Below are positions 1-64,000 of a DNA stretch of 64,000 nt, piece by piece (the stretch's first letter is position 1; each line of letters begins with the position of its first letter). The position numbers and the translations under genes are program-made. The stretch is from Halichondria panicea. Its lineage: Eukaryota > Porifera > Demospongiae > Suberitida > Halichondriidae. Below the pieces are notes generated by a model that saw only the letters and a program-made list of their open reading frames with translations, was not told where the DNA came from and did not search any database. The stretch is taken from NCBI RefSeq assembly GCF_963675165.1, contig NC_087379.1, positions 7,098,339-7,162,338 of the forward strand, in the 5' to 3' direction.

Positions 1-3000
1 GCTGCTCTCCTCAGGAGCCATGGTAGACCTGGCTAACAAAGTGAGTACCTGATACTAAACTGATGTGTCTATAGTACGGTGGTCCTGAGGTACACACATA
101 GTAGGCTCGAGGTTACGGCAATTCTCTACGTCAATTCAACTGAGGTCAGCTCCATTGAACTGAGGCTATGGCAATTCACTAATTAATAAGAAGAGGTTTT
201 CAATATTGCAAAATTAGAAATGAGTGTCCAATTATCTCCAAACAAGTTTGTGAAGAACTAAGGTGGTGGATTAGTGCTAACGGAATAGTTACCTATAGGC
301 TAGCTAATGACTCTATATACCGTTGAGGTCTGTAGCCTCTGCTTTAGCCATGACACAGACAGACAGAGTATGATTTTCTATTTAAAACACACCTGATATA
401 ATTATTTCTAGGGAGTTAAATTGACGTAGAGAATTGCCGTAGCCTCGAGCCTACTATGTGTGTACCTCAGGGCCACCGTACTATAGGCAGCATGTTCGTG
501 ACCATGCATGTACATACAATTATGGACGTTGCCGGCATTTTGAATTAAAATTAACCTTATTATGTTTTGCCTATAAGATATACTTATCTTGCTTGTGTTT
601 AAGTTGATAAACTGGGCTACATACATTTTCTTGCATGTTGTACTCTATTACCGATTAAAATCATAGACTATAATTATAGTGATACATTGTACAGTATATA
701 CTAGCCTCGTTCTCAGGCCGAGGTGTCTCTAAAATAACGCTAGATCGCCATGCAACTAGGCCTAGGGAAGATTGCATATGGGCGTGGTTTCAATTTGTTC
801 AGATCCAACAAATTTTGATGATTTTTCCGTAAAAGCTGCCGTAATCACAAAAATAGCTCCATGTTACAAAGCTAACCTAGCTAACTAGCTAGCTATAGGT
901 ATTAGATCTAGGTGGTAGCTATCAAGTTGTGTCAAACAAGAGGCCCCCCTCAATGAGCGTCAGGTCCAAGCTGTCAACTCCAGTGTGAAGGAAGGGACAT
1001 TTTGTGTGGTTCCCTACTGTGCTACCAGTTGCTGCAGACAATGAACTTGGAAGCCATTAGCTCGATCTATCTGGACATATAGCATAGGTGTATTTTGTGT
1101 TGCTAGGGTTATAAACTAGTTATGACACGTTCACTCGGGATGCATGGTGTATATTGCACTCAGCCCTCAGGCCAATATCATATTCTTTGTCATTTCTCTA
1201 GCTGTATTTTCATTATGGACATAATTTTACAATATACCAGATACAATCTATCCCAGGCCTAGTTGGTGACCTAGCATTATTTTAGAGACAACTCTGCCTG
1301 GGAACGAGGCTAAGTATATACATGCAGTTGTAGATGTACTGTACAATGTATTATGAACTTACGTGTGCTGACAATTATATTTCCTTGTGGATTGTATAGT
1401 GCTTTAAACTGACGTACTAGCCGGTTTATTTACATGTACTGTACTAGCTGGCTTAATATGTATGACTGTTGTGCTTGTGTTCTCACTCTAGGATGTGGTT
1501 GGAAATGTAGAGCAGTGAATGTCTGTATTGTTCAATGTACATTCATATTGTGTTGTCACTGTCTCTACTCTTGCAGTATGGGAACACTCCACTCATGAAG
1601 GCAGCCAGTGAAGGTCACACTGACTGTATTAGGGAGCTGCTCTCCTCAGGAGCCGTGGTGGACCTGGCTGACAAGGTGAGTATCTGATACTAAACTGATG
1701 TGTCTATATAGACAGCATGTTCGTGACCATCACATCATTAGGAATTATTTACATGTACCGTACTCACCCGAAAATATACACCCCCTTTGAATTTACGCCC
1801 CCCACTAGCCAGAGCAGGAAATGTATTGCAGAGGTATTTTCTATCTCAATAATACGCCCCCTAACCCCATCTAATTATGGCAGGTTCAATAATAGCTCCT
1901 GTTAGATCTAAACATAGTTTTATCAGAGGAGGTTGGCCACGTGTCATCATTTATGTGACGTCTCTGCTCACGTTACCATAGATACTGAACAACTATAAAG
2001 AAAGTTATGGCTACTCTTGTTTTGCTGAGCTTATAACACCTGACTAGCTGTGTATGTTGTCTGGTTGGACCAGGATTAGCTAGACTATAGGGTAGAGTGT
2101 AGTTCAGCGGTGCTGTATGCAGCTTGCACTGTACTGGCTGGCAAGAATCTAGTAAACACTGTATGCACTGATAACTCGTCAGAATGGAGGGGATCGCTGG
2201 GGATCGGGTTGGTTAATGAAAGCTCAAAGTAGCCAGAGTTGTGTAAATTTTGCCTTCAGTCTCCAATGACCGTGCAACACCAGCTAGAAGTTTACATAGA
2301 AATCATTGTCAATAAGCTGTGCCCACTCAGCAAAAAGTGGTGCACGTGATCGTGTCCAACCTCCTCTGTAGTTTTATAGTAGCTGGACGAGCAAGAGTTA
2401 GCTAGCTACAGATCTACCGACAGTTAGTGTGGCCGAGAAGAGTCACCCACCTCCACCTACCACCACGATTAACCGCGTGCACTTAAAACTAATGTCAATC
2501 TGTGCAAGGTCAAAGGTAAACAAGTAATGTCTGCATTCTAACTAAGGCAACGTATTAATTACTTTAGTTGAAGTGACCATTGATGAGGTGGGTTGGTCCT
2601 ACTATACTATCCTATAGTGATTCTAGACACTCTTCAAGAGTAGCTCTAGGACCAAATCCAACCTACCTGCACTGTGCATCGATGGCCATTTCAGCAAAAT
2701 TAAATACGTTGCGTTAATTAGAATGCAGACAACCTTGTGCAGACTGACCTGAAAATTTATTCTGTGTTCCTTTACTTTATTTATGATCTATCACACAGAC
2801 GTTTTGTCAAAAGTTATTATATAATTATGCTCTCACTCTTGTAGCATGGGAAGACTCCACTCATGAGGGCAGCCAGTGGAGGTCACACTGACTGTATTAG
2901 GGAGCTGCTCTCCTCAGGAGCCGTGGTGGACCTGGCTGACAAGGTGAGTATCTGATACTAAACTGATGTGTCTATAGTACGGTGGCCCTGAGGTACACAC

Positions 3001-6000
3001 ATAGTAGGCTCGAGGCTACGGCAATTCTCTACATCAATTCAACTGAGGTCAGCTCCATTGAACTGAGGCTATGGCAATTCACTAATTAATGTACTTTTAT
3101 AAGAAGATGTCTAATAAAATTATTACAAAATCAGATATGAGTCTCCAAGCATCTCCAAGCAAGTTTGTGAAGAACTAAGGGGGTGGATTAGTGCTAACGG
3201 AATAGTTACCTATAGGCTAGCTAATGACTCTATATACCGTTGAGGTCTGTAGCCTCTGCTTTAGCCATGACACAGACAGACAGAGTATGATTTTCTATTT
3301 AAAACACACCTGATATAATTATTTCTAGGGAGTTGAATTGACGTAGAGAATTGTCATAGCCTCGAGCCTACTATGTGTGTACCTCAGGGCCTCCGTACTA
3401 TAGGCAGCATGTTCGTGACCATGCATGTACGTACAATTATGGACGTTGCCGGCATTTTGAATTAAAATTAACCTTATTATGTTTTGCCTATAAGATGTAC
3501 TTATCTTGCTTATTAATTTTGTGTTTAAGTTGATAAACTGGGCTACATACATTTTCTTGCATGTTGTACTCTATTACCGATTAAAATCATAGACTATAAT
3601 TATAGTGATACATTGTACAGTATATACTAGCTTCGTTCCCAGGCCGAGGTGTCTCTAAAATAACGCTAGATCGCCATGCAACTAGGCCTAGGGAAGATTG
3701 CATATGGGCGTGGTTTCAATTTGTTCAGATCCAACAAATTTTGATGATTTTTCCGTAAAAGCTGCCGTAATCACAAAAATAGCTCCATGTTACAAAGCTA
3801 ACCTAGCTAGCTAGCTAGCTAGGTATTAGATCTAGGTGGTAGCTATCAAGTTGTGTCAAACAAGAGGCCCCCCTCAATGAGCGTCAGGTCCAAGCTGTCA
3901 ACTCCAGTGTGAAGGAAGGGACATTTTGTGTGGTTCCCTACTGTGCTACCAGTTGCTGCAGACAATGAACTTGGAAGCCATTAGCTCGATCTATCTGGAC
4001 ATATAGCATAGGTGTAGCCTCTACACAGGCTCTCCTTTTTCTGTTCTTTATCACAATCGTTCAATAAGATAAAATACTGTATTATTCGTTCAATGAGATA
4101 AAATACGGTATTAATTGGAGGAATAAAGAAAGAAATAGACGTAAAGTTAGGAAAAAGGAGAGCCTGTATCGGGAAGTCGCGTGAGGGTAGAAGGGTGGTA
4201 GAAGGGTGAAAATGAGCGTGGGCATACTGAGCTAGAGATGTTGGACTGCCCACGCAGAGGTCTACGACTAGTAAAACTTTGCCTGCTGCAAGCTGGACAT
4301 GGACTTGGAACTGGAAGTTTGCAAGCACTATAGCTAGCTATACCTTAGGCTTAGCTAGATGATCTACTAGTCTAGATTGTGTGTTTAAATTCTATCACTA
4401 TTACCTTTTCTTGTGTCTTTCTACATGCTATAGTAGAATAGCTTAGTCATCATTATCATATAGCAGGTAGCTACTGCCACCAGAGCTGGCCACGCTGGTT
4501 CTCTGATCTGACTTGCAGCACAGCTTGGTGGTTGTCTCAGTGCAGTACAGTACAGTCTTACTCGGAATGCGTGGGAGAATACCTTACGTCACGATTGTGG
4601 GCTACATATCGCCCACGTTCATAAAAATCCTTGTGGATCACGCGATTTCCCAAACCAGGCCTTACGTTTTCTTAACTGTACGCCCATTTCTTTCTTTGCT
4701 GCCTCACTATGTCTTTCTTATGTTTATGGATGAACAGTGACAACAGCAAGAAAAAGTAAGGCCTGGGAACGAGGCTAGCATAGGTGTATTTTGTGTTGCT
4801 AGGGTTATAAACTAGTTATAACACGTGCACTCGGGATGCATGGTGTATATTGCACTCAGCCCTCAGGCCAATATCATATTTTTTGTCATTTCTCTAGCTG
4901 TATTTTCATTATGGACATAATTTTACAATATACCAGATACCATGTATCCCAGGCCTAGTTGGTGACCTAGCATTATTTTAGAGACAACTCTGCCTGGGAA
5001 CGAGGCTAAGTATATACATGCAGTTGTAGATGTACTGTACAATGTATTATGAACTTACGTGTGCTGACAATTATATTTCCCTGTGGATTGTAGTGCTTTA
5101 AACTGACGTACTAGCCGGTTTATTTACATGTACTGTACTAGCTGGCTTAATATGTATGACTGTTGTGCTTGTGTTCTCACTCTAGGATGTGGTTGGAAAT
5201 GTAGAGCAGTGAATGTCTGTATTGTTCAATGTACATTCATATTGTGTTATCACTGTCTCCACTCTTGCAGGATGGGTGGACTCCACTCTCTATCGCAGCC
5301 CTGAACGATAACACTGACTGTATTAGAGAGCTGCTCTCCTCAGGAGCCGTGGTAGACCTGGCTAGCAAAGTGAGTACCTGATACTAAACTGATGTGTCTA
5401 TAGTACGGTGGTCCTGAGGTACACACATAGTAGGCTCGAGGCTACGGTAATTCTCTACATCAATTCAACTGAGGTCAGCTCCATTGAACTGAGGCTATGG
5501 CAATTCACTAATTAATGTACTTTTATAAGAAGAGGTTTTCAATATTGCAAAATCAGAAATGAGTGTCCAATCATCTCTAAACAAGTTTGTGAAGAACTAA
5601 GGGGGTGGATTAGTGCTAACGGAATAGTTACCTATAGGCTAGCTAATGACTCTATATACCGTTGAGGTCTGTAGCCTCTGCTTTAGCCATGACACAGACA
5701 GACAGAGTATGATTTTCTATTTAAAACACACCTGACATAATTATTTCTAGGGAGTTGAATTGATGTAGAGGATTGCCATAGCCTCGAGCCTACTATGTGT
5801 GTACCTCAGGGCCTCCGTACTATAGGCAGCATGTTCGTGACCATGCATGTACGTACAATTATGGACGTTGCCGGCATTTTGAATTAAAATTAACCTTATT
5901 ATGTTTTGCCTATAAGATGTACTTATCTTGCTTATTAATTTTGTGTTTAAGTTGATAAACTGGGCTACATACATTTTCTTGCATGTTGTACTCTATTACC

Positions 6001-9000
6001 GATTAAAATCATAGACTATAATTATAGTGATACATTATACAGTATATACTAGCCTCGTTCCCAGGCCGAGGTGTCTCTAAAATAACGCTAGATCACCATG
6101 CAACTAGGCCTGGGGAAGATTGCATATGGGCGTGGTTTCAATTTGTTCAGATCCAACAAATTTCAATGATTTTTCCGTAAAAGCTGCCGTAATCACAAAA
6201 ATAGCTCCGTGTTACAAAGCTAACCTAGCTAGCTAGCTAGCTAGGTATTAGATCTAGGTGGTAGCTATCAAGTTGTGTCAAACAAGAGGCCCCCCTCAAT
6301 GAGCGTCAGGTCCAAGCTGTCAACTCCAGTGTGAAGGAAGGGACATTTTGTGTGGTTCCCTACTGTGCTACCAGTTGCTGCAAACAATGAACTTGGAAGC
6401 CATTAGCTCGATCTACCTGGACATATAGCATAGGTGTATTTTGTGTTGTTAGGGTTATAAACTAGTTATGACACGTGCACTCGGGATGCATGGTGTATAT
6501 TGCACTCAGCCCTCGGGCCAATATCATATTTCTTTGTCATTTCTCTAGCTGTATTTTCATTATGGGCATTAATTGTACAATATACCAGATATACGATCTA
6601 TCCCAGGCCTAGTTGGCAACCTAGCATTATTTTAGAGACAACTCGGCCTGGGAACGAGGCTAAGTATATACATGCAGTTGTAGATGTACTGTACAATGTA
6701 TTATGAACTTACATGTGCTGACAATTACATTTCCCTGTGGATTTTAGTGCTTTAAACTGACGTACTAGCCGGTTTATTTACATGTACTGTACTAGCTGGC
6801 TTAATACGTATGACTGTTGTGCTTGTGTTCTCACTCTAGGATGTGGTTGGAAATGTAGAGCAGTGAATGTCTGTATTGTTCAATGTACATTCATATTGTG
6901 TTGTCACTGTCTCCACTCTTGCAGGATGGTAAGACTCCACTCATGAAGGCAGCCAGTGAAGGGCACACTGACTGTATTAGGGAGCTGCTCTCCTCAGGAG
7001 CCGTGGTGGACCTGGCTGACAAGGTGAGTATCTGATACTAAACTGATGTGTCTATAGTACGGTGGCCGGCCCTGAGGTACACACATAGTAGGCTCGAGGT
7101 TACGGCAATTCTCTACGTCAATTCAACTGAGGTCAGCTCCATTGAACTGAGCAATTCACTACTTTTATAAGAAGATGTCTAATATTACAAAATCAGATAT
7201 GAGTCTCCAAGCATCTCCAAGCAAGTTTGTGAAGAACTAAGGGGGTGGATTAGTGCTAACGGAATAGTTACATGTACCTATAGGCTGGCTAATGACTCTA
7301 TATACCGTTGAGGTCTGTAGCCTCTGCTTTAGCCATGACAGACAGACAGAGTATGAATTTCTATTTAAAACACACCTGATATAATTATTTCTAGGGAGTT
7401 GAATTGACGTAGAGAATTGCCGTAGCCTTGAGCCTACTATGTGTGTACCTCAGGGCCACTGTACTATAGGCAGCATGTTTGTGACCATGCATGTACGTAC
7501 AATTATGGACGTTGCCGGAATTTTGAATTAAAATTAACCTTATTATGTTTTGCCTATAAGATGTACTTATCTTCCTTATTAATTTTGTGTTTAAGTTGAT
7601 AAACTGGGCTACATACATTTTCTTGCATGTTGTACTCTATTACCGATTAAAATCATAGACTATAATTATAGTGATACATTATACAGTATATACTAGCCTC
7701 GTTCTCAGGCCGAGGTGTCTCTAAAATAACGCTAGATCGCCATGCAACTAGGCCTGGGGAAGATTGCATATGGACGTGGTTTTAATTTGTTTAGATCCAA
7801 CAAATTTCAATGATTTTTCCGTAAAAGCTACCGTAATCACAAAAATAGCTCTGTGTTACAAAGCTAACCTAGCTAACTAGCTAGCTACTGTAGGTATTAG
7901 ATCTAGGTGGTAGCTATCAAGTTGTGTCGAACAAGAGGCCCCCTTCAATGAGCGTTAGGTCCAAGCTGTCAACTCCAGTGTGAAGGAAGGGACATTTTGT
8001 GTGGTTCCCTACTGTGCTACCAGTTGCTGCAGACAATGAACTTGGAAGCCATTAGCTCGATCTACCTGGACATATAGCATAGGTGTATTTTGTGTTGCTA
8101 GGGTTATAAACTAGTTATGACATGTGCACTCGGGATGCATGGTGTATATTGCAAGCTAGAAGTTTACATTGTCAATAAGCTGTGCCAGCTCAGTAAAAAG
8201 TGGTGCAAGTGATCGTGTCCAACCTCCTCTGTAGTTTTATATAGTAGCTGGACGAGCAAGAGTTAGCTAGCTACAGATCTACCGACAGTTAGTGTTCCTA
8301 CGGTGGCCGAGAAGAGTCACCCGCCTCCGCCTACCACCACAATTAACCGCGCGCACTTAAAACTAATGTGAATCTGCACAAGGTCAATGAATAATGTCTG
8401 CATTTGAATTAACGCATTAATTAGCTAATGCAGACATTATTCGTTGACCTTGTGCAGACTGACCTGAACACTTGTTGGCGGTTCTTTGTTCCTTTACTTT
8501 ATTTACATGTATGGTCTATCACACAGATGTGTTGTAACTGCATGCTCTCACTCTTGTAGGATGGGAACACTCCACTCATAGCGGCAGCCAGGGAAGGGAA
8601 CACTGACTGTGTTAGGGAGCTGCTCTCCTCAGGAGCCATGGTGGACCTGGCTAATAAGGTGAGTACCTGATACTAAACTGATGTGTCTATAGTACGGTGG
8701 TCCTGAGGTACACACATAGTAGGCTCGAGGCTACGGCAATTCTCTACGTCAATTCAACTGCGGTCAGCTCCATTGAACTGAGGCTATGGCAATTCACTAA
8801 TTAATGTACTTTTATAAGAAGAGGTTTTCAATATTGCAAAATTAGAAATGAGTGTCCAATCATCTCCAAACAAGTTTGTGAAGAACTAAGGGGGTGGATT
8901 AGTGCTAACGGAATAGTTACCTATAGGCTAGCTAATGACTCTATATACCGTTGAGGTCTGTAGCCTCTGCTTTAGCCATGACACAGACAGACAGAGTAGG

Positions 9001-10489
9001 ATTTTCTATTTAAAACACACCTGATATAATTATTTCTAGGGAGTTGAATTGACGTAGAGAATTGCCGTAGCCTCGAGCCTACTATGCGTGTACCTCAGGG
9101 CCACCGTACTATAGGCAGCATGTTCGTGACCATGCATGTACGTACAATTATGGACGTTGCCGGCATTTTGAATTAAAATTAACCTTATTATGTTTTGCCT
9201 ATAAGATGCATTTATCTTGCTTATTAATTTTGTGTTTAAGTTGATAAACTGGGCTACATACATTTTCTTGCATGTTGTACTCTATTACCGATTAAAATCA
9301 TAGACTATAATTATAGTGATACATTGTACAGTATATACTAGCCTCGTTCTCAGGCCGAGGTGTCTCTAAAATAACGCTAGATCGCCATGCAACTAGGCCT
9401 GGGGAAGATTGCATATGGGCGTGGTTTCAATTTGTTCAGATCCAATAAATTTCAATGATTTTTCCGTAAAAGCTGCCGTAATCACAAAAATAGCTCCGTG
9501 TTACAAAGCTAACCTAGCTAACTAGCTAGCTAGGTATTAGATCTAGGTGGTAGCTATCAAGTTGTGTCAAACAAGAGGCCCCCCTCAATGAGCGTCAGGT
9601 CCAAGCTGTCAACTCCAGTGTGAAGGAAGGGACATTTTGTGTGGTTCCCTACTGTGCTACCAGTTGCTGCAGACAATGAACTTGGAAGCCATTAGCTCGA
9701 TCTACCTGGACATATAGCATAGGTGTATTTTGTGTTGCTAGGGTTATAAACTAGTTATGACACGTGCACTTAGGGGAGCAACATAATTATTAGAAACGCT
9801 TCATCACTATCTAATTAGCGAGGTTGCACCCCTCTAATTAATTAGAGGGGCTTCCTAACTATATTAACGGCCCTCAGTCATGGTCCGGCTCACCCTCCAA
9901 GGAGCGTTGCGGTAATGGGTAGCTGTACTCATCAGTACCTAGAATGACGTATATCTTCGTAGTGGTATTGGTATCTAATTGGGTGCATGGCTTGCATATT
10001 TATTACTGGACGTACAGTAGATTAATATGCAATTATCGTTGCCAGTATTGCTCTGTCAGCAAAGTACATGTCATACGCATTAGACCATTTACCTCTTACA
10101 ATGTACGTCTCATCCCTTTATATGATCATCATCACAGGATGGACGGACTGCTCTGATGATGGCCAAGAGATCACATCGCTCTAACCCTTCAGTAATAAAG
10201 CTGCTTGAAGAAGCTTCTGAATCACATGTGAGTCCATACCTCAATAATGCACACACTGCATGATCATGATGGTGTTTTAGTTTATTGTGCCGAATAATTA
10301 AATAGTGCATACATTATTATATGTACATCGAATAAAGATTCTTTTTTACGAGTATTTTGCTATTTTGACAATTTAAGATCATAAGCTCATACTTTTAAAT
10401 ACTGTCGATTAACTGCAATGGAGTGCAAACTACAGTTCCAATATTACACCCTCCTAAACAAGCATGAATACCATTACATGTGCCCCCCC

Positions 10490-10541
<52 letters not shown>

Positions 10542-13500
10542 CACATCCGCAGTCTGTTCCAGTCCTACCCAAGAACTGGAATGTCGTTACTGACACAGAA
10601 ACGTGAGTGACTATTGCACAGTTTAGTCACTAGCTTTTATGAATGTGAGTCAACTTTAGGAAGAAGCCAGTCTACCAGAACAAGGCAGCAGGGGAAACCC
10701 TCTCCACACCACCTGGATGTAAGTGTGTGCTTGTGCTGTATCCAGCACATGGTTCTGTGTGTTTTACCTCCTGTGTAGATCCCCTGCACCAAACCTCCGC
10801 ACACCCTGATGTCACTTTTTTTGACGAGCCTCAAGAGAAGGAGTTCACCTCCAGTGGTGGCCATGCTGACTTTGACAATGGAGTTCAAGTGACTGTTCCA
10901 GCTAATGCTGTCCCAGCAGGGACCTCTGTGGGCATTAAAGTCCAACCCGGCCTTGCCTCCAATGATGTCTTTGTGATACCTGAGGGCATTCAATCTGCCA
11001 GTCCGTCCTACTTGATCTCTGGTGAAGGTCTAAACGGAGAGGTGACCCTGAGCATGGAGCATCATGTACGAGTGTCCACCCAACAAGAAGCTGATGACCT
11101 CCTCTTTCTCCAAGCTAACTCGTCTCCCAAGAGATCTGATTCTCATAGTGTCTATGAGTACCAAGAAATACCAGAGGGGAGGTCAGAGTTCTCTCCTGGA
11201 GGGAACACTGGGAGACTTACGCTGGGCACACGACTGAAGAACTTCTTCAAAATTGGACGGAAAAATAGAGGTTAATATTTGAAAAATGAATGACTTCCAA
11301 TTGAACGATTATATTACATGTACAGGCAATACTGACGGTAACCTCTACACTGTCAGAGTCTACCGGTCTCCTCCACACACAACTGGGGACAGGCTAGCCA
11401 TCATTGTAGCCAGTCTCTCTGGGAGCTTATACGCTAAGGTAAGATAGCTCAATTGAAGTGTGCTCATTTTATATACCTACAGTTTCTGGAGACGCTTGAT
11501 ACAGTGTTGATCCCACGAGACTATCCCAATGTGTCGAGAGAAGCGGCTGACAGGACAACTCAAGGATCACTGACGTTTGTTGATATGTGTGCCACTCTCA
11601 ACATTCACCCAGTGCAGGGATGGTCTGTGGAACCAGACAAGAAATTGGTAATGTGAAATTGGTCACACTCTTAAAATCACATTAATCTAATTTCAGATCT
11701 CGCGTAGTGAAGTGGATCAGCCTGAGGTAGAGAAGTTCAGACCTGAGGATCTCCACAACTACCCTCCCAGGATAATCTGCAGGCTCTTTCCTGAGGAGAA
11801 TGCTCCCAAGAGAACCACCTGTACCATCTCCTTGTCTGGACTCCTGCCACAGGTCGAATTTTACGTATCATTGACAGCACCCACCCCCAAAGTTGCTGTG
11901 GATACTACTAAACTACAGGTATTCACGTTTGTACAGTGTAGCCTCTTGAAATGGTGTAGTGGGTACCTTTGGCAAACTAAATTTTACTCTTTTGATAGAG
12001 TTTCCCTCTTTGTTAAATCAACTAGCACATGTATAAATGAAAGCACCGCAGGTAATTAATATGAAAGCACCGTGGGTGCTGATACCTCAGTAGAGGTACC
12101 AAAGATACATAACATAAAGCTACTAATATAGCTAGCTTTTATACACAGATTGATTATATAATTATCATGATGAACATTTTTGCGTGCAATCACAGGGAAA
12201 CTCAAAGAGTGGGTAATGATAGACGATGATTGTTGTTAAAAACGATCGATGCCAAAAGTTCAAGTCTAAAATTAATGGCTGCAAGTCAGCAGAGCCTTGC
12301 AAGCTCTCTTCTCAATCTTGCAGCTACCAATAGCTAGCGTTCAAGTGCAGACATAACTGCTAAGTAGAGTAGCAATACTTGGTAAACAAGTTTGGCTACG
12401 GACTCTTCTGAAAAGGCTGCAATGGCCTTCCAAGTTAGCAAAACTAGGCATAACTCGAGAACGAAGTATTATTTTGCAAATCCACAAACTAAAATCAAGA
12501 AAACATGACTAGAAGCCTATAGAAACTCTTACTTACACTTCATTGATCCTTGTGCAGCTGTAGCAGTCTACACACACACACACACACACACACACAAATA
12601 CACTACCGTATACCTCGCTTACGCATGCGCACCCCAAAAGTTGCTGTGGATACTACTAAACTACCTTTGGCAAACTAAATTTTGCTCCTAGATAGATTTG
12701 TCCTCTTTGTTGATTCACTTGCACAGTCATGTATAAGTTAATTAATGCACACACAGTGTTTGTTTACAATGTACATTGTAGTTAAGTCTCATTCCAATTT
12801 GTTTAGGAGGCCACTGATGAGTTGAGAAGGTCTGCCCTGGCAGTGAGTGACACACAACTTGGCTCTACTGTGAAGAGTGTAGTGTCTCTGATGGAGAGAA
12901 TGACTGCTGCTCTGAGGTACCACTCAATTGCATATCTAGTGGAAGTCTGATTATCGCTTTTTCTTCTTCTAAAGGTCATCTTCTCTGAGTGAGCCTGCAG
13001 GCCACACTGACTCCATACGGACAGAGATAGCGTCTGTCCTTGTAGTGACCAGGAGTGTTGTCGAGGAGTGCACAGTACAGAGCATCAGTGAGAACATGAG
13101 AGCCAGTATCTCTAAGATGGAGACTTTATCTCACCAGCTTTGTATTGTGGCTAAGGTCAAACTGAGAAACTGTCAAGGTGAGACTGTGTGTTTATGATAT
13201 CAAGTGTTAGCTCTCATTCTCAATGGTACAGACCAGTCAGAGGAGACAGCTGCTCTTGTTGACCTGGTGGAGAATGGAGCTAATCTGTTGAGAGCTGTAG
13301 ACTGTCTACTCAGGGACATCCACACACTCAGTGGAGTCAGTGGTGAGTGTAGATTGTCGGAGTCTGTGTATCGAGTATCTAGCTACCGTATAGCGGGTAT
13401 ATTTCGAGGGCATACATTTTCGCGGAAATGCCTTTAGAAATTAAGGTTTTAATTTTCATGGAATAGCAGCCTTTTTGCTGCATGCATGCATACGATATTA

Positions 13501-15312
13501 AATTCTGTGTACATGCTTAATCCATGACAACCACGAACATGTATACCCTCTATACGGTATTATGTTTTGATTTTAGATCAATGATACTCTGCTGCTCAAC
13601 TGCAACCCCCCTCCCTCCGTTTCTTTCAGCTTCCATAACATGGCAGTTACAGTAGGATACCATGTTTGAATTTTAAATTCCAAGAGGGGGAAAACCAAAT
13701 CCAAAGAGGAGGGTGGCAAAAGCCTCCCTAATTTCCCCCTGCCAATATTCACGTACAGTGTTTTGTCGAAATTTGCTGTTTTTTTTTCCTCCCAAAACTT
13801 ATAGCCAAAGAATAATTATTTATATCTGGAGGCATAAGTGTTCTATGTACTGCAGATAATTCACATATCCATTATAATGATGTCTCCAACATTGCCACTA
13901 CAATGTGGAAGCTGCTTTGATGTTATGGTAATTGTTCACTCCACTAATCAGTGTATAATTATAGGACCATCCGCTAAACGAGTCACTCTTCAAGAACTAG
14001 TAGAGCGATACAATCTGACTGACGAGCAACTCAACAGTGAAATAGAGGACTCTGAAACTCCCGAAATGGCCTCATGTTTTGATGATGTGGACCTTTATTC
14101 GAGTTCAATGGGGCTAGGTATTGCTGATCAAGCCGATGTGAAGAGGTTGTACCATAGTGAAGGTACTCGAGCAGCCATGATGAAGTGTTTGCAAATCTGG
14201 AAAGAACGTAATCCTTTTCAAGCAACTTACAGAGCTCTACTGGATATCGCACTGAGATTGGGGAAAGGAGACACAGCTCATCAAATCTGTCAGCAATTGA
14301 CCCAACGTAAGTACATGTACACATGTTACCACATGTCAGGTGACAAGCCCCCTCCGCCTAAGCCCTCTACTAAGTAGCTATTCAAAATTTGGCTCAAGAT
14401 TGAAATCGCAACAGAGAAGGCATTTGCCACAATCCCTATGATTGTGTGTATATACCATCATGCGTGCTTGTACACCTCCCTCCTAGACTGCACTGTTGAG
14501 GACTAGTGTATGAGAACCTTACCAAACTGATATACTGATTGTCTCCATATTGTACAGGAGGTGTGAGAGGTGTGGTCACTGGCTCGGACAGTATACAGGT
14601 ATCCTGCATGTACTGCTTGTATACAGTTTAGCTGTAAATAGATACTGAGTTTTCAAGTTGATTCAACTAGCAAGTATTTACAATCATATACATTTTGCTG
14701 TATACATGCACTGAAACACAGTGATTCTCACAGTCTAATTGTACCTGCTTCCTCAGGTTGAGGCTGGTGTTGCACGGAAGGTTCCGACTGTAGCCAGGAC
14801 TGTGGTGGACATTAATGTGCGTTTATTTGTTACGCACTTAAGTTAGCACAATTAACCGTGTATATACACTGCTAAAGGTTGCTTGGCTGACCTACATTGT
14901 ATGCATGTCCATGTTACAGTACTGTATGTTTGCAATCTCATTTCTTTTTGCTTAATTATCTTCTGTAGGAAGCCACTGAAGTACTGAGGACAACAGTTGG
15001 TGAGATGACCACCTCACAGCTTGGCTCTACTTTGGAGACTGTACTGTCACTAATGGAGAAAATTACGACTGCACTTCAGTGAGATGTCTACTATTTTAAT
15101 GGTAGCACTGTATTTACAATATGTCCCACCTCAGGTCATCTTCTCTGAGTGAGCTGACAGGCCACACTGACTCCATACGGACAGATGTTAGGTCCACTCG
15201 TCAACTGGCCATGAAGATTGTCAAGGAGTGCAACATTGGAGCCAGTCTCTCTAAGATGAAGACTTTATCTCGTCAGCTTGGACGGTTGGCCGAGGACAAA
15301 CTCGGAGACTAG
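1..15312 (+). CDS. Ankyrin-ZU5-Death domain protein, paralogue 1 (5' partial)
   Basis: Exons: 1-40 (tail of an ankyrin repeat), 1577-1675, 2845-2943, 5271-5369, 6925-7023, 8560-8658 (one 33-aa ankyrin repeat each), 10138-10227 (30-aa degenerate repeat), 10553-10602 (in-frame alternative start 10541), 10660-10718, 10779-11270 (ZU5-like), 11326-11438, 11483-11647, 11697-11918, 12807-12916, 12975-13177, 13232-13342, 13965-14306 (Death domain), 14558-14598, 14757-14816, 14969-15078, 15135-15312 (TAG). All junctions are GT-AG and phases chain without a break. Ankyrin repeats bind proteins; ZU5 and Death domains mark cytoplasmic signalling scaffolds of the UNC5/PIDD/ankyrin type. No membrane segment is visible, but the N terminus lies outside. 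Compared with gene 2 it lacks the ankyrin exon that ends SPLCTN; a small repeat occupies that place at 9770. The stop comes from a 4-nt loss relative to the copy at 25991. Function is inferred from domains only. Confidence 0.85.
74..481. mobile_element. Inverted-repeat element A (TA target site), copy 1
   Basis: The ends are GTACGG and CCGTAC and belong to inverted repeats of about 70 bp around a roughly 270-bp core. TA flanks both sides (72-73, 482-483). The introns at 1701-1712 and 29665-29680 have the uninterrupted site tctatata, so the boundaries and the TA duplication are supported by empty paralogous sites. It has no coding capacity. TA duplication is known for the Tc1/mariner superfamily; membership is inferred. 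Confidence 0.8.
704..1310. mobile_element. Inverted-repeat element B (TA target site), copy 1
   Basis: The ends GCCTCGTTC and GAACGAGGC belong to imperfect inverted repeats of about 40 bp, flanked by TA (702-703, 1311-1312). The core is non-coding. Full-length copies recur in other introns; copies at about 7695, 9342, 33057 and 34659 keep the left end but lose the right. Confidence 0.7.
1924..2368. mobile_element. CAGAGGAGGT-family element with 9-bp target duplication
   Basis: Termini are CAGAGGAGGTTGG and CCAACCTCCTCTG. A perfect 9-bp direct repeat, TAGTTTTAT, lies immediately outside at 1915-1923 and 2369-2377. Nine-base duplications are typical of Mutator-like elements. There is no ORF, so this is a non-autonomous copy. 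Part of the interior reappears at 29886 in a version with much longer inverted arms. Confidence 0.8.
2500..2750. repeat. Inverted repeat in ankyrin intron
   Basis: Two arms face each other: about 2520-2570 (with GTCTGCATTCTAA) and about 2695-2745 (with TTAGAATGCAGAC). Between them lies a shorter pair, GGTTGGTCCTA and TAGGACCAAATCC. This suggests a nested hairpin element; its ends are not resolved. Confidence 0.5.
2977..3398. mobile_element. Inverted-repeat element A, copy 2
   Basis: Complete copy between TA dinucleotides, in the intron after the ankyrin exon ending at 2943. The right arm has ctccgtac where other copies have caccgtac. Confidence 0.75.
3630..5005. mobile_element. Inverted-repeat element B, copy 2, interrupted
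   Basis: Same family as 704-1310. The left end reads GCTTCGTTC, one base off the usual form. It is enlarged by a nested 763-bp insertion at 4015-4777. Confidence 0.7.
4015..4777. mobile_element. Nested 763-bp element with 9-bp target duplication
   Basis: Ends TAGCCTCTACACAGGC and GCCTGGGAACGAGGCTA are imperfect inverted repeats of about 28 bp that continue into CTTTTTCT/AGAAAAAG. The flanks carry a perfect duplication GCATAGGTG (4006-4014, 4778-4786), and sister introns show the uninterrupted site. Two open stretches inside (3981-4328 on - and 4513-4740 on +) match no family I know and look like chance. Confidence 0.75.
5403..5820. mobile_element. Inverted-repeat element A, copy 3
   Basis: Complete 418-bp copy between TA dinucleotides, in the intron after the exon ending at 5369. 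Confidence 0.75.
6052..6660. mobile_element. Inverted-repeat element B, copy 3
   Basis: Intact 609-bp copy with both arms, flanked by TA. It serves as the reference for the interrupted copy at 3630. Confidence 0.7.
7057..7464. mobile_element. Inverted-repeat element A, copy 4
   Basis: Both arms are present. The right end reads cactgtac, one base off the family, and the left arm has a small local duplication (ggccggccc). Confidence 0.7.
8380..8460. repeat. Conserved near-perfect hairpin upstream of ankyrin exon
   Basis: AATAATGTCTGCATTTGAAT pairs with AGCTAATGCAGACATTATT around a central TTAATTA. It sits about 100 bases before the acceptor at 8560. Equivalent hairpins occur before exons 32275, 33904 and 35523. 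Confidence 0.65.
8692..9109. mobile_element. Inverted-repeat element A, copy 5
   Basis: Complete 418-bp copy with TA flanks, after the exon ending at 8658. Confidence 0.75.
9770..9905 (-). repeat. Dispersed 120-135-bp repeat replacing an ankyrin exon region
   Basis: This stretch is the reverse complement of those at 20077-20194 and 46872-46989; all share ggagggtgagccggaccatg, an internal palindrome around TTAATTAATTAGAGG, and one end ctcccctaa. Here it marks the point where gene 1 departs from genes 2 and 3, which carry one more ankyrin exon (37607 and 49597). Confidence 0.6.
10491..10540 (+). repeat. C-tract and (CA)n abutting a splice acceptor, gene 1
   Basis: A C run followed by about 20 CA units ends directly in the AG at 10539-10540. 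A second AG 12 nt downstream gives exon start 10553. Genes 2 and 3 have the same arrangement with different tract lengths. Confidence 0.9.
10779..11270 (+). other. ZU5-like domain exon of gene 1
   Basis: This 492-nt exon starts and ends in phase 1 and has the same length in all three genes. The translation contains GGHADFDNGVQVTVPANAV, then a Pro/Ala-Gly turn, and later PSYLISGEGLNGEVTLSM. That matches the ZU5 pattern of GG-x-beta strand, P-x-x-A-V/L and the later G-x-x-l-x-x-P/V-l strand. The exon ends in a basic tail, KNFFKIGRKNRG. Confidence 0.75.
12060..12640 (-). repeat. Dispersed TG/CA-containing element in gene 1 intron
   Basis: This intron segment is the inverted counterpart of 52112-52605 in the equivalent intron of gene 3 and resembles 23270-23740 inside the piggyBac intron. 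Shared blocks include the CCGTAT-ACCTCG end with a CA tract, TTCTCGAGTTATGC and a GCCTTTTCAGAA stretch. Opposite orientations in homologous introns imply separate insertions or an inversion. Confidence 0.6.
13965..14306 (+). other. Death domain exon of gene 1
   Basis: One 342-nt exon encodes about 114 residues with Death-fold helix spacing: LQELVERYNLTDEQL, a D-V-R/K-x-L helix after LGIADQADV, MMKCLQIWKERNP, then ATYRALLDIALRLGKGDTA and a final hydrophobic helix. The W-K-x-R-N-P, A-T-Y-R-x-L-L-x-x-L signature is typical of Death domains, which self-associate to build signalling complexes. Confidence 0.85.
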
Positions 15313-15387
15313 GTGAGAATATATTGTACCAGGGTTTAGGGTAGGGGATTAAACTTCCCCTAAAAACATTTTGTGGAATAATGGCAT

Positions 15388-15685
15388 CAGGGTTTCATAC
15401 AGGATTTTTAGCTGGGAGAGGGAAACGTTTAATTAAGGGGGGTCTGAGGGTCCTCTCCCGGAAAAATTTTTGCGGAATGGTTATCTGAGGTGCAATTTGG
15501 GTTTTTGTGTGCTTCAAACCATACATTTTACTATAGCCTATAATAAGATTGTAGATATTTTAATGGAGAAAAGTCGTACATTTTTATTATGACATCATTA
15601 ATTTTCAGATTTCTAGGGGGGGGGGGGAATTTTGGCTGGGGGTAGGAAATCCCAGGGCCCCCCCCTCCCTCTGTATGAAACCCTG
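15388..15685. mobile_element. CAGGGTTTCATACAG inverted-repeat element, copy 1
   Basis: Ends CAGGGTTTCATACAG and CTGTATGAAACCCTG are perfect inverted repeats. The interior is non-coding with G-rich and C-rich runs. CAT borders both ends, a possible short target duplication. Copies sit at homologous positions 26247 and 43991. Confidence 0.7.
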
Positions 15686-15790
15686 CATTGGCATCATCAA
15701 CAAAAACCAGTTATAAGTAGACTCTACTGTATTAAACACTGTGATATGTACACTATTATCTCTGCCCTACTATAATGCATATAATGGACT

Positions 15791-16156
15791 CAGGGTTTCA
15801 TCTAGTGGGGGGGGGGTCAGGGGTCAGGGGTGAACAATCACACTAATATGCTCAGCTTCCTCCTTGTAGAATAATGACATCATCACATTGGTAATGTAGG
15901 TACATGTAACCACAGTCATAAGGTAAAATCTACGTACTGTCTATGATGTGCAATATGCAACTATACACTGTGATGCATTAGCATGTAATAGGGGTGTGGT
16001 CAACAGCGTGGCCAAACATTATGCCACCCCCCCCCCCCCCAACTTCTGATCCTAGATGAAACCCGGATGGTGAGTGTAGGCCCCAACAATTCAACAATTG
16101 TGCGGTGCGCTCTACCGCACATCCTCACACAAATGTTCATCCTAGATGAAACTCAG
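15791..16156. mobile_element. CAGGGTTTCATCTAG inverted-repeat element, copy 1
   Basis: The left end CAGGGTTTCATCTAG pairs with CTAGATGAAACTCAG at the right and with a second CTAGATGAAACCCGG near 16053. It contains long G and C homopolymer runs. Homologous copies are at 26644-27006 and 44389-44759. Confidence 0.6.
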
Positions 16157-16564
16157 TACATGTGTATGTTGTATATCTGTAATATTAACTGTCAGGAGCT
16201 TATTTACTCTGGAGCTCTTTGTTGAACTGCATGCAATCCACGTACACCATTTCCTTTGCTGACCCTCACCCTATCCACACTACAGGCCTGGCAGAGAGTG
16301 TTCAAACATTGCCAAGAACATTTGATGGTAAACTTACATAGTACATGTGTTAGCGTATTATTTGTTTTGTGATGGATCTGTATTTTTATCAGTTTGAATG
16401 CACGTATAATTATTTGTTTTTGGATGATGTAAGCAGACTATGAATAGTCCTATTCGTTTAAGAGCCTGGAATTCTGATTGCTATTTGAACGCCCACTAAC
16501 TACTTCCTGTATAGCTTCCGCAGTAAAATTGTGCTGAGCTGGCACACCCTTTTACATTGAAGTC

Positions 16565-17104
16565 CAGAGGAGGTACGACACGGTCACATGACCAGCCAAA
16601 AGGATTATGAATCTCATTAACTTGTGCATGAATATCATTCAACACTGTATACTTTGATAGTGGATTTGGTTTGGCATGTATCTTTCAAGAAATACACTTG
16701 ACGTTTCTAAGATCAGGATGGTTCATTGCTGGGCTTATACTAATATGAAATAGCTTTTCAACCAGTTTCAACCACCACTTAGATTTTGAGATATTATTGT
16801 TTTTAGTATAATCCTGTTTTAGAGTGTTTAATAAGTATTCTGTGCCTGCATTCAGGATAGGATCACTGCCAACATCTGAGCCTTGGTTGTTACAACAAAT
16901 CTAATCTCTACTTGTAAAACTCTAGCTACTAGCCAGCAACAAATTCACTGAGTTTTATGCTCTAAACTTGTCTCTTTATGGCGCTCACTTGCCACCAGTT
17001 GAATGCCGTCATTGGAATGCATTTTTAACGACTTCTTTGTCTTTCTTGCCTTCAATCAAGAAATAGCAGCCACGTGAGCTTAACCGCGTGTCGTACCTCC
17101 TCTG
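16565..17104. mobile_element. CAGAGGAGGT-family element, 540 bp, 9-bp target duplication
   Basis: Termini CAGAGGAGGTACGACACG and CGTGTCGTACCTCCTCTG are perfect 18-bp inverted repeats. A perfect 9-bp duplication ATTGAAGTC flanks them (16556-16564, 17105-17113). It is specific to copy 1 of the duplicated block, so it inserted after the duplication. Confidence 0.85.
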
Positions 17105-17121
17105 ATTGAAGTCATTGTAAA

Positions 17122-18260
17122 ATCAATGCGTTTTGCAGCCTCTGCATTCTGCAATGCATGCGCTATTATTCTAAATAAAGGAAGTTTGTGAAATATTGAA
17201 GTAAGAGCTACACAAAGTACAATGGTTTTTGTCCCAGAGATCGAGAGTGTTTGTCAACTGTCAGTGAGCTAGCTGGTCTTGAAGATACCTACTATACACA
17301 CAGTAAGTGCAGTAGTAGTAGATCTAAGAGGTAGTCTAATGCTCAAGGATGATGGAACATCTTATATACATAGTAGGCATCTGCAGAATTGTGTGGAGGA
17401 GATGTTCCACCATCTTTGAGCATTAGTTTACCTCTTAGATCTACTACTACTGCACTATACTGCACTTACTGTGTATATAGTAGGTATCTTCAAGACCAGC
17501 TAGCTCACTGATAGCAGGGGCGTAGCCAGACTTTTGAGACAGGGGTTTCTTCAGAAAAATCAGCGGCGCGATAGCGCCGGGAAATTTTTGTTGCCACGCC
17601 CACTTCCGGTACCACACCCTCTTGATTGGGGCACACCTACTGCTTATTGACTATTGTTCATGACTTTTTTACATGTTTGTGAGAAGCTAGCTAGCTATAG
17701 ACGTAACACACTAGGCATGCAGGTGCCAATTGTGTATTGCTAGTCTAGCTGAGCAACAATTAAATGTCATTTACCTGAGAGGTTTCATGTGGCTGAGATT
17801 GTTCTAAACTTGTACACTTCCTGAATAAAGTTGTGCTTAGAGCTGAGTCTGAGAATACTGGAGCATTCAGGATTGATACTAGATCTAGAACTTAAGTCTT
17901 GGTCTTCTTTGTTTGAGGTAGCTAGCTAGCTGAGACTAACTAGTTGAGACAAAGCCAAAGTGAAACGCTTCACGGTGCTGCTCTGCTTATTGATTTGCAG
18001 CCACGTGTGAAAAGATGGGCAGGGCTGCATGATTTCAATTATAGGGAGCCCTGCCCAATTTTCTCAGCAGCTCCTGGGGGGGTTTCTGGGCAACCAGGAA
18101 ACAATGGTAGCTACGCCCCTGGATAGTTGACAAACACTCTAGATCTCTGGGACAAAAACCATTGTGTAGCTCTTACTTCAATATTTCACAAACTTCTTTT
18201 ATTTAGAATAATAGCGCATGCATGCATTGCAGAATGCAGAGGCTGCAAAAACGCATTGAT
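17122..18260. mobile_element. Long inverted-repeat (foldback-like) element
   Basis: The arms 17122-17265 and about 18122-18260 are inverted copies, sharing for example GCAGCCTCTGCATTCTGCAA and GTCCCAGAGATC. A second inverted pair lies inside (about 17275-17350 against 17395-17512). It is absent from the homologous positions in the other two copies of the block. The whole insertion, including 16434-17121, is about 1.8 kb and carries two further elements. Confidence 0.65.
17515..18121. mobile_element. CAGGGGCGTAGC element nested in the foldback element
   Basis: Ends CAGGGGCGTAGC and GCTACGCCCCTG are perfect inverted repeats, bracketed by GATAG (17510-17514, 18122-18126). The uninterrupted target can be read from the opposite arm of the host element, which supports the 5-bp duplication. 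The termini resemble hAT-type ends, but hAT duplications are 8 bp, so the superfamily is left open. Confidence 0.7.
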
Positions 18261-20076
18261 GGACTATTGTTAGTCACATTGTTATGGTGGTCATGTACTG
18301 TCATGCTCCCTCATGATTGTTATGCCTTGATGCGTATGGTCCATGCAGGGGCACACAGTTATCTGTTTGTGTGTGCATGTGTGTGTGTGTATTCCAGCTG
18401 TAACTGTCCTTCTATTAGCAGTATACAAGCGTCATATCACCTTCTAGGTATAGGGTAGTTGAATAACATTGTGTAACTAGCAATGATAGAATTGGGGATC
18501 TTTACCAAACCAGCAAACTAGCAAAGAAGAAAAGAGACCCTGCATGGTGCAACTTACAGAGCTCTTGTGAAACTACTCCTAAGAATGAGGAAATATGACA
18601 TTGCTAGTAAAGTGTTCAAACATTGCCAAGAGAATGGTAAACTTACATAGTACATGTGTAGCGTAACATAATCTGTTTTGTGATGGATCCATGCTTGTGG
18701 GTAGAATTTGAATGCTCCTAATTTATACTAGGGATGCATTTGTGAGTCAGAAGTATATGATCCTCTACCTGCCTACATTGTACGAGAGCTTAGCTTACAA
18801 GCCCCCTCATAACAATGACCTCAAGGACTGATAATGCATTTATCATACACATGAATTGTGTCACATGACTATGTGCTACTGTTTCAATGTTACAGTGTTG
18901 TACAGTGCGTGAGGTGTGTGCCAAGTTCACCTCCATGCCATTGTCACTGAGGTGACGAGTACTGTCTCAATACTAGCCCTTTAAAATGTACACATTTACA
19001 ATCTGGCCACTTTAATTACAAGTGGTTGTTAACGCCAGTGAGCTAGTTTTGTAGTAGCTAATAGCAGATTTACTTCTGTTGGAAGGTCACATTTCATTTC
19101 TACCATTTGCTCACTGTACATGCAGGCGTATAAGTCGGTTGTCATTTGAATATTTCTTCTCTTAATTAGAGTGTGTGAGGAGGAGGTCAAGGCGAGGATG
19201 GGATTGGTGGAGTGTGTCAACCACAACCTAGTGGAGCCCTACCATCATCTACGAGAAACACGGTGACTATGTACTCTGAACCTTCATACCTTGGTTACTA
19301 CACAGCTAACAAGTGTTTAAATCTAGTGCCTGGATAGTCTGTATCAGCAGTTGTATTATATAAAGTGAAACCTCCGAAAATGTGTGCAGCATTTATTTGT
19401 GACGTTTGTTCTCTGTATTGAGTCTGAGGTGGTCCTTTACAGTGGTACCTAGGAAAGTGATTTTGTAGACTGAAGCATTGTCCTTTGTAGCTACACAGAG
19501 AGATGTTTAATTGAGTGTCCTTTATTCAGAAGGTCCTTTATCAGAGGTTCCACTGGTATTCATATTGATGTTGGTACTGTGTTTCCTGTGTAGGTGAGTA
19601 TGTTGAAGTTCACTCTGCTGCTAATGCCCAATGGATCACAAAGGTGAACATCTGAAACTCTCCTGCCTGTACAATTCATGTTGTGTAGTGCAGGCTGTGT
19701 GTATGACAGCGTTCTGTAGTTTGAGGTGTACGTACGTATGACATCATTGCCATTGTTTGTCTGGTGTGTTCATGCACTGTATTGGTTTGATTGTGTGTAC
19801 ACTACAACATTCAGTGATTGTCATTCCCCACAGACTCACCAGTGGCTCCTTTGACCCTGCATGAGCTAGTGTCTTCACAGCTGAAACTGGAAGATCCTCG
19901 ACTGAATGTGAGTACATACAAATTAGCTCTATTAATTAGGACAGTCAGTTATTTCATGGGAAATTCTTTTAAACCTGTTCCAAAGTCTGTTTCAAAGCTT
20001 TCAGAAAATCATAAAAATTGGGAAATTAGATCAATGATACTAGTTACGGCCATTGAAGCCCCCCCTCCGTTTAATT

Positions 20077-20194
20077 GCTCCTTGGAGGGTGAGCCGGACC
20101 ATGTTTGATGACTGGTTAGGCAGCCCCTCTAATTAATTAAAGGAATGCAACCCGCTAGTTAAATAATAATCAGGTTTTTCTATTGCTCCCCTAA
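20077..20194 (+). repeat. Dispersed 120-bp repeat, copy 2
   Basis: Begins gctccttggaggg and ends gctcccctaa; same family as 9770-9905 in the opposite orientation. The internal palindrome around AATTAATT is conserved. Confidence 0.6.
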
Positions 20195-20519
20195 TTAAGT
20201 ACTTGGGGGTACAGACGTGGCCTAGCCACCAGTCATAGCTTCAGCTCAGTCATGCCCTAACCACATGCAGAGAAGTTTACCCTAACCCTTAACAACAGAT
20301 ATGAAGAGCAAGCATTACTATACAGTATACTTTTAAATACAGGGAATTAAAGTTATGGCAGCTAAAAGAGTCCCTAAACCATTGAGCTTTTAGAAAATCA
20401 TTGACAACGATGCTTATTTATGGCAAGAGCACTTACGATTATACGCCATGACGTAACGTTGCGGGGACACCCCCACAGCCATATTAATTTTCAAAAAATG
20501 CACAAAATTTATTAGTCTG

Positions 20520-21240
20520 TAGAAAACAGTGCGTAACTCGAAAGCGCTTCAAGTTTTGATTGTGCAAGTTAGCCTAGGAAGAAAGACTAGTCAAAGATCT
20601 ACAGGATGATGCCTGAATCACTTACTATCTCGAAGGTTTGGCAGTGATCTGTTTCTATCAAGCGGTAAGTAGTTGTTGCGTATAGTTCTACTTTGATACA
20701 TGCCTGTTTAGATTCGCTAGAAGCTTCATACAGTCTAATATTTATTGTGCTAGGTATATAGGACGTAGCTGCTGAGTTTGTAGTGCTGAGAGGCCTTGCT
20801 TAACTTTTTTTGTGTGTAAGTGCACTAGGTACTAGGTGTGGCTGATCACCAGATGGCGACGTGTGTGAAAGTTAAAACAAAGAAGCAGTTGAGTGGCAGT
20901 AAGGTTATAACTAGAAAGCCCTTCGACTTTTGAGTGTGCAAATTAGCCTAGGAAGAAAGACTAGTCAAAGATCTACAGGATAATGCCCGAATGGCTTACT
21001 ATCTGGAAGGTTTGGCTGTCATCTGCTACTGTCAAGCGGTAAGTAGTAGTTGCGTATAATACTGCTTTGATACATGCCTGTTTAGATTCGCTAGAAGCTT
21101 CATACAGTCTAATACTTATTGTAGTAGGTATATAGTACATAGCTGTAGATTTTGTAGTGCTGAGAGGCTTTGCTTAGCCTTTTTTGTGCAGCTACACAAC
21201 AAGGTACTGGGTGTGGCTGATCACCAGATGTAAGTGTTAA
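20520..21240. repeat. Tandem duplication of about 375 bp inside the piggyBac block
   Basis: Two units, starting about 20535 and 20915, share GCCTAGGAAGAAAGACTAG, TCAAGCGGTAAGTAGT, CATGCCTGTTTAGATTCGCT and TGGCTGATCACCAGATG. They differ by many substitutions, so the duplication is old. Each carries the donor-like aagcg|gtaagtag. They may be subterminal repeats of the transposon; no protein is recognised. Confidence 0.6.
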
Positions 21241-22244
21241 TAATAATAGATGTTGAAAGCTTCCCAAGGGTGCCTGACTTGTACACTTTGATTCTGGTGT
21301 ACCGTTACAGTAGTTGTATACAGTGCATGCCGTTTCAGATTTGCTAAAAGCTATAACATCTAGATTTGTATTATATAGTAAAACGCGGTTCTTTGTGCAG
21401 GTACACTATGTCGTCGAAAATCACCAGGAACTAAGTAACAGTGGAAGCAAGGTAAGCCAACCTGTACTACTATAGGCTTCTCTTTCCTATTGTGAACATG
21501 AGTGATAGCAGTTGTTTTTTCAAGTATAAAATTAATAATAGATCATAATAATTATAGGCACACAGATTACTGTTCTTCAGATCATTGTTCTTTGTTTTTG
21601 TGCCACAGATAAAAACAGTCCTGCTGTGGGTTACCATTGTGGCATAGCCACACTCCTCACTCCTCACAGTACCACGATGTGTCTGTTCTGTTTCCCCTTT
21701 CGCTACAATGGGAACATCTTCCTCGACGTCGTTTCGATGGACATGGTGCAGTCCAATCCTTCAAGGGGAAATGTTGCAATTGAAGTGGCACGATTGCACC
21801 ACCAGTACGACCTGCTCGACGCCGACTACAATATTGAGCAATGAGCTTCTTGGCCAATTGAAGGCGAAACTCTTTGATGTTCTTTAGTTTCGGGTGAGCG
21901 TTTGCATGCTTGTACAATATATAGGCGTTAGTAATAGCCACGTTGAACAAAAACATAAAAACGTATTTGTAAACTTTTTGCTTTTTGTTCGGCAGCTGTA
22001 GTAGCCCCTGAGCTGGTCACCCCTGTCAACTCCGCCCATATGCTGGTTGTACGTCATTATTGACTCTGGACAAGATACGGAGATGCGGGTTCCATCCTTC
22101 TGTCGTCGCAGAACAGAACTGGTAGCTGCGGGCTGGGTGTTTGTAGAGAGGACATTGACGACTCTGTTGTCCTTCCAGGAGACGCCCGTCACTTTTCCCT
22201 TCTGGAATGTCTTGGACTCACCCCTGTGTAAAGGTAAAGGCAAA

Positions 22245-22277
22245 TCAGTGTGTGTGTGTGTGTGCATTTCGTGCGCG

Positions 22278-22309
<32 letters not shown>

Positions 22310-22370
22310 ATTACGTGTGTGTGGGTATATGTCACACATGTGTTTGTATGTGTGTGTGTGTGTTGGTGAG
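22245..22370. repeat. (TG)n tracts in transposase intron
   Basis: Interrupted TG runs fill the short intron between transposase exons 22399 and 22223. They open spurious cysteine/valine and histidine/threonine frames on both strands. Confidence 0.8.
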
Positions 22371-24225
22371 TGTTGAATTAGTAAAATTAACTGTTTACCT
22401 TTGTTTTAGAGATACAGTTTTCAAAGCTGGAGGAAAACCTTTCCTGTCCTTCCGAGCCGTCCCGCACCCATAGATACCATCCTCCAACAAGTCTTCAAGC
22501 AGTTTGACACTGGTAAAGAAGTTGTCGAAGTAGACATGGTGGTTCTTCCCCTTCAACTCGCTAGTCAATGTCTTCACCACATGTTCCCCGAGACCAACCT
22601 GACGTGTATCCTTCTTCCCCGTGTACACCTCAAATCGACTGAAGTAGCCGTTGGTACTATCTCCCAGTACCCACACTTTGATCCCACGCTTGATTGGCTT
22701 CATAGGCATGTATTGTTTGAGAGCGGACCGACCCTGAAATTTAATCATTGCCTCGTCCACAGCAACATTCTTTGATGGATTGTACAAGGCCGTGAACTGC
22801 AGACTGAGGTGATCAATTAGAGGGCGGACTTTACCTAGCCTATCAAACGTGGGACTTCCTCTTTGAGCGAGGTGTTGATTGTTTACAAAGTGCAGGTACC
22901 GAGAGTTTTCCCTGAAGCGCCACCGAGGAATCTTCATCGCGATGGGGGCGTAGTGAGTGAGAGGGTCTCTGCTCCAGTAATCGTCAAGCGATGGTAAGTG
23001 AACTACACCCATTAGAATACAAAAACCCCAAAAAGCTTGCAATTCTTCTGTATCGATGGTTCTCCATGCCTCGTACTTTTCGTCTCCCATTACCTCCCTG
23101 GCATATCTGTTGGTTTCCTTCACAATCATTTCTTGTAGGTCTCCGTTGAAGAAGAGTTGAAATATTTGGAGTGGGCAATCAGATATCGCTACAGTGGGGC
23201 CAGTCTGAGAGGTGAAGGTGTTGATTGTGACGCTTGTGAGATTCTCGGACCATTGCGTAAGATCTGTTTTTATGCCTCGAGGCGTAGCCGCACGAGGGAT
23301 ACGGTAAAGCTGACTGTGTGTGTGTCTGTCTGTGTGTGTGTGTGTGTATTCCAGCTATAACTGCTCAACGCTTACAATGCGACGAAAACTAACAGCTTCT
23401 ATAGGCTTCTAGCCACGTTCTCTTGGATTTTGATTCGTGGATTAGCAAACTAAAGCTTCTTTCTCGAGTTATGGCTAGTTTGACTCACATTGAAGGCTGT
23501 TGCAGTCTCTTCAGAATCTTTCATAGCATCATCTGTCTGCACAAACTTTCTATTCAACATATGAGTTAGCCTTGCACTAAAGCGCTAGCTTTTTGTTAGC
23601 TACAATACTCAGAAAATATCTGTTAAAACAGCTAGCTAGCAGTAGCCATTAATTTGTGAAATTGATCTCTTTGGACACACCCTTTAATTATTCCTGTGGA
23701 TGTAATGCGCATGCGCGCTCATTCCCCATGTGTGAGAAAATAATATCCAAGATCCAGATCCAGATCCTCCTGGCAGAATCATCTTTGTCTTGAGGGCCTG
23801 GTAAGCCACAAAACACTACCATATAACAATATAGATAACAATATGCATGTACACAGGTCTTTTCTTCTTAGATATTATATACACTGAACTACAGATCCTG
23901 GAAGAATCAATTTTCTTCTTTCTTGATGTCCTGGTAAGCCACATAATACAATAAATAACAACTTACAATAGATGCATGTAAATTAATAAGTCTTTTCTTC
24001 TCAGTGACTTTATATAGATAAGCTAACTTTAATATAAAATTCATTATAGATAACACTCTAATACTTTTGAGCGAAAGCAAAAACATGGCGAGAGGCATTA
24101 GCACAGCGCCAGCTTGAACACTAGTTAAAATAAGTATTTATTATACGCTCAACAGAATTAAACATTTTTATTATAATTACCTGGAGGTTGTTGAGTGTTG
24201 AGCGGAGGTTGGGGTGGGAGTGGAG

Positions 24226-24540
24226 GTGGGGGTGGCTGTCGAGGGTTGAGCGGTGGTTGAGGTGGGGGTGGCTGTCGAGGGTTGAGCGGTGGTTGAGGTG
24301 GGGGTGGCTGTCGAGGGTTGAGCGGTGGTTGAGGTGGGGGTGGCTGTCGAGGGTTGAGCGGTGGTTGAGGTGGGGGTGGCTGTCGAGGGTTGAGCGGTGG
24401 TTGAGGTGGGGGTGGCTGTCGAGGGTTGAGTGGTGGTTGAGGTGGGGGTGGCTGTCGAGGGTTGAGCGGTGGTTGAGGTGGGGGTGGCTGTTGAGAATTG
24501 AGCGGTGGTTGAGGTGGGGGTGGCTGTCGGGGGTTGAGCG
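24226..24540 (-). repeat. 36-bp coding minisatellite in piggyBac transposase
   Basis: About nine units of 36 bp. In the frame fixed by the flanking splice sites each unit encodes QPPPPQPPLNPR, giving a disordered proline-rich stretch between the acidic N terminus and the DNA-binding core. The other long frames (SHPHLNHRST on -, RVERWLRWGWLS on +) do not join to the neighbouring exons. Confidence 0.8.
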
Positions 24541-26246
24541 GAGGTTGAGGTGGCTGTTGAGTCCCAAGCCCTCCTGAGCCACTCGTATTATCTAAATAAT
24601 AACAAAATTATTACATAATAATATATTCAGTTGTATTCATGTATTATTTTACCATATTCCTTGTCGTCAGACTCTAGGTCTGAAAATTCATAGTCACTCC
24701 CTTCCCTCATAGGTTCATCTTCGTCCTCATCATCGGACAATATGTCTCCAAGCACCTCATCCACAGTGAAGTGCTGTCTCCTAGTCATTCTTCAAGTTTT
24801 AGATAGTTAGAATTAATTTGCATGTATTTATTGTATTGTTTAATATCTGTCTATATTCAAACTGAATTTGTGCAAAATTTTTATGTGTTACCCCCATGCA
24901 ATGCTTAGTCTACAGTTACCTTAGCTAGCGGTCAGCCGTTTGCAGTGCTCTAGTAAGCAGTAGGTCCTCCTCCTTTGGAGATCTTGCAAAAAGAAGACGT
25001 TCAACTGCAGCTGCAGCAAAAATGAGTCTATGGAGTCATAGCGATATGAAGCATTAATGAGTCTGTGGTGTATAATGGGTTACAGAGCTCTACTGGATAT
25101 GGCACTGAGATTGGGGAAAGGAGACACAGCTCATCAAATCTGTCAGCAATTGACCCAACGTAAGTACATGTACACATGTTACTACATGTCAGGTGATAAC
25201 CACCCTCCGCCTAAGCCCTCTACTAAGTAGCTATTCTCTATACAAGATTGAAATCACAACAGGAAGACATTTGCCACAATCCCTATGATTGTGTGTATAT
25301 ACCATCATGCGTGCTTGTACACCTCCCTCCTAGACTGCACTGTTGAGTACTAGTGTATGAGAACCTCACCAAACTGATATACTGATTGTCTCCATATTGT
25401 ACAGGAGGTGTGAGAGGTGTGGTCACTGCATGCTCGGACAGTATACAGGTATCCTGCATGTACTGCTTGTATACAGTTTAGCTGTACAATAGATACTGAG
25501 TTTTCAACTTAAGTTGATTCAACTAGCAAGTATTTACAATCATATACATTTTGCTGTATGCATGCACTGAAACACAGTGATTCTCACAGTCTAATTGTAC
25601 CTGTTTCCTCAGGTTGAGGCTGGCGTTGCACGGAAGGTTCCGACTGTAGCCAGGACTGTGGTGGACATTAATGTGCGTTTATTTGTTACGTACTTAAGTT
25701 AGCACAATTAACCGTGTATATACACTGCTAAATGTTGCTTGGCTGACCTAAATTGTATGCATGTCCATGTTACAGTACTGTATGTTTGAAATCTCATTTC
25801 TTTTTGCTTAATTATCTTCTGTAGGAAGCCACTGAAGTACTGAGGACAACAGTTGGTGAGATGACCACCTCACAGTTTGGCTCTACTTTGAAGACTGTAC
25901 TGTCACTAATGGAGAAAATTACAACTGCACTTCAGTGAGATGTCTACTATTCTAATGGTAGCACTGTATTCACAATATCCCCCACCTCAGGTCATCTTCT
26001 CTGAGTGAGCTGACAGGCCACACTGACTCCATACGGACAGATGTTAGGTCCATTCGTCAACTGGCCGGGAAGATTGTCAAGGAGTGCAACTTTGGAGCCA
26101 GTCTCTCTAAGATGGAGACTTTATCTCATCAGCTTGGACGGTTGGCCGAGGACAAACTCGGAGACTGTCAAGGTGAGAATACATTGTACCAGGGTTTGGG
26201 GCAGGGGATTAAACTTCCCCTAAAACATTTTGTGCAATAATGGCAT

Positions 26247-26535
26247 CAGGGTTTCATACAGGATTTTTAGCTGGGAGAGGGAAACGTTTAATTAAGGGGG
26301 GTCTGAGGGTCCTCTCCCGGAAAAATTTTTGAGGAATGGTTATCTGAGGTGCAATTTGGGTTTTTGTGTGCTTCAAACCATACATTTTACTATAGCCTAT
26401 AATAAGATTGTAGATATTTTAATGGAGAAAAGTCGTACATTTTTATTATGACATCATTAATTTTCAGATTTCTAGGGGGGGGGGGATTTTGGCTGGGGGT
26501 AGGAAATCCCAGGCCCCCCCTCTGTATGAAACCCT
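26247..26535. mobile_element. CAGGGTTTCATACAG element, copy in third block
   Basis: Same ends as 15388-15685 at the homologous position, so it was present before the block duplicated. Confidence 0.65.
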
Positions 26536-26643
26536 GCATTAAGGCATCATCAACAAAAACCAGTTATAAGTAGACTCTACTGTATTAAACACTGTGATAT
26601 GTACACTATTATCTCTGCCCTACTATAATGCATATAATGGACT

Positions 26644-27006
26644 CAGGGTTTCATCTAGTGGGGGGGGGGGGGGGTCAGGGGTGAACAATCACACTAAAAT
26701 GCTCAGCTTCCTCCTTGTAGAATAATGACATCATCACATTAGTAATGTAGGTACATGTAACCACAGTCATAAGGTAGAATCTACGTACTGTCTCTATGAT
26801 GTGCAATATGCAACTATACACTGTGATGCATTAGCATGTAATAGGGGTGTGGTCAACAGCGTGGCCAAACATTATGCCACCCCCCCCCCCCAACTTTTGA
26901 TCCTAGATGAAACCCGGATGGTGAGTGTAGGCCCCAACAATTCAACAATTGTGCGGTGCGCTCTACCGCACATCCTCACACAAATGTTCATCCTAGATGA
27001 AACTCA
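26644..27006. mobile_element. CAGGGTTTCATCTAG element, copy in third block
   Basis: Homologous to 15791-16156; the internal G run differs in length. Confidence 0.55.
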
Positions 27007-27896
27007 GTACATGTGTATGTTGTATATCTGTAATATTAACTGTCAGGAGCTTATTTACTCTGGAGCTCTTTGTTGAACTGCATGCAATCCACGTACACCA
27101 TTTCCTTTGCTGACCCTCACCCTATCCACACTGCAGGCCTGGCAGAGAGTGTTCAAACATTGCCAAGAACATTTGATGGTGAACTTACATAGTACATGTG
27201 TTAGCGTATTATTTGTTTTGTGATGGACCTGTATTTTTATCAGTTTGAATGCACGTATAATTATATTGTTTGGATGATATAATTAATTTTGACAATGAAT
27301 TGTTAGTCACATTGTTATTGTGGTCATGTACTGTCATGCTCCCTCATGATTGTTATGCCTTGATGCGTATGGTCCATGCAGGGGCACACAGTCATCTGTT
27401 TGTGTGTGCATGTGTGTGTGTGTATTCCAGCTGTAACTGTCCTTCTATTAGCAGTACAAGCATCATCACCTTCTAGGTAAAGGGTCGTTGAATAGCATTG
27501 TGTAACTAGCATTGGCGATCTTTACCAAATCACCAAACCAGCAAAGAAGAGAGAAGAGACCCTGCATGGTGGTGCAACTTACAGAGCTCTTGTGAAACTA
27601 CTCCTAAGAATGAGGAAATATGACATTGTTCAAACATTGCCAAGAGAATGGTAAACTTACATAGTATATGTGTAGCGTAACATAATCTGTTTTGTGATGG
27701 ATCCATGCTTGTGAGTAGAATTTAAATGCTCCTAATTTATACTAGGGATGCATTTGTGAGTCAGAAGTATGTGATCCTCTACCTGCCTACATTGTACGAG
27801 AGCTTAGCTTACAAGCCCCCTCATAACAATGACCTCAAGGACTGATAATGCATTTATCATACACATGAATTGTGTCACATGACTATGTGCTACTGT

Positions 27897-28691
27897 TTCC
27901 CATTATTACAACTCTGAACCCTCCTCTCCATGCAACGGTGATTGTGAAGCATATACTAATCGTCTCAAGCGCTACTGCCACAACTCATTTTTTTTTATGG
28001 AAGCGAACAAATCTCTTGTAATGAAGGCAAGCTAACTAATGATGACTATGAGCTGGTACATGTGCACATTGTAGCAAGACATGGAGATCGTACCCCAGTC
28101 TCCAACCTACGACTTGGTCCCAGAGTGTACTATGAATGTGGCCTGGTGCAGGAATCAATTAATTGGAACGGACTCAAAGATTTTATCCACATTTTCTGAC
28201 TCCTCATGTGTTTCGTACCCGCAAGCTTTGGAGCTATTCAAATTTGCTGACTGGGCTTGGAGCAATGGCCACCCTCTGAAGACATCTATCACATTGCAAC
28301 AATGCCGTTTTTGACTCATTCCATATTGTCTCCAATGCAACGAGTAATTGAGAGTTATCAGAGAAGCATTTCATTGGCTGGTTCTTACAAGTTCATGGTA
28401 TCGCTGACACACGATGATGCAATCACTAAGATGTTAACGAACCTGGGTGTGCGTGTGAGTGAATGGATACCTTATGCAACTAGAGTTGTGTTTGAACTTT
28501 GGAAAAAGAAAGATGAAGAATTGTATGCGGTTCTAATATTACTGAATGGAGAAGTGGTGACTCCACAGTGTGGTGGTTGGAGAGAGGGGATGAATGATGA
28601 ACTGATTCCATACCCAGTCTTGAAGGTGTTCCTCACCTCGGGGACACACAGAGAACTCAAGTATTACAATAACATGTGTACAACTACATAG
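27897..28691 (+). pseudogene. Histidine acid phosphatase family relic
   Basis: From about 28042 the frame reads VHIVARHGDRTPVSN, containing the RHGxRTP catalytic loop of histidine acid phosphatases, and stops in DFIHIF. From 28257 a second frame resumes and carries THDDAITKMLTNLGVRV, which fits the C-terminal His-Asp motif, ending at 28691. Most of the region between the two motifs is missing, and at least one stop and frame change separate them, so no active enzyme is possible. Lysosomal/secreted acid phosphatase and 2-phosphoxylose phosphatase are possible parents; I cannot choose between them. Confidence 0.7.
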
Positions 28692-28847
28692 CTACAGTTG
28701 GGCTGTATATTATGTGTGCGTTAAAACCTTGCAGCTCAACAATACTACCATACTCTGACAGTCTTTTTTTTTTACAGTATAATATGTAGTACTAGTATCA
28801 ACCATATCATATTAGCACAATGCCATGCTCTCACTGGCCCACACTGA

Positions 28848-28935
28848 GCTAGCTGTGAAAGTTATTGTATTGATCAAGCATGAATGTCAGTAAGGAGGGG
28901 TCCAAACAAAGGGGCGTGGCTACTATCCAAGAAAA
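28848..28935 (+). promoter_or_regulatory. Upstream region shared by genes 2 and 3 (gene 2 copy)
   Basis: The stretch before the gene 2 ATG matches the one before gene 3 (48150-48257), including GATCAAGCATGAATGTCAGT and AAGGAGGGGTCCAAACAAAG. It lies between the previous gene remnant and the first exon, so it probably holds the 5' UTR and core promoter. No TATA box is obvious. Confidence 0.45.
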
Positions 28936-31900
28936 ATGGACATACACCGTGCTGCCAAGGCTGGTAACTTGAGAGCTTTAAAAAATGCCATCAAGAGAGG
29001 AGAGGATGTCAACAGTATGAAGGTAAGCTGGTTTGTGGGTACGTAGAGCTGAAGCTGTGAAAGTCTGTTTTTGCTAGCTGTCATGCTAATTAATAATAAT
29101 ATACGAATGTACGATATCCCTTGATTCCATGCTTTAGTCTTGTCCCCAAATATTGTCTGTCTATCTCAAATGAGAGGTAAGGTTATCGGTCACCATACAG
29201 CCGTATTTCAGGCTACATAATTTATAGTAATGAGGGAGCAAACCACTTCAGAACCATACTGTGGTGATAGATAGTTGATGCATGTGCTCTGTCACCGGAA
29301 TAACTGTGGACATGGAAAATAGAATTTGGTGCGACTATTATTTTTGGTCGTGTGTAGATTTTAATCTGCTGTCGCTCAACTACGAGCTAGCTTGCTGAAA
29401 GGTTAGAGTTAATGTTATGTACTTTTGTGCGTGGGGTGATGACGTCAGATACAACCACTCTCTATTATGCCAATCCCTTTCCTTCACGGTCTATCACACA
29501 GATGTGTTGTCAAAATGTACTGTATGCTCTAACTCTTGTAGGATGGGTGGACTCCACTCATGGGGGCAGCCAATGGAGGTCACACTGACTGTGTTAAAAA
29601 GCTGCTCTCCTCAGGAGCCGTGGTGGACCTGGCTAACAAGGTTAGTGTCTGACACTAAACTGATGTGTCTATATAGGCAGCATGTTTGTGACCATCACAT
29701 CATTAAGAATTATTTACATGTACCGTACTCACCTGAAAATACACCCCCTTCGAATTTACGCCCCCCTAGCCAGAGCAGGAAATGTATTGCAGAGGTATTT
29801 TCTACCTCAATAATACGCCCCCTAACCCCATCTAATTATGGTAGGTTCAATAATAGCTCCTGTTAGATCTAAACATAGTTTTATCAGAGGAGGTTGGCCA
29901 CGTGTCATCATTTATGTGACGTCTCTGCTCACAATACCATAGATACTGAACAACTATAAAGAAAGTTATTGCTACTCTTGCTTTGCTGAGCTTATAACAC
30001 CTGACTAGCTGTGTCTGTTGTCTGGTTAGACCAGGATTAGCTAGACTATAGGGTAGAGTGTAGTTCAGCGGTGCTGTATGTAGCTTGCACTGTACTGGCT
30101 GGCAAGAATCTAGTAAACACTGTATGCACTGATAACTCGTCAGAATGGAGGGGATCGCTGGGGATCGGGTTGGTTAATGAAAGCTCAAAGTAGCCAGAGT
30201 TGTGTAAATAAGTACAGTGCAAGCTGCATACAGCACCGCTGAACTATACCGTACCCTATAGTCTAGCTAATCTTGGTCCAGGCAGATCGACTACAGACAC
30301 AGCTAGTCCGGTGTTACAAGTCAGCTAAGCAAGAGTATCCATAACTTTTTTATTACAGTTATTCGGTATCTATGGTAACTTGAGCAGAGACCTTAGGAAT
30401 GTCACATGATTGACGACGCGTGGCCAACCTCCTCTGGGTTGGTCCTACTATACTATCCTATAGTGATTCAACACTCTTCAAGAGTAGCTCTAGAACCAAA
30501 TCCAACCTACCTGGCTGGTTAAGCCACATCTTCATCTAAAGATGTCCTATAAAATGCATTGTTTTGAGTTGTGACAGACAATTAATTTAAAATTTTGTTA
30601 TTAATTAATTAAATCAAGCTACTAACCAGGTTGGTTCTGCTTGTGAATTAGCAGAACAGGGTGGCAAGACACTTGCAGTTGCAGTGCTGCTCTATGAACT
30701 GGGCTCAACTGAAAAATACTCGACACGATGATGGATGCCATGGTGCAGGTGATAGCTGCTGAAGAGTCTGCAACTCTGTGGGGGGCCTTGGTCTGCTCAG
30801 CCCGACATGGCTTTGCGCATGTGCACTGGATGCACTGACTGGAATGAATATTTGGAGGTGGAGCTAGCTAGTTGGAGGTGGGGTTTTGAGTTGATCGTGC
30901 AATAGAGCTCTAGTTCTCTAGCTCTCATATCAGCTAGCTAGTAAAAAGGAACTTGTGGAGCAGAGTTTGAGGCCAGAGGGGGGTGCTGGAGCACCCTCTG
31001 CCCCCCTCTGGCTACGCCACTGATATACCGTTGAGGTCTGTAGCCTCTGCTTTAGCCATGACAGACAGACAGAGTATGATTTTCTATTTAAAACACACCT
31101 GATATAATTATTTCTAGGGAGTTGAATTGACGTAGAGAATTGCCGTAGCCTCGAGCCTACTATGTGTGTACCTCAGGGCCACCGTACTATAGGCAGCATG
31201 TTCGTGACCATGCATGTACGTACAATTATGGACGTTGCCGGCATTTTGAATTAAAATTAACCTTATTATGTTTTGCCTATAATATATACCTTGCTTATTT
31301 GTGTCTAAGTTGACAAACTGGACTACATACATTTTCTTGCATGTAGTACACTGTATTACCAGCATTTTCATTTAAAATCATAGACTATAATTATAGTGAT
31401 ACATTGTACAGTATATACTAGCCTCGTTCCTAGGCCGAGGTGTCTCTAAAATAACGCTAGGTCGCCATGCAACTAATGTAGGCCTGGGGAAGAGTACATA
31501 TGGGCGTGGTTTTAATTCGTTAGGATTCAACAAATTTCAATTATTTCTCCGTAAAAGCTGCCGTCATCACAAAATAGCTCTGTGTTACAAATTAATTATC
31601 TCTCAAACAAGAGGCCCCCCTCAATGAGCGTCAGGTCCAAGCTGTCAACTCTAGTGTGAAGGAAGGGACATTTTGTGTGATTCCCTACTGTGCTACCAGT
31701 TGCTGCAGACAATGAACTTGGAAGCCATTAGCTCGATCTACCTGGACATATAGCATAGGTGTAACTTGTGTTCCTAGGGTTATAAACTAGTTATGATACT
31801 TGCACTCGGGATGCATGGTGTACATTGCAAGCTAGAAGTTTACTACTGTGCATGGTGTATATTGCAAGCTAGAAGTTTACATTGTCAATACACTGTGCCA

Positions 31901-34900
31901 GCTCAGCAAAAAAGTGGTGCAAGTGATCGTGTCCAACCTCCTCTATAGTTTTATATAGTAGCTGGACAAGCAAGAGTTAGCTAGCTACAGATCTACCAAC
32001 AGTTAGTGTTCCTACGGTGGCCGAGAAGAGTCACCCGCCTCCGCCTACCACCACAATTAACCGCGCGCACTTAAAACTAATGTGAATCTGCACAAAGTCA
32101 AAGGTCAATGAATAATGTCTGCATTCGAATTAACGCATTAACTAGCTAATGCAGACATTATTCGTTGACCTTGTACAGACTGACATGAACACTTGTTGGC
32201 GGTTCTTTGTTCCTTTACTTTATTTATGGTCTATCACACAGATGTATTGTCACTGCATGCTCTCACTCTTGTAGTATGGGGAAACTCCACTCTATTGGGC
32301 AGCCGGGACTGGGAACACTGACTGTGTTAGGGAGCTGCTCTCCTCAGGAGCCGTGGTAGACCTGGCTAATAAGGTGAGTATCTGATACTAAACTGATGTG
32401 TCTATAGTACGGTGGTCCTGAGGTACACACATAGTAGGCTCGAGGCTACGGCAATTCTCTACGTCAATTCAACTGCGGTCAGCTCCATTGAACTGAGGCT
32501 ATGGCAATTCACTAATTAATGTACTTTTATAAGAAGAGGTTTTCAATATTGCAAAATTAGAAATGAGTGTCCAATCATCTCCAAACAAGTTTGTGAAGAA
32601 CTAAGGGGGTGGATTAGTGCTAACGGAATAGTTACCTATAGGCTAGCTAATGACTCTATATACCGTTGAGGTCTGTAGCCTCTGCTTTAGCCATGACACA
32701 GACAGATAGAGTATGATTTTCTATTTAAAACACACCTGATATAATTATTTCTAGAGAGTTGAATTGACGTAGAGAATTGTCGTAGCCTCGAGCCTACTAA
32801 GTGTGTACCTCAGGGCCACCGTACTATAGGCAGCATGTTCGTGACCATGCATGTACGTACAATTATGGACGTTGCCGGCATTTTGAATTAAAATTGACCT
32901 TATTATGTTTTGCCTATAAGATGTACTTATCTTGCTTATTAATTTTGTGTTTAAGTTGATAAACTGGGCTACATACATTTTCTTGCATGTTGTACTCTAT
33001 TACCGATTAAAATCATAGACTATAATTATAGTGATACATTATACAGTATATACTAGCCTCGTTCCCAGGCCGAGGTGTCTCTAAAATAACGCTAGATCGC
33101 CATGCAACTAGGCCTGGGGAAGATTGCATATGGGCGTGGTTTCAATTTGTTCAGATCCAACAAATTTCAATGATTTTTCCGTAAAAGCTGCCGACATCAC
33201 AAAAATAGCTCCGTGTTACAAAGCTAACCTAGCTAACTAGCTAGCTAGGTATTAGATCTAGCTAGGTGGTAGCTATCAAGTTGTGTCAAACAAGAGGCCC
33301 CCCTCAATGAGCGTCAGGTCCAAGCTGTCAACTCCAGTGTGAAGGAAGGGACATTTTGTGTGGTTCCCTACTGTGCTACCAGTTGCTGCAGACAATGAAC
33401 TTGGAAGCCATTAGCTCGATCTACCTGGACATTATAGCATAGGTGTATTTTGTGTTGCTATGGTTATAAACTAGTTATGACACATGCACTCGGGATGCAT
33501 GGTGTATATTGCAAGCTAGAAGTTTAAATTGTCAATAAGCTGTGCCAGCTCAGCAAAAAAGTGGTGCAAGTGATCGTGTCCAACATAGTAGCTGGACGAG
33601 CAAGAGTTAGCTAGCTACAGATCTACCGACAGTTAGTGTTCCTACGGTGGCCGAGAAGAGTCACCCTCCTCCGCCTACCACCACAATTAACCGCGCGCAC
33701 TTAAAACTAATGTGAATTTGCACAAGGTCAAAGGTCAATAAATAATGTCTGCATTCGAATTAACGCATTAATTAGCTAATGCAGACATTATTCGTTGACC
33801 TTGTGCAGACTGACATGAACACTTGTTGGCGGTTCTTTGTTCTTTTACTTTATTTATGGTCTATCACACGATGTATTGTCACTGCATGCTCTCACTCTTG
33901 TAGGATGGGTGGACTCCACTCTATTGGGCAGCCTATAAAGGGCACACTGACTGTGTTAAAGAGCTGCTCTCCTCAGGAGCCGTGGTGGACCTGGCTAACA
34001 TGGTGAGTATCTGATACTAAACTGATGTGTCTATAGTACGGTGGCCCTGAGGTACACACATAGTAGGCTCGAGGCTACGGCAATTCTCTACATCAATTCA
34101 ACTGAGGCTATGGCAATTCACTAATTAATGTACTTTTATAAGAATAGGTTTTAAATATTGCAAAATTAGAAATGAGTGTCCAATCATCTCCAAACAAGTT
34201 TGTGAAGAACTAAGGGGGTGGATTAGTGCTAACGGAATAGTTACCTATAGGCTAGCTAATGACTCTATATACCGTTGAGGTCTGTAGCCTCTGCTTTAGC
34301 CATGACACAGACAGACAGAGTAGGATTTTCTATTTAAAACACACCTGATATAATTATTTCTAGGGAGTTGAATTGACGTAGAGAATTGCCGTAGCCTCGA
34401 GCCTACTATGTGTGTACCTCAGGGCCACCGTACTATAGGCAGCATGTTCGTGACCATGCATGTACGTACAATTATGGACGTTGCCGGCATTTTGAATTAA
34501 CTTATTATGTTTTGCCTATAAGATGCACTTATCTTGCTTATTAATTTTGTGTTTAAGTTGATAAACTGGGCTACATACATTTTCTTGCATGTTGTACTCT
34601 ATTACCGATTAAAATCATAGACTATAATTATAGTGATACATTATACAGTATATACTAGCCTCGTTCTCAGGCCGAGGTGTCTCTAAAATAACGCTAGATC
34701 GCCATGCAACTAGGCCTGGGGAAGATTGCATATGGACGTGGTTTCAATTTGTTTAGATCCAACAAATTTCAATGATTTTTCCGTAAAAGCTACCGTAATC
34801 ACAAAAATAGCTCTGTGTTACAAACCTAACCTAGCTAACTAGCTAGCTACTGTAGGTATTAGATCTAGGTGGTAGCTATCAAGTTGTGTCAAACAAGAGG

Positions 34901-37900
34901 CCCCCTTCAATGAGCGTTAGGTCCAAGCTGTCAACTCCAGTGTGAAGGAAGGGACATTTTGTGTGGTTCCCTACTGTGCTACCAGTTGCTGCAGACAATG
35001 AAATTGGAAGCCATTAGCTCGATCTACCTGGACATATAGCATAGGTGTATTTTTGTGTTGCTAGGGTTATAAACTAGTTATGACATGTGCACTCGGGATG
35101 CATGGTGTATATTGCAAGCTAGAAGTTTACATTGTCAATAAGCTGTGCCAGCTCAGTAAAAAGTGGTGCAAGTGATCGTGTCCAACCTCCTCTGTAGGTT
35201 TATATAGTAGCTGGACGAGCAAGAGTTAGCTAGCTACAGATCTACCGACAGTTAGTGTTCCTACGGTGGCCGAGAAGAGTCACCCGCCTCCGCCTACCAC
35301 CACAATTAACCGCGCGCACTTAAAACTAATGTGAATCTGCACAAGGTCAAAGGTCAATGAATAATGTCTGCATTCGAATTAACGCATTAATTAGCTAATG
35401 CAGACATTATTTGTTGACCTTGTGCAGACTGACCTGAACACTTGTTGGCGGTTCTTTGTTCCTTTACTTTATTTATTGTCTATCACACGATGTGTTGTAA
35501 CTGCATGCTCTCACTCTTGTAGGATGGGGACACTCCACTCATAGTGTCAGCCAGGAATGGGAACACTGACTGTGTTAGGGAGCTGCTCTCCTCAGGAGCC
35601 GTGGTGGACCTGGCTGACGAGGTGAGTACCTGATACTAAACTGATGTGTCTATAGTACGGTGGCCCTGAGGTACACACATAATAGGCTCGAGGTTATGAC
35701 AATTCTCTACGTCAATTCAACTGCGGTCAGCTCCATTGAACTGAGGCTATGGCAATTCACTAATTAATGTACTTTTATAAGAAGATGTCTAATATTACAA
35801 AATCAAATATGAGTCTCCAAGCATCTCCAAGCAAGTTTGTGAAGAACTAAGGGGGTGGATTAGTGCTAACGGAATAGTTACCTATAGGCTAGCTAATGAC
35901 TCTATATACCGTTGAGGTCTGTAGCCTCTGCTTTAGCCATGACGCAGACAGATAGAGTATGATTTTCTATTTAAAACACACCTGACATAATTATTTCTAG
36001 GGAATTGAATTGACGTAGAGAATTGTCGTAGCGTCGAGCCTACTATGTGTGTACCTCAGGGCCACCGTACTATAGGCAGCATGTTCGTGACCATGCATGT
36101 ACGTACAATTATGGACGTTGCCGGCATTTTGAATTAAAATTAACCTTATTATGTTTTGCCTATAAGATGCACTTATCTTGCTTATTAATTTTGTGTTTAA
36201 GTTGATAAACTGGGCTACATACATTTTCTTGCATGTTGTACTCTATTACCGATTAAAATCATAGACTATAATTATAGTGATACATTATACAGTATATACT
36301 AGCCTCGTTCCCAGGCCGAGGTGTCTCTAAAATAACGCTAGATCGCCATGCAACTAGGCCTGGGGAAGATTGCATATGGGCGTGGTTTCAATTTGTTTAG
36401 ATCCAACAAATTTCAATGATTTTTCCGTAAAAGCTGCCGTAATCACAAAAATAGCTCCGTGTTACAAAACTAACCTAGCTAACTAGCTAGCTAGGTATTA
36501 GATCTAGGTGGTAGCTATCAAGTTGTGTCAAACAAGAGACCCCCCTCAATGAGCGTCAGGTCCAAGCTGTCAACTCCAGTGTGAAGGAAGGGACATTTTG
36601 TGTGGTTCCCTACTGTGCTACCAGTTGCTGCAGACAATGAACTTGGAAGCCATTAGCTCGATCCACCTGGACATATAGCATAGGTGTATTTTGTGTTGCT
36701 AGGGTTATAAACTAGTTATGACACGTGCACTCGGGATGCATGGTGTATATTGCACTCAGCCCTCGGGCCAATATCATATTTATTTTTCTTTTCTCTAGCT
36801 GTATTTTCATTATAAAATAGACAATATACAATATACCAGATACAATCTATCCCAGGCCTAGTTGGCGACCTAGCATTATTTTAGAGACGACTCTGCCTGG
36901 GAACGAGGCTAAGTATATACAGTAGACTCTCGTTAATCCGGTCACCCTTGGGACCATGCAGCTTGGCCGGAATAGCGAGGTGGCTGCAGCTCAGGAAATA
37001 GCCGCGGCTTAAAAACGACCTTACCTCGAATCTAATGACTACTTTTGCGGTTCTTGTCTCGAGGATAATGTAGGATAATGAATCATTCTGTTCTCTATTT
37101 AAGTGTAATCTAATTTTATTTGCTAAACCACACCCAAAACGTCACATCCGGCTGTAATATACGTATAAAATTACATTGAAAACCTTGTTTGGGACAGCCA
37201 CCACTGGCCGGTAAACGGAATAGCGAGTGGCCGTACTTCAGGGTGAGTTTTGTGCAGTAAACATATAGCTAGCATTCCGTGCCAAGCCAAATGGCCGGTA
37301 TATCGAGGTGGCCGTACTTCAGAGAGCCGGAATAGCGAGAGTCTACTGTACATGCAGTTGTAGATGTACTGTACAATGTATTATGAACTTACATGTGCTG
37401 ACAAGTACATTTCCCTGTGGATTTTAGTGCTTTAAACTGACGTACTAGCCGGTTTATTTACATGTACTGTACTAGCTAGCTTAATACGTATGACTGTTGT
37501 GCTTGTGTTCTCACTCTAGGATGTGGTTGGAAATATAGAGCAGTGAATGTCTGTATTGTTCAATATGTACATTCATATTGTGTTGTCAATGTCTCCACTC
37601 TTGCAGAATGGGTACACTCCACTCATAGTGGCAGCCTTCATGGGACATGAAGATAATGTGAAGGAGCTTCTCTCGTCAGGGGCTTCCCCTCTCTGCACTA
37701 ATATTGTAAGCACATGTACTTTATAGAGTACATAGTTGCGTAGTTATACTTAACAAACAGCTTTACATGTACTGTACACCTATACCTCTTACAGTAGTTA
37801 ATGACTGAACAGAGCTGTCATTTGTACCTAAACAGATATACCCAACCTCTTAATATGCAATTACCGTTGCCAGTATTGCTATGTCAGCAAAGTACATGTC

Positions 37901-38930
37901 ATACGCATTAGACCACTTTACCTCTTACAATGTACGTCTCATCCCCTTCATATGATCATCATCACAGGATGGACAGACTGCTCTGATGATGACCAAGAAA
38001 TCATATTCCCCTAACCCTTCAATAATCAAGCTCCTTGAAGAAGCTACTGAATCACATGTGAGTCCATACCTCAATAATGCACACACTGCATGATCATGAT
38101 GGTGTTTTAGTTTATTGTACCGAATAATTAAATAGTGCATACATTATTATATGTACATCGAATAAAGATTCTGTTTTACGAGTATTTTGCTATTTTGACA
38201 ATTTAAGATCATAAGCTCATACTTTTAAATACTGTCGATTAACTGTATCAAGGGCGTATACAGAGAAGAGGGCATGCAACTCGCCCTATTCTCAGAATCA
38301 TCCGACTTCGTATTGAGCTATTTTTAGAACTGCCCACAAAAACGCCCACGCGTAACCTTTGACCGCACAAGGTAAATCAAAGTCTTTTTTATATCTGTGC
38401 TAGCTAGCTAGCTAGATGGCAGCATAGTAAAACTGGTTCTCAGCAGCAGTATGGCTCGTAGCAGTGTCAAAGGCAAAGGCAAACCATCCAACAGTTGCAA
38501 CTCCAAGAAGATGAAACCTAGGTACAATAAACCTGTCCTCCTGAGTCTCTGGTACTTCTTAACAATACGCCCAGCACTTAACTTCCCGCTCGAAGGAGTT
38601 GTCTTGGACCTGGCTGGACTAGGACTGGTCATGGCACTTCTCTAAAATAATACTGCACTGTTAGCTAGCTAGCTAGCTAGCAAAGGCACCTCTGATGTAC
38701 ACGCCCATAATTATAACTCCGTAAACAACACCGCCCACTTGTTCACGTCCGTATACTGGATTCTATTTTTAGCATATCCGGTCTCTGATACGAAGTCGGA
38801 TGAGTACGTAGGGTATATATAGATGCATGCCCTCTTCTCTGTATACGCCCTTGCTGTATGGAGTGCAAACTACTGTTCCAATATTACACATACCCAAACA
38901 AGCATGAATACCATTACATGTGCCCCCCCC

Positions 38931-38979
<49 letters not shown>

Positions 38980-41900
38980 AGTCACGTCCGCAGTCTATTC
39001 CAGTCCTACCCAAGAACTGGGCTGTCGTTACTGACACAGAAACGTGAGTGACTATTGCACAGTTGAGTCACTAGCTTTATGAATGTGAGTCAACTTTAGG
39101 AAGAAGCCAGTCTACCAGAACAAGGCAGCAGGGGAAACCCTCTCAACACCACCTGGATGTAAGTGTGTGCTTGTGCTGTATCCAGCACATGGTTCTGTGT
39201 GTTTTACCTCCTGTGTAGATCCCCTGCACCAAACCTCCGCACACCCTGATGTCACTTTCTACGACATGCCTCAAGAGAAGGAGTTCACCTCCAGTGGTGG
39301 CCACGCTGACTTTGACAATGGAGTACAAGTAACTGTTCCAGCTAATGCTGTCCCAGCAGGGACCTCTGTGAGCATTAAAGTCCAACCCAGCCTTGCCTCA
39401 AATGACGTGTTTGTGATTCCTGAGGGCATTCAGTCTGCCAGTCCGTCCTACTTGATCTCTGGTGAAGGTCTAAATGGAGAGGTGACCCTGAGCATGGAGC
39501 ATCATGTACGAGTGTCCACCCAACAAGAAGCTGATGACCTCCTCTTTCTCCAAGCTGACTCGTCTCCCAAGATATCTAGTACAAAGAGAGTATACCAGTA
39601 CCAGGAGGTACAAAACGGAAGATCAGAGTTTACTCCTGGAGGGGACACCGGGAGACTGAGGCTGAGCACACGACTGAAGAACTTCTTTAAAATTGGGAAG
39701 AGAAAAAGAGGTGAATATTTATGATTTTAGAATGACTTTTGATTCAACATATAATCTTTAATACATGTACAGGCAATACTGACAGTAACCTCTACACTGT
39801 CAGAGTCTACCGGTCTCCTCCACACACAACTGGGGACAGGCTAGCCATCATTGTAGCCAGTCTCTGTGGGAGCTTATACGCTAAGGTAAGATTGCTCAAT
39901 TGAAGTGTGCTCATTTTATGTACCTTAATTTACAGTTTCTAGAGAAACTTGATAAAGTGATTATCCCACGAGACTATCCCAATGTGTCGAGAGAAGTGGC
40001 TGACAGGACAACTCAAGGACCACTGACGTTTGTTGATATGTGTGCCACTCTCAACATTCACCCAGTGCTGGGATGGTCTGTGGAACCAGACAAGAAATTG
40101 GTAAAACATGAAGTTGGACACGGTCTTAAAATCACATTCTCTTCATTTTCAGATCTTGCGTAGTGGAGTGGATCAGCCTGAGGTAGAGAAGTTCAGACCT
40201 GAGGATCTCCACGACTACCCTCCCAGGATAATCTGCAGGCTCTTCCCTGAGAAGAATGCTCCCAAGAGAACCACTTGTACCATCTCCTTGTCTGGGCTAC
40301 TACCACCGGTCGAATTTTGCATACCATTGAAAATACTCACCCCCAAAGTTGCTGTGGATACTACTAAACTACAGGTATTCATGTTTGTACAGTGTAGCCT
40401 CTTGAAATGGTGTAGTGGGTGGGTACCTTTGGCTAACTAAATTTTGCTCCCTAGATAAATTTGTCCTCTTTGTTGATTCAACTTGCACAGTCATATAAGT
40501 TAATTAATGCACACACAGTGTTTGATTACAATGTACAATATTTCCCACCTACTACACTTTTGCCATGTAGTCTATAGTGGGGTTTAACTGTCATAAATTG
40601 CCACCTCAAGGCTACAAAGGAAAATATGGCTCATGGCACCTCAATCATATGCAGCAAAAATAAAAAATAATGGTGTTTTCGATGAATGAAGATGAATGCA
40701 TTGTCTTGCATGAGAAACAAAATGTCATAAATGAAAACATGAGGAGCTGCTTTAGAGACACTCTGGGAGAGGGCTAGGGCTCAGGCTGAGCTTTTTGCTC
40801 ACTAGCACTAGACTGCACGCACTGCACTGGGCCTGTTCAGCAAAGAAAAAGAAGCCATTTTAATAATAATATAGGAGTGGCTATTTTAAGCTTACCTTTG
40901 CTTGCCTACTAGCCTGGCATAGCTGAAGAGAGCTGGTCAGCCTGTCTAGAGCTAGCTGTGTTGTTTCTTCTGGCTGGTTGCTGCACAGTAAGTGGAGGGA
41001 GGGGCTGACTAATTAAATAGAGAGGGGGAGTGGCTCTGTACCGTTCGCTTGGAGGGAGGGGCTGGCTGCTCATTATTATTTTGTCCAGGCTGCGCAAGGA
41101 TTTGAGTGTGAACAGGAGACCTGGTGTGGACGAGCTCTCTTTTCCTAGTTGTCTTCTTGTTTGAATAGTGTTGCTATGTGGTAGTCATGCAAGCTTACAT
41201 AGGCTGGATGCATAGCAACCAGTCAGCCAATCAGATGGGACATAATTATATCAATTAATGCACAGTGCCTCGGGGTTTATGACAGTAAACCACACCTCTC
41301 ACTCGGGCTACACCCTCGTGGTCAGGAGGTTTACAGTCATAAACCCCTCTACACTGTACATTAACTAATACTTGTAGTTAAGTCTCATTCTAATTTGTTT
41401 AGGAGGCCACTGATGAGTTGAGAAGGTCTGCCCGGGCAGTGAGTGACACACAACTTGGCTCTACTGTGAAGAGTGTAGTGTCTCTGATGGAGAGAATGAC
41501 TGCTGCTCTGAGGTACCACTCAATTGTCTAGTGGAAGTCTGATTATCACTTTTTTTTCTGAAGGTCATCTTCTCTGAGTGAGCTGACAGGCCACACTGAC
41601 TCCATACGGACAGAGATAAAGGCTGTCCTTGTAGTGACCAGGAGGGTTGTCCAGGAGTGCACAGTACAGAGCATCAGTGAGAACATAAGAGCCAGTCTCT
41701 CTAAGATGGAGACTTTATCTCACCAGCTTTGTCATGTGACCAAGGTCAAACTCAGATACTGTCTAGGTGAGAACGTGTGTTTATGATATCAAGTGTTAGC
41801 TCTCATTCTCAAAGGTACAGACCAGTCAGAGGAGACAGCTGCTCTTGTTGACCTGGTGGAGAATGGAGCTAATCTGTTGAGAGCTGTGGACTGTCTACTC

Positions 41901-43915
41901 AGGGACATCCACACACTCAGTGGAGTCAGTGGTGAGTTTACATTGTCAGAGTCTGTGTATCGAGTATCTACCTACCGTATGGCGGGTATATTTCGAGGGT
42001 ATAAATTTTCGCGGAAGAAATTAATGTCTTTGCAGATTTGATTTTTGTGAAATAGCAGCCTATTTTGCAGCATGCATGCATACGATATTAAATTCTTGGT
42101 ACATGCTTAATCCATGACAACCACGAACATGTATACCCTCTATACGGTATTATGTTTTGATTTTAGATCAATGATACTCTGCTGCTCAACTGCAACCCCC
42201 CTCCCTCCGTTTCTTTCAGCTTCCATAACATGGCAGTTACAGTAGGATACCATGTTTGAATTTTAAATTCCAAGAGGGGGAAAACCAAATCCAAAGGAGG
42301 GTGGCAAAAGCCTCCCTAATTTCCCCCTGCTAATATTCACGTACAGTCTTTTGTCGAAATTTGCTGTTTTTTTTCCTCCCAAAACTTATAGCCAAAGAAT
42401 AATTATTTATATCTGGAGGCATAAGTGTTCTATGTACTGCAGATAATTCACATATCCATTATAATGATGTCTCCAACATTGCCACTACAATGTGGAAGCT
42501 GCTTTGGTGTTATGGTAATTGTTCACTCCACTAATCAGTGTATAATTATAGGACCATCCTCTAAACGAGTCACTCTTCAAGAACTAGTAGAGCAATACAA
42601 TCTGACTGACGAGCAACTCAACAGTGAAATAGAAGACTCTGATACTCCCGAAATGGCCTCATGTTTTGATGATGTGGACCTTTATTCGAGTTCAATGGGG
42701 CTAGGTATTGCTGATCAAGCCGATGTGAAGAGGTTGTACCATAGTGAAGGTACTCGAGCAGCCATGATGAAGTGTTTGCAAATCTGGAAAGAACGTAATC
42801 CTTTTCAAGCAACTTACAGAGCTCTACTGGATATCGCACTGAGATTGGGGAAAGGAGACACAGCTCATCAAATCTGTCAGCAATTGATCCAACGTAAGTA
42901 TATGTACACATGTTACCACATGTCAGGTGACAAGCCCCCTCCGCCTAAGCCCTCTACTAAGTAGCTATTCAAAATTTGGCTCAAGATTGAAATCGCAACA
43001 GAGAAGGCATTTGCCACAATCCCTATGATTGTGTGTATATACCATCATGCGTGCTTGTACACCTCCCTCCTAGACTGCACTGTTGAGTACTAGTGTATGA
43101 GAACCTCACCAAACTGATATACTGATTGTCTCCATATTGTACAGGAGGTGTGAGAGGTGTGGTCACTGGCTCGGACAGTATACAGGTATCCTGCATGTAT
43201 ACTGCTTGTATACAGTTTAGCTGTACAATAGATACTGAGTTTTCAACTTAAGTTGATTCAACTAGCAAGTATTTACAATCATATACATTTTGCTGTATAC
43301 ATGCACTGAAACACAGTGATTCTCACAGTCTAATTGTACCTGCTTCCTCAGGTTGAGGCTGGCGTTGCACGGAAGGTTCCGACTGTAGCCAGGACTGTGG
43401 TGGACATTAATGTGCGTTTATTTGTTACGTACCTTAAGTTAGCACAATTAACCGTCTATATACACTGCTAAATGTTGCTTGGCTGACCTACATTGTATGC
43501 ATGTCCATGTTACAGTACTGTATGTTTGCAATCTCATTTCTTTTTGCTTAATTATCTTCTGTAGGAAGCCACTGAAGTACTGAGGACAACAGTTGGTGAG
43601 ATGACCACCTCACAGCTTGGCTCTATTTTGGAGACTGTACTGTCACTAATGGAGAAAATTACAACTGCACTTCAGTGAGTTGTCTACTATTTTAATGGTA
43701 GCACTGTATTTACAATAATTTTTATGTCCCACCTCAGGTCATCTTCTCTGAGTGAGCTGACAGGCCACACTGACTCCATACGGACAGATGTTAGGTCCAC
43801 TCGTCAACTAGCCATGAAGATTGTCAAGGAGTGCAACATTGGAGCCAGTCTCTCTAAGATGGAGACTTTATCTCGTCAGCTTGGACGGTTGGCCGAGGAC
43901 AAACTCGGAGACTAG
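28936..43915 (+). CDS. Ankyrin-ZU5-Death domain protein, paralogue 2 (975 aa)
   Basis: Exons: 28936-29022 (start, MDIHRAAKAGNLRALKNAI, a capping ankyrin half), 29542-29640, 32275-32373, 33904-34002, 35523-35621, 37607-37705 (five 33-aa ankyrin repeats), 37968-38057, 38994-39043 (alternative 38982), 39100-39158, 39219-39710 (ZU5-like), 39773-39885, 39936-40100, 40153-40374, 41403-41512, 41564-41766, 41821-41931, 42552-42893 (Death domain), 43145-43185, 43352-43411, 43565-43674, 43738-43915 (TAG). Lengths sum to 2928 nt, exactly 976 codons. The helical exons before the Death domain (41403, 41564) are repeated after it (43565, 43738), an internal duplication. No signal peptide or membrane span is visible, so a cytoplasmic receptor or adaptor is likely; the ligand is unknown. 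Confidence 0.87.
29886..30437. mobile_element. CAGAGGAGGT-family foldback version
   Basis: The ends match the 1924-2368 element, but the inverted arms extend about 220 bp (for example GTTCAGCGGTGCTGTATG against its complement near 30225). The left flank keeps TAGTTTTAT; the right flank does not, so the right side was rearranged after insertion. Confidence 0.65.
31022..31188. mobile_element. Inverted-repeat element A, right half only
   Basis: Keeps the right arm ending CCGTAC. The left arm is replaced by unrelated sequence that contains a GAGGCCAGAGG...CCCCTCTGGC palindrome near 30968-31015. Confidence 0.6.
32407..32824. mobile_element. Inverted-repeat element A, gene 2 copy
   Basis: Complete 418-bp copy with TA flanks, in the intron after the exon ending at 32373. 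Confidence 0.75.
34036..34433. mobile_element. Inverted-repeat element A, short copy
   Basis: 398-bp copy with a small deletion next to the left arm. TA flanks are intact. Confidence 0.7.
35655..36070. mobile_element. Inverted-repeat element A, last gene 2 copy
   Basis: 416-bp copy. The left arm carries several substitutions (gaggttatgac), making it one of the more diverged arms. Confidence 0.7.
36302..36909. mobile_element. Inverted-repeat element B, gene 2 copy
   Basis: Both arms are intact and the element is TA-flanked. It directly precedes the younger element at 36920. Confidence 0.65.
36920..37348. mobile_element. CAGTAGACTCTCG element (pogo/Tigger-like ends), gene 2
   Basis: Ends CAGTAGACTCTCGTTAATCC and CGGAATAGCGAGAGTCTACTG are imperfect inverted repeats with TA on both sides. 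Gene 1 introns at the homologous point read tatatacatgcag without it. Such ends with TA duplication are characteristic of pogo/Tigger-type non-autonomous elements; there is no coding region. Confidence 0.75.
38249..38853. mobile_element. CAAGGGCGTATACAG element, 605 bp, gene 2 intron
   Basis: Ends CAAGGGCGTATACAG and CTGTATACGCCCTTG; the arms extend through AGAAGAGGGCATGC. CTGTAT borders both sides (38243-38248, 38854-38859). Genes 1 and 3 lack it in the homologous intron. Overlapping 60-74 aa ORFs inside match nothing I recognise. Confidence 0.7.
38931..38978 (+). repeat. C-tract and (CA)n at splice acceptor, gene 2
   Basis: Equivalent of the gene 1 tract. It ends in CTTAG, followed 12 nt later by CCGCAG, so two in-frame acceptors are possible (exon start 38982 or 38994). 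Confidence 0.85.
39219..39710 (+). other. ZU5-like domain exon of gene 2
   Basis: Same 492-nt length as in genes 1 and 3. It is nearly identical to gene 3's exon (50623), while gene 1's has more changes, mainly toward the C-terminal end (YQYQEVQNGRSEFTPGGD here). Confidence 0.75.
40540..41370. repeat. Intron expansion with hairpin, gene 2
   Basis: This roughly 0.8-kb segment between exons 40374 and 41403 is absent from the shorter gene 3 intron. It contains an inverted pair at about 41264-41358 (CGGGGTTTATGACAGTAAACC and GGTTTACAGTCATAAACCCC). No gene is seen. Confidence 0.5.
42552..42893 (+). other. Death domain exon of gene 2
   Basis: Same length as the gene 1 exon, with only a few substitutions (for example SSKRV for SAKRV and QLIQ for QLTQ). 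It is quite different from the gene 3 Death domain at 53670, so gene 3 uses a different Death-domain lineage. Confidence 0.85.
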
Positions 43916-43990
43916 GTGAGAATATATTGTACCAGGGTTTAGGGCAGGGGATTAAACTTCCCCTAAAAACATTTTGTGGAATAATGGCAT

Positions 43991-44283
43991 CAGGGTTTCA
44001 TACAGAATTTTTAGCTGGTAGGGGGAAACGTTTAATTGAGGGGGTCTGAGGGTCCTCTCCCGGAAAAATGTTTAAGGAATTGTTATCTGAGGTGCAATTT
44101 GGGTTTTTGTGTGCTTCAAACCATACATTTTACTAATCTATAATAAGATTGTAGATATTTTTAAGGAGAAAAGTCGTACATTTTTATTATGACATCGTTA
44201 ATTTTCAGATTTCTAGGGGGGGGGGAATTTTGGCTGGGGGTAGGAAATCCCAGGGCCCCCTCCCCCCTCTGTATGAAACCCTG
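43991..44283. mobile_element. CAGGGTTTCATACAG element, gene 2 block
   Basis: Third copy at the homologous position. The left end reads CATACAGAA, slightly diverged. Confidence 0.6.
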
Positions 44284-44388
44284 CATTGGCATCATCAACA
44301 AAAACCAGTTATAAGTAGACTCTACTGTATTAAACACTGTGATATGTACACTATTATCTCTGCCCTACTATAATGCATATAATGGACT

Positions 44389-44759
44389 CAGGGTTTCATC
44401 GAGTGGGGGGGGGGGGGTCAGGGGTCAGGGGTGAACAATCACACTAAAATGCTCAGCTTCCTCCTTGTAGAATAATGACATCATCACATTGGTAATGTAG
44501 GTACATGTAACAACAGTCATAAGGTAGAATCTACGTACTGTCTATGATGTGCAATATGCCACTATACACTGTGATGCATTAGCATGTAATAGGGGTGTGG
44601 TCAACAGCGTGGCCAAACATTATGCCACCCCCCCCCCCCCCCCAACTTTTGATCCTAGATGAAACCCGGATGGTGAGTGTAGACCCCAACAATTCAACAA
44701 TTGTGTGGTGCGCTCTACCGCACATCCTCACATAAATGTTCATCCTAGATGAAACTCAG
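44389..44759. mobile_element. CAGGGTTTCATCTAG element, gene 2 block
   Basis: The left end reads CAGGGTTTCATCGAG, one base off its sisters. Confidence 0.5.
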
Positions 44760-46871
44760 TACATGTGTATGTTGTATATGTGTAATATTAACTGTCAGGA
44801 GCTTATTTACTCTGGAGCTCTTTGTTGAACTGCATGCAATCCACGTACACCATTTCCTTTGCTGACCCTCACCCTATCCACACTACAGGCCTGGCAGAGA
44901 GTGTTCAAACGTTGCCAAGAACAATTGATGGTAACCTTACATAGTACATGTGTTAGCGTATTATTTGTTTTGTGATGGACCTGTATTTTTATCAGTTTGA
45001 ATGCACGTATAATTATATTGTTTGGATGATATAATTAATTTTGACAATGAATTGTTAGTCACATTGTTATTGTGGTCATGTACTGTCATGCTCCCTCATG
45101 ATTGTTATGCCTTGATGCGTATGGTCCATGCAGGGGCACACAGTCATCTGTTTGTGTGTGCATGTGTGTGTGTGTATTCCAGCTGTAACTGTCCTTCTAT
45201 TAGCAGTATACAAGCATCATATCACCTTCTAGGTAAAGGGTCGTTGAATAACATTGTGTAACTAGCATTGGTGATCTTTACCAACTCACCAAACCAGCAA
45301 AGAAGAGAAGAGACCCTGAGCTGCATGCTGGTGCAACTTACAGAGCTCTTGTGAAACTACTCCTAAGAATGAGGAAATATGACATTGCTAGTAAAGTGTT
45401 CAAACATTGCCAAGAGAATGGTAAACTTACATAGTACATGTGTAGCGTAACATAATCTGTTTTGTGATGGATCCATGCTTGTGAGTAGAATTTGAATGCT
45501 CCTAATTTATACTAGGGAGGCATTTGTGAGTCAGAAGTATGTGATCCTCTACCTGCCTACATTGTACGAGAGCTTAGCTTACAAGCCCCCTCATAACAAT
45601 GACCTCAAGGACTGATAATGCATTTATCATACACATGAATTGTGTCACATGACTATGTGCTACTGTTTCAATGTTACAGTGTTGTACAGTGCGTGAGGTG
45701 TGTGCCAAGTTCACCTCCATGCCATTGTCACTGAGGTGACGAGTACTGTCTCAATACTAGCCCTTTAAAATGTACACATTTACAATCTGACCACTTTAAT
45801 TACAAGTGGTTGTTAACGTGAGCTAGTTTTGTAGTAGCTAATAGCAGATTCACTTCTGTTGGAAGGTCACATTTCATTTCTACCATTTGCTCACTGTACA
45901 TGCAGGCGTATAAGTCGGTTGTCATTTGAATATTCGTTCTCTTAATTAGAGTGTGTGAGGAGAAGGTCAAGGCGAGGATGGGATTGGTGAAGTGTGTCAA
46001 CCACAACCTAGTGGAGCCCTACCATCATCTACGAGAAACACGGTGACTATGTACTCTGAACCTTCATACCTTGGTTACTACACAGCTAACAAGTGTTTAA
46101 ATCTAGTGCCTGGATAGTCTGTATCAGCAGTTGTATTATATAAAGTGAAACCTCTGAAAATGTGTGCAGCATTTATTTGTGACGTTTGTTCTCTGTATTG
46201 AGTCTGAGGTGGTTCTTTACAGTGGTACCTAGGAAAGTGATTTTGTAGACTGAAGCAATGTCCTTTGTAGCTACACAGAGAGATGTTTAATTGAGTGTCC
46301 TTTATTCAGAGGGTTCTTTATCAGAGGTTCCACTGGTATTCATATTGATGTTGGTACTGTGTTTCCTGTGTAGGTGAGTATGTTGCACAGATGAAGTTCA
46401 CTCTGCTGCTAATGCCCAATGGACCACAAAGGTGAACATCTGAAACTCTCCTGCCTGTACAATTCATGTTGTGTAGTGCAGGCTGTGTGTATGACAGCGT
46501 TCTGTAGTGCATGAAGTTTGAGGTGTACGTACGTATGACATCATTGCCATTGTTTGTCTGGTGTTCATGCACTGTATTGGTTTGATTGTGTGTACACTAC
46601 AACATTCAGTGATTGTCATTCCCCACAGACTCACCAGTGGCTCCTTTGACCCTGCATGAGCTAGTGTCTTCACAGCTGAAACTGGAAGACCCTCGACTGA
46701 ATGTGAGTACATACAAATTAGCTCTATTAATTAGGACAGTGTGTTATTTCATGGGAAATTCCTTTGAATCTGTTCCAAGGTCTGTTTCAAAGCTTTCAGA
46801 AAATAATAAAAATTGGGAAATTAGATCAATGATACTAGTTACGGCCATTGAAACCCTCCCTCCGTTTAATT

Positions 46872-46989
46872 GCTCCTTGGAGGGTGAGCCGGACCATGTT
46901 TGATGACTGGTTAGGCAGCCCCTCTAATTAATTAGAGGAATGCAACCCGCTAATTAAATAATAATCAGGCGTTTCTATTGCTCCCCTAA
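46872..46989 (+). repeat. Dispersed 120-bp repeat, copy 3
   Basis: Same orientation and homologous position as 20077-20194. The internal palindrome reads CTCTAATTAATTAGAGG, perfect in this copy. Confidence 0.6.
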
Positions 46990-47724
46990 TTAAGTACTTG
47001 GGGGTAAAGACATGGCCTAGCCACCAGTCATAGCTTCAGCTCAGTCATGCCCTAACCACATGCAGAGAAGTTTACCCTAACCCTTACCAACAGATATGAA
47101 GAGCAAGCATTACTATACAGTATAATTTTATAACAATTAAATACAGGGAATTCAAGTTATGGCATCTAAAAGAGTCCCCAAACCATTGAGCTTTTAGAAA
47201 ATCATTGACAACGATGCTTATTTATGGCAAGAGCACTTATCTACTCTTGGTTACGGCCATTAAACTGCAACCCCCCCATCCGTTAATTAATGGTTCAGGG
47301 ACTCTTTTAGCTGCCATGCATAACTTGAATTCCCTGTATTTAATGTTTAGAAAGTATGAAGGTGTCGATCTTTAAAAAATCATAAAAATTGTGAAATTGG
47401 ATCAGTTACGGCCATTGACAGTTGTTCAACCCTCCCTCCGTTTAATCAATGGTTTGGGGACTCTTTAGCTCCCATATAACTTAAATTCTTAGGTATTTAA
47501 TTTTTAGTGTATAGAAAATAGCTAATGCTTGCTCTTCATATCTGTCGTTCCATATTCCGTTCCATTCCGCATTCCTTCTTTTACAAGATGCCTTTCCACT
47601 TCCTCCTATTGTGTACTACCAGCCATATACAGTGTATTGTACATGTACTGAGTCTATTTGTTCATGTACTTAGGTCTCCAGTGTGTGGGCGTATCATGCT
47701 CTAACCATTTCCTCTCTCCTGCAG

Positions 47725-48023
47725 GTAACGCTGGCTACAGTGTGCTGGTGAGCTGCAGTGAGAAGATAATCCAGTCACTCTCTGAGGACCCGAAGGCCTT
47801 GGCCCTCCACCTCTTGTCAGCTGGGCTCATCACTGTGTCCAATCTTGAAAAAACCAACGAGTATGTGAATGAGACCAAGAGAGAGAAGGCCACCAGACTG
47901 TACACTGCCCTGCTGGGTGTGGTCAAACACCACCCCCACAAGTACCACGAGTTTGTCTCCACTCTCAGACTCAACCCACTACACACTGACTTGGTCACAC
48001 AATTAGATAGCAAGTACACGTAG
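47725..48023 (+). other. CARD-like domain exon downstream of gene 2
   Basis: An acceptor at 47723-47724 precedes a phase-1 exon of about 99 codons ending in TAG. Its helices read LVSCSEKIIQSLSEDPKALA, LHLLSAGLITVSNLEKT, KREKATRLYTALLGVVKHHP, KYHEFVSTLRL and HTDLVTQLDSKY, the helix spacing of a CARD. The frame is open with no damage, unlike its decayed neighbours. No upstream exon joins it cleanly in phase, and gene 2 stops at 43915, so it may be used by another transcript form or be a recent relic. Confidence 0.55.
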
Positions 48024-48149
48024 TTTGTCTACACGTACGTACATATACATAATTATGATTATTACGATTGTGCGTACCATCATTCTTTTTGTACTTGAGA
48101 TTGACCTTGAATTTATACATGTACTCACTTAATTGTTGCATGTTTGAGC

Positions 48150-48257
48150 TGAAGCTGTGAAAGTGTAATTATTATTGCATATTGATCAAGCATGAATGTC
48201 AGTAAGGAGGGGTCCAAACAAAGGGGCGTATAGCTAGACTATATACTGCCCAAGAAA
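48150..48257 (+). promoter_or_regulatory. Upstream region shared by genes 2 and 3 (gene 3 copy)
   Basis: Matches 28848-28935 and lies in only 234 bp between the CARD-like stop and the gene 3 ATG, so the promoter must be compact. Confidence 0.45.
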
Positions 48258-50308
48258 ATGGACATACACACTGCTGCCATTGTTGTTAACTTGAGTGCTT
48301 TAAAAGATGCCATTAAGAGGGGAGAGGATGTCAACAGTGTGAATGAGGTAAGCTGGTTTGTGGGTATGTAGAGCTGAAGCTGTGAAAGTCTGTTTTTGCT
48401 AGCTGTCATGCTAATTAATAATAATATACGAATGTACGATATCCCTTGATTCCATGCTTTAGTCTTGTCCCCAAATATTGTCTGTCTATCTCAAATGAGA
48501 GGTAAGGTCATCGGTCACCATACAGCTGTATTTCAGGCTACATAATTTATAGTAATGAGGGAGCAAACCACTTCAGAACCATACTGTGGTGATAGATAGT
48601 TGATGCATGTGCTCTGTCACCGGAATAACTGTGGACATGGAAAAGCTCGATCCACCTGGACATAATTATAGCATAGGTGTATTTTGTGTTGCTAGGGTTA
48701 TAAACTAGTTATGACACGTGCACTCGGGATGCATGGTGTATATTGCACTCAGCCCTCGGGCCAATATCATATTTATTTTTCTTTTCTCTAGCTGTATTTT
48801 CATTATAAAATAGACAATATACAATATACCAGATACAATCTATCCCAGGCCTAGTTGGCAACCTAGCATTATTTTAGAGACGACTCTGCCTGGGAACGAG
48901 GCTAAGTATATACAGTTGACTCTCGTTAATCCGGTCACCCTTGGGACCATGCAGCTTGGCCGGAATAGCGAGGTGGCTGCAGCTCAGGAAATAGCCGCGG
49001 CTTAAAAACGACCTTACCTCGAATCTAATGACTACTTTTGCGGTTCTTGTCTCGAGGATAATGTAGGATAATGAATGATTCTGTTCTCTATTTAAGTGTA
49101 ATCTAATTTTATTTGCTAAACCACACCCAAAACGTCACATCCGGCTGTAATATACGTATAAAATTACAAAACCTTGTTTGGGACAGCCACCACTGGCCGG
49201 TAAACGGAATAGCGAGTGGCCGTACTTCAGGGTGAGTTTTGTGCAGTAAACATAATATAGCTAGCATTCCGTGCCAAGCCAAATGACCGGTATATCGAGG
49301 TGGCCGTACTTCAGAGAGCCGGAATAGCGAGAGTCTACTGTACATGCAGTTGTAGATGTACTGTACAATGTATTATGAACTTACATGTGCTGACAATTAC
49401 ATTTCCCTGTGGATTTTAATGCTTTAAACTGACGTACTAGCCGGTTTATTTACATGTACTGTACTAGCTGGCTTAATACGTATGACTGTTGTGCTTGTGT
49501 TCTCACTCTAGGATGTGGTTGGAAATGTAGAGCAGTGAATGTCTGTATTGTTCAATGTACATTCATATTGTGTTGTCACTGTCTCCACTCTTGCAGGATG
49601 GGACCACTCCACTCATGAGGGCAGCCTTCTGGGGACAGGAAGATACTGTGAAGGAGCTTCTCTCAGCAGGGGCTTCCCCTCTCTGCACTAATAATGTGAG
49701 CACATGTACTTTATACAGTACATGTTGCGTAGTTATACTTAACAAACAGCTTTACATGTACTGTACACCTATACCTCTTACAGTAGTTAATGACTGAACA
49801 GAGCTGTCATTTGTACCTAAACAGAAATAACCAACCTCTTAATATGCAATTACCCTTGCCAGTATTGCTCTGTCAGCAAAGTACATGTCATACGCATTAG
49901 ACCACTTTACCTCTTACAATGTACGTCTCATCCCTTCATATGATCATCATCACAGGATGGAGAGACTGCTCTGATGATGGCCAAGAGATCACCTCTCCCT
50001 AACCCTTCAGTAATCAAGCAGCTTGAGGAAGCTACTGAATCACATGTGAGTCCATACCTCAATAATGCACACACTGCATGATCATGATGGTGTTTTAGTT
50101 TATTGTGCCGAATAATTAAATAGTGCATACATTATTATATGTACATCGAATAAACATTCTTTTTTACGAGTATTTTGCTATTTTGACAATTTAAGATCAT
50201 AAGCTCATACTTTTAAATACTGTCGATTAACTGCATGGAGTGCAAACTACAGTTCCAATATTACACACACCCAAACAAGCATGAATACCATTACATGTGC
50301 CCCCCCCC

Positions 50309-50383
<75 letters not shown>

Positions 50384-53300
50384 AGTCACGTCCGCAGTCT
50401 GTTCCAGTCCTACCCAAAAACTGGACTGTCGTTACTGACACAGAAACGTGAGTGACTATTGCACAGTTGAGTCACTAGCTTTATGAATGTGAGTCAACTT
50501 TAGGAAGAAGCCAGTCTACCAGAACAAGGCAGCAGGGGAAACCCTCTCAACACCACCTGGATGTAAGTGTGTGCTTGTGCTGTATCCAGCACATGGTTCT
50601 GTGTGTTTTACCTCCTGTGTAGATCCCCTGCACCAAACCTCCGCACACCCTGATGTCACTTTCTACGACATGCCTCAAGAGAAGGAGTTCACCTCCAGTG
50701 GTGGCCACGCTGACTTTGACAATGGAGTACAAGTAACTGTTCCAGCTAATGCTGTCCCAGCAGGGACCTCTGTGAGCATTAAAGTCCAACCCAGCCTTGC
50801 CTCAAATGACGTGTTTGTGATTCCTGAGGGCATTCAGTCTGCCAGTCCGTCCTACTTGATCTCTGGTGAAGGTCTAAACGGAGAGGTGACCCTGAGCATG
50901 GAGCATCATGTACGAGTGTCCACCCAACAAGAAGCTGATGACCTCCTCTTTCTCCAAGCTGACTCGTCTCCCAAGATATCTAGTAGAAAGAGAGTATACC
51001 AGTACCAAGAGGTACAAAACGGAAGATCAGAGTTTACTCCTGGAGGGGACACCGGGAGACTGAGGCTGAGCACACGACTGAAGAACTTCTTTAAAATTGG
51101 GAAGAGAAAAAGAGGTGAATATTTATGATTTTAGAATGACTTTTGATTCAACATATAATCTTTAATACATGTACAGGCAATACTGACAGTAACCTCTACA
51201 CTGTCAGAGTCTACCGGTCTCCTCCACACACAACTGGGGACATGCTAGCCATCATTGTAGCCAGTCTCTGTGGGAGCTTATACGCTAAGGTAAGATTGCT
51301 CAATTGATGTGTGCTCATTTTATGTACCTAAATCTACAGTTTCTAGAGACGCTTGATACAGTGTTGATCCCACGAGACTATCCCAATGTGTCGAGAGAAG
51401 TGGCTGACAGGACAACTCAAGGACCACTGACGTTTGTTGATATGTGTGCCACTCTCAACATTCCCCCAGTGCAGGGATGGTCTGTGGAACCAGACAAGAA
51501 ATCGGTAAAATGTAAAGTTGGACACGGTCTTAAAATCACATTCTCTTCATTTTCAGATTTTGCGTAGTGGAGTGGATCAGCCTGAGGTAGAGAAGTTCAG
51601 ACCTGAGGATCTCCACGACTACCCTCCCAGGATAATCTGCAGGCTCTTCCCTGAGAAGAATGCTCCCAAGAGAACCACTTGTACCATCTCCTTGTCTGGG
51701 CTACTACCACCGGTCGAATTTTGCATACAATTGAAAATACTCACCTCCAAAGTTGCTGTGGATACTACTAATTTACAGGTATTCACGTTTGTACAGTGTA
51801 GCCTCTTGAAATGGTGTAGTGGGTACCTTTGGCTAACTAAATTTTGCTCCTAGATAGATTTGTCATCTTTGTTGATTCAACTTGCACAGTCATGTATAAG
51901 TTAATTAATACACACACAGTGTTTGTTTACAATGTACATTGTAGTTAAGTCTCATTCCAATTTGTTTAGGAGGCCACTGATGAGTTGAGAAGGTCTGCCC
52001 TGGCAGTGAGTGACACACAACTTGGCTCTACTGTGAAGAGTGTAGTGTCTCTGATGGAGAGATTGACTGCTGCTCTGAGGTACCACTCAACTGTCTAGTG
52101 GAAGTCTAATTATGCCTCGGTGCACATGCGCAAGCGAGGTATACGGTAGTGTGTGTGTGTGTCTCTGTGTGTGTGTGTGTAGTCTATTTCAGCTGCTCAA
52201 GGATCAATGAAGTGCAAGTAAGAGTTTCTATAGGCTTCTAGTCATGTTTTCTTGGCTTGCAATGGTTGGATTTACAAAATAAAGCTTCGTTCTCGAGTTA
52301 TGCCTAGTTTTGCTTACTTGGAATGCCATTGCAGCCTTTTCAGAAGAGTCCGTAGCAAAATTTGTTCACCGAGTATTGCTACTCTACTTAGTAGTTAGCT
52401 CTGCACTAGAACGCTAGTTGCAGAGTGAGAAGAGAGCTGCAAGGCTCTGCTGACATTTAGACTTGAACTTTTGGCATCGATCGTTTTTAACAACAATCGT
52501 GGTCGATCATTACCCACTATTTGAGTTTCCCGCATGTAGCAAAATTATTAATGTGTGTATAAAAGCTAGCTATATATTATGTAGCTTTGGCGCCTCCACC
52601 GAGGCATCAGCACCTGCGGTGCTTTCATTATCACATTTTTTCTGAAGGTCATCTTCTCTGAGTGAGCTGACAGCCCACACTGACTCCATACGGACAGAGA
52701 TAAAAGCTGTCCTTGTAGTGACCAGGAGGGTTGTCCAGGAGTGCACAGTGCAGAGCATCAGTGCGAACATGAGAGCCAGTCTCTCTAAGATGGAGACTTT
52801 ATCTCACCAGCTTTGTCATGTGACCAAGGTCAAAATCAGATACTGTCTAGGTGAGAACGTGTGTTTATGATATCAAGTGTTAGCTCTCATTCTTAATGGT
52901 ACAGACCAGTCAGATGAGACAGCTGCTCTTGTTGACCTGGTGGAGAATGGAGCTAATCTGTTGAGAGCTGTAGACTGTCTACTCAGGGACATCCACACAC
53001 TCAGTGGAGTTAGTGGTGAGTGTAGATTGTCAGAGTCTGTGTATCGAGTATCTACCTACCGTATAGCGGGTATATTTCGAGGGTATAAATTTTCGCGGCA
53101 ATGCCTTTAGAAATTAAAGGTTTTCGCAGATTTGATTTTCGTGGAATAGCAGCCTTTTTGCTGCGGTACATGCTTAATCCATGACAACCACGATACTCTG
53201 CTGCTCAACTGCAACCACCCTCCCTCCGTTTCTTTCAGCTTCCATAACATGGCAGTTACAGTAGGATACCATGTTTGAATTATAAATTCCAAGAGGGGCA

Positions 53301-53998
53301 ACCAAAAGGAGGGTGGCAAAAGCCATCTGAGATTAAATATTCATGTACAGTCTTTTGTCAAATTTGCTGTTTTTTTTCCTCCCAAAACTTATAGCCAATG
53401 TTTGTAGAGCTACAAAATGCATCTTTTAGTTTTGATGTAGTTAAGTTATGACCTCCTGAAAGAAGCTAGCGTAATAGCTAGGTGCCATATTCCTTTCCAC
53501 TTCCACTGTATTGTACATACTACATGTACTGTACTCAGTGCTCCAGTGTGTGGGCGTATCACGCTCTAACCATTTCCTCTTTCACACAGATGTATTGTCA
53601 TTGTATTGAACTGCATGCAATCCACGTACACCATTTCCTTTGCTGACCCTCACCCTATCCACACTGCAGGCCTGGCAGAGAGGATAGACATTGAACACCC
53701 TCTACTCAACAACGAGATTGAGACAACAGAGTTCCCAATTTTGGCTTGTCATTTCGACAACGTGAAAATGTACTCTCTAGCGTTGGGACTCACTCCTGCT
53801 CAGCAAGCTGATGTGAGGCAGATTAAAGTTTTAGAAGACACACAAACGGCCATGATGGAATGCTTTTCCCTGTGGCAGAGGAGTAACCCAGCTGCTGCAA
53901 CATATAGAACTCTTCTGAAACTACTCGTAAGAATGAGGAAACATGAAATTGCTAACGAAGTATTCAAACATTGCCTAGAGAATAGTAAACTTACATAG
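48258..53998 (+). CDS. Ankyrin-ZU5-Death domain protein, paralogue 3 (710 aa)
   Basis: Exons: 48258-48347 (start MDIHTAAIVVNLSALKD), 49597-49695 and 49956-50045 (ankyrin), 50398-50447 (alternative 50386), 50504-50562, 50623-51114 (ZU5-like), 51177-51289, 51340-51504, 51557-51778, 51970-52079, 52648-52850, 52905-53015, 53670-53998 (Death domain, TAG). The sum is 2133 nt, exactly 711 codons. It keeps a single copy of the helical module and only two ankyrin exons after the cap. Its Death domain is the second type (WQRSNPAAATYRTLLKLLVR), which survives only as fragments behind genes 1 and 2. Intron 1 is a fusion of the gene 2 first and last ankyrin introns. Likely a cytoplasmic adaptor with reduced ligand surface; function is inferred. 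Confidence 0.87.
48913..49340. mobile_element. CAGTAGACTCTCG element, gene 3
   Basis: Copy of 36920-37348 at the homologous position (left end CAGTTGACTC), so the insertion preceded the gene 2/gene 3 duplication. Confidence 0.75.
50301..50382 (+). repeat. C-tract and (CA)n at splice acceptor, gene 3
   Basis: Longest of the three tracts, with about 35 CA units and one CG interruption, ending in CTTAG. Confidence 0.9.
50623..51114 (+). other. ZU5-like domain exon of gene 3
   Basis: Differs from the gene 2 exon by only a few bases (for example ISSRK for ISSTK), which points to very recent duplication or conversion. Confidence 0.75.
52112..52605 (+). mobile_element. Dispersed TG-containing element in gene 3 intron
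   Basis: Ends ATGCCTCGGTG and CACCGAGGCAT are inverted repeats. It contains a hairpin plus (TG)n at the left and resembles 12060-12640 and 23270-23740. Confidence 0.55.
53670..53998 (+). other. Death domain exon of gene 3 (second type)
   Basis: About 109 residues: IEHPLLNNEIETTEFPILA, then LGLTPAQQADVRQI, MMECFSLWQRSNPAAATYR and LLKLLVRMRKHEIANEVFKH. It has the W-x-R-S-N-P-A and A-T-Y-R-x-L-L Death signature. Sequence is well diverged from the 13965 and 42552 domains. Confidence 0.85.
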
Positions 53999-54203
53999 TA
54001 CATGTGTAGCGTATTATTTGTTTTGTAATCGACCTGTATTTTTTCATGTTAGTAAAGTTTGCAATTGAGTGCACAAAATATATAACATTTCAGTTTTATT
54101 TAGATGATGTATATAATTATATGGAATATCTTCTCATGACTATCTACGGGAAAGGTTTAATGATTTTTGACTCTAGTAGGTATTATATATGATTATGTGA
54201 ACT

Positions 54204-54408
54204 ACCATATAGCGTGTAATTTTCGTGGGGTAAAATATTTGTTATTTTCATGGACAAGCTAGCTGACCTCCACGAAATTTTAATGTAGCTGGAACGTAGG
54301 AATGCAGTGCAGCCACGAGACTAAACGAACTTTTTACTCACGAAAACCACCCTTTTTCGAGTTAAACGATTTGTTTACCCCACGAAAATTACCCGCTATA
54401 TATACGGT
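54204..54408. mobile_element. ACCRTATAGCG inverted-repeat element
   Basis: Ends ACCATATAGCG and CGCTATATATACGGT; the arms share TTTTCGTGGGGTAAA and TTTACCCCACGAAAA. Half-elements with the same end (accgtatagcgggtat) sit near 13386, 41974 and 53058. This and flanking AT-rich DNA fill the gap between gene 3 and the next gene. Confidence 0.6.
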
Positions 54409-54540
54409 TTGTTTTGAGAAACAGTATAATTATAGTTCATACCAATATAATCATTCCCCATTTTCAAACGTTAAAAACTTACAGCTTAAAATATCAAGAG
54501 TTTAATTCTAGATATGACATACAGATATAAAAGTCTGTCC

Positions 54541-55425
54541 TTAAAGTCCAGGAGTCATTTCCTTGAAAACAGCAACATAGTCGACAGCTTTTGTAGGCGG
54601 TATCTCAACACGACCGAGCAAATCAAATGCTTTATTCTTAGCCTCAGGCACAAGCAGTGTCTGAAATACAACTTCTGCTACAGTCTTCCTAGCCACTTGA
54701 TACTCTTTGGAGGATCCACTGAAATGTAGTTTATCGCTCTTGCTGAAAACAAGTTCCCTTGTTCCCTCTTCTCCATCCACGAGCATACACGGGTTCACGA
54801 TAGTGTAGGTGAGGCCACTCTCGATCAGATAATCTTCGGATTGTCGCTTGTACTTGAAACACCCCATAAATTCGTCCGGAGCAGCTTTTGTTGTTCCCAT
54901 TGATCCAACCATCACTATATGTGCAACGCCAGCTCTCTTCGCTGCATCAACTTGACGTTGCTGACCAATCCAATCCACCAACTCAGGACTACCTGCACAG
55001 TAAGAAAACGTTGCAATGAAAACAGCTTTACAAGTATAGACTCTAATGTATAGCATATGAAAAAATTAATGTGCACTGTTATTTGTATAAAATAATAAAC
55101 CTTTATTTGTTCCGTCATCAGGCAAGAAAAAAACTCTCCCGTCTTTGAATCCTACAACAACACTTGTAAGAATAACTAGAGCATTGCAGTCCTTGAAAAG
55201 CTCTGTCATGAGATCTGTGCTGTTATCAGCAGTGATATCCACTTCGTGGCAGTTGCCTTCCAACTCTCCCCATACATCTTCATACTTCTCTTTTGCTTTA
55301 GCGATAGACCTTAGAAGGCATTTTGGAACATCGAAACAATCCTTCGCAGTCAGAATCTTGCGCACCAAGGAGCAAGAAGTCCTCCCTGTGGCTCCAGTAA
55401 TTGCTACCTTGATTTTAGATGCCAT
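54541..55425 (-). CDS. NmrA-like NAD(P)-binding Rossmann protein (atypical SDR, 258 aa)
   Basis: Exons 55101-55425 and 54541-54992 join in phase 1 and total 777 nt. The N terminus, IKVAITGATGRTSCSLVRKI, carries the glycine-rich GATGxT nucleotide-binding loop. Later features are CNALVILTSVV, VDAAKRAGVAHIVMVGSMG, and YKRQSEDYLIESGLTYTIVN, where the Y-x-x-x-(S/K) region and the I-V-N-P turn follow the atypical SDR pattern. The family binds NAD(P)H and includes reductases and redox sensors; the substrate cannot be named. The start codon faces the channel gene 143 bp away. Confidence 0.8.
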
Positions 55426-55568
55426 TTTTCATGCACAGCATAATTAGATGAAAGTAAGGGAAAGGTCATCTAAGGAAGAAGCTGTTTCACTCTACACTTC
55501 CTATACTATAGTATAGACGACCTTTCCCAAACTGCAAGAAGACCCGCACAGAGAAAATCAAGGAGAAA
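55426..55568. promoter_or_regulatory. Bidirectional promoter between NmrA-like and PACC1-like genes
   Basis: Only 143 bp separate the two divergent ATGs. It contains a perfect 16-bp palindrome CTATACTATAGTATAG (55501-55516) and an inverted pair GGGAAAGGTC (55458-55467) and GACCTTTCCC (55519-55528). The symmetric layout suits shared control, but factor identity is unknown. Confidence 0.55.
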
Positions 55569-56875
55569 ATGTCACTGGAAACAAGGAGTTTGGTTCTCCC
55601 TGGAGAGATTGGATACCATTCAACCTATGGAAGCATACAAGCTGGTCACAACAAGGATGATAGCAGTGATATGGATGATGATGATACCAGGAGGCCATTG
55701 TACAAGAGATCTTCTGTGGTGTCGGTGTCTTCGTTCAGTGAGGTACATGTTTGTTTGTTAATAATTATACAACTTGATGAATTTTTTTACAGCTATTTGA
55801 GAAAGAATTGAACAGAAGAAGAGCTGAAGAGAACGATCGGAACGGGAGTGACGATGAAGACACAGCACCACCTCATCAAACTATTTATCGACGAAGCTGT
55901 AAAGACAAGTCGAAACTTGCCCTCCTGGCTCCACTCTACTTCCTGCTAATGGTGATTGCAGCAGTCATCGCATTTTACTCCATTGAGTCGGTGATTGTAT
56001 CGTATCAGCATCGAGTCCGCTCAGTCCAGTACATCACAGTGGAGGAGTACTACACCATTGGCATCGCTATGTTTCCACAAGACTTTGCCAAATTCAATCG
56101 ATGTGAGTTTATTTACGGAGACGATCTAGCTCCTAGTAACAAAAACTCATCTTCTATTCATCCCTCCAATCAGACGTGCCAGTATTCGTTTGTCAATTTT
56201 CATTCTAAACTGGTGAATATGAACCGAACGGCAATGGTGTTCCACGGTCCAACTTTGGTGAGGCAAAAACAGAGCCTTGGAATCCACTTTACAATCAACA
56301 CAACTGTCCGACAATTTAGCGCCATGGAGTATCTACTACTGGAAGATTGGCACTATAAAATGAACAGACCACACGAAGAGCAAGCCGAGTATCTGGCAAA
56401 TATGGAGTACGCCATGCCTCTGCACACAGTTCCTGCTGGCTTCAGATCGTGGATTAAAATGTCGTACCTCATTCGAAACGAAGGTCCAGGAAGTACAAAT
56501 CTATCGGATTTCGTCGTAAACACGGATTTTGGTACGTACACTGGTTGGTATAATAGCGATGACCGAGGGAGGAATAACACGGCTCCGATATACGCACTCT
56601 TTGAATGGAAAACAGACACTTTTGAATATGTTACAGAGATTTTATCCACCACCATCTGGAGTACAGTTGGTTCGCTGGCTGGTGTATTTGTGACTTTAGT
56701 GAAGGCAGGAGAGTATTTTGAGAAGCTTGTACGGAGAATAAAAAGAGATCGAAAGAAGAAACAGTTGAAGCTAAAAGAGCTGGAGGAGGAGAGACAAAAG
56801 AAAGTCGATGAGTACCATAAGAAACGATTGTCTAAAAGACTGAAAGATGATAGCTACATAAAAGTTAATGACTAA
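55569..56875 (+). CDS. PACC1: Proton-activated chloride channel family protein (418 aa)
   Basis: Exons 55569-55742 and 55793-56875 join in phase 0. The layout is a soluble acidic N terminus, one membrane span near residues 108-130 (LALLAPLYFLLMVIAAVIAF), a large extracellular region with several N-x-S/T sites, a second span near 345-365 and a basic coiled C terminus. Family landmarks match vertebrate PACC1/TMEM206: SVQYITVEEYYTIGIAMFPQ, FSAMEYLLLEDW, PAGFRSWIKMS and the FEWK motif before the second span. In vertebrates the channel opens at acidic pH and passes chloride at the plasma membrane and endosomes; the same role here is inferred. The C-terminal run rich in K/E is longer than I expect for the vertebrate protein. 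Confidence 0.85.
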
Positions 56876-57281
56876 AAACTTCTTGTGTATACATAATTAT
56901 ATCCGGCCAACATTTTTCAATTTTGTCATCATACATTTTTATTGTGTGCAATGGGTAATGTTGCAGTTGATTTAGCGGACAATAAGTCTTGTTTAATAAC
57001 ACAATGCAGGTTTCCGTGATGGAGACAACATTCTTATTATTAACACAATTAACAGGACTATAGATAATAATTGTACGTGCACAATAATTGCAGAGACACC
57101 AAAAAAAGTGAAGTGATTTGCACAATTAAGAGTAGCTAACTCTTGATATTATTAATGATTCAGTGCCATCATTTGCACAGCAAAAGGGCAGAATAACATA
57201 AAAACGTGATATTTACAAGCTATAACATAAAGGTTTGAAAATTTGATATAGTGAGGTGTGGAGTGCATTTGAAAGTTATAA
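56876..57281. other. Intergenic AT-rich gap
   Basis: About 400 bp between convergent 3' ends. Apart from presumed 3' UTRs and poly(A) signal-like AATAAA variants, I see no gene or repeat here. Confidence 0.5.
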
Positions 57282-57849
57282 TCAGAGATCATCGTCCAGA
57301 ATGTGTTTATTCCCTTCACACTCAGCGTCATTGTAATTATAGTAACGGAATCCAAAGAAACCGTGGGAATTGCCCAGACTCTTGGCAGTCCTGCAGTCAG
57401 GGTCACTCAGTCCAACCACATTGACGTCAGCCTGCAGGATATATACAAGCCAGCTGATTTATAATAATTATTATCATACATCAATCAATAACAGGCGCTG
57501 AAGACAAACAAACACATGTGATATTGTTTGGTAAACTTACATTCTCTGCAGGTTTGGTTGGGATTTGCTCAGGGCTGGTCCCCCTTGTCACGCATTTGTT
57601 AGCAGCGTGTACTTCAGCGTAGCCGGAGTCGATACTGCCCTCAAGGTGGACTGTCCGTTCTACAGCAGTGGTCGTTGCCGTGGCTTCAAAGGGAGATTTC
57701 GGAGCTCGTTGATTCTCAGGCAGAGCGTTGTCTATAGCAGCAGGGCTCAGAGTGACTACTAGAAAATCTTCAGCTTCTTCATAAGAGATATGTTCTCCAG
57801 TTCCACCATAGTAGCCCTGCCCTCTTCCCTTGTCCACTGCATTCCCCAT
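57282..57849 (-). CDS. Small orphan protein with N-terminal MG motif (152 aa)
   Basis: Exons 57541-57849 and 57282-57431 join in phase 0. The protein starts MGNAVDKGRG; Gly2 with small residues after it could be N-myristoylated, although position 6 is Asp rather than the usual Ser/Thr. The middle is low-complexity and acidic/Thr-rich. The second exon is ordered-looking, with VVGLSDPDCRTAKSLGNSHG and FFGFRYYNYNDAEC, ending in DDDL. I recognise no family. A head-to-head arrangement with CDKAL1 (277 bp apart) and clean splice sites support a real gene. Confidence 0.6.
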
Positions 57850-58126
57850 ACTTAGTAGTTTATAGGGCGGCTAGCTCTCGTGTACGGCCGCTCAACTTCT
57901 TGATGCAACAGGTTCTTGTGTCTTTGCAAAGTAAGTTTGCCAGCAATGCAATGTGACGGCTGCAACAGTACGTACAGATGAATCTCATTCACACAAACTT
58001 CAGGCCGGCCAGGTGAGCGATTGACCTCTCACTTTTAGGTGGTTTTATACTAATGATATTCATAGAATAGACGTATTCCTGTACCGACCATTACCCACCA
58101 CGTGTTGTTATTTCTCCCACTGCAAA
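57850..58126. promoter_or_regulatory. Bidirectional promoter between orphan gene and CDKAL1
   Basis: 277 bp between divergent start codons. It contains CAGGCCGGCCAGG and TACGGCCGCTC GC-rich spots in an otherwise AT-rich region, and no TATA box. Confidence 0.45.
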
Positions 58127-58600
58127 ATGTCATCCTGCCCTGAAACACTCGCTACCTCTCCCCCTCCTACTGGATGTGATGATGAAGTGGATGACATCGA
58201 AGACTGCATGTCAGGAGTCAAGTTGCCCAGCCCGTCAGATAGAATCAGAGATGAGAACAAGATCCTCCCGAAAGCTTTACGAAGGAAACCGTCGTCATCG
58301 ACAACGTCCCCTGTTGCCGTTGGAGATAGTTTTATCCCTGGCACTCAGTCAGTGTTCATCAAGACGTGGGGTTGTTCACATAACAACAGTGATGGAGAGT
58401 ACATGGCTGGACTCCTGGGTGCCAGCGGTTACACCATCACTGGTATGAACCAACCAATCAGTATACACGTGCGCACGCACGGTGATATTGTAGAATCAAC
58501 ATTGTTACATTATAATAATAACTAGTGGTCTACATAAATTGATCATTCTGTTGATAACGTAATTACACTAATTTCATTGTGTACACACACACACACACAC

Positions 58601-58638
<38 letters not shown>

Positions 58639-61600
58639 GTGCTCTTGGTACACAGTATAATACCGTATAAGCTCTATTTAAGGCACCACATAAAATATTT
58701 TCGCTGGTATAGATGGCTGTATTCAGAGGTGGAAAATTTAGTTTTGAGGCTGGGTGGCGTGTCTTTAGAGGGCTGCCTTCTAATTGGAGATAAAAAAAAA
58801 CAGCTTTTACAACCTCTAATACGGCTACCTTTACCAGCGTAAATAGTTTTATGTGGCGCCTTAAATAGAGCTTATATGGTTAATTTTATTATTCACGTGT
58901 TTTATCAATGCCCCTCCCCCCCTACTAGACTCTCCGCTGAGTGCAGATCTATGGCTGCTCAACAGCTGTACAGTGAAGGGACCCTCAGAGGATGGCCTCA
59001 AGAACTCCATCAGGAAAGGGCGTGAGTTGGGGAAGCCCCTCGTCGTTGCTGGCTGTGTGCCTCAGGGGCAGAGAAACCATGGCGATATTCAAGGGCTCTC
59101 CGTAATTGGAGTAAGTAGAGAGAAAGATATCTATTTAAACATAATGTTTTCGGTATTACTTCAGGTGCAGCAGATTGATCGCGTGGTGGAGGTGGTGGAG
59201 GAAACCCTACAAGGTCGCTCCGTACGGCTGTTTGGTCAGCGGAGGTCCAACGGGGTTAAAGTGGGCGGGGCTCCTCTGGACCTGCCCAAGATTAGGAAGA
59301 ATCCTCTCATCGAGATCATTGCCATCAATACTGGGTGAGTGAGTGTGCTGTAACGTAACATTTATTGTAGATGCCAAAAAAAATTTTTAGCGTACGATTA
59401 AAACTAACTAAGAAAAGTCTGTTTGGGAAGCGTACTCTCTAAAAGAATTCCTTCTAAGCTTTCAGAAAATTATTTTATTGTTCAGTTCAGCGCTAAGATT
59501 AAAGAGTAGTGCCTTTATTCACAGTATCAAGTACACACACAGTGTTGAAACCTCTCCCCCTCTTCCTTCTTTCAGATGTTTGAACCAGTGCACGTACTGC
59601 AAGACCAAGCATGCTCGAGGGGACCTGGGCAGTTACCCACCAGAGGAGATAGTCACCAGAGCAGAACAGGCATTCACAGGTACACTTAACTTATATTGTT
59701 GGAAATTTTTTTGTGTGATAATTTTTTTGTCTTCCTAGAGGGTGTTGTAGAGATATGGTTGACTAGTGAGGATCTTGGAGCTTATGGTCGTGATATTGGA
59801 GTCACCCTGCCCGAGTTGCTATGGAAACTAGTTGCCGTGGTTCCAGAGGGATGTATGATTCGTCTCGGAATGACCAACCCACCGTATATTATGGAGCATG
59901 TCAAGGTATTGTACTGTGTCACCTTTCGTGTAACTTGAGTTAGGAACGTCCAATTTCAAAACTAAAATATGCATTTAGTAGCTATTTGGTAGTGCTACAA
60001 TATGGTAGATCAGCGATTGTTTTCGGGCTCAACTGTGTGTGTTAGTGAATGGGTGTTTTTTTCTTGAGAGGCCATAACTTTAGTTACATGTCCAATTATA
60101 CAGAAATTGTATTTAGGAAGTCATTTACATGATGGCAGTTTTGGTCAAAATGTTTGGGATAGGTCAATTTCCTAAGCTCTAGTCATGCTACTCTCCCACC
60201 TCTCACTGACAGGAGATGGCGGCCATCTTGTGCCACCCTCGTGTGTATTCGTTCCTGCACATCCCAGTGCAGTGTGGCTCTGACAATGTCCTGGGAGACA
60301 TGAAGAGAGAGTACTCCAGTGGAGACTTTAGGTTCCTCGTGGACTACCTCAAGAAACAGTGAGTGCACTTAAAGGTCGTATGTGGGTACAGAGAGAACTG
60401 AAAATAATGTTTGAAGTTTGTAGCAGGTGGCTGTGGTGCCTGCTGCCTATATAGAGTTGCCCTACCACCTGCAAGGAAGTCACTATTTGTGTCAATGTGT
60501 GTGTCTACCATGTGTGTTTGTTTAGTGTTGGCCCAATTCAACACAGCCTCTTTTTTAATGCGTCTTTCTGAGATTGTGTGTGTGTGTGTTGTGGGGATGG
60601 AAGGACATTGTATATGTATCTGTGTAATGGGAAGGTTATCGGGGGAGGGGGGTGAATGACCTCTGTGTGCATGTGATTGCATTTTATAATAGTAGCTGTG
60701 AATTGTGCAATCAGCAGCTCATAAATTTTGAATATCTCAATAATCATAGACAATGAATAATGCAATGTCAGCCAGATCACAGCTGTTGGTAGTAGGGGTC
60801 ATAGTGGTGTATAATACCTGTACTGCTGGTATTGTGTTGGATTGTTGTTGTGGATTGTTATTAGTTCTCACGAGTTATAATTATGGTTTCTCCACATTTG
60901 ATGCTGTATGTTTTCTTGTCCACCCTCACACACACACACACAGTGTACCTGGGGTCACCATAGCCACTGACATCATCTGTGGCTTCCCAACAGAGACACC
61001 TGAGGTAAGAAACATTCACATTATGGTGGGCCTATCATAATGTTATGCACCACTAGTGGGTACCTCGATACATGTAGGAGTACCTCTTGTACAACACTTG
61101 CCATGTACATGTACGTGTGTGAATACATGTACGTGTGCATATGATTTCAATAAAAAGACCTCCGGCTGTTATGTGACTGTAAACTACATAGCAGCCTCTC
61201 TACTTGTATAGAAAGTGATGTAAGAGTTGATTTGTAGCCCAAACTCCACAAGTGGGCAGCTCACTGAGTATTCTGTCATAATAATCATAATTATTTTTGA
61301 TCTCTGCAGTATAGCATGAATTTTTCGTGGCACTTGAATGTCCTCTAAAAAAGCATTTCGTTTACCTAATTTTTGTCTCGAAATATCGCGCTATACAATA
61401 TAATTTGGTATTCACTATCATGTGGTATTGACCCCCCCCCCTACAGGACTTCCTGAATACGCTGTCTCTGGTGACAGAGTACAAGTTCCCTAGTTTGTTC
61501 ATCAACCAGTTCTACCCTCGTCCCGGCACACCGGCTGCTAGGATGAAGCGAGTGCCCACACAAGAGGTCAAGAGGCGGAGCAGGGAACTATCCCAGGTGA

Positions 61601-62587
61601 CACCTCACAGGAGATATACGTGGTCGTGGTATAGTATCTAGTATCTGCTGTTTGATTGTGATAATTACTAGCTAGCCCTGCTGTTTGTGATCGTATTTAA
61701 TACCCTTAAGTTTATATAAGATGAGAATCACAACTACATTTTGCAAGGTTACATACATGCATGTGTTATACATGTACAATTGTCTTTATACTCACATTCT
61801 TAGCAGCTTTTCGTGACAGTCTTTGATGGCCTATGATAGTGCTGTGTTGTGTTGTGTCTCCACTATTGCAGTTGTTTCAGTCGTACCGTCCCTATGACGA
61901 CAAGGTTGGCGAGAAACAGGTTGTCCTGGCAACGGAGGTATCTCACGATGAGCAGTATTATGTCGCCCACAACAAGTTCTATGAACAAGTGAGCTCATAA
62001 TTAGATATGGGAGAGCTACCGTATCGTATTACTAGAATATTTTGCGCGCGAAAAATCTTTGCGAATGAGCCAAATCACAGCCTTTTGCGTTCTGACTATT
62101 GCGTTCTGGTATATAGTGTTATACATTGTAACCCCCTGGAGCATGCCCCCCCCTCTTTGTGTGCATATATTAGAGTCCCCATAGCTTTCTCTTAAACACT
62201 AGTAGAGTGTTCACCATATACGTATGTCACCACACACGTTCACTCCTCCCCTCCCTCGTGCAGGTACTGGTCCCTAAGGACCCTCAACTACTGGGCAAGA
62301 CATTCGAGGTCCTCATCACGACCACTGGGAAACACTTTCTGAAGGGAGACGTGGTGACCAACTCGTTGGTGAGGATCCCGCCACGCCCCGCCCCCCTACC
62401 AGCCGGGGCCGTAAGCGGAGGACAAAAATGGAAAGAGGAACGATCTCCAGTTACCCCATCTCCACCTAAGACGTGGTATAGGAGTAGCCTTTGCTCAATT
62501 GACTTGCTGCTACTGTTCTCAGCTTTGCTTGTGATTTGTGCTGGCATTTTGGTGCAATACAGACCATATTTTCCCATGTTTTCATGA
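58127..62587 (+). CDS. CDKAL1: tRNA-t6A37 methylthiotransferase (578 aa)
   Basis: Ten exons: 58127-58442, 58929-59110, 59165-59334, 59576-59679, 59739-59905, 60213-60358, 60944-61004, 61447-61596, 61872-61988, 62264-62587, total 1737 nt. The MTTase N-terminal domain has [11 protein letters not shown] and later NSCTVK and GCVPQ, whose cysteines hold one iron-sulphur cluster. The radical-SAM core has [15 protein letters not shown] (CxxxCxxC). A TRAM-type domain follows (around [19 protein letters not shown]) and a hydrophobic C-terminal anchor ([17 protein letters not shown]). The enzyme adds the methylthio group to t6A37 of tRNA-Lys(UUU) at the ER. Length is almost the same as the human protein's 579 aa. 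Confidence 0.93.
58582..58631. repeat. (CA)n microsatellite in CDKAL1 intron 1
   Basis: Simple CA repeat with one missing C, just upstream of an inverted-repeat element. Confidence 0.85.
58662..58880. mobile_element. Inverted-repeat element in CDKAL1 intron 1
   Basis: Arms of about 45 bp, from ACCGTATAAGCTCTATTTAA to TTAAATAGAGCTTATATGGT, surround a non-coding 130-bp core. Non-autonomous; superfamily unknown. Confidence 0.65.
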
Positions 62588-62771
62588 ATCATTATTATTT
62601 TTGTTCACCATTCTGTAATGAATTCATGTAATTATTATTAATTGGACAAAAATCGTTTCATTAGAAAAAACTCGGTTTAGTTAGTATAATTATTTTGTGA
62701 CGATTCGTACCAGATCTTTAAAATTATGTAAAACCAGACTTGTCCCTGAGCTAGCTAGAGGGCTTGTCATA

Positions 62772-63570
62772 ATGTCTGAAGACAGTGACTTCCCAGGTCT
62801 GAATAAGAAACACGGCTTCTTCAAAGTCATTGAACGTAACCAAAAGGATAGAGATGATTATCATCACAAGCAGGAGCCCATCAAACAGGTTCAAATCTGT
62901 TTAATTAATTAGATTTCCAGGTGCATGTTATTGCTAGTGATTGTGTACGTACATGTATGCTTTAAACGTTATCTAAATGCAAACCTGTCTGCATTCACTC
63001 TACAGGCTCGAAGTGGGGCAGTAAAGAGTGAGAGGAGGCCTCAGCGACGACCCCCTGCAGAGCTGTACCGACCCCCCATACAAAAGGGGGAGGGGCTGTA
63101 CTGCATCGAGATAGAGGTGGTCCCAGGGAAATGGCACCAGGAGGTCATTGAGGAGGTACGTGGGCGGGGGAACTAAACTATCTCCAATCAATCTAGCCAT
63201 TACTCATTTTGCTACGTACATGTACATACTTTTGTGTGCACACTTATCCTTCTTGACACCTTCCCTCAAGCTGTTAATGCTATATACACCTATTATATTA
63301 AATTGTCACCTTCCCTTTATAAGCTGGGCCTAACCTGTGTCTACTATGATCTCATTCCTTTATATGTTACTTTCCCCTCATGGAGGAGGGGGGCTAACTT
63401 ATATATTTATATTACATGTACACGCACCTATTGTCCTTTGCTTGCTCATGCAGACTGGGCGTGGGCGGGAGGTATCAAGGTCTATCTCACGACAGTACAG
63501 ACTGGACACTGTCAAGCAGCAAGCTATTAGTGAACTGATCTCGGAATTTGAATCGAGTCTTGAACTGTGA
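62772..63570 (+). CDS. Small unrecognised basic protein (127 aa)
   Basis: Exons 62772-62888, 63006-63155 and 63454-63570 all join in phase 0 and total 384 nt. The protein begins MSEDSDFPGLNKKHGFFKVI, has a basic middle (KSERRPQRRPPAELYRPP), then GLYCIEIEVVPGKWHQEVIE, and ends in a helix ISELISEFESSL. The arginine/proline stretch with LYRPP recalls RNA-associated proteins, but I cannot assign a family. The start could be further upstream (62697 is in frame), and exon starts are chosen from acceptors. Confidence 0.6.
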
Positions 63571-63770
63571 CAATTGAACTATATATCTATGTCAGCCTAT
63601 GCTAATAATTATGTTAGCCAAATATCACTTTCGAATCACTTGATTATCATCATTATTTGAATATTTATGAATTTCAAATTTTAAAACTGTTTTACATGTA
63701 CAATTGCAAGGTACACAACTATATATAAACACATAGTTCAGAGTTCTCTGCAGGTGGTGTGTTGATGAGG
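63571..63770. other. Short intergenic gap between convergent genes
   Basis: Two hundred bases of AT-rich DNA between the stop codons of converging genes. No further feature seen. Confidence 0.5.
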
Positions 63771-64000
63771 TCAGAGGTCAACTGCCCTCCCCTCCTTCAG
63801 AGACACCTCACACGCATCAGCCACTCTAGTAGCCAGCAACGTCTGTTCCCGAGTCACACACGATGGCTGGGTGGGGTCTCGTAGCAGTGTGATGAAGTGG
63901 TCCAGCTCCAGACGATAGGCCGCCTCGTAGCGTTGAGGGAAAGAATAGAGGAGGGGCTTCATGGTGACCCCACCATTTGCCGAGAGAGAGACAGAATCCT
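63771..64000 (-). CDS. Gfo/Idh/MocA-type oxidoreductase, C-terminal end (partial)
   Basis: The frame is open from the window edge to the TGA at 63771-63773. Its end reads FPQRYEAAYRLELDHFITLL, then ATRVADACEVSLKEG. The Y-x-x-A-Y-x-x-E-L-x-x-F helix followed by an A-D-A-C/A-x-x-S helix is the C-terminal signature of the family that includes inositol 2-dehydrogenase. The Rossmann domain lies beyond the window. The exact substrate is open. Confidence 0.6.
   Translation of the reverse strand, partial: DSVSLSANGGVTMKPLLYSFPQRYEAAYRLELDHFITLLRDPTQPSCVTREQTLLATRVADACEVSLKEGRAVDL

Follow-up and report, generated by a model that had tools for sequence, protein, structure and literature searches.

A run of ankyrin exons in the sponge Halichondria panicea raises the question of why neighbouring repeats should differ at a handful of residues and agree almost everywhere else. 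The window examined here comprises 64,000 nucleotides (contig NC_087379.1, positions 7,098,339 to 7,162,338). From its sequence it had originally been predicted that replacements are favoured at ligand-facing positions and that the genes, which end in Death domains, resemble an innate-immune or self-recognition repertoire. Our best reading, to which we assign a probability of roughly two in three, is a cytosolic ankyrin-ZU5-Death sensor repertoire diversified by long-term selection and by germline recombination of exons. Fungi and brown algae are already known to possess modular repeat receptors shaped by diversifying selection. An animal family in which each repeat has its own exon, diversifying selection acts on specific sites and a Death domain is attached would represent a convergent solution to variable recognition, and the locus offers a concrete place for testing how a repertoire is built in an invertebrate without antibodies.

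Gene plan, domains and family size

All eleven predicted ankyrin exons of 33 codons start exactly where expected, and each is 99 bp long, open and flanked by AG and GT. They are split among three genes on the + strand. The gene plan reads, from 5' to 3', N-cap, ankyrin exons, last repeat, C-cap, ZU5 and Death; the repeats are thus N-terminal, unlike the C-terminal repeat sensor of NOD-like receptors. Gene 1 contains five repeat exons, at 1577..1675 (in frame from base one), 2845..2943, 5271..5369, 6925..7023 and 8560..8658, all supported by a residue check and all but 6925..7023 also by an HMM match. A 139-bp identical copy of exon 6925..7023 and the start of its intron lies 30 kb upstream. 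An HMM made from the eleven exons detected no additional full exon on either strand of the window and one partial 3' end at 2..40, which belongs to gene 1 and whose 5' part lies just upstream of the window (exon W+1780). Downstream of the gene 1 repeats, the splice model places a C-terminal ankyrin cap exon with verified boundaries (10138..10227), a short linker exon preceding ZU5 (10541..10602), the ZU5 exon (10660..11270), three post-ZU5 exons at the position of a UPA (11326..11918, comprising 11326-11438, 11483-11647 and 11697-11918) and three linker exons (12807..13342) with a weak vinculin-like match below the cut-off. A Death exon of form a (13965..14377), in an open spliced frame, runs to the stop.

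Gene 2 opens with an ATG followed at once by the ankyrin N-cap (28936..29022). Four repeat exons supported by residue check and HMM (29542..29640, 32275..32373, 33904..34002, 35523..35621) precede a last-repeat exon (37607..37705), a C-cap exon (37968..38057), ZU5 (39236..39556) and a Death domain of form a (42551..42886). In gene 3, a first exon with ATG and N-cap (48258..48347) is followed by the sole ankyrin repeat exon found, of the last-repeat type (49597..49695), a C-cap exon (49956..50045), ZU5 (50640..50960) and a Death domain of form b (53669..53989). Apart from the four gene 2 repeats and the gene 3 ZU5 and Death domains, these features rest on the gene plan, with verified boundaries for the caps and first exons and a residue check for the last repeats. 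The exons at 37607 and 49597 form a distinct 'last repeat' class (SPLCTN). A CARD assignment was considered for exon 47727-48020, but Pfam gives nothing for it and the exon stays without a label.

Pfam supports the two C-terminal domains to different degrees. Single ZU5 exons of genes 1 to 3 score 21.4, 24.1 and 24.1 bits against a cut-off of 21, the gene 1 domain falling to 18.5 bits, below the cut-off, within the spliced query; a PDB search with the family profile matched no ZU5 structure. The predicted attachment of Death domains is borne out by Pfam Death matches in nine of nine members scanned (E up to 0.1), although those in the window stay below the cut-off of 22.6 bits (16.1 for gene 1, 16.5 for gene 2, 19-20 for gene 3); five C3 exons of the family elsewhere, with 68-84% identity to form b of gene 3, exceed it. 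PDB matches of the Death exons were chiefly to designed PPR and related helical-repeat proteins and were set aside as chance helical similarity. A Pfam scan (E up to 1) of the 864-aa product spliced from the in-window exons of gene 1 returned Ank families, ZU5, a weak Death match and vinculin-like and VBS-like matches; for this product and threshold there was no match to NACHT/NB-ARC, to a ROC-COR or NB-ARC core, to UPA or to a second ZU5. The family profile likewise retrieved no UPA from PDB, and divergence could mask one; a UPA/FIIND identity for the post-ZU5 exons was dropped because neither Pfam nor PDB gave a convincing match. Inspection without a predictor revealed no signal peptide at the protein start, which is the ankyrin cap. 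The signalling half is constrained (pN/pS 0.27 for ZU5, 0.57 for Death), the N-cap (0.73), C-cap (0.84) and linker (0.87) mildly so.

The window genes are part of a large family. An 18-mer of the repeat exon, with up to two mismatches, occurs 287 times and the same pattern read backwards four times, which excludes chance, and there are 38 strong ZU5 gene loci. Among 129 exon matches, 125 are 99 bp long, open and flanked by AG and GT, so that one repeat per exon is bounded by same-phase introns; the others comprise two with a GC donor, one of 102 bp and one without a donor in register. Each 99-bp repeat exon begins and finishes on a codon boundary. Genes carry from one to at least 21 repeats, and two paralogous arrays, one with 12 core exons and the other with at least 21, have exon types in common. 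The array at 5417-5437 kb consists of a few near-identical exon types, repeated.

The succession of ankyrin repeats, ZU5 and Death resembles that of canonical ankyrins. The genes might accordingly encode structural or cytoskeletal adaptors whose repeats are fitted to fixed cellular partners and take no part in variable non-self recognition. In the PDB, the repeat region matches ankyrin-1 best, and the sub-threshold vinculin-like linker points weakly in the same direction. However, 38 strong loci, clustered duplication, differing repeat numbers and diversification of the binding face would be unexpected for fixed scaffolds, and a single ZU5 was found with no UPA detected. We therefore regard an adaptor role as rather improbable.

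Long-term replacement excess at six codons

The residues predicted to vary among the window exons, at positions 3, 7-8 and 11-12, agree with the sequence without exception, and residue 1, which had escaped notice, is hypervariable too. When a site-class codon model was run on 80 unique exons, M2a was favoured over M1a (2dlnL 198.8), with an omega of 5.66 for the class above 1. Codons 1, 3, 7, 8, 11, 12 and 32 fell into this class with posteriors >0.95, and a tree built without the first six of these left them unchanged (2dlnL 751). Since up to six sites were flagged in null simulations, such lists by themselves prove little. A further count took the 24 most similar disjoint exon pairs, which differ by no more than 8 nt, and considered single-base codon changes. 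It yielded 31 replacement and 2 silent changes at the six codons and 29 and 24 at the others, omitting 11 multiply changed codons, eight of them within the six and three elsewhere; set against the 26 silent changes in all, the 31 replacements give P=0.0008. Thus, replacement has been favoured over the long term at the predicted codons and at codon 1, and over the whole exon set dN/dS exceeds 1 there. The long-term omega of the six codons is about 2.4-5.7. By contrast, exon pairs at most 3 nt apart show no replacement excess (3 versus 5 silent).

The variable codons might instead be old, neutral differences between repeats which gene conversion left in place while homogenising introns and frameworks, the dN/dS above 1 then being an artefact of recombination. 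Recombination does inflate the test: among 120 null simulations that included exchange within exons, 41 of 108 in one set and 7 of 12 in the other passed the nominal 5% threshold. Yet the highest simulated 2dlnL was 42, with omega reaching at most 4.05, far below the observed 199. Furthermore, an old neutral tract leaves unexplained why third positions one base away from the changes are near-invariant (NNT in 79 of 80 exons at codon 1, NNG in 77 of 80 at codon 8, NNA in 72 of 80 at codon 12) and why the interleaved codons 4, 5, 9 and 10 have scarcely changed. In parsimony reconstructions, first and second positions of the six codons required 24.0 steps each versus 2.5 per four-fold site on the framework tree, and 13.6 versus 2.9 on the full tree. 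Despite the two further observations in its favour given below, we consider this neutral explanation quite unlikely.

That the third position has hardly changed at codons 1, 8 and 12 also makes local hypermutation unlikely and, together with the interleaved codons, led us to reject it. A related proposal is that targeted hypermutation or a cassette mechanism overwrites codons 1-12 as a short block in every exon. It draws on 68 pairs of differing type from two paralogous arrays, each flanked on either side by 400 bp or more of alignable intron. These pairs diverge by 12.3% over codons 1-12, compared with 0.2% over codons 13-33 and 1.2% over the introns, and carry, per pair, 5.4 replacements at codons 3, 7, 8, 11 and 12 versus 0.5 silent changes. 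However, these pairs derive from three exon types only (32, 24 and 12 pairs per combination) and hence amount to at most three contrasts. An AGT-AAA pair of one type is also present in a neighbouring type, for which ordinary short-tract conversion is enough. As four-fold sites within the block remain fixed and segmental duplicates lack an excess, block rewriting is highly improbable.

From residue spacing and the cited structures, the selected codons probably correspond to the concave face of the ankyrin fold. Residues 46, 48, 56 and 57 are named as randomised in designed ankyrin repeat proteins (PMC3602593), and their spacing equals that of exon residues 1, 3, 11 and 12 in the putative register. 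Residues 7 and 8, which vary here, lie outside the randomised positions named in that source.

Introns, segmental duplicates and linkage within exons

The introns had been described as nearly identical. We compared 55 pairs among 11 core exons of two window genes, two of these exons lying within or straddling the 1.8 kb upstream of the window. The description holds for 17 pairs, in which at least 100 bp could be aligned on each side (3.0% divergence over 1,748 bp per pair); the other 38 pairs fall short of that length. Alignable introns diverge by 1.5% over 850 bp per pair within a gene and by 5.5% over 172 bp between genes, a greater similarity within genes which is in keeping with the neutral explanation. 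As expected from the original prediction, exons exceed introns in divergence at codons 3, 7, 8, 11 and 12 (pN 0.63 versus 3.0%, about 20-fold).

Introns nevertheless failed as a neutral clock for the exons, because segmental duplicates give no replacement excess, the second observation that favours the neutral explanation. In 14 positionally homologous exon pairs we counted two replacements at the six codons, two elsewhere and six silent changes. Both six-codon replacements fall in one last-repeat exon, at codons 1 and 7. Given six silent changes, about 17 replacements are expected at an omega of 5.66 and 7 at 2.4. Nine core duplicate pairs with long introns show no change at the five codons versus six expected at an omega of 5.66 (P=0.002). 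Exons and introns thus have different histories, and the 20-fold contrast mostly reflects homogenisation of introns with retained or shuffled exon variants. The intron clock was therefore abandoned, and silent sites of the exons serve in its place. As neither the duplicates nor the pairs at most 3 nt apart show an excess, recent or ongoing fast change is not seen. A divergence peak decaying from the exon is suggestive upstream in the window pairs and flat in 190 pooled pairs, and was given no weight.

Linkage inside exons is weak: 42-56% of same-class site pairs within 6 nt of each other are associated (z>3), and 4-16% of those further apart. The 80 unique exons carry 69 distinct six-residue keys. 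When codon 1-12 blocks were screened for exact single-switch recombinants, 12 of 73 qualified, a number within the range of column-shuffled sets (mean 7.6, maximum 15).

A candidate sensor repertoire and its counterparts

Taking these data together, we propose that the genes encode intracellular sensors, with an ankyrin cap, interchangeable repeats and a ZU5 and Death end. Over the long term, selection has favoured amino-acid change at residues 1, 3, 7, 8, 11 and 12 of each repeat, in the beta-turn and first helix with which ankyrin repeats usually bind, whereas the intervening codons and the ZU5 and Death domains have been preserved. New arrays would arise by germline recombination among near-identical exon-intron units, both by exon gain or loss and by short-tract exchange within exons, the latter homogenising introns and frameworks and reshuffling the variable residues. 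The six residues would contact ligands, presumably variable pathogen or self molecules, and binding would set off Death-domain signalling. The family can thus be viewed as candidate sensors of self, non-self or pathogens, with a putative immune or self-recognition role. It is tempting to go further and imagine that in-frame ankyrin exons are assorted among alleles, and perhaps also by splicing, which would give individual- or cell-specific ankyrin-ZU5-Death sensors for allorecognition or pathogen recognition, in the absence of NLR nucleotide-binding domains or gene rearrangement, but this is an unlikely extension.

Canonical ankyrins, PIDD and NLRP1/CARD8 (FIIND) carry ZU5 and a death-fold domain behind a sensor region, and the sponge genes share this succession with a C-terminal Death fold. 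They differ from canonical ankyrins and FIIND proteins in that UPA and a second ZU5 were not detected and in their hypervariable, exon-modular repeats. Among the literature matches listed, titles and abstract openings named no animal family of such a build.

By analogy, the best reading is that the repertoire works like the high-internal-conservation NLRs of fungi and the one-exon-per-repeat receptors of brown algae, here in an animal. In animals, ANK, TPR and WD repeats with high internal conservation are described as rare (0.8%; PMC4986451); the nine window repeats have a mean column identity of 82%, against a criterion of >85% over at least 100 aa. The same source describes near-identical tandem ANK repeats in Podospora anserina NLRs, each repeat having five positions under positive selection that lie mainly on the concave face, with repeat-number polymorphism and with concerted evolution as the proposed mode. 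Positive selection at a few positions of highly similar ANK repeats is common to both systems. The Podospora ANK genes of its table 4 have NACHT and PNP-UDP domains (PMC4986451), whereas ZU5 and Death and no NACHT were found here, and one exon per repeat, long introns and an animal host further set the sponge genes apart.

With the LRR-ROCO and NB-TPR receptors of brown algae, as presented in PMC11378527, which cites Zambounis et al. 2012, the family has in common that same-phase exons each encode one repeat, that exons are shuffled and under diversifying selection, and that the result is a candidate immune repertoire. The algal proteins combine LRR or TPR with ROC-COR or NB domains, the sponge proteins ankyrin with ZU5-Death. 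The LRR genes of Tetrahymena described in PMC6564038 differ in repeat type, in their phase 2 introns and in mostly purifying Ka/Ks. They resemble the sponge genes in forming a huge family with uniform exons, in arrays of exactly 90 bp, and in that intron-exon units of young members are repetitive in DNA, with ectopic recombination.

Gene plan and size of the family

Three genes are arranged in tandem on the + strand of the window (bases 7098339–7162338 of contig C3, in a genome of 131 Mb and 39 contigs), gene 1 extending in from upstream. Their eleven ankyrin exons of 99 bp each start at 1577, 2845, 5271, 6925, 8560, 29542, 32275, 33904, 35523, 37607 and 49597, and the minus strand of the window has no exons comparable to them. 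Each exon opens its reading frame at the first base and closes it at a codon boundary, so that exon gain or skipping leaves the frame intact. When set against 200 kb of related clusters, these genes reveal a common plan: an exon with ATG and ankyrin N-cap (present in window genes 2 and 3) comes first, repeat exons follow in varying number, and a single last-repeat exon, which belongs to another class, precedes the C-cap, a ZU5 exon, linker exons and a Death exon; some family members are incomplete relative to this plan. Ordinary (core) repeat exons number from none in gene 3, which has the last-repeat exon only, to at least 21 in a gene where the fetched tile ends. Paralogous genes at C3:5417–5437 kb and 5523–5537 kb have exon types in common, but the former contains at least 21 core repeat exons and the latter 12, which is evidence of repeat gain or loss. 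The model of gene 1, with splice sites picked by eye, is open for 864 residues from the first full exon in the window to the stop.

The original prediction was confined to these eleven exons and overlooked the scale of the family. An 18-mer from the exon core has 287 genome copies at up to two mismatches, as compared with four for the reversed pattern. Matches to the ZU5 exon number 42, of which 38 have ≥73% identity with E <1e-70. Two of the 38 are interrupted by an in-frame TGA and possibly represent a single locus present on two contigs: the copy on a small contig (C27:1562–2035) scores equally to that at C6:6265490–6265963, with one in-frame TGA in each, and the two are perhaps alternative haplotypes.

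Scanned singly, the ZU5 exons of the three window genes all scored above the Pfam cut-off (21.4, 24.1 and 24.1 bits); in the long spliced query of gene 1 the score dropped to 18.5 bits. Death reached 16–20 bits in the window genes, under the cut-off of 22.6, and was matched at E ≤0.1 in nine of nine members scanned; five C3 exons with 68–84% identity to the gene 3 Death exon lie above the cut-off. A domain scan of the gene 1 product detected no NACHT, UPA or FIIND, and a profile search found no PDB relative of the post-ZU5 region. Gene 2 is followed by a conserved 98-aa terminal exon (47727–48020) with relatives in four fetched stretches (L015, L017, L025, L027) and no match in Pfam, perhaps an alternative C-terminus. 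The stretches between the genes contain linker and Death fragments (15136, 18549, 25081, 25992 and 27574 within 15136–28000; 43739 and 45327 within 43739–45425) that appear to be either leftovers of duplicated genes or their alternative 3' exons.

Replacement selection at variable codons

Ligand-facing ankyrin residues had been predicted to vary, with replacement favoured, within a nearly identical framework. The predicted residues are present, the first nine exons differing at residue 3 (N, K, W, K, N, W, E, W, D), residues 7–8 (MK, MR, SI, MK, IA, MG, YW, YW, IV) and residues 11–12 (SE, SG, LN, SE, RE, NG, GT, YK, RN). The window and 40 fetched stretches (L009–L048), covering part of the family, yielded 129 exon hits, of which 125 were intact (115 core, 10 last-repeat); removal of four by score or class left 111 core exons, 80 of them unique. 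Among the 6,050 of 6,105 non-independent pairs that align along the exon, codons 3, 7, 8, 11 and 12 differed by 0.50 per replacement site and the other 28 codons by 0.077; silent differences were 0.108.

Site-class models fitted to the 80 unique exons (custom implementation, branch lengths scaled only) favoured M2a over M1a with 2ΔlnL of 198.8 and ω of 5.66. Codons 1, 3, 7, 8, 11, 12 and 32 had posteriors >0.95, which agrees with the five predicted positions and adds residue 1, previously overlooked. A tree built from the other 27 codons gave 2ΔlnL of 751 and ω of 23 at the same six codons (1, 3, 7, 8, 11 and 12). Because recombination inflates such tests, 120 data sets were simulated under M1a, the labels of the tree being permuted at intervals of 2 or 4 codons; their fits used fewer starts and iterations than that of the real exons. 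The nominal threshold was exceeded in 48 of them (7/12 and 41/108), with at most six sites flagged, a maximum 2ΔlnL of 42, far below the observed value, and a largest ω of 4.05. In a tree-free count over 24 disjoint closest pairs (≤8 nt apart, 11 multiply changed codons left out), the six codons had 31 replacement and 2 silent single-base changes and the remaining codons had 29 and 24, respectively, which for the six is an excess over all silent changes (P=0.0008, ω ~2.4). Long-term selection for replacement is thus upheld. Outside the core repeats, pN/pS was 0.27 for ZU5 (8 sequences), 0.57 for Death form b (5), 0.70 (4) and 0.57 (6) for two post-ZU5 exons, 0.73 for the N-cap (8), 0.84 for the C-cap (9), 0.87 for the linker (8) and 1.45 for the last-repeat exon (9).

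Local hypermutation offers a poor account of this pattern. In the 80 unique exons variation at codons 1, 8 and 12 falls on the first two positions, the third being nearly fixed (T in 79/80, G in 77/80 and A in 72/80, respectively); at codons 3, 7 and 11 every position varies. Codon 4 is invariant, and codons 5, 9 and 10 almost so. A local mutator would respect neither the near-fixed third positions nor the invariant codons in between.

Introns and exchange among units

In 17 alignable exon pairs of the window genes introns are 3.0% apart and the five codons (without codon 1) differ by 0.63 per replacement site, at face value a 20-fold rate. As a yardstick, however, intron divergence overstates the rate. 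Fourteen same-position pairs from segmentally duplicated genes lack the contrast: the six codons carry two replacements, which fall in the same last-repeat exon, and there are two replacements elsewhere and six silent changes. Nine core duplicate pairs with long introns have 221 differences in 24,312 bases and none at the five codons, where ω of 5.66 predicts about six (P=0.002). Pairs ≤3 nt apart likewise show no replacement excess, and recent replacement change at these codons is not borne out.

Alignable introns are 1.5% apart within genes versus 5.5% between genes, whereas the variable codons differ strongly both within (0.36) and between genes (0.51). One array with introns 0.85% apart, comprising three exon types only, has 5.4 five-codon replacements and 0.84 silent changes per pair between different types (28 pairs), as compared with 0.16 and 0.30 between same types (37 pairs). 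Together with the duplicate pairs, these contrasts indicate that exchange among units homogenises introns and frameworks, and that differing variable blocks are retained or moved between units. Association within exons is mostly between neighbours (42–56% of same-class site pairs ≤6 nt apart, 4–16% beyond). The 80 unique exons carry 69 different six-residue keys, a variety that frequent short-tract exchange would produce. In a single case, one array type resembles a mosaic of two neighbouring types.

Five gene 1 introns start with a MITE-like element (66–489, 2969–3406, 5395–5828, 7068–7472, 8684–9117) flanked by inverted repeats of 61–76 bp that are 92–97% complementary; it is absent from the intron that follows exon 1577, and a 49-bp inverted motif recurs further along. 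Shared intron elements may help unequal exchange.

Putative binding surface and role

In the displayed alignments the repeats match ankyrin-1 and an ankyrin-1/2 chain without gaps, and designed ankyrins are among their other structure matches. PMC3602593 describes a designed ankyrin protein with randomised contact residues 46, 48, 56 and 57, which are spaced as are exon residues 1, 3, 11 and 12. The TPLxxAA stretch that starts helix 1 contains residues 7 and 8. Given that no signal sequence is visible by eye, and that the repeat sensor is N-terminal and the Death domain C-terminal, cytosolic sensing coupled to death-fold signalling appears the likeliest role. The ligand may be non-self, a proposal that rests on the number of genes, on diversifying selection and on the analogy to systems of fungi and brown algae. 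The family would work like known modular repeat receptors, but in the domain tests applied it does not qualify as an NLR, a ROCO protein or a canonical ankyrin.

A second ankyrin family on another contig (C12:1.04–2.08 Mb; L001–L006), possibly a second repertoire, has intronless open frames of up to 4,555 aa built of 102-residue three-ankyrin modules; Death exons are dispersed along that stretch of C12. In the window, long open frames on the minus strand (21884–23354) presumably resemble a piggyBac-type transposase, and a minisatellite-like repeat at 24121–24607 has several frames open on both strands.
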